Assembly: GCA_914767715.1 (NCBI GenBank)
Contig: OU612073.1
Coordinates: 12,772,001 to 12,836,000, forward strand
DNA: 64,000 nucleotides
Direction: 5' to 3'
DNA from: Membranipora membranacea
Taxonomy: Eukaryota > Bryozoa > Gymnolaemata > Cheilostomatida > Membraniporidae
Position 1 is the first letter of the stretch, and every line of letters begins with the position of its first letter. Below the pieces are notes generated by a model that did not search any database, was not told the origin of the DNA, and worked only from the letters and a program-made list of their open reading frames with translations. Of the stretch, positions 1-64,000 are shown piece by piece. Position numbers and translations under genes: made by a program.

Positions 1-941
1 TTATCACAAAACAGACTAGTAAGAGTGAACCTTATTGTGGTATTAATTGCCTTAAAATAAAGAAATCAATACTGTGCGGAAAAAAGCAAGGTCAGTTGGT
101 AAAGAAGATTTAACATTTCAGTTTCGGACTATTGAAAAGAACCACAGAAGCATCATTTATCATCATTACCTAGCCATTGGAAAATTACAAATAACTGAGT
201 TAATCCCTATCAGAATAGAGGGTTTAAGTGCCATTCTGGTTTTTGTCCACTGATCTAGACAACAGAGCAATAGTAATAAAACTGTTTTTTTGAAAAATTG
301 GGATGAAGTCTTCTCTATGCAAAAATGTTTTGACCATACATGACATCTATTTATATCACCTAGCCTGACACTTTATCATGGAATTGACAACTGACACATT
401 CAGCCATAGGAAAGTTAATGCTCGTTCAAGTTTGCCCAATATGTTACACAATGCTTTTTTCTGGTCCTCTTGGTGCCTAGGAATATCATTGGAAATTTGA
501 AGGTCTTTTATGATGTCCTGGTAAAGTATGTTAATGTGAGAATATTACAATTTCACACCCTACTCTAAAAGTAATCACCATGTCACCCTATATAACTTAT
601 AAGACAAGAAGTGAACCGAAATATAAAATATTCTATTGCACAGTCTATGAGAGCGCTTTATGATATTTACACCAAAAGTTAAAGGCCCCATTAACTCCTA
701 ATCTTGATTTCAAAATATTTCCCCTTATATAAAAATTGGGTTGACCTAATCAGGCTATCAAAAGACGTTACATTATTTTTAGCAGGATTATGATTCTTGT
801 CCTTACTGATGTGAGGCATGGTAGATAATCAGGTTTACATGTCAAACATCGGTTGCATCTAACTTTTTATATGAGAGGGTTTCACATAGAAGGTTAAATG
901 CAATTGATATAAACTAGTGCGGCAGAAGTTGTCTTCCTTAC
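1..941. other. 3' flank of G1, terminal exon unresolved
   Basis: G1's tail exon ends with a good donor at 942, so a terminal exon should lie here or beyond the window. Two weak minus-strand candidates have a phase-1-compatible acceptor and then a stop: 166-254 (begins DQWTKTRMALKPS, with an RMA triplet as in the conserved terminal motif of the paralogs) and 415-476 (short and basic). Neither carries the full EN.[ED]LE.RM motif, so I do not choose. Nothing else is recognisable. Confidence 0.4.
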
Positions 942-3900
942 CTGATTGATATGTGAGACTTGGTTGTGGTGGTTCAGACCATTGATTTGTATGCAGATCA
1001 TCTATAAACTTTGAGTCGATTAGCTGAACGTCAGTGTTCTGATAGGCCAGGTTTGCCTGTCCATACAGCTGCCATAGCTCACTGCTGTGCTTAGGTTTGG
1101 TGAGAGTTGAGCAGGAATTAGAAGATTTCAGTGAGAAACTTCTGGTGCTGATAATCTGACCCTGTCTCTGAAGCGATCTTTTGTCTAATGTTACAAACTC
1201 GTCGGGTTTAACTCCGGAATATTCTGCCACACAGCTGGGATCTGAAATAGTAAACGCATAGAAAGGACCTTCAGGCGTCAAAATTGTATGATGAAGATTC
1301 GGTAGGCCTTTTCAGAGACAAACCACAGTGAAACTTACAAGACTAGTATGGCTCAGTTGTAGAATAATCTTTGTCTTTAGCTCACTTTTAAAAACTCATT
1401 TACGACTGTTCTATAAGCATAATGAGTTGAACTTTCCGTAATTTTCTAACACAAAACACTCTAAAATGGTCGAGTGGGAGGTTTTATCGGAGGCTTTAGG
1501 TTGGTTTGTGGTTGGTTTTTGGCTGTACATTTTGGAAGACAGGTAAATTGTATAATTTCCTTCAATGCTTTGTTTTGTAATACTATGCAACTTGTTAGAG
1601 GAAATAAGTTAGCACACTGAATTTATTCATAAATTATTCATTTAATGAGAAAGTTTGGTTGCCTAATACTTATATATAGCTGGTTGTCAGTAATTCGTGT
1701 GTGATGCCATTGGATCAAAATAGTTTGAATCAGCACAGAAACAGCACCTATTGACTGATAAAGTAAGTGGTTTTCTACTTACTGTAATTGGTTCCGTCCC
1801 AGGTGTCAGCCGGTTTTTCTAGCGCATGTAAGTCATCCTCGTCGTTAGTGGTGAATGCCTGCGGAGCTCCGAGTATTTTGAGTAGTTTTCTGATTTTCTT
1901 AGATTCTATATAGCGCTCACAGTTTACGAGCGTTATAAGAATCAGTAAGAGTATTGAGAGGGACAATCCGATAGCCACCCCTATGTAGATTTCTGTATCA
2001 AGAGTGTGTAAGATCAATTAGATGGCTCTACAGAATTGTACTATTCCGTTCAATTCCGAATTGTACTTTGATTGAGTTTGCTGGATAGCATTTTTGTAGT
2101 GTATAAGCAGTCGAGTATGTATTTAGCATTGTAGAAAATTGTTGCTGTTCTCCTGGAGTTTCATGCTTTTTAGTCTTATTGGGAATTTAAGTTTGCATTT
2201 GCATATAGAAAAAGCCTGTTATTCAGCATATTGTATAGATATTCTTTGTTTCATTCCAGATGAAGCTATAGTTGTTTGCCATGAAGTGGAATTCCCATTG
2301 ATGACAATTACCTTACACCATCAAACATTCTCATTTAAAATAGAGGAGTTTCTATGAGTTTAAGGCTAAGTGAACTTACTTTCTCTGTTGTTTAGACGAG
2401 GCTGATATATACTGACTCTCACATCAAATCCTGCCGTAGCCTGAGAAACTTTGGCCTTTGGTGTAGTTGGGTCAGGGGGCGGTCGTGTTACGATGCCTTC
2501 ATTCACTTTTAACAAACAAATTATCAGGTTCCATGAATAATGCAGGATTTCCCAAAACATAACAGTGGAAGTGGCTGGAAATCTAAGGCAGATCGTTTTC
2601 GATATGATTGGCATAGAGAATTTTTATGATTGTTATTTGTGATTCATTCTGTACCTTTTGAGTATAACTAGTTTTTTTATAATTCCGGACATGTTCCGCT
2701 TAGTGTCTTAGGAAAAAGACTTACTTAATATCCTCAACACTTGCATAACCTCATGCAGCTTTGGTCATGTTATTTTGAGTGCAAATTGACTGCATATCAA
2801 ACGTTTGGAGTTCAAATCAAGACTTTTGTTCTTAAACTGACCATAGACCCACTCACCCACACAGTCGACATCCATGACAGCGCCCACAAAGTACTTGACA
2901 TCCCTGGACGGGCAGGTCTCAGACCCCTGGTTAGTGAATATCCCCGTAAGCTGCCACCAGGAGGGTATTACTCCCTGTGGGTCACAGTAAGCTTTACCCT
3001 CACATTTATGAACTATCCACTGATACAGGTGTATGTACTGGTCTGCTAGACCACCGTCTTCTGCTTCTGGAGAAAGCGTTACACATAAGGTTAGGGGAAA
3101 CGGGTAAATGAGAGGTGATATTCATACCTCAAATGCGCGCTGTGCATAGCTTATATGGTTGTAGAGCTAGAAACATCTAAACATTGGGTACACATTACTT
3201 TTTATATTTGACGTAAACTCCCACTTTATTACAAGTGTAGCTGGTTGAAACTCTATAAGTCCTCCTGACAGTTGGAGAATATTACATTATGGGATACTTA
3301 TTGCAAATAATGGAATGCTGTTGACATGTAGCCATGTAGGCCATCTGAGTGTAGCTTTACTTGTTATTGCTGCAATCACACCTGTAAGACAGCCCACTAT
3401 TTTGGCCTGACGACTCCTTGAGTTTTGATATAGGGACCGAGTTCAGTATTGTACTTACTGTACTTACTATTTGACTGTACTTACTGCATGACTGTACTTA
3501 CTGTGTATCACTCTGACACAGTCGTTTTTACCGATGCATCCTGAACTGGATATGTTGAGTATTTTGTTTGAGTCTGACGTGGCCAGAACTGTCACAGAGC
3601 GAACTACCATAACAGAATCACGCGCAGTGCAACCCTGCATTGGTAATCGCCTCCCCTGACAAGCGTACAACATCAAACTCTGTGCAACATCTAGAAGTAT
3701 GAACAAAAATCACATCTAGTTGATTGGAAAATGGCCAGTGACAATAGTATGGTAATCTACAAATTGATTCTTTACAATGTACAAGAGAACATAACACGAA
3801 TAGGAAAAATCAGCAAGTTACCTAACAATAGTAGCTTTTTTGTAGATATGGATCTCTCCGTCACAATGCAGCTTAGAAATCAGATTAACACCAAACTCAC

Positions 3901-4033
3901 CTGATTTATTAGAAAAAACTTGGTGTTTAACAATGTATACAATAGGACACTCACATGAACTGACTAATGTTATTCTGCAACCAAGCAGCAGAATGGCGAA
4001 TACAGCGTGTATGATGTTTCCTCTTTGATCCAT
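942..4033 (-). CDS. G1: type I membrane SUEL-like lectin receptor (3' end not resolved)
   Basis: Exons 5' to 3': 4033-3955 signal peptide, 3690-3502 ectodomain first half, 3066-2857 ectodomain second half, 2505-2380 Thr/Pro stalk, 1992-1783 membrane segment and start of tail, 1241-942 tail. All junctions are phase 1 and the frame stays open for 371 codons. Signal: MDQRGNIIHAVFAILLLG. Ectodomain: ACQGRRLP, GC, SGC, NDC, then KCEGKAYC, SWW, ETC, KYFVGAVMDVDC, giving eight cysteines in the SUEL-like spacing. The membrane exon reads YIGVAIGLSLSILLLILITL, then NCERY and LGAPQA. The tail has EYSGVKPDEF and NSCSTL and is the longest tail exon of the family (100 codons). The ATG chosen is the one directly before the hydrophobic stretch; an upstream in-frame ATG adds a hydrophilic leader. 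Ligand and function are unknown; role as a surface receptor is inferred from architecture. Confidence 0.72.
3453..3501 (-). repeat. Four tandem copies of a 5' splice-site consensus
   Basis: The G1 donor after the first ectodomain exon (GTAAGT at 3501-3496) is followed on the minus strand by three more GTAAGT copies at 3484-3479, 3467-3462 and 3458-3453, embedded in a repeated AGTAAGTACAGT unit. Spacings are 17, 17 and 9 bases. Confidence 0.8.
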
Positions 4034-4783
4034 GATCTTTTGATATCCGTATGGTATATAGCTGTACACAATAAGGCAACATGAGCACGCTGAGCAAACC
4101 TTGAAATTGTATCTATTCCCCTGGCTGTACTGTTAGTTTGATGGGTGGGACATCGACATCAATAACGTGGAATTTTTAATTTGATTGATCAGCCATTTAA
4201 CTAGGGCAGGGCTACGCTGGGCGGAATTAATGATGTATTTCTACATAATATAAACAACATCATTTATTCAAAAAAGTGCCTTTTACCATTTTGTTCACTG
4301 TGGTTTAAAATGTGACACCTGAGAAAGAAATCATTAGGGCTCATTTGCATTTGACCCAGAATACATCGAAACTTGAGTGTGTGTTACTAGCAAAAGATCT
4401 TCTCTCATTTCTGCCTGAGTTGCGCTCCTGATGCTAAGAAATTTCACTCTCAATTTCAAAAAATATTATTGTTATGGATGTTTTCTTTATTTGACATTCA
4501 CAAGTAAAAAGATCATCTATCATTGTCTATCTAGAGACATCAAAAAGGTAATGGATTTAAAACACTTAACACAATAAAGCTGCTATGTCAATGAGCGTTT
4601 AAGTTATTTTTAATCATTGCTATAATTAATTAAAATAAGTGACAAAAAATAATTATGTTTTTGACAAAGAGTACTTTTTACCACAAAACCAGTTGAAAAT
4701 AATAGATTACAATAAACAGCAGTATAGTCCTGGTGATGCCGATAATATCATTTTTGGTAATTCAAATCTTTTTCTCTAACTTT
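4034..4783. other. G1-G2 intergenic spacer
   Basis: AT-rich spacer holding the G1 promoter side and the G2 3' flank. A TATATA run lies about 24 bases upstream of the G1 ATG on the minus strand, close to the start for a TATA box. I see no exon, repeat or RNA gene. Confidence 0.5.
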
Positions 4784-7700
4784 TTAGTGGTAGGTTAGAT
4801 CTTCCTGTGATTGCCTGTAGTAAGTAAATGAATCATTAGGTGAAGCTATACCATCATCTCCTTCTGCTTGTACTCCTGAAATAATAAAAATAATCCAAAT
4901 TAAGTAAGGGATATTGGGTTAGAAAAAATCGTAGGGGAAACTGTGACGATGTCCTGCTATCCGTCTCATGGAAAACAGAAAAATACTAATTTGTTCCAAT
5001 GGTCAGTTTAATTCAGAGGTAAATGAAGAATTTATATTTTTTTGGTTACATTTTGAAATATACACACAATGATTGAGAAATCATACACGGAGACTCATAA
5101 CCCTTTATCTGCCACTTTTACATCCCGCTTTTTTCACACACACACTTTGGAGTGCAGTTACCTCAATCGGATAGTCCTTGAACCCTCCCAGTTTCTGAAT
5201 ATCATTGATACTTGTAGTGCACTCAACTGTTTAGTCACAACGTTAAGCAACTATTATGACAATTACATGCGAACATGTAATTTCTTGACATATTTCAAAA
5301 TGGGAATGTGGATTTTATTGCGAGGTTGTGACTGATGTGGACATGCCAATGACCTCATAAGCAATGGTCACTGCCCATTAAGTGCATTGGATATAGTTCC
5401 TTTTATTAGAAGGACTCATTAAATGTTGGATATGGTGAGTAGCTGGCACAATTAGCAGTTTCCTCATTTCCCGATCATGGGTATCGCCTTACAAATTAAC
5501 ATTCCCTCCCCATGAGCAATCGTGATAGTCATTGGCTAATTTACTGATCTATGATCTTTGTAATGCTTATGGGATCAGAGAACTTCAGGGATTCAAACCA
5601 AGTAACGTGGTCACTTTCGCTGTCTGTTATTGCCCTACCCTAAGACCCAATCATAGTAATTTGAGAGAAATGTTGATAATCTTTGTGGATTTTATTTCTC
5701 ATTCTACCAAAGCTAGTACATAAGAAATAAACTACCCTAGGCCCTGCTGAGCAAGTTCCTCAATCTGTTCTTTTCATACCTTCAAATTCAAGAATTCCTA
5801 CCTGTACTTAGGTGAGGGAGCATAGAAGCTGGAAACCATTCATGTAACCCAGAGTTGTCCGCTCCTTGAGGTCTCTCGATAGACGCTGTATTATTGTTGC
5901 TTGCCTTTATCGATCTGGTGTCCTCGAGGTCATGATAGACATGGCTGTGATTATCCAGAATAACAAACTCATCTGGTTTGACTCCTGAGTACTCTCCTAA
6001 CACATCTGGATCTGTTAAACGAGACCATAGGTTCAAAAGCTTTTAGTGTATGGACAATACTAGACCAAGTCTGGTCCATTTGCCTTCATTCGGAGTTGCT
6101 CCCCTTCACTGGTCACGCAGCGTGTGACCAATAAAAAGGGAGCAACATGAATGCAGGCAAACTGGACCAAACTTGGTCTAGAACAATGCTGAATGGTTGT
6201 ATCGCCATATGTGTCACAGTCTCAGAAAGCAGGGATAAGTCGCATTTCTACTATTGTTTATATTAGAGGTTTAAGTTAGAAAACTTATTCTTGATTTCAG
6301 TTTTCTAATTTTTAGAAAACCATCTATTAGGACCAATAAGATGTGCTTTTTCAGAATCTGCAATCAGATTGGCTGAAAAATAAATATAAGGCCCTCTAAC
6401 ATTGGTTTAAAGTCGTCGCTAGGAATGGTTGTATCGCCATATGCATACTTTTCTCAATTTGTAGGTGACTGAGAAATTGAAGTGGTGTGAACAAATTCAG
6501 ACTTAAAGAATGTGAATATGAGAGTCATGGTAACTTACTTCTGCTATTCATGTTCCAGCCATCTATCTCATCGTAGGAGTTGTCCTGAGGTTGCGGTGCT
6601 CCTAGTCGAGATAGCTGTTTGCGGAGATGTTTGTTCTTGTTTTTCTTCTTGTACCTCTCACAGCAGTATATGGTTAATAAGATTATGATAAGCAGCACTA
6701 GAGATAAGCCTATCGCTACCGCTAAATAGATTTCTGTGAATATAGAAACAAAACCTCGTAAACTTTCCTTTCCATTTAATATGCCATGACCATCTTGGGA
6801 GATGGTCAGATATTGATGAGCTAATTACGCGGAGGGACAAGATGAAGGCAAGTGTGCCGAGACGGAAACCTGTTCTCAGACCATCGCTGATGATTGTGAA
6901 TCGGCAATGGTTTCAATTTAGATCTATATACCTATAAATTTCTCTGAATTCGCGATACATGATCAGCACTCGATAATTCAAATAATATTATCAAATATAG
7001 CAAAATATAGCCAACATTTCCAGTCAGAAGGACCAGATGTTACTGACATTTCTAGTCAGATGGACCAGATGTTACTATTTTTCCAGTCATCAGCTTTCTA
7101 ATGATCCACTTACTTTCATTATCTTCCAGTGCTGGTTTATATATCAATACATGGACAGGAAATGGCGTTGTTTCTGCTGGTGTGGTCGGTTTTTGTCTCG
7201 GCTGAGTTGGGGGTGGAGCTGTTGGTATTATTATATCTTCGTCAGCTGAAATGAGTAGTTACAGATTTATAAATATCGGTAGTTTGGCCGTTCAGAATAG
7301 CTATTTCAACAATGAAAAGTTGAAGTTAGATGTATGAGAGTACTAAGTGGAACGGAGCTGATGTGTAAGACTACCTAGTGGAACTGAGATCAAGTTTAGT
7401 ATCGGCTCATCAATGAACGACAAACTCAGTGGTTTAGGGTTTGCAAGATATGGATTTTATTCAGTTTGACTTTGATCAAAAAATTGAGGGTTTGAACAAT
7501 TAGACTTCCGTTTGAACCTGACTTCATATGTTCTAAATTCTTTTAAATATTTAAGATATGAGCGACTTTTTAACATTTTTATTAACAAACTAACAAACAT
7601 ACCGAAGCACTCTTCATGGATCAGAACTCCAGCAAAGTATTGTATTTCAGATTCATTTCCACACTGCTTGAAGGTGTTAGTAAGATCCCACCACTCTGGT

Positions 7701-8638
7701 AACGTTGCGTCAGTCTCGTCACACTGTCTCTTACCCTGACATAAGTGTGCTATCCACTGAAACAAGTACCTATACTCATCTGTCAATCCCTCATCCTTAG
7801 CAGCTAGATAGGCAATAACAACATAATAATAATATATAATAATAATAATATAAATAACATAGTGTAATTACAATTTTTTACAAAATGAATCGGGACTGTC
7901 TTACTTATGACTTCTTTCGGGAAATTATGACACCAATCTTAGTTGAAAACTGAAGATTGTATTTTGAACATACATAACAAAACTAGTTCTTTATACAACC
8001 AGGGAGAACTCCTTGATAAAATTATAATAATAGAACCAACTTGAAAACACTCCAGTGTATACGCAAAACTGGTGCAGGCAACTCCCAATATACGTTTGAC
8101 TTCCATTACAAACTCATTTCCCCTCAAGTTGAAAAATTGGATTATTGAAAAAATTGAAACCGAATTGATTAGCTGACATACTGTTGATGGTGCGTCTGCA
8201 CTCTTCCGCTGCCTGGCATCCTGTGGTATTATCTCTTCTCTGACTCACTTCACCTAATAGTGTCACATTGGAGTTAGTCAGTACAGTTACAGACTTAATT
8301 TTGATGACGGCATCTGGATGTATACAGCCTGATGCACTGAACTTGTCTCCCTGACAAAGGTGGACGATTGCTACTCCAGTTTTATCTGAATTGAAAAATG
8401 AATGGGATGCAGTTTAAAAGTGTGAAATGTAAAACATGACACATGCATGGCACAAGAACTTTATGTATTTGATTGACATATGCGTTTGACTTTGTTAAAA
8501 CGAGCAAGAGACCATCTCAAAACAAATTGGTAAATCCAAATTGTCAACAACTTACTGATTTTACCACTTACATGCTGCACCATGATCTAGCTCTCCTGAA
8601 ATGAAGAATAAGAACAGCACTGAGTAGATGTAACCCAT
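4784..8638 (-). CDS. G2: type I membrane SUEL-like lectin receptor
   Basis: Exons 5' to 3': 8638-8572, 8385-8182, 7803-7603, 7245-7114, 6733-6539, 6011-5802, 4875-4784; all introns phase 1; 366 residues. Signal: MGYIYSVLFLFFISGELD. Ectodomain cysteines: LCQGDKF, GC, GC, EEC, then LCQGKRQC, PEWW, QC, QYFAGVLIHEEC. Stalk is rich in Pro/Thr and ends LIYKPALEDNE, as in the paralogs. The membrane exon YLAVAIGLSLVLLIIILLTI is followed by YCCERYKKK, LGAPQPQDN. The tail exon has NPDVLGEYSGVKPDEF but no NSCSTL block. The terminal exon is unlike the EN.[ED]LE.RM ends of the paralogs and instead ends with tyrosines (FTYYRQSQEDLTYH). This is either a replaced tail end or an alternative terminal exon. Confidence 0.8.
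6061..6180. repeat. 120-bp near-perfect inverted repeat in a G2 intron
   Basis: The left arm begins TAGACCAAGTCTGGTCCATT; the right arm read on the other strand begins TAGACCAAGTTTGGTCCAGT and follows it for about 55 bases (TTTGCC, CATTC, GTTGCTCCC, TGGTCAC). The centre is short. It lies in the intron between the membrane and tail exons. It could be a foldback/MITE element or a hairpin-RNA source. Confidence 0.75.
7015..7077. repeat. Two-copy 31-bp tandem repeat
   Basis: Two adjacent units of the form CATTTCCAGTCAGAAGGACC and following AGATGTTACTGA, with a partial third (CCAGTCATC), just downstream of the G2 stalk exon on the gene strand, in the next intron. Confidence 0.6.
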
Positions 8639-10526
8639 TATATCCTCCGAGTGCCTCTTTGTTAATGTAAAGTTTCGCTCAGAATCTTAGAAGATATAGG
8701 TGAATTTGATTTTGCATTTGCGTTGTTGGCCATGTATGAATCTATCTTTGACATCATACCTTATACTAATATGTAACTAAACCTTTACAAATCCACTCTT
8801 GTGCATCCAGCTGAGGTTCCGAGTCATTGGGTAACCTGTACAAGTAAGACAACGGATTTGGCCAAAAAACTACCTGTTGATTTTTCTGTTGTGATGACAC
8901 ATTGCTTCATGGTGACACATCAGCACCATTGAGTACCTTCTTCAGCGAAATAACTGACCGTCCATGAAGCGTTACCTGTGTGTTGCTCTTTGCATTTTAA
9001 GAGATTGTGAACGTGGGTAGGCAATTCATAATGTGGTAAAAAATTTATAAACTTTTTTCGCCCAACAAAGCTTATTAGTCCAGCTGGGTTGAGTTCATCA
9101 TGCCATCGGAATCGTAATATCTTTCAGTATATACAAATAAATTTGGGAAGTTGTTTTCAATAAGTTTATTTGGGAAGTTGATATTTGATTTGATTAAAAT
9201 TTCACCCAGCAACACGTACATCTTGTACAGAAAATAAGGAACAAATTTGAAAATTTTTCTTTCTTAGTTCTGTCGGTACTACTAGATGCAGGCAATACAA
9301 GATGCATACAAAGTTGCTCCTCCCCATATTTGGTATCATTTTGAAGGTCTCAGTACAATTAAGAGCACAATGGCAACCTTTAAAATAGCCTATGTACACA
9401 GCTGATGCCATTTGCTTTACTAAAACGAAAGTTTTTCTCAACTTTTCTCAACCACTAAGGTTGTCTCCTCTTTGTCGCTCTATAACATTTCAGATCATGG
9501 TGTCCTGAAGTTGGGGGAAATTTTTGAAAAATATGATAATTGGCATTTGATTCACCATATTTATTTACCTGAGCAAATATCACAATCCCAAATGCGCAAC
9601 TATAGCTTTAGGCAGTTCAGGTCTTGGTTGGTCAATTAATACCCCCATGACATAGCTTCGGTGATATTTGTTCACAATGATATATCCTCATCAGTTAACT
9701 TCATCTTTTTCACAACATTCTTTTTGAATAGGGGGGTAATAACTCGTGATTTTTTTACACAAATTATTTACTGTCATTAGGATATATACCATGGTTACTG
9801 TTGTTTTTCGTTGTCAAGTGATTCACCAGCTATAAATCTGAGCAACGATTCAGGTGTCACACCAGCAATGTGGATAGGAAATGATCTTATCACATCCTCA
9901 TTACGCCCTGCGTCAGCTAAGAGTAAAAAAGCCTTATTGGTGCCAGCAAACTGAACAACTTGGGAAATGAAAATGCCCAGATCAAATTTTATTAGTGAAT
10001 ATATTATTATCAAAAATCAAATACATGAAAGAAAATGACGGTGTTCCAAAAAACCAAAACGAAAATATAATATATTGTACAAACTCTTGATTGCTGCATA
10101 GAATGCTATCCCTATTTTACCCGATGTTAAAATTAAGGAAAGTAAGTTTCATTGTTTCAGCGCAAGGTTTAGTAATGATCATGAAAAGTATGCGTTGAAT
10201 TAGAAACCGCATTTATTTGTTTACCGTCCAGTTGGCTGCAGTCGGTCTCCCAACCATCTGAGAGCGAATCGATTCAATTGCCCACAGTGTTACCATGTAC
10301 TGCTGCACTGTATATGTGATAGTTGGTACTATGTTATATCATAACAGCAGAGGAATTTCCCTAGAGTCGTCCGTGATGGAAAATCAAATGGGCGGTTTGG
10401 AACCAACCTCTAATGAATTTCCACAATTTCTACGAAATCCCAACGAAGTTCAAGAATATTTCGAATTAGGAATGCCGTGACCATACTTTGTATTCAGGAT
10501 TACATCCATATGAAGTCATAATTCCG
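8639..10526. other. G2-G3 intergenic spacer
   Basis: About 1.9 kb with no confident gene. It should contain the G2 promoter and the G3 3' untranslated region. A possible alternative G3 terminal exon at 9795-9916 is described as a finding. No RNA gene or long repeat is seen. Confidence 0.4.
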
Positions 10527-13500
10527 CTATTGGTTGTCATAATTCTGTGCTGCCAACATTCTCTGCTCCAACTCGATATTTTCTTCTGTAAACAAAAAGT
10601 CATATTTTTGTTTAAAAAATATGTTTATTTGGGAGCACCTTGTCAACTTGTCATCTCACTTTAACTTTAGTGTCGGAAACAAAGTTTGCACTTATTGCTG
10701 ATTTTACCAGTGATTATAGCGTGCAGAAACCTTAGTTCGGAGTTGTCTGCGAAAATATGCACACTCATGAATGGGCAGATAACTCTAATTTTGGTTGGAA
10801 AACCGCACAATCTGAATCACCGGGGATTGCAACAAATAGCTCATTCACCGGATAGCATTATGCTCAGTAAATAGTGTATCCAAAAAATGATCCTTAATTT
10901 CTATGGGAAATCAGGTCAATGATAGCATAATTGGAGTTCTAGTCCTGAACTTTGAGGGCCTATTCTAACATTGGCTTGTGTGAATGTTGACCCTTCTAAA
11001 TTTGTCAAAATATATATCGTCAAAGGAGCCACCTCCTTGCCTCCACCATGACTGCTAATGGGAATATTTCTTGACATGTTTCTATAATCAGGATTAACCA
11101 ATCATTGAACTCACGTGTTGTGTAATCGACGGGTCCAGTGTATTTAGCCTCCATAGATATATCAGGCTTGGTCTGCTTCCTGTCCATTCTGTCTAGAGTA
11201 GCGCAGCTGTTGCCCCTCCTCATGGTGCTGTTTAATGTATCATACATGATCTGCCCTGAGGACACCATAGCCTTTTTGTCTAATGTCATGAACTCATTTG
11301 GTTTGACTCCAGTGTATTCACCTAGCGCTTCCTCATCTACAATGAATAATGGGAAGTTGGAATGTTGTCACTCTGGCACCTTGCTGGTGATGATTAATGG
11401 TCACATTTGTGGATCAAATGATGATATTCACCATTACTTCCTTTTGAACTGCCTACAGTGGTGGCTGGGCTTTTTGTAAAATCGAAATGATGCAGAAGAA
11501 GACTCAGTGTTTGACCGTTGTCTCCATCAAATAACTTCCCATCCTCTCAGCTGGCGGATCTGATGGATTCATTTTGTTGATATTGACATGGTGACTCGGC
11601 AAAAGATGATTTCTTCACTGGTTATCCCGGGATGATAATGACTCATGGCTGATTCTTGAGAAAATATATGTCCCGGCTATCGATGATTCTGGGTTGATGA
11701 TGAAATATGTATGTTTATAACTAAGGAAGCACCCACAAACCACAAAACTCAGATAAACTTCAACCAACAACTATAACAAATCACCCATATCTCACACTCA
11801 GACAACTCTCATAATCACAACACTGACAGATCAAACATACTCATCCTTCTAACATCAAGGATGTGTTCTATCAGTAATAAGCAAAGTTGTCCAGAATTTC
11901 AATCACCTGCCCTCTGGAGAGTACAGTCTCTTAGCACTACCCCCCCCCCCTCTCCACATAATCAAGACAACTGAGGAAGTTAAACAAATCAATCTAGTGG
12001 ATGTGCTGAACAAGAACTCATAAATGAAACGGATCGTGGATAGAATAAGTCTATCTCAGCTGGAGTCTCACATACATACAGACAGACACTGAGGTCATGA
12101 GGATGTCACCTGAATTAATGAGATGTCACATTTCGAGATCATGAAACAATTCTGAGGTCTTTAAAATAACCTTGTCAGAACATTATTATCAATTGATAGG
12201 AAAACATAAATCAGTAAAGATGAGACATCTCTGTCATCAACATGGCACAAGCGTACAAATTAAATTGATAGATTCACAAAGCAAATGCGTTCCCCTCGCT
12301 CTATTTTTAGAGGTATCTAGTGTTCAGAGTGAGTGGGAACTGGTGGGAACTGAGTTCCTGCAAAAATATAGAGAGGGAACCTTTAGAATACAGTTCCCAC
12401 TGGATTCTGTTCAAAAACAGTGTCAAGTTGTCTCTTTTTACCAGATATCAATCATACTCTAACATACCCATATTTGTGCATAATTTGATCTAGAAATTGC
12501 AAGAAATTCTCAAAACAATTTTCAACCCAGAGAGTAGAGACCCACAAAGAAAAAAGTCCACTTATACCACTAGAGGTATCAAAACAACAACTTCATCAGT
12601 AAATGCTCTGGTTATTCGGTAATGATGGTGTTGATTCTCTGCTTCCATAGCCATCTCAAGAGATTACCCCCACACAGTCTGCTTTATCATGATAAATGAG
12701 CCAGGATAAGACAGATTATGCTTACAACTTATGTAATTCTAATCCTATAAAATGGATCATTTACCTTTGCCACTTTAATCATACCATCGCAACAAGCATA
12801 AAACCACAGGTGGAGCTGCTAGACTCCCAAAGAGTCTTAGTTAATTATGTTGTCCAATTAAATAGAAGACAGTGCACCCAGCAAAGTCATATACAAAGTA
12901 ATTGCAACCATTGTCAGTCCATGAGACAAAAGTTGATCCGCTATCGGACGATTTTATCTAGGCCTATTGTTATCAGGGTAGGCCTCCCAATCTGACCTAA
13001 AATGTGATCAGTCTTGATCTTGATCATGTTCTACTTACTGACTGTATCATCCCATCCATCCCTTCTGCCGTAATCGAGATCATCAAATGGATCGTCCTCA
13101 GCTGTTGGAGCTCCGAGCATTTTCAAAATTCTTCTGAACCTCTTAGAATGTCTGTATCTCTCACAGCAGTATAAGACTATGATTATCATTATGAGGATAG
13201 CTATAGCTAGTCCGATAGCTACACCAAGGATCGTCTCTAAAGAGTATAAAAAGACGGCATATAAAGACAGACTCGGAGCCTTCTTCTAGGCCACCTTTTC
13301 TCACAAAAAGTTAAATACTTTAGCACCTGTTGTGTTGTCATAACCTCAGTGGATTGAAGCAAAAGGGCTCACGGGTAATGTACAAAACGAGGCAATACGA
13401 AATCAAAACGATGTGAAACTTGGTGATGAAACCGTCAATGATTGCACATTCATGGTGATTACACATACAGTGCTCTACTTGATACCGAAACCCTCTTTGA

Positions 13501-15847
13501 CGTACTAATGTTTAATAGAATAAAAAATAAGTTCCTGTTGGAATATTTTTGGCAATATATCAGCTATCAAGAATTTCAACTGAATATGTCACTTTGAATT
13601 CCCTTTGTAAGATTTTGATTGATGCAGATGCAGTTGTCTAAGAGTTTATTGTTTGCAAGTGAAGCTGTGAAGGATCTTCATCTACATCCATGACTACTAG
13701 GTGGAATGGAAAATGTCCACTGATGTATATTTAAGAACACCAGCGAACTACTTCACTGAACAGTCAAGAGTCAAACCACACCTGCTCAGTAGCCATTACC
13801 ATTTTCTAACACAAAATATACAATATATATCTGTTATCTGCATCGACTGTCACAGCTCAAGTTCTGCTCATAAATTTAATTAGTGAACTCCTTCATTTAT
13901 TTGAAATAAGAAAACCAATTTATCCTGAAGCCTATTAGCATCTGCTTATCTTACTAGGCTGATCACTGGTCTAATACTGTGTGGTGATATTAATTATTTC
14001 TGAAGGTGAGGTTACAGCTTACATTTAATCAGTGGGCCTCCAGTCAAGATGGAGGGCTCCTGTGACACAAAACTGAGGTAGGGAGTAGAATATTTCGGAA
14101 TTCCGCCCTGCTACTTACAAAACCGGCTTATTTAAAGCAGTTGCCCTGTCCGATGGAGCCTTGCCCCATACAACCTGTACTCAGACAAATCAAGGAGTTA
14201 CTCCTGGGGCAAATTATCATTGCTATGTGAACTGGCTATGAAACACTTACTTTCTCTGCCGTTTAGCTCTGGCTGGTAAACGTTGAAGAACACTGGGAAT
14301 GGTGTGGTTGTTGTTGGGGTGGTGGGTTTTTCCCTCAAGGTAGTAGAGGGCGGAGGTCCAACTGTTGAAACTACACTGTCCCCTCCTGAAATCAAATATT
14401 AGATGGAAGTTAACAGCAAAATAGCTGATGTATTGGGCACCCAATGCGTGACGGTTGAATAACACTCAGAGCTACCCCTCAACATTTCACTATGAAATGC
14501 CCTTGTCAATATTAGGTTGAACCATAGACTTATTAAAGTTTATTATTAAGTTGATTGGTTGAACTGATCGTACTACTAGCAATATCTCCTAGTATAAAGT
14601 GTACTTACCAACACAAGAGTGATCTATCAGTACACCCATGAAATACTGCAATCTAGATGGTTTGCCCAAAACACACGCCGATTCATCATCAATGTAATAC
14701 CACCACTCTGGCATAGTGTTGTTAAAAGGGTCACAGGAAGTCTTTCCTTGACACTTGTTGTAAACCCACTGGAACAAATGCATCAGCTCTGTAGGCAAGG
14801 CCTCATCTTCGGCAGCTGCAATGACAAGTTATAATCATGTCCAATTTATTTGATGTTTCATAAATATGAGTCAGGAAGGGCATAACTTACATTTCACTTT
14901 TGTTCAACCAAAGCAGGTCAGGTGTATTGGTTCCAATGGCTAAGATTCGGGTAAGGAATTATTTTGAGGATATGGTCACATAATGAAATTGTTATTTTAC
15001 TCGATCATCTTATGTGGTCTATTGCTGTGGAATGAGGTTGGTGGTATTCTTATGGTTCTGGATTAAGGCCGTCTTGTTGGACAACGGTGAGAATAGAGTG
15101 GCAAATAGAAGTACCAAGAAAATAGATCAAGATACCAGCTGATCATGTGTTTTCCTGATGAGAAAAATAAGAACTTTCCAGCTTACTGTGTATCTTTCTG
15201 TCACAGTTGTCACGATTTGTAAGTTGAGCTACTGTAGAGCAGTTTTGGGCTTCGGCACTGGGGGCTGTGATTATTGTGATTGACCGCAGCCGTATGGTAA
15301 AAATGCCATTACAATTGATACTCTGTGGTAAGGGTGAGCCTTGACAGACATAGGCGTTAGACGTCGATATTGTGACTGTAAATAGAAAGTGATAAATGTT
15401 TTACAGAGACTCTAGTAGCACCAGGAGATGGACCAGGGAGTCACTTCCAACTCTTTGGTAGGACAGATATGGAGCTTACTTGCTGGGACATAGCACTCAA
15501 TAGTCTTGTTTTTAAGCTGATTCCGTTCATTCTTGGAGGGATGCTCAAATCCTAGTTGAACCTCGAATCTCATTCTTATTTTGCATTACAAAATTTAAAG
15601 TGATCTGAAGACTAAATCTATTCTGTTTCCAAAATCTGGTAATCACAGGTTAGTTGTACTTTCAGGGTATAGACTCAGTGAGCATTGAATCTCAATGAAG
15701 CTGCATCTAAAAAAATTAAAAGCAAGCAGTGACTTCTTATTTGGTAGTATCTATCTAGTAGTTGTACTTACAAGAGTAAACTGATTGAGTGTGAAGTTGT
15801 AATCCCAATGCTGCCACAAGAAACAATAACGATCCCCGAGACGCCAT
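10527..15847 (-). CDS. G3: type I membrane SUEL-like lectin receptor
   Basis: Exons 5' to 3': 15847-15772, 15375-15187, 14815-14609, 14385-14251, 13236-13039, 11336-11115, 10585-10527; all introns phase 1; 361 residues. Signal MASRGSLLFLVAALGLQLHT. Ectodomain: VCQGSPLP, NC, NC, NC, then KCQGKTSC, PEWWYYIDDESAC, QYFMGVLIDHSC. Stalk: REKPTTPTTTTPFPV and YQPELNGRE. Membrane exon ILGVAIGLAIAILIMIIIVL, YCCERY, LGAPTAEDD. Tail: EYTGVKPNEF, SSGQIMYD, a basic MRRGNSCATL (RR.NS is a possible PKA-type site), YTGPVDY. Last exon: ENIELEQRM. The five-prime 1.6 kb is nearly identical to G5, so short reads or probes from here will cross-map. Function as a receptor is inferred. Confidence 0.82.
12289..12400. 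repeat. Nested inverted and direct repeats in a G3 intron
   Basis: GTTCCCCTCGCTCTATTTTT at 12289 is mirrored by CAAAAATATAGAGAGGGAAC at 12361-12380. Inside are two direct copies of GTGGGAACTG (12333-12352) and an inverted copy CAGTTCCCAC at 12391. Probably a degraded foldback element. Confidence 0.6.
14186..14214. mobile_element. Tiny palindromic insertion with 5-bp target duplication
   Basis: CAAAT, a 19-base palindrome (CAAGGAGTTACTCCTGGGG), then CAAAT again. The duplicated G5 locus (around 22572) has a single CAAAT and no palindrome, so the empty site is visible in the same window. Confidence 0.7.
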
Positions 15848-15850
15848 GCC
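14215..15850. repeat. Segmental duplicate shared with 22572-24221
   Basis: This stretch, covering the G3 stalk, both ectodomain exons, the signal exon and their introns, matches 22572-24221 at all but scattered bases, introns included. That points to a very recent duplication or conversion. Confidence 0.9.
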
Positions 15851-18703
15851 TTTATCTTTGCTGCAATGGGAGAATCAGATAAGCTACCAAATGTCACTCC
15901 TTGTTTTGGTTAGACTTTTACCGACGTGTTAGGCATCGGATTGTTGATCTATAGCGTATAAGTTTTGTGCTGACTTTGAGTTGTTTGCCGGTATGCTTTG
16001 AAGCTGTTATTCTAAGCTGTGGCGTATAATGTGGGTAATCTTAGAGAAGGTATTGTATCCTTGGTTCTGCTTAGTGAGGTGTAAGTCTTATCTGTTCCCC
16101 TTTGTTTCTCTTGGGTTGTTATTTTAAACCAAAACAGGACTTGACTGATGAGCAATGACTCCTGAAGAACAGCCTGCGATTTGTGTGGATTGTCCTGAAA
16201 TACTGGAAAATAATTAAATATACATTCTATTATACGGTGTCCTCATATTTGGAGTATATGGTACACTGAAGGGTAATTAATCACATTGAAGTCTATGCGT
16301 CACTGCGTCATGTTGTTGTCAGGTTGTCTGTTGCATGGTAGCAGGGGTGTAGCGCCCACCCCAGGGGGTATAGTGCTTTACTCTGGATCACCTCGTATTT
16401 CATACAAAGGTAATAGAGTTAATATTAGATGGTCTAGCATTGGAGACAAGGTATTTACCCATTTTGCCTGTGATATTGCGCTCGATGATTTTGGTTTGTA
16501 TATGTTAGCGGTAGCTGGAGCTTGTTATAAAACCCCTAGAAACAGCGCTACATCCCTTGTGACAAATATGTTGTGTGGTGAAACCTCTAGCGGTATATTG
16601 GCAAAGTTGCACAACGCAAATCCGGAACTTCTGTAAATATTGAATCATTTGAATATTTTGCTTAAAATATTAGAATTTATTGCTTATACCATGTGAGCGT
16701 TTGTTGTTGATAGGAAATATTTAAGGATTGAACAATTTCTACTGGATTTATATATCTGAGTCATTGAGTCTTAATAACTATCAGGTTATCAGTAAATCCA
16801 CAAGTGTGGCACAGCGCCTGTAATGGAACTTGCATTTAAAAAAACATTGGTCATGGTGTGCCAGAAAGCCTCATCTTTGTCTTCTTAGCTCATTATCTAA
16901 ACTCGAGAGGCCGCTACAGCGCCTCATCGACTTCCATCCCTCATAGGCGAAGCCGTAGTTCGACTAAACTCATACATACCACCACGAATAACAGCAATCG
17001 ATATCAAACATTGACTGTCTGATCCTTATCCCGTCTTTCTTATATAAAAAAGTTTTGAGAGCTAAATACTGTGTGGCAAAAACAAAAACCTGGTACTTTT
17101 AAAAGTCAAGTTAAGGTGATATGGATATTGGATATTCTTGCGGAATCAGCATGAAAAAACCTGTACATACATGGTTTCCATAGGACATGATGTGAATTGA
17201 ACCTGAAATACGCAAATGCCCAGCACTACAATATTCACAAGTTTGCTTAAAGTGCCTCGACCGGTATATAAGGGCCAGTCAATGTAAAGCGATCACCCAG
17301 CCATATCAAATTCAAATGGGGTTAGCAGCATTCAAATTCCTCCTGCTTTTTCGGAATTAAGAGGAGAAGCAGTGAATTATTTTTAATGGGAATCAGACAA
17401 GCTGATGCGGAATTGTGTGATACACATGCCCAATAAATTTTCATTGCAATAATGGCATTGTAAAGTGGTGAAAATATGACTGATGTCATACGAAATTGCC
17501 CAGTTCCGATGATTTCAAATCATCCGCTTCAAAATATACGAGCTCTTATTGGTCAGTTTTGACGTTATGATTTATGGTTTTAGAGGTTGCCTAGATACCG
17601 TTGTCAAGATTGAAATTGACCGTTGTAATTAAACCCTATAATCCCAAGTGTGATGAGCCAACACAACAATAGCTATATCATAGCTTCTATTCAACTTTAT
17701 TTATGGGTGTCTGCAAATCACAATTTCTTATATAACACACTTGACCACTTGAGAACGCAACGTGGACTGGCTGTTAGAGGCGGAGACCAAGGCCATTCTC
17801 CGCCTCTAATTACATTGATCAGCCAATGGTCTTGCCTGTCACTTCACATGATTAATCCCCGTGCACCCCCTTCGATTCCTACCTCTTTAAACATATCACT
17901 CACCGAATATACTGATGATATGATTGCTTTGAGGTGTTTAATCCGTGACCCAAAATATTCATGTTGCTGCAACCGTCTTGAGCACATAAATGGAAGCTCA
18001 AGCTATTCTTGAAATTTATTCGATATCAGGTTATTGTCAATGGTGATGCAAAACTTTTCAAAGGAAGCCTAGCAACGATTATTTTGGTAAAGATTGCCAA
18101 ATTTAAAAAGTGATCGAACGAAACAAAACCCATTGATTTAATCTTCTATCTATGTGAAGTTAGGTCACGGGTAGATCAGCATTATTGCTAGAACACTCCA
18201 TCAGTGGGCAAAGAGCTGAAGTTTTTGCCGGATTTCCAAACTGCATCATTTATTCAGGGTAATACGATTAATACGCTAGTTTGGCTATTGTACATATTAT
18301 TATTATTCGTAGTACTGTTTTGAAGCTAGAATTTAACACTGTTATATAGCTCATTGATTTTTATCTTTTATCCATGTTAAGTTAGGCCATGGGGAGATCA
18401 GCATTAGTATATTACTTCATCAGTGATCAAAGAGTTGGTGCTGATGTAGACAACAACGTGGTGCTCTAATCTACTGGTTTTAGTTAGCCTTTAGTTAGGG
18501 AGCATGAACATTCAAATAGGGCAATACGATTATTACGTTAGTTTGGATATTGTTGTACTCCTAGAAGTTATTCATAGTACTGCTGGGAAACTTGAATTTG
18601 ACACTGATATATATTATATATGCATATTCATTATTACCAATGGATAATAATGGAGGAAAGAAAAGACATAAAAAATTATTTTTGTGTAACAAATGGGAAA
18701 ATA
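15848..18703. other. G3-G4 intergenic spacer
   Basis: Holds the G3 promoter, an unassigned plus-strand open frame at 16286-16636 (see findings), and from 17950 the 3' flank of the G4 duplication unit. Two tandem copies of a repeat of about 300 bp (roughly 18120-18355 and 18356-18650, marked by AAGTTAGG, GGGAGATCAGCATTA and CGTTAGTTTGGATATTG) have a third copy at 21770-22065. Confidence 0.5.
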
Positions 18704-21090
18704 TCACATCACAACAGTCCTCAAAATCATTGATGATCCTAAGAGTAGTAAATGAACTGACATATCCTTAGATAGTGTAGTTCCAACATTTAGTGGGGTA
18801 GGTGTGGTGGGTTTCTCTCTCAACTTAGTAGTAGGTGGTGGTCCAACTGTAGAAGGTATACTGTCCCCTGCTGAATTCAAAAGATAAAATATGCGAACAG
18901 GAAATAGTTTATCTGTTAGTCATCAATTATGTGTTCGCTAAGAAAAAAACTATGAGGGTATGATAATTTAGTATAAAATGCCTTTGTTTATAGTAGATTA
19001 ATGGGCAGGAAGGAGAAATAACTCCAAATTTGAGGCTGCTAATGGTTTCCTCAGTTCCATATAATTATCTGGATTTGCCTGCCAATATATGTACTACTTT
19101 TCGATGCATCTTTACCTACAATATATAAAGAGTACATACCTACACAGGAGTAGTCAATCTGCACCCCAACAAAGTACTGCGAGCCAGTGCTTGTGTTTTG
19201 GGCACACGTAGATTCATCATCTATATAATACCACCACTCCGGCAGTGTATTGTCAAAAGGGTCACATATAGAACGACCTTGACATTTGTGGTGAATCCAC
19301 TGGAACAAATACTTGTGTTCTGTAGGCAAGCCAAAAGCTTCCACAGCTACAAACACCAACCATATCACTTATTCTTATGCACAGTTACATCGACCCTAGA
19401 GGAGAGCGTGTACTAGACTATAGTTTTGCTAGGTTGGCTCTGGCTGAATGTGAGCTGGCACTTAATTTTGGCTAGTTGAGGTGAGAGTTAATATAAATTA
19501 AAGAGGGTGATTAAGTTTTGGCTAGCTATTTCAAGCATATGCGAAATTGTGAACTTTTCTCCCTGTGAATACATCACTCACTTCTCTAGGGTAAATTAGT
19601 CATGAAGGGTACAGGTAGATATGGATGATGTGATAGCAGCAAGTTTGTTTACATTAGGCTACATGCTCGTGTTCAGTGAGTGAGTTTGGATCGAAGATAT
19701 CCGGTTGAAGGTAATTTTGTGTCTCTTAGACTAGGAGTGAGGTGGCCATGGGGTCACAAATGAGTAGCAGATTTATATATTTATAGACGATCATCAATCA
19801 TCATATTGTCTATTTCTATTTAGATGTGTTTCTTTGGGTTCTGAATTATGGCGTCTCCTTGGCTATTGGAAAGTAAGTGGATCGAATGAAAGTGATCCGG
19901 GTAAAAATCACAAGATACCAGCAATCAATATGTTTTACTGGTAACAGAATATCAATATGATCATAGTTTGGTGAGAAAGCTGCGACTTACCGTATATTTT
20001 TCTGCCGCAGTTACCGCTACTTAAAATTTGCACGACTGAAGTGCAGCATTTGGCTGTATTGATAGGTGCTGTGTATATTGTGATTGACTGGAGCCGTATA
20101 TAACCAGCTCCATGGTACATGCTACAGTTGGTACTCCGTGGTAAGGGCTTGCCCTGACATACGTAGGTGCTAGCTTTGGATAATGTATCTGTAAAATAAG
20201 AAATGAGGGACAAGTACAGCAAATGTGAATGTTACTCAAAGAAACACCACACTCAAGCGTCTGGTTCTTAAGTTGATACCTTAACTTTACAAAGCAATGA
20301 TCAAGATTATTTATTTATTGTGAATCACAAAACTTGAAAAGTGATTTGAAAATAAAATCTATTCTGTTTGCAAAATCTGGTTGTCACATGGCAGTTGAGA
20401 TATATGCAGTAGTTCTGGTCCAAAGATTCGGATGGCTACCATTGTAGATCAGAGGAATTTTCACAAGCAGTAACCATTAATGAGGCTTCATGCACCTGCT
20501 GTAGATGGCTTTCAGATTCTACAAAACCCCCACATTAAAAGCTGCCCCTAAAAAATGCAGTGAATTCTTACTCAGGAGCATCAAGTTTTATACTCACATG
20601 AGTAAACTGATCGAGTTTGAAGTTGTAATCCCAATAAAGCTGCAAAAGTCACTACCGATGTCAAAGACTCCATGTCCTCTCCCTCAGAGTCTAATGGTAC
20701 ACTGAAGGTGATAAATTTGAATGGTCTCGAAGCATTACTACCTTGTGTTTTTGTTGTTTGGTCTGTTGCCAAAGTTCCTCATACTTTCTTGCCCATATCT
20801 ATTATTTGTATGAGCAAGGAGCATTGAGCTCCAGCTAACATCAGCTTGGAAATAAGTTTTTTTTGTTTTCTTCCCTCACTATCAATCACAACTCAGCGAT
20901 AATATACGATTGAAAATGCACAATTCAAATTTTATCATTTTTTATATTGCTAATCCCAAAATCCACATCATTCGGATGGCCATATATTGGTACGAGGAAA
21001 ATTGATTGTAAATGAGAAAAAAAAGTGTGGTAATGGTACAATAAACGCGATAGGAGTGATCTTGCAAACATTTATATGTTAGATGATTAC
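17950..21090. repeat. Tandem duplication unit 1 (contains G4)
   Basis: From CAAAATATTCATGTTGCTGC at the left to the AAACATTTATATGTTAG region at the right, this unit lines up in order with 21112-24617. It includes G4, its promoter (GGTACACTGAAGGTGATAAA is shared) and 3' flank. Divergence is moderate, greater than between G3 and G5. Confidence 0.75.
18704..20673 (-). CDS. G4: SUEL-like lectin, probably GPI-anchored or secreted
   Basis: Exons 5' to 3': 20673-20598, 20188-19991, 19346-19140, 18870-18704; phase 1 introns; 215 residues. Signal MESLTSVVTFAALLGLQLQT; a Met 18 codons upstream is in frame but the paralogs support the inner one. Ectodomain: VCQGKPLP, NC, KCC, NC, then KCQGRSIC, PEWWYYIDDESTC, QYFVGVQIDYSC. 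The last exon begins with the usual stalk (GDSIPSTVGPPP, REKPTTPTPL) but runs to a stop after a hydrophobic end (NVGTTLSKDMSVHLLLLGSS then MIL). There are no membrane-plus-tail exons. The C-terminus resembles a GPI-attachment signal, though the hydrophobic run is short and broken by Arg, so secretion is possible. Confidence 0.72.
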
Positions 21091-21203
21091 AAATCCAAAA
21101 TGAATATGAATCCAAAATATTCATGTTGCTGTAACTGTCTTGAGTACATAAATGTTAGTTCCAGCTATTCTTGAAATTTATTCAATATTTTTTATTGTTA
21201 ATA

Positions 21204-21680
21204 GACAGTTTTCTGAGCCCTAATATAAGCCTCTTTTCGGAGTTGTCTTCTCTCCAGTTTGGTACTTTTAACCCACGCCGCATAGGAAAAAAGAGCTAAA
21301 AGAGGGTTATCTTAAAAACTGCTTATACTAGGATAAAAATGTGTCTTGATTCATCATCGGCATCATTGAAAACCCTGAGGGACAGGGTTTCCAAATCATC
21401 AGAGGCTTGAAAGCTGATCAATCTCTATTTAAGTGACGAAATTAATGAAAAATTCCAAGAAATTTGTCCGCAAACGACTATCCGAATACCAAAATCATGT
21501 CACAAACTACGTGCCTATGAGTTTTCTATGGTGCAGATTCTGAATCGAAAATCATTTTTATCATATTATAAGCCGTTTTCAAGATAACCCTCTTTTTGAC
21601 TCCTTTTTCCTATGCGGCGTGGGTAAAGAGTACCAAACTGGAGAGAGGACAACTCTCAAATAAAAGCTCAGAAAACTGTC
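21204..21680. mobile_element. Non-autonomous TIR element (MITE-like), 477 bp
   Basis: Ends are GACAGTTTTCTGAGC and its reverse complement GCTCAGAAAACTGTC. The inverted arms extend about 100 bp inward (shared CTCTCCAGTTTGGTACT, CCCACGCCGCATAGGAAAAA, GAGGGTTATCTT). Both ends abut TA (21202-21203 and 21681-21682), as expected for a TA target duplication. No transposase frame. The matching point in the G4 flank (around 18037) lacks the element. Confidence 0.85.
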
Positions 21681-22095
21681 TATGGTGATGCAAAAATTTG
21701 CAACGGAAGCCTAGCAACGAAGCTTTGGGTAAAGATGAGCCTAAATTAAAAAGTGAAAGATGGAAACAAAGCTCATTGATTTTTTCGCCTATCAATGTTA
21801 AGTTAGGCCATGGGGAGATCAGCATTAGTACATTACTTCATTAGCGGGCAAAGAGCTGAAGCTGAAGTGGATAATACGCCGCTTCAATTTGCTGGGTTTC
21901 CAAACTGCATCATTTATTCAGGGTGCGTACACTATCAAACAGGGTAATGCGATTAATACGTTAGTTTGGCTATTGTTGTACATAATAAATTATTATTATT
22001 TGTAGTACTGTTTTGAAGCTAGAAATTAACACTGTTATATATTCATATTCATACCAATGGAAATTAATGAAGGCAGCACAAAGGTAAAAAATTAT

Positions 22096-22101
22096 TTTAT
22101 T
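22096..22101 (-). promoter_or_regulatory. Poly(A) signal for G5
   Basis: AATAAA on the minus strand, 29 bases after the G5 stop codon, implying a very short 3' untranslated region. Confidence 0.45.
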
Positions 22102-22129
22102 GTATTAAATGAGAAAACATCACATCATC

Positions 22130-24218
22130 TCAACAGTCCTCAAATATTGCCATTAAAATCATTGATGATCCGAGGAGAAGTAAATGAACTGACATATTCT
22201 TAGATAGTGTTGTTCCAACATTTAGTGGGGTAGGTGTGGTTTCTGTTGGGGTAAGTGTGGTTGCTGTTGGGGTAGGTGTGGTTGCTGTTGGGGTAGGTGT
22301 GGTTGCTGTTGGGGTGGTGGCTAAACTGTCCCCTCCTGAAATCAAATGGTAAACATATGGAAGTTAACGGCAAAATAGCTTATGTATTAGGCACCAAATA
22401 TGTGATGGTCGAATAAAACTTTGAGCTACACCTCGATATTCCTCTATGAAATTCCAATATAAGGTTGAACCATCATACTACTACTCACCTCTATTAATAA
22501 GAAGTGTACTAACCTACACAAGGCCCTAGACAATCTGCCCTGCGCCCTATACAGCTAACCCTACGCTCAGACAAATTATCATTGCTATGTGAACTTTCTA
22601 CAACACACTTACTTTCTCTGCCATTTAGCTCTGGCTGGTAAACGCTGGTAAACACTGGGAATGGTAGGGTTGTTGTTGGGGTGGTGGGTTTCTCCCTCAA
22701 TGAGGTAGAGGGTGGAGGTCCAACTGTTGAAACTACACTGTCCCCTCCTGAAATCAAATATTAGATGGAAGTTAACGGCAAGATAGCTGATGTATTGGGC
22801 ACCAAATGCGTGATGATTGCATAACACTCAGAGCTCCCGTTGATATTTCACTATGAAATGCCCTTGTCCACATTAGGTTGAACCATAGACTTACTAAAGT
22901 TTATTATTAGGGTTTTTGGTTGAACTGATCATACTACTAGTCATATCTTCTGGTATAAAGTCCACTTACCTACACAAGAATGATCTATCAGCACACCCAT
23001 GAAATACTGCAAGCTAGATGGTTTGCCCAAAACGCACGCCGATTCATCATCAATGTAATACCACCACTCTGGCATAGCATTGTCAAAAGTGTCGCAGGAA
23101 GTCTTTCCTTGACATTTATTGGAAACCCACTGGAACAAATGCATCAGCTCTGTAGGCAAGGCCTCATCTTCGGCAGCTGCAATGACAAGTTATAATCATG
23201 TCCAATTTATTTGATGTTACATAAATATGAATCAGGAAGGACATAAGGTAATTTCACTTACATTTCACTTTTGTTCAACGAAAGCAGGTCAGGTGTATTG
23301 GTTCCAATGGCTAAGATTCGGGTAAGGAATTATTTTGAGGATATGGTCACATAACGAAATTGTTATTTTACTCGATCATCTTATGTGGTCTATTGCTGTG
23401 GAATGAGGTTGGTGGTATTCTTATGGTTCTGGATTAGGGGCGTCTTGTTGGACAACGGTGAGAAAAGAGTGGCAAATAGAAGTACCAAGAAAATAGATCA
23501 AGATACCAGCTGATCATGTGTTTTCCTGATGAGAAAAATAAGAACTTTCCAGCTTACTGTGTATCTTTCTGTCACAGTTGTCACGATTTGTAAGTTGAGC
23601 TACTGTAGAGCAGTTTTGGGCTGCGGCACTGGGGGCTGTGATTATTGTGATTGACCGCAGCCGTATGGTAAAAATGCCATTACAATTGATACTCTGTGGT
23701 AAAGGTGAGCCTTGACAGACATAGGCGTTAGACGTCGATATTGTGACTGTAAATAGAAAGTGATAAATGTTTTACAGAAACTCTAGTAGCACCAGGAGAT
23801 GGACCAGGGAGTCACTTCCAACTCTTTGGTAGGACAGATATGGAGCTTACTTGCTGGGATATAGCACTCAATAGTCTTGTTTTTAAGTTGATTCCGTTCA
23901 TTCTTGGAGGGATGCTCAAATCCTAGTTGAACCTCGAATCTCATTCCTATTTTGCATTACAAAATTTAAAGTGATCTGAAGACTAAATCTATTCTGTTTC
24001 CAAAATCTGGTAAACACAGGTTAGTTGTACTTTCAGGGTATAGACTCAGTGAGCATTGAATCTCAATGAAGCTGCATCTAAAAAAATTAAAAGCAAGCAG
24101 TGACTTCTTATTTGGTAGTATCTATCTAGTAGTTATACTTACAAGAGTAAACTGATTGAGTGTGAAGTTGTAATCCCAATACTGCCACAAGAAACAAAAC
24201 CGATCCCGAAGACGCCAT
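22130..24218 (-). CDS. G5: mosaic SUEL-like lectin with GPI-type end
   Basis: Exons 5' to 3': 24218-24143, 23746-23558, 23176-22970, 22747-22613, 22335-22130; phase 1 introns; 270 residues if all are used. The signal (MASSGSVLFLVAVLGLQLHT), both ectodomain exons (KCQGKTSC, PEWWYYIDDESAC, QYFMGVLIDHSC) and the first stalk exon (REKPTTPTTTLPFPV, YQPELNGRE) are G3-type. The last exon is G4-type: a PTATTPT repeat (four units), then NVGTTLSKNMSVHLLLLGSS and MILMAIF, a plausible GPI signal. The last exon can also join directly to the ectodomain, skipping the first stalk exon, with no frame change. No membrane or tail exon follows before G4 begins. Confidence 0.75.
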
Positions 24219-24221
24219 GCT
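22572..24221. repeat. Segmental duplicate shared with 14215-15850
   Basis: Near-identical to the G3 interval, introns included. On the right the match stops within a few bases of the G5 start codon, where the sequence becomes G4-like (GGTACACTGAAGGTGATAAA). On the left it stops shortly after the first stalk exon. Confidence 0.9.
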
Positions 24222-25173
24222 CTCTGTCTAGTGGTACACTGAAGGTGATAAATTTGAATGGTCTCCCAGCATTACTACCTTGTGTTTTTGTTGATTAGTC
24301 TGTTGCCAAAGTTCCTCATACTCTCTTGTCCATATCAATTAGTTTATGAGCAAGGGTCATTGAGCTCCAGCTAACATCAGCTTAGAAACAACATTTTTTT
24401 GCTTCACCTCATTTACTTGACACCTCAACGTTAATGTACGATGGAAAATGCACAATTTATATTTCATCATTTTAATATTGCTTATCCCAAAATCTACATG
24501 AATCCAAGGCTCCATATTGTTGCAAGAGAAATTAATGATATATGAAAAAATTGTGGTAATGATACGATAAACGCAGTAGGCATGCTATTACAAACATTTA
24601 TATGTAAGTTGAATACTGAATAATGGCACAATATAGTGATAACACTTATATAATAAAATTCAATATATAACTAGTATTAAAAAAACCATCGAGCTGATAA
24701 ATGGCTGATGAGGGTACAATACTGCAACAGTTGAAGAATATACTGGAAATTAAGCCACTCCCAGCATTCATTGTATTTCTTCATAAAAATCAAGGAAATT
24801 TTAGTTTTAGCTAGTTTAGTACCATGGATCTATGGTTCGATCATACTGTAGTGGCACAAGATTACATGTAACATATATCCTGGGTAGTTGAAGTAAGCTT
24901 TATATTATGGTAAGAAATCCCATTCTGGGTTTCTCTAACAGTATGTTAAGAGATTGAACTTTAAGATATGTGGGGGTAAATTACCGCCATTGGTTTCCCA
25001 ACAAAGAATAATATCAAATGCATTCCCCTTATGTGTGACATGGTTCTCCACTAGGCGCAGTGACAAATTGAGCTATTAGATATATCCACTCAATCATGAG
25101 GCCAGTTCACATGTCTAATGTCTTCTTTCTACAGATGGTGTATTGATTGAGTTGTATATTTGCCATGAGTGTA
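24219..25173. other. G5-G6 intergenic spacer
   Basis: Begins with the G4-like G5 promoter (homologous to 20674-21090, to about 24617). The rest is AT-rich with no supported gene; it should hold the G6 3' untranslated region. Confidence 0.5.
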
Positions 25174-28100
25174 TTATTGAGGCGATACTTCCTCACTGAA
25201 CTGAGTTTTGAAGTTCTCTGCCATTCTCCATTCCAACTCAAGATTCTCATCTAAAATATAAAAAAAATGGAGATATAGACAATGCGCTGTTGAATAGAGC
25301 ATAGTCATGATTGTTAAGATTAATCTCTAAGTACTTGAGGTTACACTCAAGACATTATACATGATCTGCATCTAGTTTGTTGGATTTGACACAATCTGTT
25401 CATCATCCATCACCATGTTTTGCAACTGTCTCTAATCTCTCAGTTACCTCATATATCATCATACAAAAAGTAGTTATATTTGATCCCAACCTAAGAAATC
25501 AGAGGTATGATGAAACTCGAGTAAGCTAAACAACTATGGGTGTAAATATGATACGCTGTAGGCATAGACATTGATAGATAGATAGTTTAGCAGTTGAGGT
25601 TTCTTTGCCTCGATATATGTGCATGTAGATGTCTGTTGGTATCACATACCTGTCTCATAATCCATAGGCCCATCATACCCATTACTGACGACTGGTTTCC
25701 CAGTAGGGTTGTGGTTGAGTCCTCTACCCAACGTGGAGCAGCTTGTATTTCTGCCCATTGTCATTGTGGAGAACTGATCATACATGATCTGACCTGAACT
25801 CTCCAACGCTGTTTTGTCCAAGGTCATGAACTCGTTTGGTTTTACACCTGTATATTCGCCTATGGCTCCGCCAGCTTTGGAACAGAAAATAATTCGTTCA
25901 GAGAGTTCTTCCATCAAACGCGATGGCAATATGTCGCAATAGCTAAGTGATTCATTTTCGGAGCCTCAGGAGTCAAGTGCCATTTGTGGAACATTTCTTG
26001 ATAAATTGCCCTTAACCAAGCACCCTTTCAAGTGTAACTGTTATTAGTATGAGATGTACAAATATTATCGTCTTAGAACGATTATCCAATCAAAATGCTC
26101 TAATCAATGATAACCAGCACTGATGTAATGTGGCCAGGTTCTAATCAAGGAGTTAGAGTCTCTAACTCCTTGGTCTAATGATGAATCAGTTTGCTGCCTG
26201 TTAACTGAGGATAATACTCACAAGCATCCGCCTCATCTTTCCATGCCTCGGTTGTTGCGTAGTCTGCCAGATCATCAAACCCATCATCCTGCGCTTGAGG
26301 AGCGCCTAACATCGCCAGCAGCTTAGAGAACTTCTTGTGGTGTCTGTACCTCTCACAACAGTATAGAATGACGAGTACCACTATAAGGATAGCTACTGCT
26401 AGGCCAATAGCGACGCCCAAAATAACTTCTAAAAATATGAATCAAGTTCATTATTTATAGGCCGTGATGGTCCACCTTGCGCTGTAATTCTGTGGCTTAA
26501 ATTGAATTAGGTCAAACCATGGTGCCAAACTTAGTCAAACTAGAGAAGATCTACAATAACAGTCTAATAGCCTCTCCTCTTCAAAGAAAAATCTGACCAA
26601 TTTCTCCCCAGGCAGGCACACTATAAATGTCTACACAAAACCCTATTATCATCACTGGAGGGAACATACTTTCTCTATCTTCCAGTACTGGTTGGTAGAT
26701 AAATAGCACTACAGGGAAGGGCTGGGTCGTTGTGGGAGTAGTCGGTCGAGTCTTTGGCGTGGTTGCTGGCTGAGTGGTTGATATGATTGGGATATCTTCT
26801 CCAGCTGTAATGAGAGATCAATGAAGATGTATTATGCCGCGTAATCCATCACTTCGTTAATCCGCAATATGTGTTGCGGTCATCTTTGTGATAAGGTGTC
26901 AAGCTAGAATGAGTTAAGAAGCTTCACATCAAAGTGATCAGGAATGTTTGTCGTGTACACGGTTCTCAAAGAGACCAATTCCTCAGGGAGTCTCACTGTG
27001 GAAATATGGCACAGAAGGTTTGTGATAGTGAAAAAAAGTCATGACACAATTTTGTTTCGTCCAGGGGCTATTAGGTGGGAAGTTCTGATCTGAAACTACA
27101 TGCACAACCTTTCACTCTTCTGGACAATGTGTCAACACATATAACATGTTGCGACTTACCTTTGCAATTTACATCTAGAAACACCCCTGTAACATACTGA
27201 GCTCCCTCTTTGTTACATCCTGTGTTATGTTCATCGACTAGTCTCCACCATTCAGGGACTATGCTGTCATTCTTACACGCCGGCAGTCCTTGGCATCGCT
27301 CATAGATCCAGTTGACGAGATAGCGATAATCGGGATTAAGTGCTGAGTCTTTCGCAGCTAGATAAAATAGAAGTTGTTCAGTTTAGGAAAAGAAAAGGTC
27401 AACAGCTCAATAGTCATTTCATATGCTCTTTTGGCGCCCCCATTGAATCTGAAACATCCCTGCAGACCCAGAAGTTATTTGACATCACATTCCAACAAAT
27501 ATGTGGAAGTGAAATTAAGAGTCGGCTTGTGAAATATAAGGCAAGCCTGGTGATTTACAGTTGTCTTTTTATAGACTATTTAATACGGTATATAGAGACA
27601 TACTGAAAGGAGTTTCTACTTGTTTCCCTAGGTGTATTTGATGTTGTAGTCCAATGAATTCCTGATCTGTTGAACGAGGGCAAACATTATAGGGAAAGCG
27701 GTGTCATTAAAACTTAAGAGTAGGGTTTGTGCCATGGATCCTTCGAAATATTACACACAAAACAGCTCAAAACCCTCAGCACTTCTGACAAAGCAAACAG
27801 AAAATAAAAAATGATCTGATAAATGTAGAAAAACAGCGCACAAGACTTTAATCCTCCAAGAACCTTGTCTTGTCTTATGTGGGGGGAGGGTAGTGGTATG
27901 AGACTGTTTTCTCCAGAGCTGATGACACCCTATGTTCTCAAAGACCCCTGGACAATTTTGATTATTACTACTAGAGCACATCCTTGATGTTATAAGGATG
28001 AGTAGTTCCATCAGTTGGTTTTGTGATTACGAGAGTTGCCTTAGTTTGAGATGTGGATAAATTGTGAGACTTATTGGCAGAAGTTGATTTCAGTTTTGTG

Positions 28101-29599
28101 GGTTGGGAGAAGCCAGGGTAAATCCCTGGAGACAAAAGCAGGAATTGAACCTGAGCCCTCTTGCTGATAGCAAAGGATGTGATCAATTGCACTATCAAAG
28201 CTCCTTCAGAACTTACTATGTATTTTTCGGTTGCACTCAGCCACTCCTGTAATGCATGTAGTGGTAGCATTCTGGATTGTTGTAGGGTCACCAGATGTGT
28301 AGATAATAATTGCAGATAAATCGTAAACTGCATCTCGCCCACACCGAGTTACAGGAAGAGGTTTCCCTTGACATCCATATAAGGGAATGGTCTCTGTTGT
28401 GTCTGAAACAAAAAAAAAGAATAAAGTGAAGAAAGGTAGAGTCACAAAAGCACTCATTAACTTAGGAAAAAAAATACCGCAACAAAGGGTGCTGCATCAT
28501 TATGGTAGGAATTGCGAGTTAACTGTGCGTGAAGCGAGGCTTTTACCTTATCATCGTTGTTACTTTTTTCATATTTCAAACTCTCTCAAATAATTTGGTC
28601 TTTCGGAAATTGGCTGCTGTATTCTGAATTCAGGTCAGGAATTCTATATCAGTATCAGCAGCCAATGGTAGGTAATGTAGCGTTTAATTGATTACTATAT
28701 CTATCTCATAAAAGAGAAAGATATGTATGAATATTCACGAATGGAGCAAATGCAAATTTAAATAGCATCAATAGCTAGTGATAGGTGTTGGCACACTTAT
28801 TGACTGGAAGTTGCTGGCACACAGAAAAAACACAGGTTGAAAACAAAGAGACAAGTTCTGGTGGCATGTAGCTGGGGCCAGTTGCCACTGTGTCAAGGTG
28901 GTTACCCAGAATGGGCATGGTGTAGGGACAGGGTTGTGTTATGTGATCGGCTGGAGTAAATCATCATTGTTATTATATGTCTCCCGAGAAAATTTATGTT
29001 GAATACCTCGGGAAATCATATAAATTCTTGTCTTGCAGAGTGGGGGTAGAGGAGAGATAGAAGCTGAGCCAATGTCAATAAATTCAATCAAACACTAAAT
29101 CTGATCATTATGTAAAATTAAGCCCAGTTTGATTTACGCAATACTTGTGACATTGCCAATTTGCAGGGCAGAGTTATGCGCTAATGAGAGTTGCACTATT
29201 TTTGGTTGAGAGGACATGGCTCAAACTGAAACTGTAGGGAACTGCTGTCTTTAGCACGAGCCTTGAAACAAAACTGGTTTATAGCATTTTATTACCCTGA
29301 AATACTTCAAAGCCCTTCAAATGATTCACTCTTTCCATTGGCTAACTTTATCAGAGAAAAATAATTATGTCTATGATGTCAAAAGGATGATGGGTTTGCA
29401 ATGACTCGACTATGAACCAATATCCTTGTGATATCAATAGAATGATAGGTCATTAAACTTGATAGAAATATATATGGCGTATAAATGTCTGTTGCTCGAT
29501 ATAAGCTGACAACTTACATGCTTGTGTGGTGGTTACAAAACACAGAAAACCCCATGCCATCAGAACCTTCACATGTCTTCTCAAACTAGTAATATCCAT
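25174..29599 (-). CDS. G6: type I membrane SUEL-like lectin receptor
   Basis: Exons 5' to 3': 29599-29518, 28402-28217, 27357-27160, 26804-26670, 26428-26222, 25874-25650, 25250-25174; all phase 1; 369 residues. Signal: basic start then MAWGFLCFVTTTQA. Ectodomain: GCQGKPLP, RC, TTC, AEC, then RCQGLPAC, PEWW, GC, QYVTGVFLDVNC. Stalk ends YQPVLEDRE. Membrane exon ILGVAIGLAVAILIVVLVIL, YCCERYRHHKKF, LGAPQAQDD. Tail: IGEYTGVKPNEF, SSGQIMYD, NTSCSTL, YDGPMDYET. Last exon: DENLELEWRMAENF, ending in a Gln- and Glu-containing stretch. It is the clearest full set of the family's tail motifs and a good reference member. Confidence 0.85.
26140..26179. mobile_element. Tiny palindromic insertion with TCTAAT duplication
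   Basis: TCTAAT, then a 28-base near-palindrome (CAAGGAGTTAGA / TCTAACTCCTTGG), then TCTAAT again, in the G6 intron between membrane and tail exons. Same core as the insertion at 14191. Confidence 0.65.
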
Positions 29600-30852
29600 A
29601 GTAAAGTGAAGATAGCTGCTTGATTATCAGGCAATGACAGCAAAGAATGCTGCCTAATATTCTAATGCCTAGACGGCAGTAATTCAATCAATACTAGAGC
29701 TGGCTTCAGTCAGCTTGACAAGTAGTTCCCCAGTTATGTGCCGACTATGAGTGTACTAGTTGCCTGCACTGGTTGAAGTGTGCCTCTGTATATTTTAATC
29801 AAAGTCAACAATCTATGATATTTTGTAGAATTAACATTTCAGGGTTGAAATATCCCAGTTAGGTGGGCCCATTATTACAAGTTACCATGGTTATTGATAT
29901 GCTAATCCCACCCATCAAATCCCAGTTGATTTATTACCTAATTTAACCTGTTTGGTTCCCTGTCCTGGCTTGTCAGTCACCTCCCTAATGTATTTTAAAG
30001 CCACATCTGCAACAGTAGTGTATATACTCTACTGGCAATCAACATTGTCCTCAACCCACATTTGATCATCAAGATACATCGCTACAGTTCATCATAGGAA
30101 AATGAATGACATCAAAAGATCTCATTCTTCCATTAATGTGAGCATCATGTAATTAAAGTGTTTTGGCCGACAAAGTCATCTCCGCCATGTTTCTTTTCAT
30201 GAACCGTTTTCGTGGTAATAGTCAAAACGGATTTATGTTGTATTGGTAGAAATAGGTTATATTATAACGAAAGCTGTAAAATAGCAGAAATATGTTGTTT
30301 AACACGCAAAAAAACTAATAACATTAAAATCGACACATACTCAGCATGCACACACTCTGATATCATAGCACTTGGGGATAGTGCTAAATGTCAGATCCGC
30401 TAATCAAATTCTCTCTTGCACAACATAATACACCAACATTGGTCCAAAACCTCATCTATCTTGCTCCCCAGTCCCACAAACCATGAGCATAAAGTGTGTC
30501 AAAGTAATAAATGAGCATTGTGGTCTAGGCAAAAGTACAAATGCAGCATGGAAGTGTCTATTCCTTTGTGTCTTTATTGTAGCTCCAGACTGCAGTTATT
30601 ATTAGCTTGTTGCATCATGGGTAAATTTGGACCCAGAGTTTGATAAAATTTCTTACAATTGGGCATATGTTTAGTATTTTCTAACTTGGTTGAATCTGAT
30701 CAATGGACTCAGCAGCTTTACCGTCTGCTGGCTCACCAAGATGCCACCACTAACGTCATCTCTGATTGACCGACATCACATGATCCAAGATATACTTTAT
30801 CTTCATAAAATGTAGCACCATCTGTCTTGAGTTCTCCAACTATTTAGATATT
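29600..30852. other. G6-G7 intergenic spacer
   Basis: G6 promoter side and G7 3' flank; an AATAAA on the minus strand lies near 30573, about 280 bases after the G7 stop. The only open frames are short and unconvincing. Confidence 0.4.
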
Positions 30853-33800
30853 TTATATACCGCTTGGCTGTTTGCTTGAGTCAGCATTAAAGACTTCAAG
30901 ACTTGCAGTGCTGGCTGAATCTGAATCTTGATTACCACTCTCATTACCCTCATCCTTACTCTCACTGAATGACCCAAGAACTGCTTTCATAATACTGTCC
31001 GAATCATCCTCCTCTTTGCTCACAATGGAGTCAAACTTTAGATCATCTTCCTCTTCTTCGTCTATCGTGTATACCTGTGACTTGTTCTCTTCGTCATCTG
31101 AGATAGCTGGGGAATATTCTTGCTCGGTTCTGATGGTATTTGGTGATTTTGGTCCCCCTGATGAGGAGGATTGGTCGTCGTCACTTGGTTGGTGGACATG
31201 AACATCTGAGCCAGCTGAATCTAGAACAGCTGCCATTCTTCTTTCAAGATCAAGATTTTCATCTGTACAAGAAGAAATATGCAAAAATAAATGGTGGTAG
31301 ATGAAGCGTGATTTATAGGCTGGTACAACGCTGTGTGGTACTGGCAGTATCGATTGGTTGCATGGCTCGACATTTTCAATCTACCAAGATAACCATCTGC
31401 AGTCTGTACTTTGTTTGGGCATGAGTCATCCTAGCTTCGCAGATACACAATAATTGTACTTGACATTTCTGCGTCTTTGGTTAGTTCGGTGGTTTTTTAG
31501 GAATTTTAAGCTTTGACTATCTGGTCAGACTATTCAAAGCGATAATAATGGCTGATTTATTATTAGGGAAGTCTTGGAGAAAGAAAACAGAACAGATTCC
31601 TCTTTTCCTAGATCCTCACCGGAGGAACCGACTCATAATGGCACAGATCAATAGGCTCTATATACATTTTAATGAAATGACTTGACCTGCTTTGCTGAGA
31701 ACTGTACAGGTAGAGCTAGTGCTTCAACATTATGCAATGAAGGAAACGATCTGGTTAATCACTATTATTCATATGTCACATCAGTAATGTCGTACTCACC
31801 AGTGTTATAATCCATTTCACCATTGTATGCTCCATTAGTCACACCACTAGGGTATCTTTGTACACCACTGAGTCTGCTGTTCAGAGTTGAACAGCTGTTA
31901 CGTCGGCCGTTGGTAGTCATAGTGTTATACATTGAATCTGGCATTATCTGTCCTGTGTTCATCAGATTCTGATGTGTCATAGAGAGGAACTCATCTGGTT
32001 TCACGCCTGTATACTCTCCTATGGCATCCATGTCTGTAACAAATATATAAGTGGTCAGTGATTGAGGTTGTATAATTGCAGTCAGCCAGAGGATTCATAT
32101 GTGGCTCATTTAGCTTTTATCTACCACTCCCAAAAATAAACTGCTCATCACCAGAACCCCAAAGTACCATGTTGATGAGTGGTTGTAAGTTATGTCACCC
32201 GGATATTAGTCAGGGACTATGAGAACATGGGGGAGGTTAAATTGGGACTCACATCCAGATAAACTTTATGAGATTATGCCAGGATGGCTATTTTTCTCGT
32301 TTAGCTATAGCAACAAATTGATGACTGCATACTTTGGTTCACATCAGTCATCATGATATTCAATGTACTCAGATACTACTTGACAAAAATCATATAGGTT
32401 TAAACAACGAACTCGAAGAGGGAGTTCATTGGTTTAAACCAGGGAGTGTTTAAACACCCTCCCTGGTTTAAATCATTGAATACTTTGGTTGTCTTCCCTC
32501 TGACTGAGTAGGTCAAAAGGAGGACAACTTCAAACAGTTTTTTAGAATGCAGATATCAAAGTGAAATCAAAGCAGAGTAATCACTCACTTATATCTCCAT
32601 CAGCCCAAGCCTCAGCTTTAGTATAGTCCTCAAAATCGTCATAATCATCTTGTGCTTTTGGAGCTCCCAGCATTCTCAGTAACCTCTTGAACTTCCTGTT
32701 CTTCTGGTATCTCTCACAGCAGTACAGAATTATTAGCAGCACAATAAGAATGGCTATAGCCAAGCCAATCACTACACCGAGGATTATCTCTGTGAATTAT
32801 AAAACACAGCATAGATTTGTATCAGGAGCTGTGATGAACAGGAGATTCTGCTAATTTATCTAAGACACAAGAAATACCGTATTTTTAGAATGTTTTTAAT
32901 TGTTGTCCTTTATGTTTCTCAGTGACGCTTTATTCTGAATTTCTCTTTTTCATTCAATTCATGTGTCATATGGGTCTGATTTCTTTTCGGTTTTAGTGAA
33001 AACCAGTTAAGCTTGTTTGTCTTACTTTCAATGGGCTGCATGACAGGCAGGTAAATAGGGACGAATACAGGAAACATGGTCGTTGTCGCCGGAGTTGTCG
33101 GCCTTGTTGCTGGAGTTGTCTCTGGTGGTGGTGCAACTGTTAATACAGTCTCTCCAACTATAAGAACATTAATATCCTGTCAACTCAAAAGTTCTGTACC
33201 TTCTCTAAGCAAGAGCTGTGTGTGGTCGATAATGGAATACCAATTCCAGCAACCCAGACAACATTTGAGTATTTGAACTACAGGTCAAACTGTCCTTTGG
33301 AATCTAAGTGATCAACTCACAGGGATTCCGATCTTGACATTATTTATAGATGATGGATATGGTACAGGATGACTCTGTGAGTGAAAGGCTTCAAGATAAA
33401 TCGGAATTAGATTAGCAACCTTACAGAGTCAAAATCGTGCAATTCCCGTCTGTACCAATTGTTTGAAAATATTTAACGTTGAACAAAGTTTAAAACAGAA
33501 TCCAACGAAAATTTTCTTTGATGCCTGAACACAACATAGTACAATACTTACTGAGACAGTCAAAGTGAATAAAAACTCCAGTGAAGTATTTAGTGCCCTC
33601 TACTGGACACGACTTAGTAGATGAGGCATCGTCTCTTATCTCCCCTGTCAGGGCCCACCAGGGCGGCAGTGTACCTCCCTCACACTGCTGCTTTCCCTCA
33701 CATAGATTCTGGAACCAGCTGTACAAGTGTGAGTAAGTCTGGGCCAATCCTGAATCTTCTGAGTCTGTGAACAAAGATAATTTTACTAGAGCTGATATTT

Positions 33801-36800
33801 CAGGGACCCAACTCTAACAACGGTGCAGTGGAAGGTAGGGATAGGAAAAGTATGAGGGGGGAGGTATGTTTGGAACAGCAATATGTTCTGTGAAAAACTG
33901 AGGCAATATGAGGAAATGGGAAATATGATATTGAAAGTCACCTACCATAAAATATTTTATATTTTTAAATAACACATATTTGTGAATGAATTAAATTGAT
34001 AGGCTATTGGTGATAATTCATTTTATACCAATATTTTGATCATGGAAAATGCGGCAGCTTGGAATCCTTCAGCATAAACCAACGTCATTAGAGTCTAAAA
34101 ATGGCTTATAAAACCAGTAATTAATGATTGGAGAAACCTACACAGAACTATAATCAAAATAATGTCGCATGTGATACCTGATACCTGGATCAGTGCAAGA
34201 AGGATCGGCATCTCAACGACTTGTTGATTGTTAGACAGGTGATTAGTCTATCCACACAAGTGAATGACTTATATGTCACCCAAACCTAACTTAAGCTGGC
34301 ACTATCACTGATCTAACCACCTTCAATAGATTATAGGATATGAGATAAGGGTATCTCATTGAGCAGTGAATTTCATAATCATCGCAAATCTTATCAACCA
34401 TAGCAATATCAGCGACCATCTCTGATATATTTTTGCTGCAACTATGTTCCAGCTGCCGGATGAGGGGATGGTAGACGATGGTAGATTTATTCACCACACA
34501 AAGCTTTACAATGTTAAATCATGCCTAAATTTTCGTGATGATCACTAGTTGGTCCAACCGACATTGTTTTATAACCAATACCCAGTTTTTTAGGGAAAGA
34601 GCCTGATATATGATACTTACTGTGAATAATTCTCTTGCATTGCGATACATTGATACAATTTGCCAGACTATCGCCTGCGCTGCCAATCGACTCTGTATCA
34701 GTACTGGCATACAGCGTCAGCGACCTCATCTTCATGACAGCCGAGGACGGACATTCTGCAAGGGCTGCATTAAACTCCCTCCCGGCACAGGCTGTTAGGT
34801 ACGTGCTCCCAATCTCAACTGAGCAGAAAAAAAAGAAACATAATTAGAAGTGTTGCAAGAAAAATGATTATAATAAAAACCCAACAAAGACAAAAGTTAT
34901 ACAATATGAAAATTTAAACGAAGTGAACAGGGTACAAAGAGATTTCCAATTCCGCAATTGGTACCATTTCGGTTTGAATTGGTCATTTGTGGTAACTTCA
35001 TATTTTAGAGTGTCAGAATGGTGAGCAGTCCATCATTTAGGTGTCACTAAGTCGGTCCTTACTTTGACTCATATGTGGGTTTGAAGTTTTTAGTGGTTTT
35101 CATTGCTCAGGGTGATTTTTTTTATATTTAGTGCCAAATTTTTCTCTCATCACTCAACATGACAGGTACTTTCCTGTATAGGCTTGGTCTGCCGCTTTAT
35201 CTATCCGCTTTATGCTGTCACATTTCACGGTTCGGAAATTTGGATGACAGTGATCAGTTGGTGACATGCCAAAGAATTGGTTTTGCTATGCCTCATACTA
35301 CAGAATTGAGAGTTTTGCCAAGCCAATTTATGCATACCTAAAAGTTTGGGATCCAGTCTCTAGCAATTTTCACAATGGGACTTTTGTCCTTAGTAATGGT
35401 TCATTTACATGCATATAGCATGCCTCCTTTACTACCATGGTACAAAGTTGAAGTGATTCATTTTGTTTTTGGATTTGAGATATTCCAATTTGAATAATTG
35501 AGTCACGTTTCATGAACTTGTTGTCCAGTAAATCAATTTAGTAGATGCTGTCAACCATGTGGTTGAATGGCCCCAACACATCCTCTTAAATCTGGTGACA
35601 CTAACAAAGAGATCTTATTGCTCAAACTACACTGATCTACAGGTATTTTAATTATTATTTTGGTCATTTCAAAGAGAGAGAAGTCTTAGAGTGAAATTAA
35701 TATGGATCAGTTGATCTGTTATAGCTATTGCGAAATACCAAGATCCAAAATAGAAATTAAGTAGATTATTCATAATAAAGATTATCTCCAAAATTATAAA
35801 AAATTAGCCATAGCCAAGTTATTAATAAACATAGTGCATGACTGAGGATTGTATCGGTAGCGTTTCACCTGTACAGTCTTCCATTGCTCAACTGCACCTG
35901 AACTTCTAGTAATTTCACTCTGAGGTTTATGAAAAAAAACGACAATGTTGGACTCTTTTTATAAAACATCCCCTAATTCTACTCCCATCGCTACTGACAC
36001 CATGGTTGGAAGTGGGGGTGCCTAAATTTTCAGTTTCTTGTAGCATTATTAGGCTATCAACTTTCCCTCATTGTGTTTAGCGTTATTGTGTTTACACACA
36101 TTATTCCATTCCTTCATACAATACTTTGACTGAAATGGCTTTGGAGGAAAATTTAAAACGCATTTGAAGAGGAAATGTGACAAGGAAAATCGATGATGAA
36201 AAAGGCATTGAGGATAGGGAAAGAGGAAATCTGAAGAGACAATCGTATATTCAAATAATATGCAAGTATTGCCAAACATTTAAATGAGGCCTCCAAATGA
36301 ATGTGACATAGTATGGAAAGGCAGGTAGTAAACTTTGGATATTCTGTGATCACATTCCCTCCTAACTTACTGTTATACTAAGAAGCTACTTTTAACAGCC
36401 AAAACTGATTGCAGTGTATTACTGCCGGTTCAAATCTCTTCCTCTGCTGTCAATAATTATATATCTCTATGAACTGATAATATCAGTAGTATCCAGATTA
36501 ACTAGTTAGCTATAAAAACACAGAGAAAAGATATATTTAATTTCTTTTCTCTGTGATATAATTGATATTTGATATTCAGATAGCATCTACAAATGTTGCT
36601 ATCTTCTGATTGATATAAGTGCCACAGCAGTTTTATCACATACACACAGCTGCAATAGTGCATTGTTAATAATTAATTAGAAAAATTAACCTGATCCGAG
36701 CTGATTTAATCTTGAATTTTCGAAAGTTTGCCTTGTCACTTCGCCACTGTTTTTCTGGCCTGTGACAATGCACATTATGTCGATAATAAATCTGCAAACA

Positions 36801-36890
36801 GATATAGAGTACATAATATTACTTACCACAATTTGTAGTATAGTATGCTAATCCAGTCAACACTAGCGATAATATCCACATAATATTCAT
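30853..36890 (-). CDS. G7: type I membrane SUEL-like receptor with long acidic tail
   Basis: Exons 5' to 3': 36890-36827, 34818-34621, 33764-33552, 33157-33026, 32789-32589, 32033-31800, 31262-30853; all phase 1; 483 residues. Signal MNIMWILSLVLTGLAYY. Ectodomain: ACAGREF, EC, NC, QC, then LCEGKQQC, PPWW, SC, KYFTGVFIHFDC. Membrane exon ILGVVIGLAIAILIVLLIIL, YCCERYQKNRKF, LGAPKAQDDYDDF. Tail: IGEYTGVKPDEF, NTGQIMPD, NGRRNSCSTL, YNGEMDYNT. The last exon starts with the conserved DENLDLERRMAAV but is 135 codons long rather than 18-30, very rich in Asp, Glu and Ser, with several S-D/E-E sites of casein-kinase-2 type. The first intron (about 2 kb) is the longest in this gene. Confidence 0.83.
32401..32480. 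repeat. Palindrome in a G7 intron
   Basis: GGTTTAAACCAGGGAGTG, TTTAAA, CACCCTCCCTGGTTTAAA: a near-perfect hairpin whose GGTTTAAA ends could also be a direct repeat. Its CAGGGAG core resembles the small insertions elsewhere. Confidence 0.55.
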
Positions 36891-38706
36891 CCTCTTCTTA
36901 TACTTGGTATATGATCCTCACTGATCCAGCTTTGTCAAAATGTTCTCTGATATAAAAGAGGTTATGATAAACACAAGATCACTGAGTACAGGACCTGATG
37001 AGATCAGAAAACTACACCCTCGCAGACAAGAGTTCAAACCCTAAATGTTTTGGAAACATTTTTTATCGTCAAATTTATTTTTAGCCTGACAATGCTTTGT
37101 TCAAGGTGGTAAACGTAGTAATTATCACCAGCCACTGAACCAGAACCAGGGTCCTGATAATCAGAACAGACAAAAACTTCAAATCTCAGATTACCATGGC
37201 GACAAAGACACAATCAATCTTGTCACCACACTTGTTGCGGTACATGGAAGCCAAATCCATCAATTTGTCGCTTTCTTTTGAGGGTATCGGGAATGTTGTG
37301 GCCGGTTGTTGTTGCAAATGACCTCATTGCTAATTATTGGCTTTAATTCGATTACAAAATAGGATTTAAGGTTATCCAGTGATTGGAACCTGTTGGACTC
37401 CCTAAAATTCTCACTTTTCTCTCCCTATGCCTGGGTTAACCAGACTGCTATTGAATAATACCGGTGCTCTTTGCCGGGCCTTCCTCTTTTCCCTAATAGA
37501 TTGCCGATGAAATGATTGACATCAGAAATGTACCGACAATCCAGGCTACAACCTGAGGCAGGACTTGGTGGCCCAATAACAGCGTGAGAATAAGTAAAGG
37601 AAATCTCCTAAAATTTAGCTGACCTTGATTTACAGTAATTGTGCCACTCATTGCGAGTCCGAAAGGCATATCTGTCTACTCCTGCATACTCAAGTGTGCC
37701 CAAATAGCCACTTTGGTATGAATATCATGTTATCAACATGATCTGGTGACAATGATTGGATTGTTAGGGTGCTTCAACCATATACAGGGCACTACAAAGC
37801 TAAAAGTTGACTCTATTGGTCAGTGCGGTCTCTTGACGAGAAAGTAGATTCACATTTTGACAGATTTTTTATTGACATCTACTATTGGTGCAGCCACTAT
37901 ACAAAGTTGGCAGACATGGGGAGAATATTAAAAATTGAAAAACAGAAAAGTTGCTAACATATAGTAAAAAAAATACAGGAAAAAGAACATTGACAACAAT
38001 GATTGGAGTAAGGAATACCAGAAGATCATGGACGAAGATTCACCATTACAACAAAATTAATACGTAGCCATGAAAATATTTCTCTACCGTTTTCGACTAC
38101 AATTTTGAGCATTACCTCAGGATTGCATTTATGTCCGGAATAAACTATAAATAGCGACAGTATACAGAGGCCACAAACAAAATCGCACGTCACATTGGAA
38201 AGTGTCGCCGTCCTGAAATAATCATATATATACAACTAAATAACTGGAAAACATATAAGTTAAAGAGGCAATCTTTTTTATTGAATCACAGTAACTAAGA
38301 TGAGAACCTAGAGTTCCTATTTATTGGCAGTGATAGCCATTTGAAAACTTGATTGATGACCAGAAACCTGATATGTGGATGTGAAAATCCGGAGCTCTTT
38401 CAATCAAGCTACCCACACTGGTTGACAATTGACACGCTATACGCAGGCCGTGAACCCTACTGTCACTTCTAACTGATTGTGCAGCCATCGTCTCCTAGTA
38501 TTTGGCACCTGTCAACAGGTGCCCCTTAGCTAGCGTGTTCAAAACATAGTTGGCACTTTCACTTCATTCTTTGTGGCACATTCTTGGGCGCATCAGGAGT
38601 CTCTCGTGTTCTAACCCTACTATATATTATAGTTGACATGCAGAACATGAAAGTTATATACGCTGTATGCATAAACATGATTGTGGTGTGATGGTCTCCG
38701 GTGTTT
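36891..38706. other. G7-G8 intergenic spacer
   Basis: About 1.8 kb. G7 promoter side and G8 3' flank. A short minus-strand frame (38026-38235) has splice-like ends but no recognisable content. Nothing else supported. Confidence 0.4.
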
Positions 38707-41700
38707 TCAGTGTTTGGATGAAGCCATCTCTAAGGCACTCTGTAATCTCGCTTGGTTCAGATTCTCAGCCATTCTTCTCTCCAAGTCCAAGTTCTCAGCT
38801 ACAAAACAGGAATGCAAGCGTTCAGAAGGGTTAGCACCTTCGTTTGACACTGGGTGTGCATATCAATAGAATGTGACACCTGGGAGATGTATACACCTGA
38901 GGGTGCTGGGGGCTGGAACGTTTTACAATGAAAGCTCCCCCAGTGGGACTCGAACCCACAACTCCTGCGGCACTAACCGCATGCGCCATCCCCAAAAATC
39001 GAATAGGTCGATTGCCCTAATTAGATAGCGGCTATTCACTACTCTGTTTATTTTCTCATGCAGGGAATCAATACCCAGGGGTATCTATATCAAGATATTA
39101 AAATGGCATTCCATCTGTGTGGTGGCTAAATAATCTGGGCATGAACAAAATAACATGGGCAGTAGCAATGTGCCAAAACCACAAGCTTCGATGTAAAATT
39201 GTCGTCACCACATTTGAAGGTGTAATAATGAACCTATGATGCAATGTTTGTGTACAAATTAATCTGTGTGTGAAAAGGAAAAATTAGGGAGCAGCTTGTA
39301 GTAAGCTGCGATATTACATAATCATAGCCACATTGGAGACTTATTGAGTGAGTGGACTGTTTGTAGTGAGTGGACACATTGTAATCCCTTCGCATATAGC
39401 ATAGCACTGCAATCAATAAATATCACACTGGCATGTCTACTATTCATACTATAATTGTGTTGAGCTTTAGTGCAATGCGTTGATAATGGTACTTAACGCA
39501 GTACAATAGATGAGTGTAATGATTTCTCAATTATCATAAGCATTTAGTAATCATGTGTCTCGGTAGCGCAGTAGGCAGCGCGTCAGTCTCATAATCTGAA
39601 GGTCGTGAGTTCGATCCTCACTCGAGGCAGTTCTTTTGACTTTTTTTGAATACGCTATGGAAGGAAATCATAAAATAAACTGGTATGAATTCATCAGTTT
39701 GACCCTAATGCAAGATGTGAGCCATAGGCACAACATTGTTCAATGATATGAGCTATCAAATTGAAAAAAGTGAATATGTTACTAGGCTTTCAAATAGAAA
39801 TCTGCTTCTTGCACGCTAATGAACGTTGGGGAATTCGTGAAAGAACAAACTTGACTGTCTCAGTTCCACCTGTTTCGAGGTGTGTAACTCATGACCACCG
39901 TCCCTAATCCTGACCCTTTAAACACATACCTGTATCGTAATCCGGTGGAGGGGTTGGGGTTGGTGTGGCATAACCGCTCTCAGACTGAGCAGTCAGGTAC
40001 TGGGTAGAATGGTACATCTGTGCCTGTGTCATATTCGTCTTTAGAGTATGGTCAATAAACTCGCTAGGTTTAGCACCAGTGAACTCACGCAGTGCACCTG
40101 AAATACATTCAAGGTCACAACAGGTGAAAAATTCATACTAAACATTTATAAACTAGTCTCCCTGGTCCGCTCCATCTTATGAAGTTCATGGAATTTTCTC
40201 AGATCTTTACAGCCTGATGCTTTCAAGGTTAAGATCTTATCGTCATGTGACTCACTGCAAGATTATTAAAATCAGGACATTGGCTTTTAATCTTGATTGC
40301 CGATGTCCTGTGTCACACGGGTGACTGTTATTTTCTGGGCAATTACAATAAAAATTATGGTCGAGACTTTTCTCTTGCTTGTGGAAGCGATACCTGAATG
40401 TTGAACACAGGCTATAGCTCTAGAACAAGGGCTTAACAATAACTATGAGGCAATATATGAACACCGCTGATTCAACACGCAGAGTTTGCAAAGAGGTCCT
40501 GTCCTAGCACCAGGATGATCCAGTTTGCCAGCTCACAAGTAGAATCCGAATGCAGGAAAAGTTGGTCCTATTGTATGTAGTCCTGTCCCTTGGAATGAGC
40601 AGCAAGGCGACTCAGTTATATGTAATTTATCTCCCCTTATACCGTACTAGTGTTGATGTTTATCTCACCTTCGTTTTGTGCGCCCCAGCTCTCGGGGTTG
40701 TCGTCGATATCATTATATATGTTATCCATGTCCGCTGTCGGGCCACCGATCCTCTTATGAATAGAGTTTTTCCTCATCTTCTTCCTAATGGTAAAAATCA
40801 AAGCGTTATTTTTTACCCACAATGCATTATCATGAGTCAGCTCAATGAAGGATCCTTACTATCGCACTTTGAAGTGACATAGCACATTTCAGCTTATTTG
40901 GGAACGTTGGTGAGACAGTCATCCTGATTCGGTCATATGGGTTCTATTTTCTATTTGATGTCGGGTTCTATTTTCTATTTGATGTTGGCAGAAGCATAGT
41001 CCTCTATTCACGCAACCAAGTCATGCATTGTGATGAGAGTCAAACATTTGCCCATTGGCATATCCATCAACCATTAACCCATTTGTCAGTGTCTCTACTC
41101 TTGAGATAATAATACATGTCTGTTCAGTGTTTAGCGACATACCACACTACCAATCTAGCTCTCCGCACACAAAACTCATTCTACTGGGTGATTAAAACTT
41201 TATACAGAGTCAAGAAACCTGTCATTAATTCAGCTAAGTAATATCTAATAACACACATTGGCTGCTGCTGAGACCTTATATAGAGAGAGTATCTTATATC
41301 ATTGGTTGGGCATCAGTTTATCACTCTATTTTAATTGTAAGCCTTTGCTCAAATTTTAAGGGGTTTTGATCAATTTTGATGCCCAGCCAAAATTGTGATG
41401 ATTGTTTGGGGCTTCGAGGCAAAATTTCAATGATCTCTTAGGGCTTCGATCATTAAAGGCTGGAGCGATACTAGGAATTTGAGGGATATCTTATGAAATG
41501 AGAACACTAATTTTGTCATTTAGAACGCACGACATGTACTGCCGCTATATAACAGGCCAATATCTACTTTACATTTAACTTACTTATATCGATCACAGCA
41601 ATACAGCAAGACGAGAATACAGACAAGTAACACAACAGCTACTCCAATGCAGGCTGCCAATATAATCTCTACAATATAAAAAACAGTGTGACAATAAATG

Positions 41701-44606
41701 CTGGAAATCAGAGAAACTTTACTTATATCAATGACTGAATTTTCATGACTTTTTAGGTCTGGACAAAACAAGGGACTATCGTAAGCAGTCAATGCCTGTC
41801 AAAACAAGATTTTCTTGAGTATTGTTTATTGAAGGGAATAGCTCAGAGTTGGGGTTTTATGGTTAGGACATAGGCAACTAAAACACAAAGGTTACCTGCT
41901 GTTGTGTGTCATAAATATTAACTATGGCAGTGGCCAGTTTTGGTTGTAGTCTATTCACTATTAAACTTATGCTTGGATCTGTCCCTAGACTCATGTTGGC
42001 TCTCTTATGCCAGAATAAAATTTCATTTGCTTTTGCTGTGAAGCTTCTTTCATCAGCTGGATTGGTCTAATGAGTCGTTTGGTGTTGCGAAGTGAGTGTT
42101 TGTATTTCGGTACCAGGTAGTTTGGCATGCGAGTCTAGTCTAGCTCTTGTTAGCTGTGTGGGGGTTCTACTCATGTTCTATTTTGGTGAGGCCAAGCATT
42201 GACAGTTGTCACACAAAGGTGGAGTTCAGGTGGTCATACTTACTTTCTAGGTTAGACAGCTCAGCAGTGTGATAGAGAAGAGAAATAGGGCCGAGGGTTG
42301 TGGTCCCTGAGCCGGCGGGAGGAGTCTTTGGTGACGTGATCGCGGGTAGAGCTACTGTAGGAACCTGGACATTAACTAAAAATAGATAAGATTATAATAT
42401 TAATGGCATTTTTTGAAACTATTATCAGATAATAATAGATTTTATGAATTGATTATGATAAATCACTGTGGAAATCCAATTTCCTCATGCCAGAGTTTAA
42501 TAACAAGATGGATGATATAACATTTCTGAAGAGGGAGACAACTCCAATACTAAAATGTCTTATTTGATAACCTTAGTACTAAGCAAGGTAGGGGTCAATC
42601 AGTTAATGTTGTCATGCTTCAATCACCAAGTTATTAAATCGTAGGAGACCAGATTAACTTCAAGTTTGATGATATCTTTAGTTTAATATGTCCAAGGAGT
42701 AACTCACTATTACTCCTTGATATAACTAACCATTACAGCTTGCGTGAACAAGAACTTTATGGAAGTAATTTGTTCCGTTTTCTGGACAGTTGGAATTTCT
42801 TCCGATCAGCTCGTACCATTTAGGAGCTACACCTGAACAGTTACTTTTACCGTTACATACAGACTGAAACCACTCCACAAAATACCTGTAGTCAGCATCC
42901 AGACCAACATCGTATAAACCTGCAAAATTAATAAGAGCCAATTAATTGTTATAACAGAGTTGTTGCTCTTCAATGTCACTTTCAGAATCAGTCGATGAAA
43001 GCCACTCAAAAATGTTAATAACACGTTCTATAAAGCATATCTACTAATTCAGAATTAGGAAGGCCTAGCAAGCTTGGTTAACACTCAGCTTAGAAAGCAA
43101 TAAGTTTTAAAATAGATAAAATTATATGTCATCTGGTTTTAAAATAGACATAAATCAGATAGCATCTGGTTTCAGATTTGGCATTAGAACAGATAGTGTC
43201 TGTTTTGAAATAATCGTTGAATACAATGAAAAATAGCTATATTTCCAACTGGCCACACAATTAGTTTACATCCTCTATACCAAAATTTACCTCAATGGAA
43301 CAGAAGCGCAGGTATGATGTGGGTGTGTTTGGGTAATTTCATGAGGTGCTGAGCACAGTACCTCCCCTATAAACACATATATTCATCTATTGATGCTGGA
43401 TATTACATCTAATACAGAATGCCTAAGATTTAATCTTGCATTCATAGATCGGTAATTGCAGGGTGACAGGCTAATATAGCCAGTTCTCCCTGGTTCTAGG
43501 CAGGGCCTTCTTATTATTCAAGAGCTTTACAGAACTTAGTAATTCGTGCTAATGCAAGTATCCACTCGATGGTGACAGCATGCGCAGATAGTAACATTCA
43601 ATTCATCTTACATAAACACCACCGCCGCGTTCACTACACCCGCCTACCTCAGGAGCAGGTGTGAGTCATGTCAATACATAGAAGTCACGTATTGTGTTTA
43701 ATCTGGTGAGAGTTAAATACTTCTGTCAAAACATGTTCTGAAATAAGCATAGGAAGCTTGTTGCTCTGTGATGTTAGAATAAACATCCTGCTGGTAGCTA
43801 CTTTCTATATATATGGCAGAGTTGCCCCCTCTTTGACTAATATCCATTCCTATATATTTTGTTTTTTTTTTGTTTTCTTTTTTGTATTTACTTCATTTAT
43901 TTTGTATATATCCTGTCAGTACTCATTATCTGCTCTTGATATCTACACTAGTGTGATGTAACAAACTCATATACTGTGATATGCATATCAATGCCAAGAT
44001 ATCGGGGAAGTTTCGCTATGTTTTGCTCCGCAAAAATAAAATCTCTTTTACACGGAACTTACTTTCCACAACTCGGTAACATTGACTCTGCGTTCCGCCC
44101 AGACATTCCGCGGGCCGATCTTCACTCACTACTGCCACATCAGTGTGTGCAAATATGGTCAGAGAGTTTATAACAAATCCAGCGTTGGCCAAGTAAGGAG
44201 CTATATCAGCGCAAGCCAATGTGAATGGCTGTCCCTGGCACACCCAAGCCTGGATGTCAGCGTTAGCTAAAATTGACATTATATAAGATTAACGAGTAAT
44301 AATGGAGACAACTAAAGTGACTCAAAAAATAAATGGCAACGTGAGGGTGAGGATTGATTTGGTAAATTGTAAAATTAAAAAAAGGTTCTCTCTGAGAGCA
44401 GACAACTTGTTCAATACACATTTTATATTATTGTGAAGCAGGGAGTGCTGGTGCAAGCACAGTGCAGCAAAGAAGAAAAGAAAACGTGTATTTTCAATTT
44501 GGAATTTTTAAGCTGACTTACCATTAGTAGGGTTAGTTTGTAATCCGACGAAAACCAAAATAGGGAGAGTTAAGAAATAACCGCGTAGAGGAGTTTGTAA
44601 CGCCAT
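38707..44606 (-). CDS. G8: type I membrane SUEL-like receptor lacking the tail tyrosine
   Basis: Exons 5' to 3': 44606-44522, 44266-44063, 42919-42731, 42375-42244, 41668-41584, 40784-40669, 40097-39930, 38798-38707; 356 residues. All introns are phase 1 except a phase-2 intron (40785-41583) that splits the membrane exon after CCDRY. Signal MALQTPLRGYFLTLPILVFV. Ectodomain: VCQGQPF, AC, EC, QC, then VCNGKSNC, PKWYEL (the WW pair is reduced to WY), NC, NYFHKVLVHASC. Membrane IILAACIGVAVVLLVCILVL. Tail: REFTGAKPSEF, where the paralogs have EY[ST]GVKP[DN]EF, so the Tyr is Phe. NSCSTL is absent, PDYDT remains, and the last exon keeps AENLDLERRMAEN. Diverged but intact. Confidence 0.8.
38934..38996 (-). 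repeat. tRNA-derived SINE-like fragment or tRNA pseudogene
   Basis: On the minus strand a box-A-like TGGCGCATGCGG (38988-38977) and a perfect box-B GGTTCGAGTCC (38956-38946) occur in order, but the spacing is about ten bases too short and the ends do not pair as an acceptor stem. Located in the last G8 intron. Confidence 0.5.
39557..39629 (+). tRNA. tRNA-Met (CAU)
   Basis: 73 nt with a full seven-pair acceptor stem (GTCTCGG with TCGAGGC, including G-U pairs), box A TAGCGCAGTAGG, anticodon loop CTCATAA (CAU), T loop GGTTCGATCC-like (GAGTTCGATCCTC) and discriminator A. A T-run follows at once (TTCTTTTGACTTTTTTT), a Pol III terminator. The body matches the conserved animal elongator tRNA-Met pattern. 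It lies antisense inside the last intron of G8. Confidence 0.93.
40938..40986. repeat. Two-copy 24-bp tandem repeat
   Basis: GGGTTCTATTTTCTATTTGA plus TGTC/TGTT, twice in a row, in the extra intron of G8. Confidence 0.7.
42692..42720. repeat. Small CAAGGAGTAA palindrome
   Basis: CCAAGGAGTAA, an eight-base loop, then TTACTCCTTG, close to the donor of the second ectodomain exon of G8. Same core as the insertions at 14191 and 26146; the flanking duplication is not clear here. Confidence 0.5.
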
Positions 44607-46496
44607 GATCTATCCCTTAGAGTGTGAATATCGCTACTGCCTGCTATGAGATCAGTGGTAGCATATCTTATATTAAAATCTCCTCATACACCCTCATGAC
44701 CATGTCATTCATTTCTCTATATAAATCTTCCTTAATGATCGGACATAATTATACCCTTGCCTCCACAAACTTGGATAGTTTATGAGTGGCTAAAGAGAAG
44801 CTCAATATAAAACAACATACATAATAATTATGATGTTGGAGAGCGTTATCTATACACTAAATAATATATAATTGCTATCAATGTAAAGGCAACTTGACTT
44901 TGAGTTTGGACAATATTACATGTCTAGGGCGTCCGCCTTTATTCATTCATTAACTCCTGCGACTAGAATTGCAGGTTTCTGATCCATGAAATAGAACTGT
45001 AGACTTAGAACTTTAAATTGGTAAGCAAGCTTAATAAGGGTTTGGCGCAAAGGAGTTCGCAAAATCAAAATTTTTCATAATTTCAGGTGGTTCAAGTGTG
45101 ATACATTGCAATTAAATATCATAGCACAATCATGGAGGGACGCTGCTTTAGTCATAGACCAATTTTGTCCGAATGATGTCACCTGTTTTATCCCCAGTTC
45201 AGATCCGGGTCGAGGGGTGCAGAAGTGACTCTGTATTCTAAATATAATACTGTGATGTATATATTATTGTTATTGTGGTGGGATGAATTTCGAAAACTTT
45301 TGAGGTTTTCTGGTTCCTAGAATTCATTCAATTATTTTTTTATGAGTTGCCTTCTCACTGATCATTATCAGACTAAGACTTTGAGAAGGTCAAAATTGTG
45401 AAGTTGAATGACAACAAAAGATCTGTTTTTATGCTAAATCTTTCATAACCATTCAAAACACCTGGAAAGCCTCAATAAGGTATTTGCCAGTCAACAAAAT
45501 AACGTAACTTGTGCGTTTTTGGTAATTTGTCTAGTCATTCTATACCCTATACTGAGCCAAATGCAAAACTATGCTGGTCATTTCTGCTTTGTAATGGCTG
45601 ATGATGGGATTTATATGAATTCAATAGCATTTAATGAGCAGGTGTGGGGGGGGGGGGCAAAGATAGTTATCTCATATTAATATTTCGTTCGCCCCTTTGT
45701 CCATAGTATTTCAGACCTAAGATCTTATGACTGATTGTGGAATATGACATCATGCCCTAGCTTATAACTGCTAATTGCATGAACTGTTTATCCATATTCC
45801 TATATAAGTAAGCGTAATGCTAGTCTTTCCTTCGGAGGAAGTATTGTAATTATGCTTCTTGGTCTAATCACAGATAGGTATCAACTGTAGGTGCAATCAT
45901 TCCAAATCCCTACCAAGCCCTGCACCACAGTCGTGATTTTAGTTTATCACTGAGGTACATCACACTGTTGATTTTAGGAGGAACAAAAATACAAACATAC
46001 ATACATTATCGTGGCACCTCCCTCAACAAAACAGATATCGTTTTATGTTGTATAAGGTATATTTTACTTGTCGTATAAGTTATGTAAAGACAGCGTTCGA
46101 TGCTGTTATAGTTATATAGAAAAAGGAGATTAGCCTATATGTGGTAATTGCTGCATAGACAAAATGCACATTGATCACTATTCTAGTACCGGCCACTAAA
46201 AATATGATTCTTAGCACCCCCTAACTGTTTCTTTACCCGAGTAACGGTACTAAGCTTAAAAATTACTGCTGGTAATTAACAGAGACTCAAATTCAATACA
46301 TTTGATTTGTGAAACATTTAGTGACTAGGGGAGTAATATGACTTATGCTCAGTCTGTGGCCAGATCATTTGTAGAAAAAATTTGATAATATAGGGAGCTA
46401 TACTCACTTGATGAATTCTCAAGTACGTTATTTACCTAATAAAGAGGGTATATAAAGATTATGGCACATATCAGTGAATTCATCATCAAAAACATA
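44607..46496. other. G8-G9 intergenic spacer
   Basis: About 1.9 kb with an 11-12 base G run near 45646-45657. No gene is supported. Confidence 0.45.
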
Positions 46497-49400
46497 TTAG
46501 GTAGATAACCTTTGACCTCCGTTCATTGGCTGTTTCTCTCCGGTTGGCAGCGCTCCAAGTTCTTTATCGTCTAAAGGCGTTTTTAGTGGGACACTCTTAC
46601 TTTTTATACAGAATATATATACGGTCACGCAGACACCTGCAATGACAGCAACTCCTGCCAGAGCACCGACAACTATGAGTATTATCCAACCTGTAAAATG
46701 AAGAAATAATGTATCATTTTACTAACTCTTCTATTCACTCTACCGTATCCTGTTCTGCGAGCCACCCTTGGTAGGTTTACAAACACCATAGTCTCACTCA
46801 ACATCGTGAACTACTTAAGGTCATCTCTTGTGTTTTACGCTGTAGGGACAACTTTTGATCCCATCAGAGAATTTGAATAGAGCTTGTTCAACTATCAGCA
46901 CTGCACCAATTATCAGATTTAACCTTGATGACATGGTCAGTCTGCTGAATGACTGATACCCTTGAACCAAATAAACATATTTACCTGCAGTCATTTTTTT
47001 ATTTGTCGGACTGCTGGAAGGCTCAGGGGGTGTCAAAACGGTAGCCTCAGGAGTTGATTGTTTTTCCATCTCAGTTGTTATTGGTGCAGGATCCTTGGTG
47101 GGAACCGTAGTAGGTGCTTTTGTTGGTATCGTTGGCACAGGTATGGTGGTTGTTACAATACCTTGAGTTGCAACTTCAAACTCATATGGCTCTAAAGTTG
47201 GTACTACATTGGCACCCCCATCTACATCTGTTAAACAATAAATACACAAACAGCCATGAGGAAGTAAGAATATAATTGGAACAGCCATAAATATATGCAT
47301 GGAGTTGTCTTTCTATCAATCAAGAGCAGACAATCTTGAATTATAACTGGTTTCTGCAGGTAAATGCATGATCAAAGGTTTATAAAATATATTATAGCGA
47401 TTTTGGGCTAAAGGCTAAAAACTTGAGACATGAAATTGTTGAATTTTTGAAGATGAAATTTTTTAAATCTGAGTCCTTTGTTAATCTGGAGGTTGTACAC
47501 CATACTCACCGACACATTCCGTTGTTATGACAAGTTTAGCGACATATTCCACATCTTCCCATCCACACACGCCTCCACCTGTTCCTTGTCCAAACTTGGC
47601 AGAGAGCTGACCAGCTAACGGCACACGTCCAGTGCATGAGCTTTTACCGTGGCAGTCGGCTTGTATCTGTCTGTATATACTGACTAGATTTGGTTGTTCC
47701 CATGCGTCCGTAAAGTTTTGTTCTGCAAAATTAAATTCACCAGTAATTTTTCAGGGGAATATAAGACCTTTCTAATAGGTAAAGATAGCTAAAGAAAGCT
47801 AAAGAAAGCTAAAGATAGCTAAATATAGCTAAAGTAGCTAAGAATAGCTAATGTTTTTTCACGACATCCTAACATCTGAAGATCGTATTCTAGCTTAAAA
47901 CACACACTTGGGCACTGGCCTTAGCTGCTCTTGCTCTTGTAGATTGAACAAGTCAGTTAATTTGGAAATTCTCTTGGATATTTCTTCAGTAATTTCAAAC
48001 ATAATTGAGATATTATTCAATGATGGAAGACCCCATGTAGAACTGGGTTGAAAAATTAAAAAAAAAAATCTGATCTAAAGTAATAGGCTCCAAAGTATAT
48101 ACCTCCTCCCATGTCAAAGTTGCATAATCCGTCAGCACATGTCATTGCTTCATCCTCTACATTCATTACAAAGAAAACTTTTTCCACATTCATTACACTA
48201 GTACCATCAGCGAGCCCACATCCAACCTCATACTGTTCTCCTGAACATACTGTGGCAATCGATTCATATACCACTGTAAATAAAGAATAAACTAATAGTG
48301 ACAAGTCCCAAACTCCCTGGTGACAAGAGACCTGATGCACTAATCAGGGAGTTGTCCTCTCGAGCTTAAAGTATAAATCAAATGACTGTGGGTTATGATT
48401 GCTTGTATTATTTGGGAATGGGCTATGACTAAGATCCTTCAACTATCCCCATATACTGTGAACACAAAGAAGTGTATCATCGATGACCTCACAGTGTCCT
48501 TTTAAGTTTGAGACAAGATTACTATTTTTATTGGATATTCAGCTGTGGTCTCTAATGGGTAATGTTATGACGTAGTGTGATGTTTTGCTGATCAACATAA
48601 CAATGGCCTGTTGGCTGCCCCTCTGTCCGCTCACCTGAGCTTGTATTCCCCATGTTGTATGACTGTGACTGTCCTGGGACTGTTAGCTCTGTTAGCTATT
48701 CATATGACCTATTTATTAAGGAGTAGTACACTGACCTAGAAGCCTATATGTGCTAGTAACCTCACTATCATGTGAAATGTGATACGATGATTGGCAATAT
48801 TATTATTCTCGGACTACATCAATCATCATGAATAATGAACTGAGGGAATGTTGCCAAAACTCAACTTAGACAGCTATATAGCATGTAGGTCTAGGGATAA
48901 CATCTAGTATTTTACCTCTGCTGCAGCTGAACTTGACCTCAGAGAAGACAACATCCGATCGACTGACCGATCGACTGATTGAATGGAATGTTTCGGATCA
49001 GAATGATCATTTTGTAGTTCTTGGTATACATGTTCATTTTAATCCTTCTGTAAAACTTTGATCAGCGGAATTGAAATAGATTGCTTCAAAACCAATTTAA
49101 ATTCTATTTTGAGTAAAAATCTCACACCCCCTTAGACAGTAGACACCAGTTACATACACATATGTAACAAACTATGACTAAGCACATTACTACCATCTGT
49201 TTTGAGCATTAACATATAAATACTTTATATATTATAATAATAATATTATGATAATGGTTTTGAGTTATGGCGAAGTTGACTCATGTTAGCCCATTAAATA
49301 CAAATGGCGATCGATAGTGCAGTTTTGTTGTTTGACAGTGCAGTTTTGTTGTTTAACGAGCCGGATACCCCCACTAGCCCAGTACTAAACTACAAAGCTA

Positions 49401-50517
49401 ATGGGGTACTGTACTGGCTAACTGAGATGGATTAGTTTTAAAGCCTTGCTTTATGAGGCTCTAGATTCCATTTCATTCCCTCCTGTTCGATGTTTTGTCG
49501 CTTCATGTTATGAAGTTCAAATAGTGGCATTCAAGGTGCCAATTTCAGAAGGTGTACCTGGTATCCTGTCAATGACCTCCCCTTCTGCAGAATGATAGCT
49601 GGTTTTCAGGTTGTGGTGTTTGAGTACAGATTCAACCTATTTGGAATAATAATATGTCCCCAGCAACCTTAGTTTTATAGGTCTAATGCTAAGAGGGATA
49701 AGCACCTGCTTCCTGCTATGGCATTATACGCCTCATCAATCCTTTTTATAGGAGTTAGTTGTCAAATGAATGTGTATGTGAAAAAAAAACCTGTACCAAC
49801 ACTTGTTTGTAGCCTTACCTAATGACAAGTCTTTTCACTATTTTGATGCTGGTCAGACTCGACCCTGAGGACAAACTCCATAGGACTACGCCAGCCAACC
49901 ATTTACAAAGTTTACCTAGGGGAAAGTCACCTTTTCTTCGGTACCAATATACACGAATCGATCAAAGAATGTTACACATTTATCTGAAACAGAGGTTGGG
50001 CGTCTGACCACTGCCAAATTCTCATTTCGTTTGGGAGTTTGGTAATGAATACTTATCACACCTCTACCACAGTAGCAACCACATATCTTGATTGCTACTT
50101 TTGGTCTGCATCCCTCCCCTACCACCTCTAAGTGTAGCTGCGCTCAGTAGCACCCGACAGGTCACTTGGCTTGATGAATGATCATGGCTAACTTTGCCCA
50201 TTCTCCAATGTACTGTAACTTGCCCAACTTCGCTCAGAACGGGTATTTACAAAATTGCCACTATACACCTGGAGTTACAAGGAAGATCAGGTAAATCTCT
50301 CGAATATGACATCGAAGGACCTGATCTCAGTGAAAGTTCCTGATAATTGGGTGATTGGGTAACAAATGCCATCTTACAATTTTACAATATTTAGCTGCAC
50401 AGCACAATACAATACGCAAAACGGGTCTTATTACTTACTCGTACTCTGTCCAGTTGTTACTGTTATAAGCAAAAGAAAGATGGCCGCCAATGGCACTGCG
50501 ACGCGATGTCTCTCCAT
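46497..50517 (-). CDS. G9: diverged SUEL-like membrane protein with short tail
   Basis: Exons 5' to 3': 50517-50439, 48273-48103, 47722-47510, 47227-46985, 46690-46497; all phase 1; 299 residues. Signal MERHRVAVPLAAIFLLLITV. Ectodomain: VCSGEQYEVGC, TC, LC, then DCHGKSSC, VC, WEDVEYVAKLVITTEC; this second half is the most like a classical SUEL domain (C.GK..C, then K/EY...V.I...C). The stalk exon is twice the usual size (81 codons), rich in Thr, Pro and Glu. The final exon holds one membrane segment (WIILIVVGALAGVAVIAGVC) and a tail of about 35 residues with none of the family tail motifs, so it would not signal the same way. The first intron is about 2.2 kb. Confidence 0.78.
47779..47853. 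repeat. Short tandem repeat (AGCTAAAGA)n
   Basis: About seven imperfect 9-10 base units of the form TAGCTAAAGA, in the G9 intron between the two ectodomain exons. Confidence 0.85.
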
Positions 50518-52640
50518 GATCTAATTGCACAAAAGTTTGAAAGAAGAAAGTATTCTTCTCTCCGTGGTGTGGTTGTCTGCTGTATCTGCCAAGATGAGAA
50601 CCCTGTGTGTCGTCTTTTTTCTAATTATGAGTTAGTAAGGCAGCCTCTGATGAAATCTGCACTCAACGCTAATTTGACGTAACTTTAATCCTCAGTTATC
50701 TTTAGTAGTAATCCGTCTGAGCCTGAAATTGGATTGCAAAAAAACCTTTCAATACACCAAAAAGTAACAGAGGCTATGAGCTGACTACTGTTCTAGATTT
50801 GTGTTTTTGCGTTATGACGATAAACTAGTCTAGATTAGTGCTCTGTTCTGGATGAGTTAGCATGATGAGAATATTCATCATGGGACAGAGAGCGCAATGG
50901 CCTATGGAGACGCTTATGTGGTTTGGAAGTAGTGATTAATCATTTTTATGACAAGCCGTATAACTAATTGGATAAGCATATGATCAGTTTTACTATCCTG
51001 TTTTTGGCTTCTCGACATGTCTTCTCTTTGATCAGAGAGTCTATAGTTCCTCAAGTAGATGGCCCATTACTTTCTCCATGGTGGAAATCATTTACATAAA
51101 GCTCTCAATAATTTTTGGCATTTCTTCATTCAATTCTATGGGATTATTTTGCTAGTGAAGGCTATTCGTGCTAGTTTGTTCAAAGTTATTAGTTGGCATT
51201 GAAGTGCCACAATTTTGTACATCAGTGTCAGGAGTTACCATGCACAGCCAACCTCCCACAGTGAAATGCTGACATTAGTTCATCAAAGTTGATATATATC
51301 CAAAATTTTCACATGATGGAATATTGTGAAATAATGGCCTACGATGAATAATAAGGAAACTCCTAAGTCACTGATCCGGACTTTTTGCAGCGCTTACCGC
51401 AGGGAGGGTGGGGTATATCCAACCCTCCCTGCTTACAGGATTGTTTATTGTGTAAGAGGGGGGGATAATGGCCGCACTCATTCTGCCTAAATTTATTAAT
51501 ATTCCAATATCAGCATGTCGACATAGAGAACAAAACTCATAATAATGACAAATATGATATTTCTAAAAATCGAAAAACTCCAACGACTTTTATCCTGAGA
51601 AAACAGCTTGAAAGGAAATTGCTAACAATCATACTCATCTAGTGAGGACACCCTGACCCAGTATTCTTGATAAAGCGTTTGTATTCCTTGTAATTTGTAA
51701 TCTTTAAATTGGCGTAATACATAGATCACTCACCTCAAGAATGTTGAGCAATTCTGTAGTTTGCCAAAAAAATTGTGTGACTCCAAACTTGACTAAACTC
51801 TGACTTGATGCTGTGGGTTTTATGAGATGATATGCTGATAGCTAGGCTAGATTGCTTGTTTATAAATGAAAGGGACACATTTATTCACAAATTTGATACA
51901 ATAGGCAGATCTAGTTTGTTATTGTTAATGAGCAAACATATTTGTATGTCATCGTTCCTCGTAAAAAGCTAGAGAAGTTTGAGTACTGTAGATCCATGTG
52001 ATTCGATGCGCATATAAAGCTGTCCTGAATCATTACCAACAAGTATTCAGTAAAATTGATAAGATTGTAAAGCAGTTTGTAGGTGTTGTACAGTTAACTA
52101 ACACCCTTTAGCAGTAAAGACCTGAAATGCATGAACTTTAGTCTGAACCCTTTATGAATGTCATGTGTGTTGTCTTGTATGATGATGATGACAATGACAG
52201 ACAGTCCAGATGATTGTGATAGCAGTTTATTTTACCCTTTGTAGTCTTCCAATACAGTATTTTGGGCACTTGGTCTACCTGTTACAAGCCTGAGTCTTGG
52301 TGTACTGATGATATATTATTATAAGCTATAAAAATAGCCATTAAGGCTTAAGATGATAATTACAAAACATCAAAGTAAAACATTGCAATATATCAAGCTT
52401 CGCCTATAGGATACCATACATATATTTATAATAAAGAGTAGATTATGATCATAAATGGATCAGGCTGAAAATACAGGTATGCCATTAAAACTGAGAGAAC
52501 ATGGGAATAAACTTTGTGAGTTTTTTAAGTGCCACTTATGCTCGGCAAAACTTCTCCATGGGTTCCAGGAATAAGTATTTTGATACTACTGTTTAATGCT
52601 ATCTCTACTATGTCTATCTGATTTTCTCAACTATCTTTTG
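50518..52640. other. G9-G10 intergenic spacer
   Basis: About 2.1 kb with no supported gene. It contains the palindromic insertion at 51392-51436; the rest is unique AT-rich DNA. Confidence 0.45.
51392..51436. mobile_element. Tiny palindromic insertion with GCTTAC duplication
   Basis: GCTTAC, a 33-base hairpin (CGCAGGGAGGGT... / ...ACCCTCCCT), then GCTTAC again. It has the size and 6-bp duplication seen at 26140, with a CAGGGAG core. Confidence 0.6.
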
Positions 52641-54470
52641 TTACCACAGCAACATTGTAATCATTAAAGATGAACAGATGGCACCAGAAAAACCAGCAAA
52701 TCTCTCACTACCATTATTACTCCCTCTATCATGTTGGTCATGCAACTCATGTCCATGATTTTGGTCTCTACCACTGCTGACCGATTTTGTAGAGGCTATG
52801 ATATGGTGACTTGTTGTTAATCTGGTGTTAGGTGTAGATGACTGCCTTGGTTCCTCAGAGTTCTTCATGTTGCTTGCGGTGGTGTCTTGATGTGTTGTAC
52901 TTGTCCCTTCGGTTGTAAAGCTTACGCCAATACTACTTTTCCCTCCATTTGCAAGGTCTGGTCCAGCTAAGCGCTGTGTTGTGCGGTCATTGGCCAAATC
53001 TGGTCCAGCAAGCCGTTGCGTTGCTGTGTCACTAGATGTGGTTGTGTCAAGATTTGCTTGATCTGGTCCAGCTAAGCGTCTTTTTGTTGTCCCACTATTA
53101 GCCAAATCAGGTCCAGCAAGGCGTCTGGTTGTCGTGTCCAGAAAAGAGGTTGTCCCAAGATTCGCTAGGTCTGGACCAGCCAATCGCTTCTTTGTTGTCC
53201 CAACATTAGCTAAATCAGGTCTGGCAAGTCGTTGGGTTGTCTCAGAACTGGGAGTTGTACCAATGTCAGCAAGATCAGGTCCAGCTAGACGCTTAGCTGT
53301 CACCTCTGTATCAGCCTCATCAGGCACCCCTTGTATACCGACAGGTCCACTTTCTCCTGCTTCAGGGTCTGCTGGTATTGTTGTAGTGTCCTGTGCTATC
53401 TCTTGATTTGCTATATACGGACCAGCAAAATTCTGGGATAAAACAGAGGTACCTAAAAGGAGTTGTAAAGAGAGATTGGTCAGATTTTAGGTCCAGTTAT
53501 TAGTTCTGGGCTTTTTAACATACTGTAATGTATTATTATCAGTGACGCTCAAAACTTGTTTGGGCTTGTAAGAAAAATTACCCAAGGGTCTAAAAATATC
53601 ATCCCTGTTTTGACATCAAACACCACAAAATTGATTGTTATTATATATATAAACATATTAGGAAGTAGGCAATTATGGCTCCAGGATATGTCTTTGAAGT
53701 TAAGTTCAGTGGATGTGATATAGTAGAGTAGACCTGTGTAACAAAACCTGTAATGGATCAGAAAACTATTTCCAATCAAAGGGTGGAAAACGGTTAAGGG
53801 GGTAATGTTGACGTTATATGGCGGGTTTTTCTGTTTCTTTATAAATAGTATTCTGATTGTGTCTGGTATAATGTTTGACAGTTGGGAGTCTGAAATCTCA
53901 AGCTTCTGGGGTTGAGTCATGGCAACAAAGGCTTGTTTTTTATCTCTTCTTATTTGCTGCATAATTTTGCCTATTGTTCAGTGCTAGAACTAAATACACT
54001 CAAAGTGAATGAAGTTGCCTAATTGTAAGACTAAATAAGCTAGGATTTTGAGAGAAGTGATGCCAATGATTAGATTAAAAACCATCTCTCCTAATTGAGA
54101 GCCCCATTATTAGTTCCATATAAGATAAATGTTTTAAACTGAGAGCCTAGTGAAAAATCTCAACAGATGCTCTATCAGAAGAGTACTGGTATCCGACAAG
54201 CATGTGTTGCTATGTTTGCCAGCTCAGGCTAGAATTAATTTGGCTCTATCAATAAAGAGTAAGGTTTCTGGACCTTTAATGAGACAAACAGTTTTTTGGG
54301 TTGGTAGCCATTGTAGATCTTTACATCCATCTGAAAATTGCCACAAATCCCTATTAATCGACAGGACATAGTGATACAACTCTTATAACTCCTGGATCAG
54401 GATGGATTAACTCACCTAATCCCGCTAATAAAAAGATGATCATATGCGTAGAACAAGTTGTCTCACTCAT
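52641..54470 (-). CDS. G10: secreted or GPI-type protein with RLAGPDLAN repeats
   Basis: Two exons: about 54470-54416 (MSETTCSTHMIIFLLAGLG) and 53452-52641, joined in phase 1 like its neighbours; 288 residues. The second exon holds seven copies of RLAGPDLANxGTT between 53291 and 52938, preceded by a degenerate FAGPYIAN. Spacers alternate long (for example PSSETTQ) and short (KK, KR, Q), so the real unit may be a pair of repeats of about 35 residues. The rest is a Thr/Ser-rich, His-containing linker. The end, RFAGFSGAICSSLMITMLLW, is hydrophobic and could be a GPI signal. There are no lectin exons. I do not recognise the repeat family. The first-exon boundary is accurate to about a base. Confidence 0.65.
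52938..53291 (-). repeat. Coding tandem repeat, seven units
   Basis: DNA units contain CGTCTAGCTGGACCTGATCT-like cores; the protein core is RLAGPDLAN. Units are similar but not identical, with substitutions at AGP/ARP and LAN/QAN. Confidence 0.9.
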
Positions 54471-56957
54471 CTTTTATATCAACAGTGTTGTCTGCAACAG
54501 CTAGAAGATTGCAAGCTTCTTAATGTTCGGTGTGACTTATGAGTTAACTGTATGTCGCTTACAGATCAGAAACACAGAATGAAGCGCTCCCTATTTTATC
54601 CTTGTTCTTGTGTAGGAGTTAAACTTGTGACTGCCCTTAGTTTTAGTGTGATGGTGAATTGATAAGGTAATGGAGCGAGAATAGTGTGTCACCCTCAGGG
54701 GAGATCAGGAGTGTCTTCTATGAATTTATCAGTCTAGATTATTCTGATTATTTTTACTGAAAGCTGCTTTATTTTATGCGTTTGAGTGGTTTCTTGGTAT
54801 CTGTCCTAAGGGTGCACTACTGATATGAGTTGCCAGTGTGTTGTTGTTTGTTTGTTTGTTTGTTCCGGCAGCAAGGGAATTTCTGTATATTTAACTGCCC
54901 ATATTTATTCAGATGCTAATTTCTCTGATGTTGTGTGATAGTAAAGTTTGACACCTCTCCTCACAAACTCTCGTATGACCATGCCGCTCTGCTTTTGATT
55001 TAGGGGTTTTGGTTGGGGGTGTTTTCTATACTCCTACTCCTGAGTGGTGACTCAGAAGCATGACGGAGGTGATATGTCAGACATGGGACAGAGCATCACC
55101 TCACATATTTATGTTGTACTGTGTGGCACATCGCTATTTACTATCTGATTAGGTGATATCCTCATTCTGTGAGCCAAATGTACCATGGCATCTAGTCATG
55201 TGTTGATACTTTGGTTCTCAATTTAACATTCTCTACCAATCACCAGCATCACCATCATCATCAGCATTGTAATCATCACCTTTAACATCATCATCATTAA
55301 CAGCATCACCCTTCTCTTCATCACTGTTCTTGCTGCACAGTCAGCTCTCACAACATCCCCAAAATTATCACAACCATATGGTGTTTTTCAGGGTTGTTGT
55401 ACGGTTTTCATTCTCTCTCAATACTGGCTCCATCCCTAAAATCATGACCATGCAGAAGTTGAGTAGGGACTGGCTGTGGTTACTGGCAATGAGGAGTATC
55501 AGGGCCAACCCAGATATATATAGTAGTAACATAGTAATCATTCCTATCATACCTTAAATATTTAATCGCTTTTGTCACATTCTTGGCATTGCTTTTAAGT
55601 GAGTTTTATTCAAAAGGTTTGAAACTGTCCGTTACCAGTACGGAGTTAGTTCTACATGTTAAAATATTGCTATGATTTCTTATTTTAATGCATAAATCAT
55701 TACCAAGTGATTGTTGTTATTTTATTCAACTATAAGGCACTCTAAGTTGTCATGAATATGCTAATGTGTGAATTCACCTCACAGATTTTATTAAACAGAA
55801 GAGATTTTGATCAATAATTCGGCACTTTCAAGGGGATCTCTCGAGAATCACCATTTAGCCCAAAATGAAGACAAACAGTAATACTACACCTATGGACTAC
55901 AAAACCACAAAATACAAGACAAGGGATTGCAAAAGAATTTTCAATGAAGGGTTGGGGAGACACTGGCTTGCTTACTGAGACCTGAACAAATTAAAGGACC
56001 AAAAGATGCTCATTGCCGCAGCTCTGTGACAGATATGCAGACGCAATGATGCAGACCCAGATTGTTTGCTTCTTGAAAAAGAATCTGACCAACACCATCC
56101 CAAGATATTTAAGTCAGATAACAATGAGGCTAGCATTGCTATCATCTGGTTTATTGCAATAGTAACATTAGCTTTGTCAGTGTTATGGCTGAGGTTGTTT
56201 CCTTTTAACCTGTCAGTGCTTTGCAGTGTCAACCTCATAAATATTGGAAATGTTCCAGGGTCTGACGTGACAATAAAGATAACTGTCAGATTATGATTTG
56301 TGATCTCTTAATCCAATGAGAGGAGAATCTAACTGAGTAATATCACAGTGTGTTGATACTGATGTCATCTGTAGCTTACAACAGCCATCACAGCTATATA
56401 TTACCATCAAGGTTACTCCTTGATTACCATTTATATCGCAGAGCAACATTACTGTGACCAAGGAGTTAGAGGAAAGGAGATGCAACAGCCTTGCGTTTAC
56501 GAATTAATGTTAGTCTCGCTATCTCACTGTTACAGAGGCTATTTTTTGTTGCATCTCCTTCTCTCTCACTCCTTGCTGTGACAGAACTGTTAGATGTGAT
56601 GCTTCGTAGTGGGCTACAGATTACATCAGCATGCCTGAGTAACTCTTACTCATAAGATTATATTAATCTTTGTTCTATTCCTCTTCCACTTCATTATCCA
56701 ATGGTGTGGCAGCGCACTGAGTATACTCTATAAGTGTAATCTAGTCAGTGTGATGTGACAGTGTGACGTGTGACAGTGTGTCAATTGACAGTGGAAGTCT
56801 GTTTTTTGTATTTCAAAGTTTGTATAGAATCTGATTCTGTAGTGACATCATCTCATGCGATGCTTTGTGTATAAAGAAAAAAATGTTAACCAAGATGAAA
56901 ACAAAAATGATATCATGTGTGAGATTGAATCAATCCACCCTTCACCATATGGTTTTG

Positions 56958-56993
56958 ATCTCAGAGTAAGGATATGTGTCCTTACTCTGAGAT
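56958..56993. repeat. 36-base palindrome
   Basis: ATCTCAGAGTAAGGA, six-base loop, TCCTTACTCTGAGAT: fifteen-base perfect arms. Confidence 0.8.
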
Positions 56994-57127
56994 AACATGG
57001 AGGTCTGTGTACCAAAGAGTATTTATAGAATGGAATGTATCCTGCAGTGATTCAGATTTATGTTTGAATCATTAAATTAGAAGTACATAACTTTCAATAA
57101 GGGGTCCCATATGATAGTGGTTCATTT

Positions 57128-57431
57128 TTTTTAAATCTGATAGAATTCAGTGTAACAATGACAAATTGCTTATCCAGAGACGATGTAATTGAAATTAAAC
57201 AGTAGTTATGAGTGCATCAGAGAAGTTAACGAATTGATCAGCATTCTTAGGATGATTGTCTCAGTTTTCACTTCATAGAGACTGTAGTTATTTTTTAAAC
57301 TGATGGAATGCAGTGTAACAATGAGTCAAATAAAACGGTAGTTATGAGTGCACCAGAAGTTTAATAATACATCACGCATTCTTAGGATGAGTGTCTCAGT
57401 TTTAACTTCATAGAGACTGTAGTTATAGTTA
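57128..57431. repeat. Two-copy tandem repeat, about 165 bp
   Basis: Both copies contain TGCAGTGTAACAATGA-like, GTAGTTATGAGTGCA, GCATTCTTAGGATGA and CTTCATAGAGACTGTAGTTA in the same order. The array ends just short of the G11 stop codon. Confidence 0.75.
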
Positions 57432-57438
57432 TATCTGA

Positions 57439-60303
57439 TCAGCGTGTCATTTTTCCTCTCTCCATTATATACTTGAGAACCACTGAGAGAATACATAGCA
57501 GAGACAGTAGCATTATCAGAGGAGAAGCCTGTGATATTCTACCCGCTGAGTTTGTCTGTCTTTGATTGTCGTTCGCTTTGTTGGTTTCATCTTGCCCACT
57601 TCCAATGAAAATAGCTTAAAAAAAAAAGAATGAATAACTTGAAATCTTTTAATGATGAAACATACCTTTAGCGCTCATAAAGGAGTGCTCACTATTCCTT
57701 AAAGCAATTCTTTATTTTGGTACCATGTTAGAACTCAATTGAGATACCCATGAAATATTCTTTATATTGGGATCTTTGCAACTAACAAAATTTAGCTTGA
57801 TTGTTTATAACAGCAGGCTTATCAGAGCATCAATCTCAATCAACCATAGTAACATAGAGCAACTTGATATTCAAAGGTTTTGAATCTGAAAGCTATTCAT
57901 CATTACTTCCTTGATTTTAGATAAATCATAGCCATCATTTTGTTATAAAAAAAATTGTTTTCTGGCACTGAGTGCAAAACATTTCGAATGAGATGACTTT
58001 TGATGCCAATAAAAAGTATATATATCATACTTCAATTAATTGATTTGCTGTAACGAAGTAAGCCTACATGATGAGGGGACAATTCCAAACAATGCAGTGA
58101 TGTATCCCAAATTCCCTGATGAAGTGAATGAAAATCAGACGACAGTGACAACCAGATCACAGTCACTCATCTTTTGTTTGCAATATGGCACCACAAATTA
58201 AACTTTTAAACAGCTCTTCTTAAACCTATTGGTCTTGATTTTGACTGGGTCATTTACAACACCTCCCATTGCTTATAAAAGTTGCTGACATACTTGAGTT
58301 GTTGGGTTTTCCAGTTGACTCTGGTTTCTCACTCGTGCCAGATCCCCAAGGGTATGGCATTGCTGTACTGATATGGATCAGTGATTCAGTGATTGAGCCG
58401 TTGTTAGCTATATCAGTATCTGCCAAATTTACAGTTGTTGTTGGCTCAGCTACAATCAAAATCATTCATTCATGACTTTCAAACTTGTACGATGAGTGCT
58501 TATTCCTTGTAGATGTCATATTATGTACTGATTATCAAAATCGAATCTGTAAGGTGATAGGGAGTTATGTTATCATTGTTCAAGTAGTGACAACTCCAGA
58601 TATTTTTTAATAAACAGCTCGGAGGCGAGGGGGGGACATACATAAGATTTACTGCTGACGGTCATTGTTTATTTATTTTATCATGTTTACGCTTAGCTAT
58701 GTCACTGATAATAACAGTAGAAGTTGTTTTATTTTGGTAATTGCGTCAAATTACAATTGATGTGGCTGAAAAGGCTCTGTTATTAGATTGTCATATTGAC
58801 ACCGTTTAAAACTGTGATACTTTTCGGGATGAAACAAAAAATAATAATGGTCTTTGTCTTTGGCATTGTTAGATAAAAATTTGATATTAAACTTACGGTG
58901 ACCACAGCCGATATCGATGAACGCCCCTCTGAAGTAGAGTGATTGCACATTAGGATACCTCCTAAGGCAGACAGCGTTAGTACCATTTATAGCAGTGTAC
59001 GGAGGTAAGCTGGGCGCACACTTCAACTTATCATCACAGGAATTAAAGATGTAGTCATATACCGATAACATTGTATCGTGAAACTCCGCTCTGTCACTGC
59101 TGGCTGTGAAAAAATTAGGCTCACTTGTAAAACTAAATAGATGACCTTATAGATTAGCCGTAAACTATAGTATTTGTAGAGTATTTATTTATGTTTATGA
59201 GCCTACTTATCTGAAGGGCACTCTAATTCAGCAGATAATCTGTACTTTGATTTGACCATAAAACTCACTTAGAATCATTTGATTTTATCTCATATATGCA
59301 ACTACAAAAAAAACTTGTTGTGTTGAGTGGGGAAGCTGCCATGGAACGACCCAATTTATTTGTTTTACTATTTCATGCGTCAACTCTTTGCTACGAGCCA
59401 CTTTTATTGCCGAATGGCTTTAGATTTAAACCTTGACATACTCTTCAATGTCTACTCACTTCAGCGTTTGTCAAAAGTCTGCAGATCTGAAACATTCCAA
59501 GAAGAAATTCATAACCATAAAAACTTACGTCTGACTGGGACTTGGCAATCTATTGGTACTGCTTTACACGACTCTCCGTTCTCTTGTGATGCTTTCAGAT
59601 CTCTTTCGTCAGAGCTCAGTAACAGTGTCACCGATAGTATCGACATTCTACCTCCCTCCCAATACTTGCCTTCGTATGAGCAGTTCAGTTTCTTCTGCTC
59701 ATTGAAGCACAAGTTTGCAAAGAACCCTGTAACGATGATGATAGCTTAATATGTATAGTCAAATCTAGTGTCAAAAAGTATTTTACTCGTTAAAATAAGG
59801 TAGTATATAATGCCTTAGAAAGGCACTCTTTGTGATCGATATAAAATGCATAAAACCAAAGGCAACACAAAAAAAGTCTGCAAGAAAGCTCATTGTCTCT
59901 ATGCTGTCACAAAATATGAAATAACAAAAAATCCAATTAGCCTGCTGGACCGTCTTGCTTTTTAATCCGATAATTCTTAAATTTTGTAGTGTAGGCTCAA
60001 TGCTACTAAGGGCAATGCTACAGAGTCACAATTACAAACCTATCTCAATAATTCTTGGAAGCTTGTAAATTTCTTTTGTGCTCCTCACAAGGTTGCATCA
60101 CACAATCATAGTATAAATATCATATATTATACATCTCAGATATCATTTATCATAAATTATACATTTCAGATATCACACATCCAATATAATATATAGTAAA
60201 TAATATGTTATATAGTTGATTGTCGATATTTCATGATTTATTTCTACTTACCTTGTCCAGCCTGAATTAATGTCACGAATATCAAAATCCTCGTTGCTGA
60301 CAT
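57439..60303 (-). CDS. G11: diverged SUEL-like membrane protein with minimal tail
   Basis: Exons 5' to 3': 60303-60252, 59726-59529, 59103-58897, 58449-58294, 57614-57439; all phase 1; 262 residues. Signal MSATRILIFVTLIQAG. The ectodomain keeps eight cysteines in the family order: LCFNEQKKLNC, ESC, IDC, then SCDDKLKC, VC, LYFRGAFIDIGC. The WW motif and CQGK are lost (CFNE, PPY). The stalk is Thr/Ser-rich with potential N-glycosylation sites. The last exon has a single hydrophobic segment (SPLIMLLSLLCILSVVL) followed by about ten mostly basic residues (KYIMERGKMTR), so it is either a tailless membrane protein or, less likely, a GPI precursor. It is the array member next to ASCC3. Confidence 0.75.
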
Positions 60304-61002
60304 TTTGTTCTCTTTAAGTTTTCTCTCTGCAAGATATTACACAGCTCTTCCAGGCTACTGTTCGTCTAGTTTGGTTGTTTTCTAAGTTTCTGATTGTCTT
60401 TTACACAGAAGTATTGATCAAATTTTTATATATTTGAGCTGAAATCTGTTGTCTATTTCTTATTTGTATGACTTTATCCCACGGTTGTCATTGCGTGTAT
60501 GCAGTGTATAGTGTTTTATTCTCTGTCTGTTTCTGATAGATAGCTATACGATTGAAGTGACATCTGGCAACAACCCAACTCTCTCTACTAATGAATTTCT
60601 GGCGCTGGATATTTTAACCAGTCCATCGATTTTGCATGATAACGAAAGCTATTAGCATTTGTCCTACCCAATATAAAAGGGGAGGGTAAAGTGATGATAA
60701 TGTAGATTAAATTAATCTCATCAGCTGTACAGGGAATTATAATCGAATAATCGAAGCACCAAAAGTCATCTGTTATCTAATGTAATTAGTTATCTCCTGA
60801 AGTTCCTCATCCATATTTTTTGAAGTTTTCCCAAATCCCATAAAGCAGTTTTCTTGGAATTCCTATAGGGGGTAAAATCAATAACAATGTAATTGTTGTT
60901 TACAAGGGTTTCACCTGACTGGGAATTGCAGGCTATATTGCGTTGTTGGGACGTTGTTATTATGCTCTTTTATTTATAGCTGTTATGTTAATATTTTGAC
61001 AG
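60304..61002. other. Gap between G11 and the ASCC3 exons
   Basis: About 700 bases between the G11 start and the first visible ASCC3 exon. It would hold the G11 promoter and part of an ASCC3 intron. I find no exon for the ASCC3 helicase core here. Confidence 0.5.
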
Positions 61003-63736
61003 TTACTATGAGCTGGACGATACAGACCCAGATCATATCAACAAGTACCTGTCTGCACTCGTCGAGAAAACTCTCAGAGAGTTACAGACTGATGGCTGTA
61101 TCACTGTGGCAGAGGTGAGCGCCCCCCTCCTCTACCCATATAATAAAATGGCATATCGAAGATCAATTGATGCTTATAAATTATAAATATTTGGCTGACT
61201 GCTTTGTCCAGCAACGACTACACCAAGGTTTAATATGGCAACTCAGTCTCCTAGTTTGTCTCTGACCCCTCCTTTTGACATCAACTTACCCAATGGAAAG
61301 GATCGCATGATAAGACTGGTGCTGCAATAGTCTGTGAAAACCACCACTAATTTTAACCTTATCTAGAGATTCCTTTGACCTGCATGTGGGATATTTGAGT
61401 GCACACAGAGGACCTCCAGTTTTTGAATCTTGTTCTGAGGCCAGACCAAGCCAGGAAATTCAAATAGGTTCAGTCAAAATATGATTGCTTAATTCATCTG
61501 TGTTTACTGACTCCCACACAAATATGAGCTATAGCCTCATAGCTGGAGGTTCCTCATCATAAATATTATGAAGCCTGTCGTTGTGTTTATAGGATAACTA
61601 CACCCTCTATGCAGAGACACTGGGACGTATATCCTCCTATTACTATCTCAGTCACGTCAGTGTAGGAATGTTCTGTCAGCGACTGTCTGCTGACAACAAC
61701 ACCGAGGACCTTCTCCAAGTTCTCGCTGTGAGTACCAATTAGAATTCTTTGATGTAGTTTAGTTTTCACTTCATCTGATGATCATTTTGATGTCCAATAC
61801 CTGGTAATAAATCTGTACACAGTCAATTTATGACTAAGCTGTATAAGCTAGCATATAGTATATGCTAGCTTATACAACCTAGCTTATTTACAAGAACTCA
61901 ATGATGGCTCAGAACTTTCATATTAGGCAAATTTCATGTTATATAGTAAGGTGTCCGTGAGAATGATAAAAGAAATTGTTGTTGCCTCCCATTTATATCA
62001 AAAAACAAGGTTTAAACCAATGAACTCATTTCAGGTTTATTGGTTAGCCGTCTAACAGTCTGACAGTAAAATCCAGTATCAAATTATCCCAAAATTCTTA
62101 ATGATTATGCAGTGAGCTACTGCAAGTAGTTATGTAAATAAACATCACATTATCAGTTTCAAATATAAAATTTGAATATAAAATTATTTTTTAAACATAC
62201 ATTAGTGGAATTTTAATGAAGCCTCTTCAGTGCTTTGTGATTTGGGCGTAAAATCTAAATCAGCTTCACACCCAGTAGGCATTTCTTGTATGCATGAATA
62301 TTTATTTGTATAAATCGGACCAACAACAATAAAAATTAACCTCACCAAAAACAGGTACATGACTGCTTATTTGATGTCCCAGGTGCACCAGGTAGACATA
62401 TCAGTTGATGTCTTAAAATCATTTGAATACAAGCGTCAATGAATATTCATATGTTTTAACAAATTTTCTTTGTCCATGAAAGTCACTGTAGCCTCATGGT
62501 TAGAATATCTCCAGCTTGAGAAAGCTGACAGCAACCTTGTGAATATGTACATGGTACATGGCATGTGTAGTGAACATGGAACGGGCACCACAACTCTAAA
62601 ATGCTTGCCTTATTAGTACGGAATCCGACGGCTCGGGAGGCTGGCCACTGCACTGTGGAGAATCTTACTCTTCCCAATCAGACCATCACTTAGATGGCCA
62701 CTGCTGACAGAAGCTTTACAACAATGAACAACCAGCTCTTCACATCAACTCTAGCTTTCCAATCCATCTATTCTATAGGTTCACAAGTGTATCAGAACGT
62801 TACATAAGTCTTTTCATAACTTGTAAATTCACTCAAGTTGTCCAGTTCTCCAATTCTCTAGTTATCAAGTTCTCTAGTTTTCATGTTGTAACCATTTATT
62901 TCGTTACACAGGATGCAGAGGAGTATGCCGAGTTACCTGTCAGACACAATGAGGATCAGCTGAATGCTGACCTCGCTCCTAAACTGCCTTTTGAGGTAAA
63001 CAAGTTCACTCTGGACGACTCTCACACTAAAGCTTACATACTGCTACAGGCACACCTAAGCAGGTGCCCCCTGCCTAGTACTGACTACCTGACTGATACT
63101 AAGAGTGTCATGGATCAAGCTATCAGAGTTCTGCAGGTGAGTGGGGGTAATCCATAATTTTCCCAAAATGCAATAGAAGTATAGGATTTCAGGGGAGATG
63201 AGTAAGAACTGAAGGTCTGATTTCTCAAATTTAACTGAAAACCGATCTGGGGGCGACAGTCAATGTTGTCTTCTGGATTCCGAGGCTTATTCATTGATTA
63301 TTGTAATACATACTTGTGGAATGGCCGATTATGTTCATGTGAAGCGGTTTGTCATCGAGTTGTTGTATTTAGTTTTGTCACCTTCAAGTTTCTTGGCATT
63401 GGCCAACCAAACATACCTCCACTATGACGCATTATGCAACGATGAAAATACAATTTTTTAAATCCACCCAAGGATAATAGCCTGATTTTTCTGTTATTAT
63501 TGATATTAATATCTGTTTAAACATGTGATGAGATATTTATTAATGACTATACAAATACAATGTTGGATTATTTATTTTCTGTAGGCAATGTTAGATCTGG
63601 TAGCGGATGCTGGTTGGTTGTGTTCTACACTTCAGGTTGTACAGGTCATACAGATGTTGATACAGGGTAGATGGATAACTGACTCATCCTTCCTTACTAT
63701 ACCTCATGTAGAACAAGCTCACCTGTCTGCATTCAG
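61003..63736 (+). CDS. ASCC3: ASCC3, second Sec63-like module (partial)
   Basis: Plus-strand exons 61003-61114, 61593-61727, 62912-63136 and 63585-63736, all with AG/GT ends and a continuous frame. The encoded protein includes LGRISSYYYLSHVSVGMF, DAEEYAELPVRHNEDQLN, YILLQAHLSRCPLP and LIQGRWITDSSFLTIPHVEQ, which follows the C-terminal Sec63 module of ASCC3, the large Ski2-like helicase of the ASC-1 complex (alkylation-damage repair and rescue of collided ribosomes in known animals). It reads as ASCC3 rather than its relative SNRNP200 from the DAEEY...LPVRHNED signature. The first visible exon starts mid-codon, so upstream exons are required. The last exon ends in phase 2 at 63736 and the gene continues past the window. 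No helicase motif exons are seen to the left. Confidence 0.88.
61841..61875. repeat. 35-base perfect palindrome
   Basis: GTATAAGCTAGCATATA, one base, TATATGCTAGCTTATAC, in an ASCC3 intron. Confidence 0.9.
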
Positions 63737-64000
63737 GTCAGTGTGACCTACATAATCAGTACTTAATATGCTGGAAATGGGTGGTTGATAATGTAATGCC
63801 ACTAGCTCGCATTGGAGCAGTCTGAGCACTTAGACTACTTGATATGAGGCCCAGTCTAATTTGGAGCTTTTCACTGTTCTCTAAGTTAGACTAAGAGCTG
63901 TAAAGCCATACCAAAACCTCAAAAGTGCATGTATTCCTTCAACTTGGTTCATTATATCATTTCAAGTAAATGGTGTCCAATGAAGAGCCACATGCCAAAT

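Follow-up and report, generated by a model that had tools for sequence, protein, structure and literature searches.

The described proteins closest in kind to those encoded by the genes analyzed here have SUEL/rhamnose-binding-lectin (RBL) domains (PF02140), among them CSL3 and the latrophilins (ADGRL). EVA-1/EVA1C combines SUEL domains with a single transmembrane (TM) segment and a FAM176 tail. Clustered cell-surface receptors of colonial animals are known in Hydractinia, where the Alr proteins have Ig-like extracellular domains, and in Botryllus. In a bivalve, a SUEL-type lectin agglutinates Gram-negative bacteria, according to the available part of the report (PMC8878817). For bryozoans, the available text of another paper (PMC11686985) indicates that colony fusion may happen only among close relatives, and that of the Bugula genome paper gives weak similarities to Alr1. 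The open-licence literature that we searched identified no bryozoan recognition receptor or allorecognition gene.

The locus described here lies in a 64-kb stretch of Membranipora membranacea DNA (hereafter, the window). We read it as a tandem cluster of single-pass, in some copies GPI-like anchored, cell-surface contact receptors known only from bryozoans (probability about 0.6). Its ectodomain shares with the SUEL/RBL domains the order of eight cysteines, the C-x-G start, and, as far as a predicted model shows, probably the fold; most members have the CxG(K/R)xxC core, and in most (K/Q)Y(F/L) precedes the final cysteine. It differs from them in having mostly CQG in place of the SUEL CEG, in its length (about 122-137 residues vs. 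87-104), in lacking YGR and DPC, and in falling below the Pfam threshold.

As in latrophilins, an extracellular SUEL-type domain is carried by a membrane protein, but the bryozoan proteins have a single TM and an unrelated tail, and their homologues P0001-P0004 and P0009 gave no Pfam match to olfactomedin, GAIN, or 7-TM domains. EVA-1/EVA1C also joins a SUEL-type domain to a single TM, whereas the bryozoan proteins have one such domain, a Pro/Thr stalk, and another tail; the FAM176 tail domain had no Pfam match in the homologues searched. The Hydractinia and Botryllus receptors are likewise clustered at the cell surface of a colonial animal. In contrast to them, neither the cluster proteins nor the homologues searched had an Ig match in Pfam. 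Membership in the latrophilins, EVA-1, or Alr was dropped, as their defining domains were unmatched in Pfam.

Organization of the cluster

Eleven minus-strand genes (g1-g11) lie head to tail at positions 942..60303 of the window. The row described in the initial annotation was recovered by self-comparison of open reading frames (all-against-all blastp, E up to 1e-3, stop-to-stop ORFs of at least 25 aa), which returned modules repeated along the minus strand, and by spliced gene models that stay open. The exons encode, in order, the signal, the ectodomain (exons A and B), the Pro/Thr stalk, the TM segment, and the tail, and are followed by a last exon:

g1, 942..4033, minus strand: signal 3955-4033; ectodomain 3502-3690 and 2857-3066; stalk 2380-2505; TM 1783-1992; tail 942-1241 (class I, AEYSGVKPDEF); last exon not located
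g2, 5802..8638, minus strand: signal 8572-8638; ectodomain 8182-8385 and 7603-7803; stalk 7114-7245; TM 6539-6733; tail 5802-6011 (class I); last exon not located
g3, 10527..15847, minus strand: signal 15772-15847; ectodomain 15187-15375 and 14609-14815; stalk 14251-14385; TM 13039-13236; tail 11115-11336; last exon 10527-10585
g4, 18704..20673, minus strand: signal 20598-20673; ectodomain 19991-20188 and 19140-19346; stalk and GPI-like end 18704-18870; neither a TM nor a tail exon found
g5, 22130..24218, minus strand: signal 24143-24218; ectodomain 23558-23746 and 22970-23176; stalk exon 22613-22747, which may be optional; stalk and GPI-like end 22130-22335
g6, 25174..29599, minus strand: signal 29518-29599; ectodomain 28217-28402 and 27160-27357; stalk 26670-26804; TM 26222-26428; tail 25650-25874; last exon 25174-25250
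g7, 30853..36890, minus strand: signal 36827-36890 (tentative, the least certain signal exon); ectodomain 34621-34818 and 33552-33764; stalk 33026-33157; TM 32589-32789; tail 31800-32033; long last exon 30853-31262
g8, 41580..44606, minus strand: signal 44522-44606; ectodomain 44063-44266 and 42731-42919; stalk 42244-42375; TM 41580-41668, reaching a stop or with a possible phase-2 donor just upstream of it
g9, 46497..50517, minus strand: signal 50439-50517; ectodomain 48103-48273 and 47510-47722; stalk 46985-47227; TM and own short tail 46497-46690
g10, 52641..54470, minus strand: ORF 52641-53486 with AGPDLAN repeats and a hydrophobic C-terminus; tentative signal exon 54416-54470
g11, 58897..60303, minus strand: signal 60252-60303; ectodomain 59529-59726 and 58897-59103

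The ten models of g1-g9 and g11 contain no internal stops. Their introns are GT-AG and phase 1 in 43 of 43 cases, an agreement that is partly by construction, since the models were made by looking for such sites. A protein of 188 aa, P0005 (source 'jgi', on a 962-nt contig), was 100% identical, where aligned, to the spliced 3' half of g3 over three junctions. It runs through the stalk, TM, and tail exons into the last exon, and includes no ectodomain. We infer that only a spliced transcript explains its reading frame. P0008 corresponds to the g6 tail exon and the adjoining intron, with 119 of 120 aligned residues matching.

These results confirm the cluster: its genes are a tandem family encoding proteins of receptor-like plan. 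As first described, it is dense, with a shared tail following the TM exon in g1, g2, g3, g6, and g7 and with GPI-like C-terminal signals, judged by eye, in g4 and g5. The near-identity noted for g3 and g5 was also borne out: 125 of 131 ectodomain residues are identical, and nucleotide identity is 94.8% over 1650 bp, introns included. The single plan ascribed to ten genes has exceptions. They are g11, where signal and ectodomain are the certain parts and the search for a stalk or TM exon gave nothing clear (one tentative hydrophobic segment lies near 57.6 kb); g8, whose tail exon was looked for and not found; and g9, whose stalk, TM, and short tail differ from those of the other members, the tail being unrelated to the shared one.

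The assembly covered by the genome search comprises 18 contigs, 339,339,785 bases in total, and the window occupies C9:12772001-12836000; the available text on tzMemMemb1.1 gives 339.4 Mb and 21 scaffolds (PMC10290214). Searched exon by exon, the main class occupies one genomic place, since 30 of the 32 g6 matches listed (E up to 1; counts are lower bounds) were inside the cluster, and the two outside it, on C2 and C3, had E values of 0.07 and 0.37. A further copy, g0, with an ectodomain, a TM, and a diverged tail, was present 3-7.5 kb to the left of the window, in L010; L011 and L012 gave no tblastn match at E 0.01. Further copies of the g9 class were also found in the genome.

Fold of the ectodomain

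The ectodomain has exactly eight cysteines in seven of the eight genes counted (g1-g3 and g5-g8), and nine in g4; in g9 and g11, whose exons were read by eye, they are divided 4+4. The structures closest to the predicted model were the lectin domains of latrophilin and CSL3, and the g9 class matched the main class with 95.5% probability in a profile comparison. The cysteine order, these structural matches, and the weak bridge provided by the g9 class suggest that the ectodomain probably adopts a SUEL/RBL fold in strongly diverged form.

In a permissive profile alignment with SUEL, C1, C2, and C5-C8 paired as expected, and C3 paired with SUEL C4. With g9 included, none of 60 cysteine-keeping shuffles did as well (best 19.2 vs. 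25.1 observed); when g9 was left out of the comparison of the main class with SUEL, the best of 100 shuffles reached 24.2, almost the observed 25.0. The gathering score of PF02140 was not reached, the best protein, P0004, scoring 12.9 bits where 31.4 are required, and no Pfam family exceeded its own cut-off for the cluster proteins. When profiles of eight ectodomains were run against the PDB, no lectin was returned, the sole match being a ferredoxin (E 1.1).

A new cysteine-rich domain that is SUEL-like by convergence alone is an unlikely explanation; the eight cysteines, ordered as in SUEL, the g9-class bridge, and a structural list headed by lectin domains speak against it. A wholly new ectodomain was dropped, as that bridge and the fold model indicate SUEL. 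The earlier statement that no described family combines this ectodomain with this tail holds insofar as there was no Pfam match above the cut-off and only unnamed or uncharacterized proteins were found among the candidates scored; it needs amending for the ectodomain, given its probable fold. The YGR and DPC motifs have been lost from the bryozoan ectodomains: the G-R and D-P-C columns are invariant in the 8-row alignment A4 and absent from the 13-row alignment A5. Binding of rhamnose or galactose is therefore not to be assumed.

Homologues in other bryozoans

The named full-length homologues were P0001, P0003, and P0004 of Watersipora subatra and P0002 and P0009 of Bugula neritina, all five with their parts in the order of the cluster genes. 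A search with the stalk removed (5.77 billion proteins, 7009 candidates scored) gave seven proteins at E 1 or better: P0001-P0004, P0009, P0005, and the unnamed fragment P0010. With stalks, the best 8000 candidates by shared words included eight at E 0.01, namely P0001-P0005 and the unnamed P0006-P0008. Both searches detect only relatives with common 5-residue words, and more distant ones may exist. Among the candidates scored (7009 and the best 8000), no named full-length homologue came from outside the bryozoans, and the P0001 ectodomain alone retrieved only itself among 59 candidates. The best reading is that the family is, so far and within the databases searched, restricted to bryozoans.

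Divergence and phylogeny

Ectodomain pairs of g1-g8 (28 pairs; g9, g11, and g0 left out) were compared for dN/dS. A finite dS was obtained for six of them, with domain-wide dN/dS of 0.17-0.39. The lowest value, 0.17, belongs to g3/g5 (six non-synonymous and nine synonymous changes); g3/g4 and g4/g5 both have 0.31, and three near-saturated pairs reach 0.34-0.39. In the other 22, and in 10 of 10 tail pairs, dS was undefined. Among 14 pairs chosen from 45 possible, ectodomain identity was lower than TM/juxtamembrane identity in all and lower than tail identity in 13, the exception being g1/P0009.

Neither tree included g9 or g11, and the second also lacked g0. In the first ectodomain tree, g6 grouped with Watersipora P0001 and Bugula P0002 (support 88/84); the second set placed g6 without resolution. 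The tree of ectodomains plus tails separated g1, g2, and P0009 from the rest at 97/97. Bugula members occur on both sides of this branch, so at least two lineages would be older than the species split, and the two tail classes seem to antedate that split too. In the same tree, g1 joined P0009 at 84/78 (51/63 with ectodomains alone); tails alone did not recover g1 and P0009 as a clade, and did not reject it (p-AU 0.331). P0009 is the probable Bugula counterpart of g1; for the g1 lineage and the g6 lineage alike, counterparts among other bryozoans are probable, with moderate support. On the Membranipora side, g3, g4, and g5 formed a group in the first (99/100) and second (100/99) trees. These dN/dS values and the probable counterparts of g1 and g6 lend no support to an adaptive reading of the fast ectodomain change proposed in the initial annotation.

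Possible functions

A head, a stalk, a TM, and a conserved tail bearing tyrosine suggest the plan of a contact receptor. Each receptor would carry one diverged SUEL/RBL-fold domain atop a Pro/Thr-rich stalk that keeps it away from the membrane. The head may bind a ligand on an adjacent cell or particle, either a protein or a glycan unlike rhamnose or galactose. The TM members would signal through juxtamembrane and tail motifs, [GA]EY[TS]GVKPxEF in g1, g2, g3, g6, and g7 and GQIMYD in several, with tyrosine phosphorylation and adaptor docking as the probable relay. The tail was not taken for a classical ITAM/ITIM, since, among the tails compared, IMYDTL fits g3 alone. The GPI-like g4 and g5 would suit roles as ligands, co-receptors, or decoys.

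As to what such receptors contact, developmental or tissue-specific adhesion or signalling, through latrophilin-like protein-protein contacts, or gamete recognition is a tentative possibility. It accords with the old lineages, the conserved tails, and the place of latrophilin lectin domains among the best fold matches; entry titles show that complexes of these domains with teneurin and TOL-1 have been solved. Against it, a single housekeeping role would not need so many paralogues, so widely spread, or the GPI-like copies. Innate-immune lectin receptors for microbial surface glycans are more doubtful. Immune families often expand in tandem, and the domain is SUEL-like, as is the agglutinating bivalve lectin, but the motif loss and the low dN/dS argue against this role.

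An allorecognition (fusion/rejection) locus, in which polymorphic ectodomains sense self or kin on colony contact, is attractive because fusion may be limited to close relatives and no gene has been identified in the literature searched. The tandem arrangement, the receptor plan, and the presence of both TM and GPI-like forms agree with it. The results on selection and orthology, however, do not favor it: dN/dS was low in the six pairs with finite dS, and two or more lineages seem to be older than the genera. P0005, the sole independent g3 sequence, agrees fully with the reference from the stalk onwards and covers no ectodomain. We regard it as quite improbable, and slightly more so the full version, a bryozoan allorecognition complex that would give a third colonial phylum its own receptor class, in which a diverged SUEL-lectin fold is joined to a signalling tail peculiar to bryozoans and has GPI-like partners within the cluster.

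Read as contact receptors, the genes form a compact, mapped candidate recognition locus in a species for which, according to the available text of the assembly report, RNA-seq data and an alternate haplotype are deposited (PMC10290214); their accessions are ERR6464929 and GCA_914767555.1, respectively. The cluster illustrates how a lectin fold may become a lineage-specific receptor family.

The gene g10 had been singled out as the odd one in the row, and it is indeed a repeat protein unrelated to the other ten. It occupies one genomic place, with a single match in its own genome.

Extent of the cluster and related sequences

The receptor cluster continues leftward past the window through g0, an additional paralogue located 3-7.5 kb outside the left side. 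The genome search also returned other copies or fragments of the g9 class (receptors like g9), one of which lies 15 kb past the window on the opposite strand, with exons 73-77% identical.

Features of the cluster and of related stretches (positions within the stretch named, otherwise within the window)
C9:12762001-12772000, ~4550-7000, minus: g0, ectodomain, TM and diverged tail
C9:12846001-12856000, 4927-5600, plus: g9-class copy or fragment
C9:15378001-15388000, 4070-5931, minus: g9-class copy or fragment
C3:31876001-31885000, 4455-4616, minus: g9-class copy or fragment
C9:21150001-21165000: canonical SUEL_Lectin exons
C4:32636001-32645000: canonical SUEL_Lectin exons
52641-53486, minus: g10, AGPDLAN-repeat protein (tandem unit 108 bp), hydrophobic end
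62708-63157, plus: Sec63 Brl-domain match (Pfam search, E 3.9e-20)

The canonical exons score above the Pfam cut-off, some contain FGR-like and DPC-type motifs, and the receptor family possibly originated from them. Protein searches returned three unnamed ENA-derived proteins (P0006, P0007, P0010), perhaps from other bryozoans, whose TM or tail exons resemble those of the family (74% to g3 and 60% to g6, over short stretches only).

ORF self-comparison showed that intergenic blocks 17629-18730 and 21034-22200, one on each side of g4, are alike, which is consistent with tandem duplication within the g3-g4-g5 stretch. Inserted among the receptor genes is g10, with a single match genome-wide. The Sec63 Brl-domain match borders the cluster on the right; it is perhaps an ASCC3/Brr2-type helicase gene.
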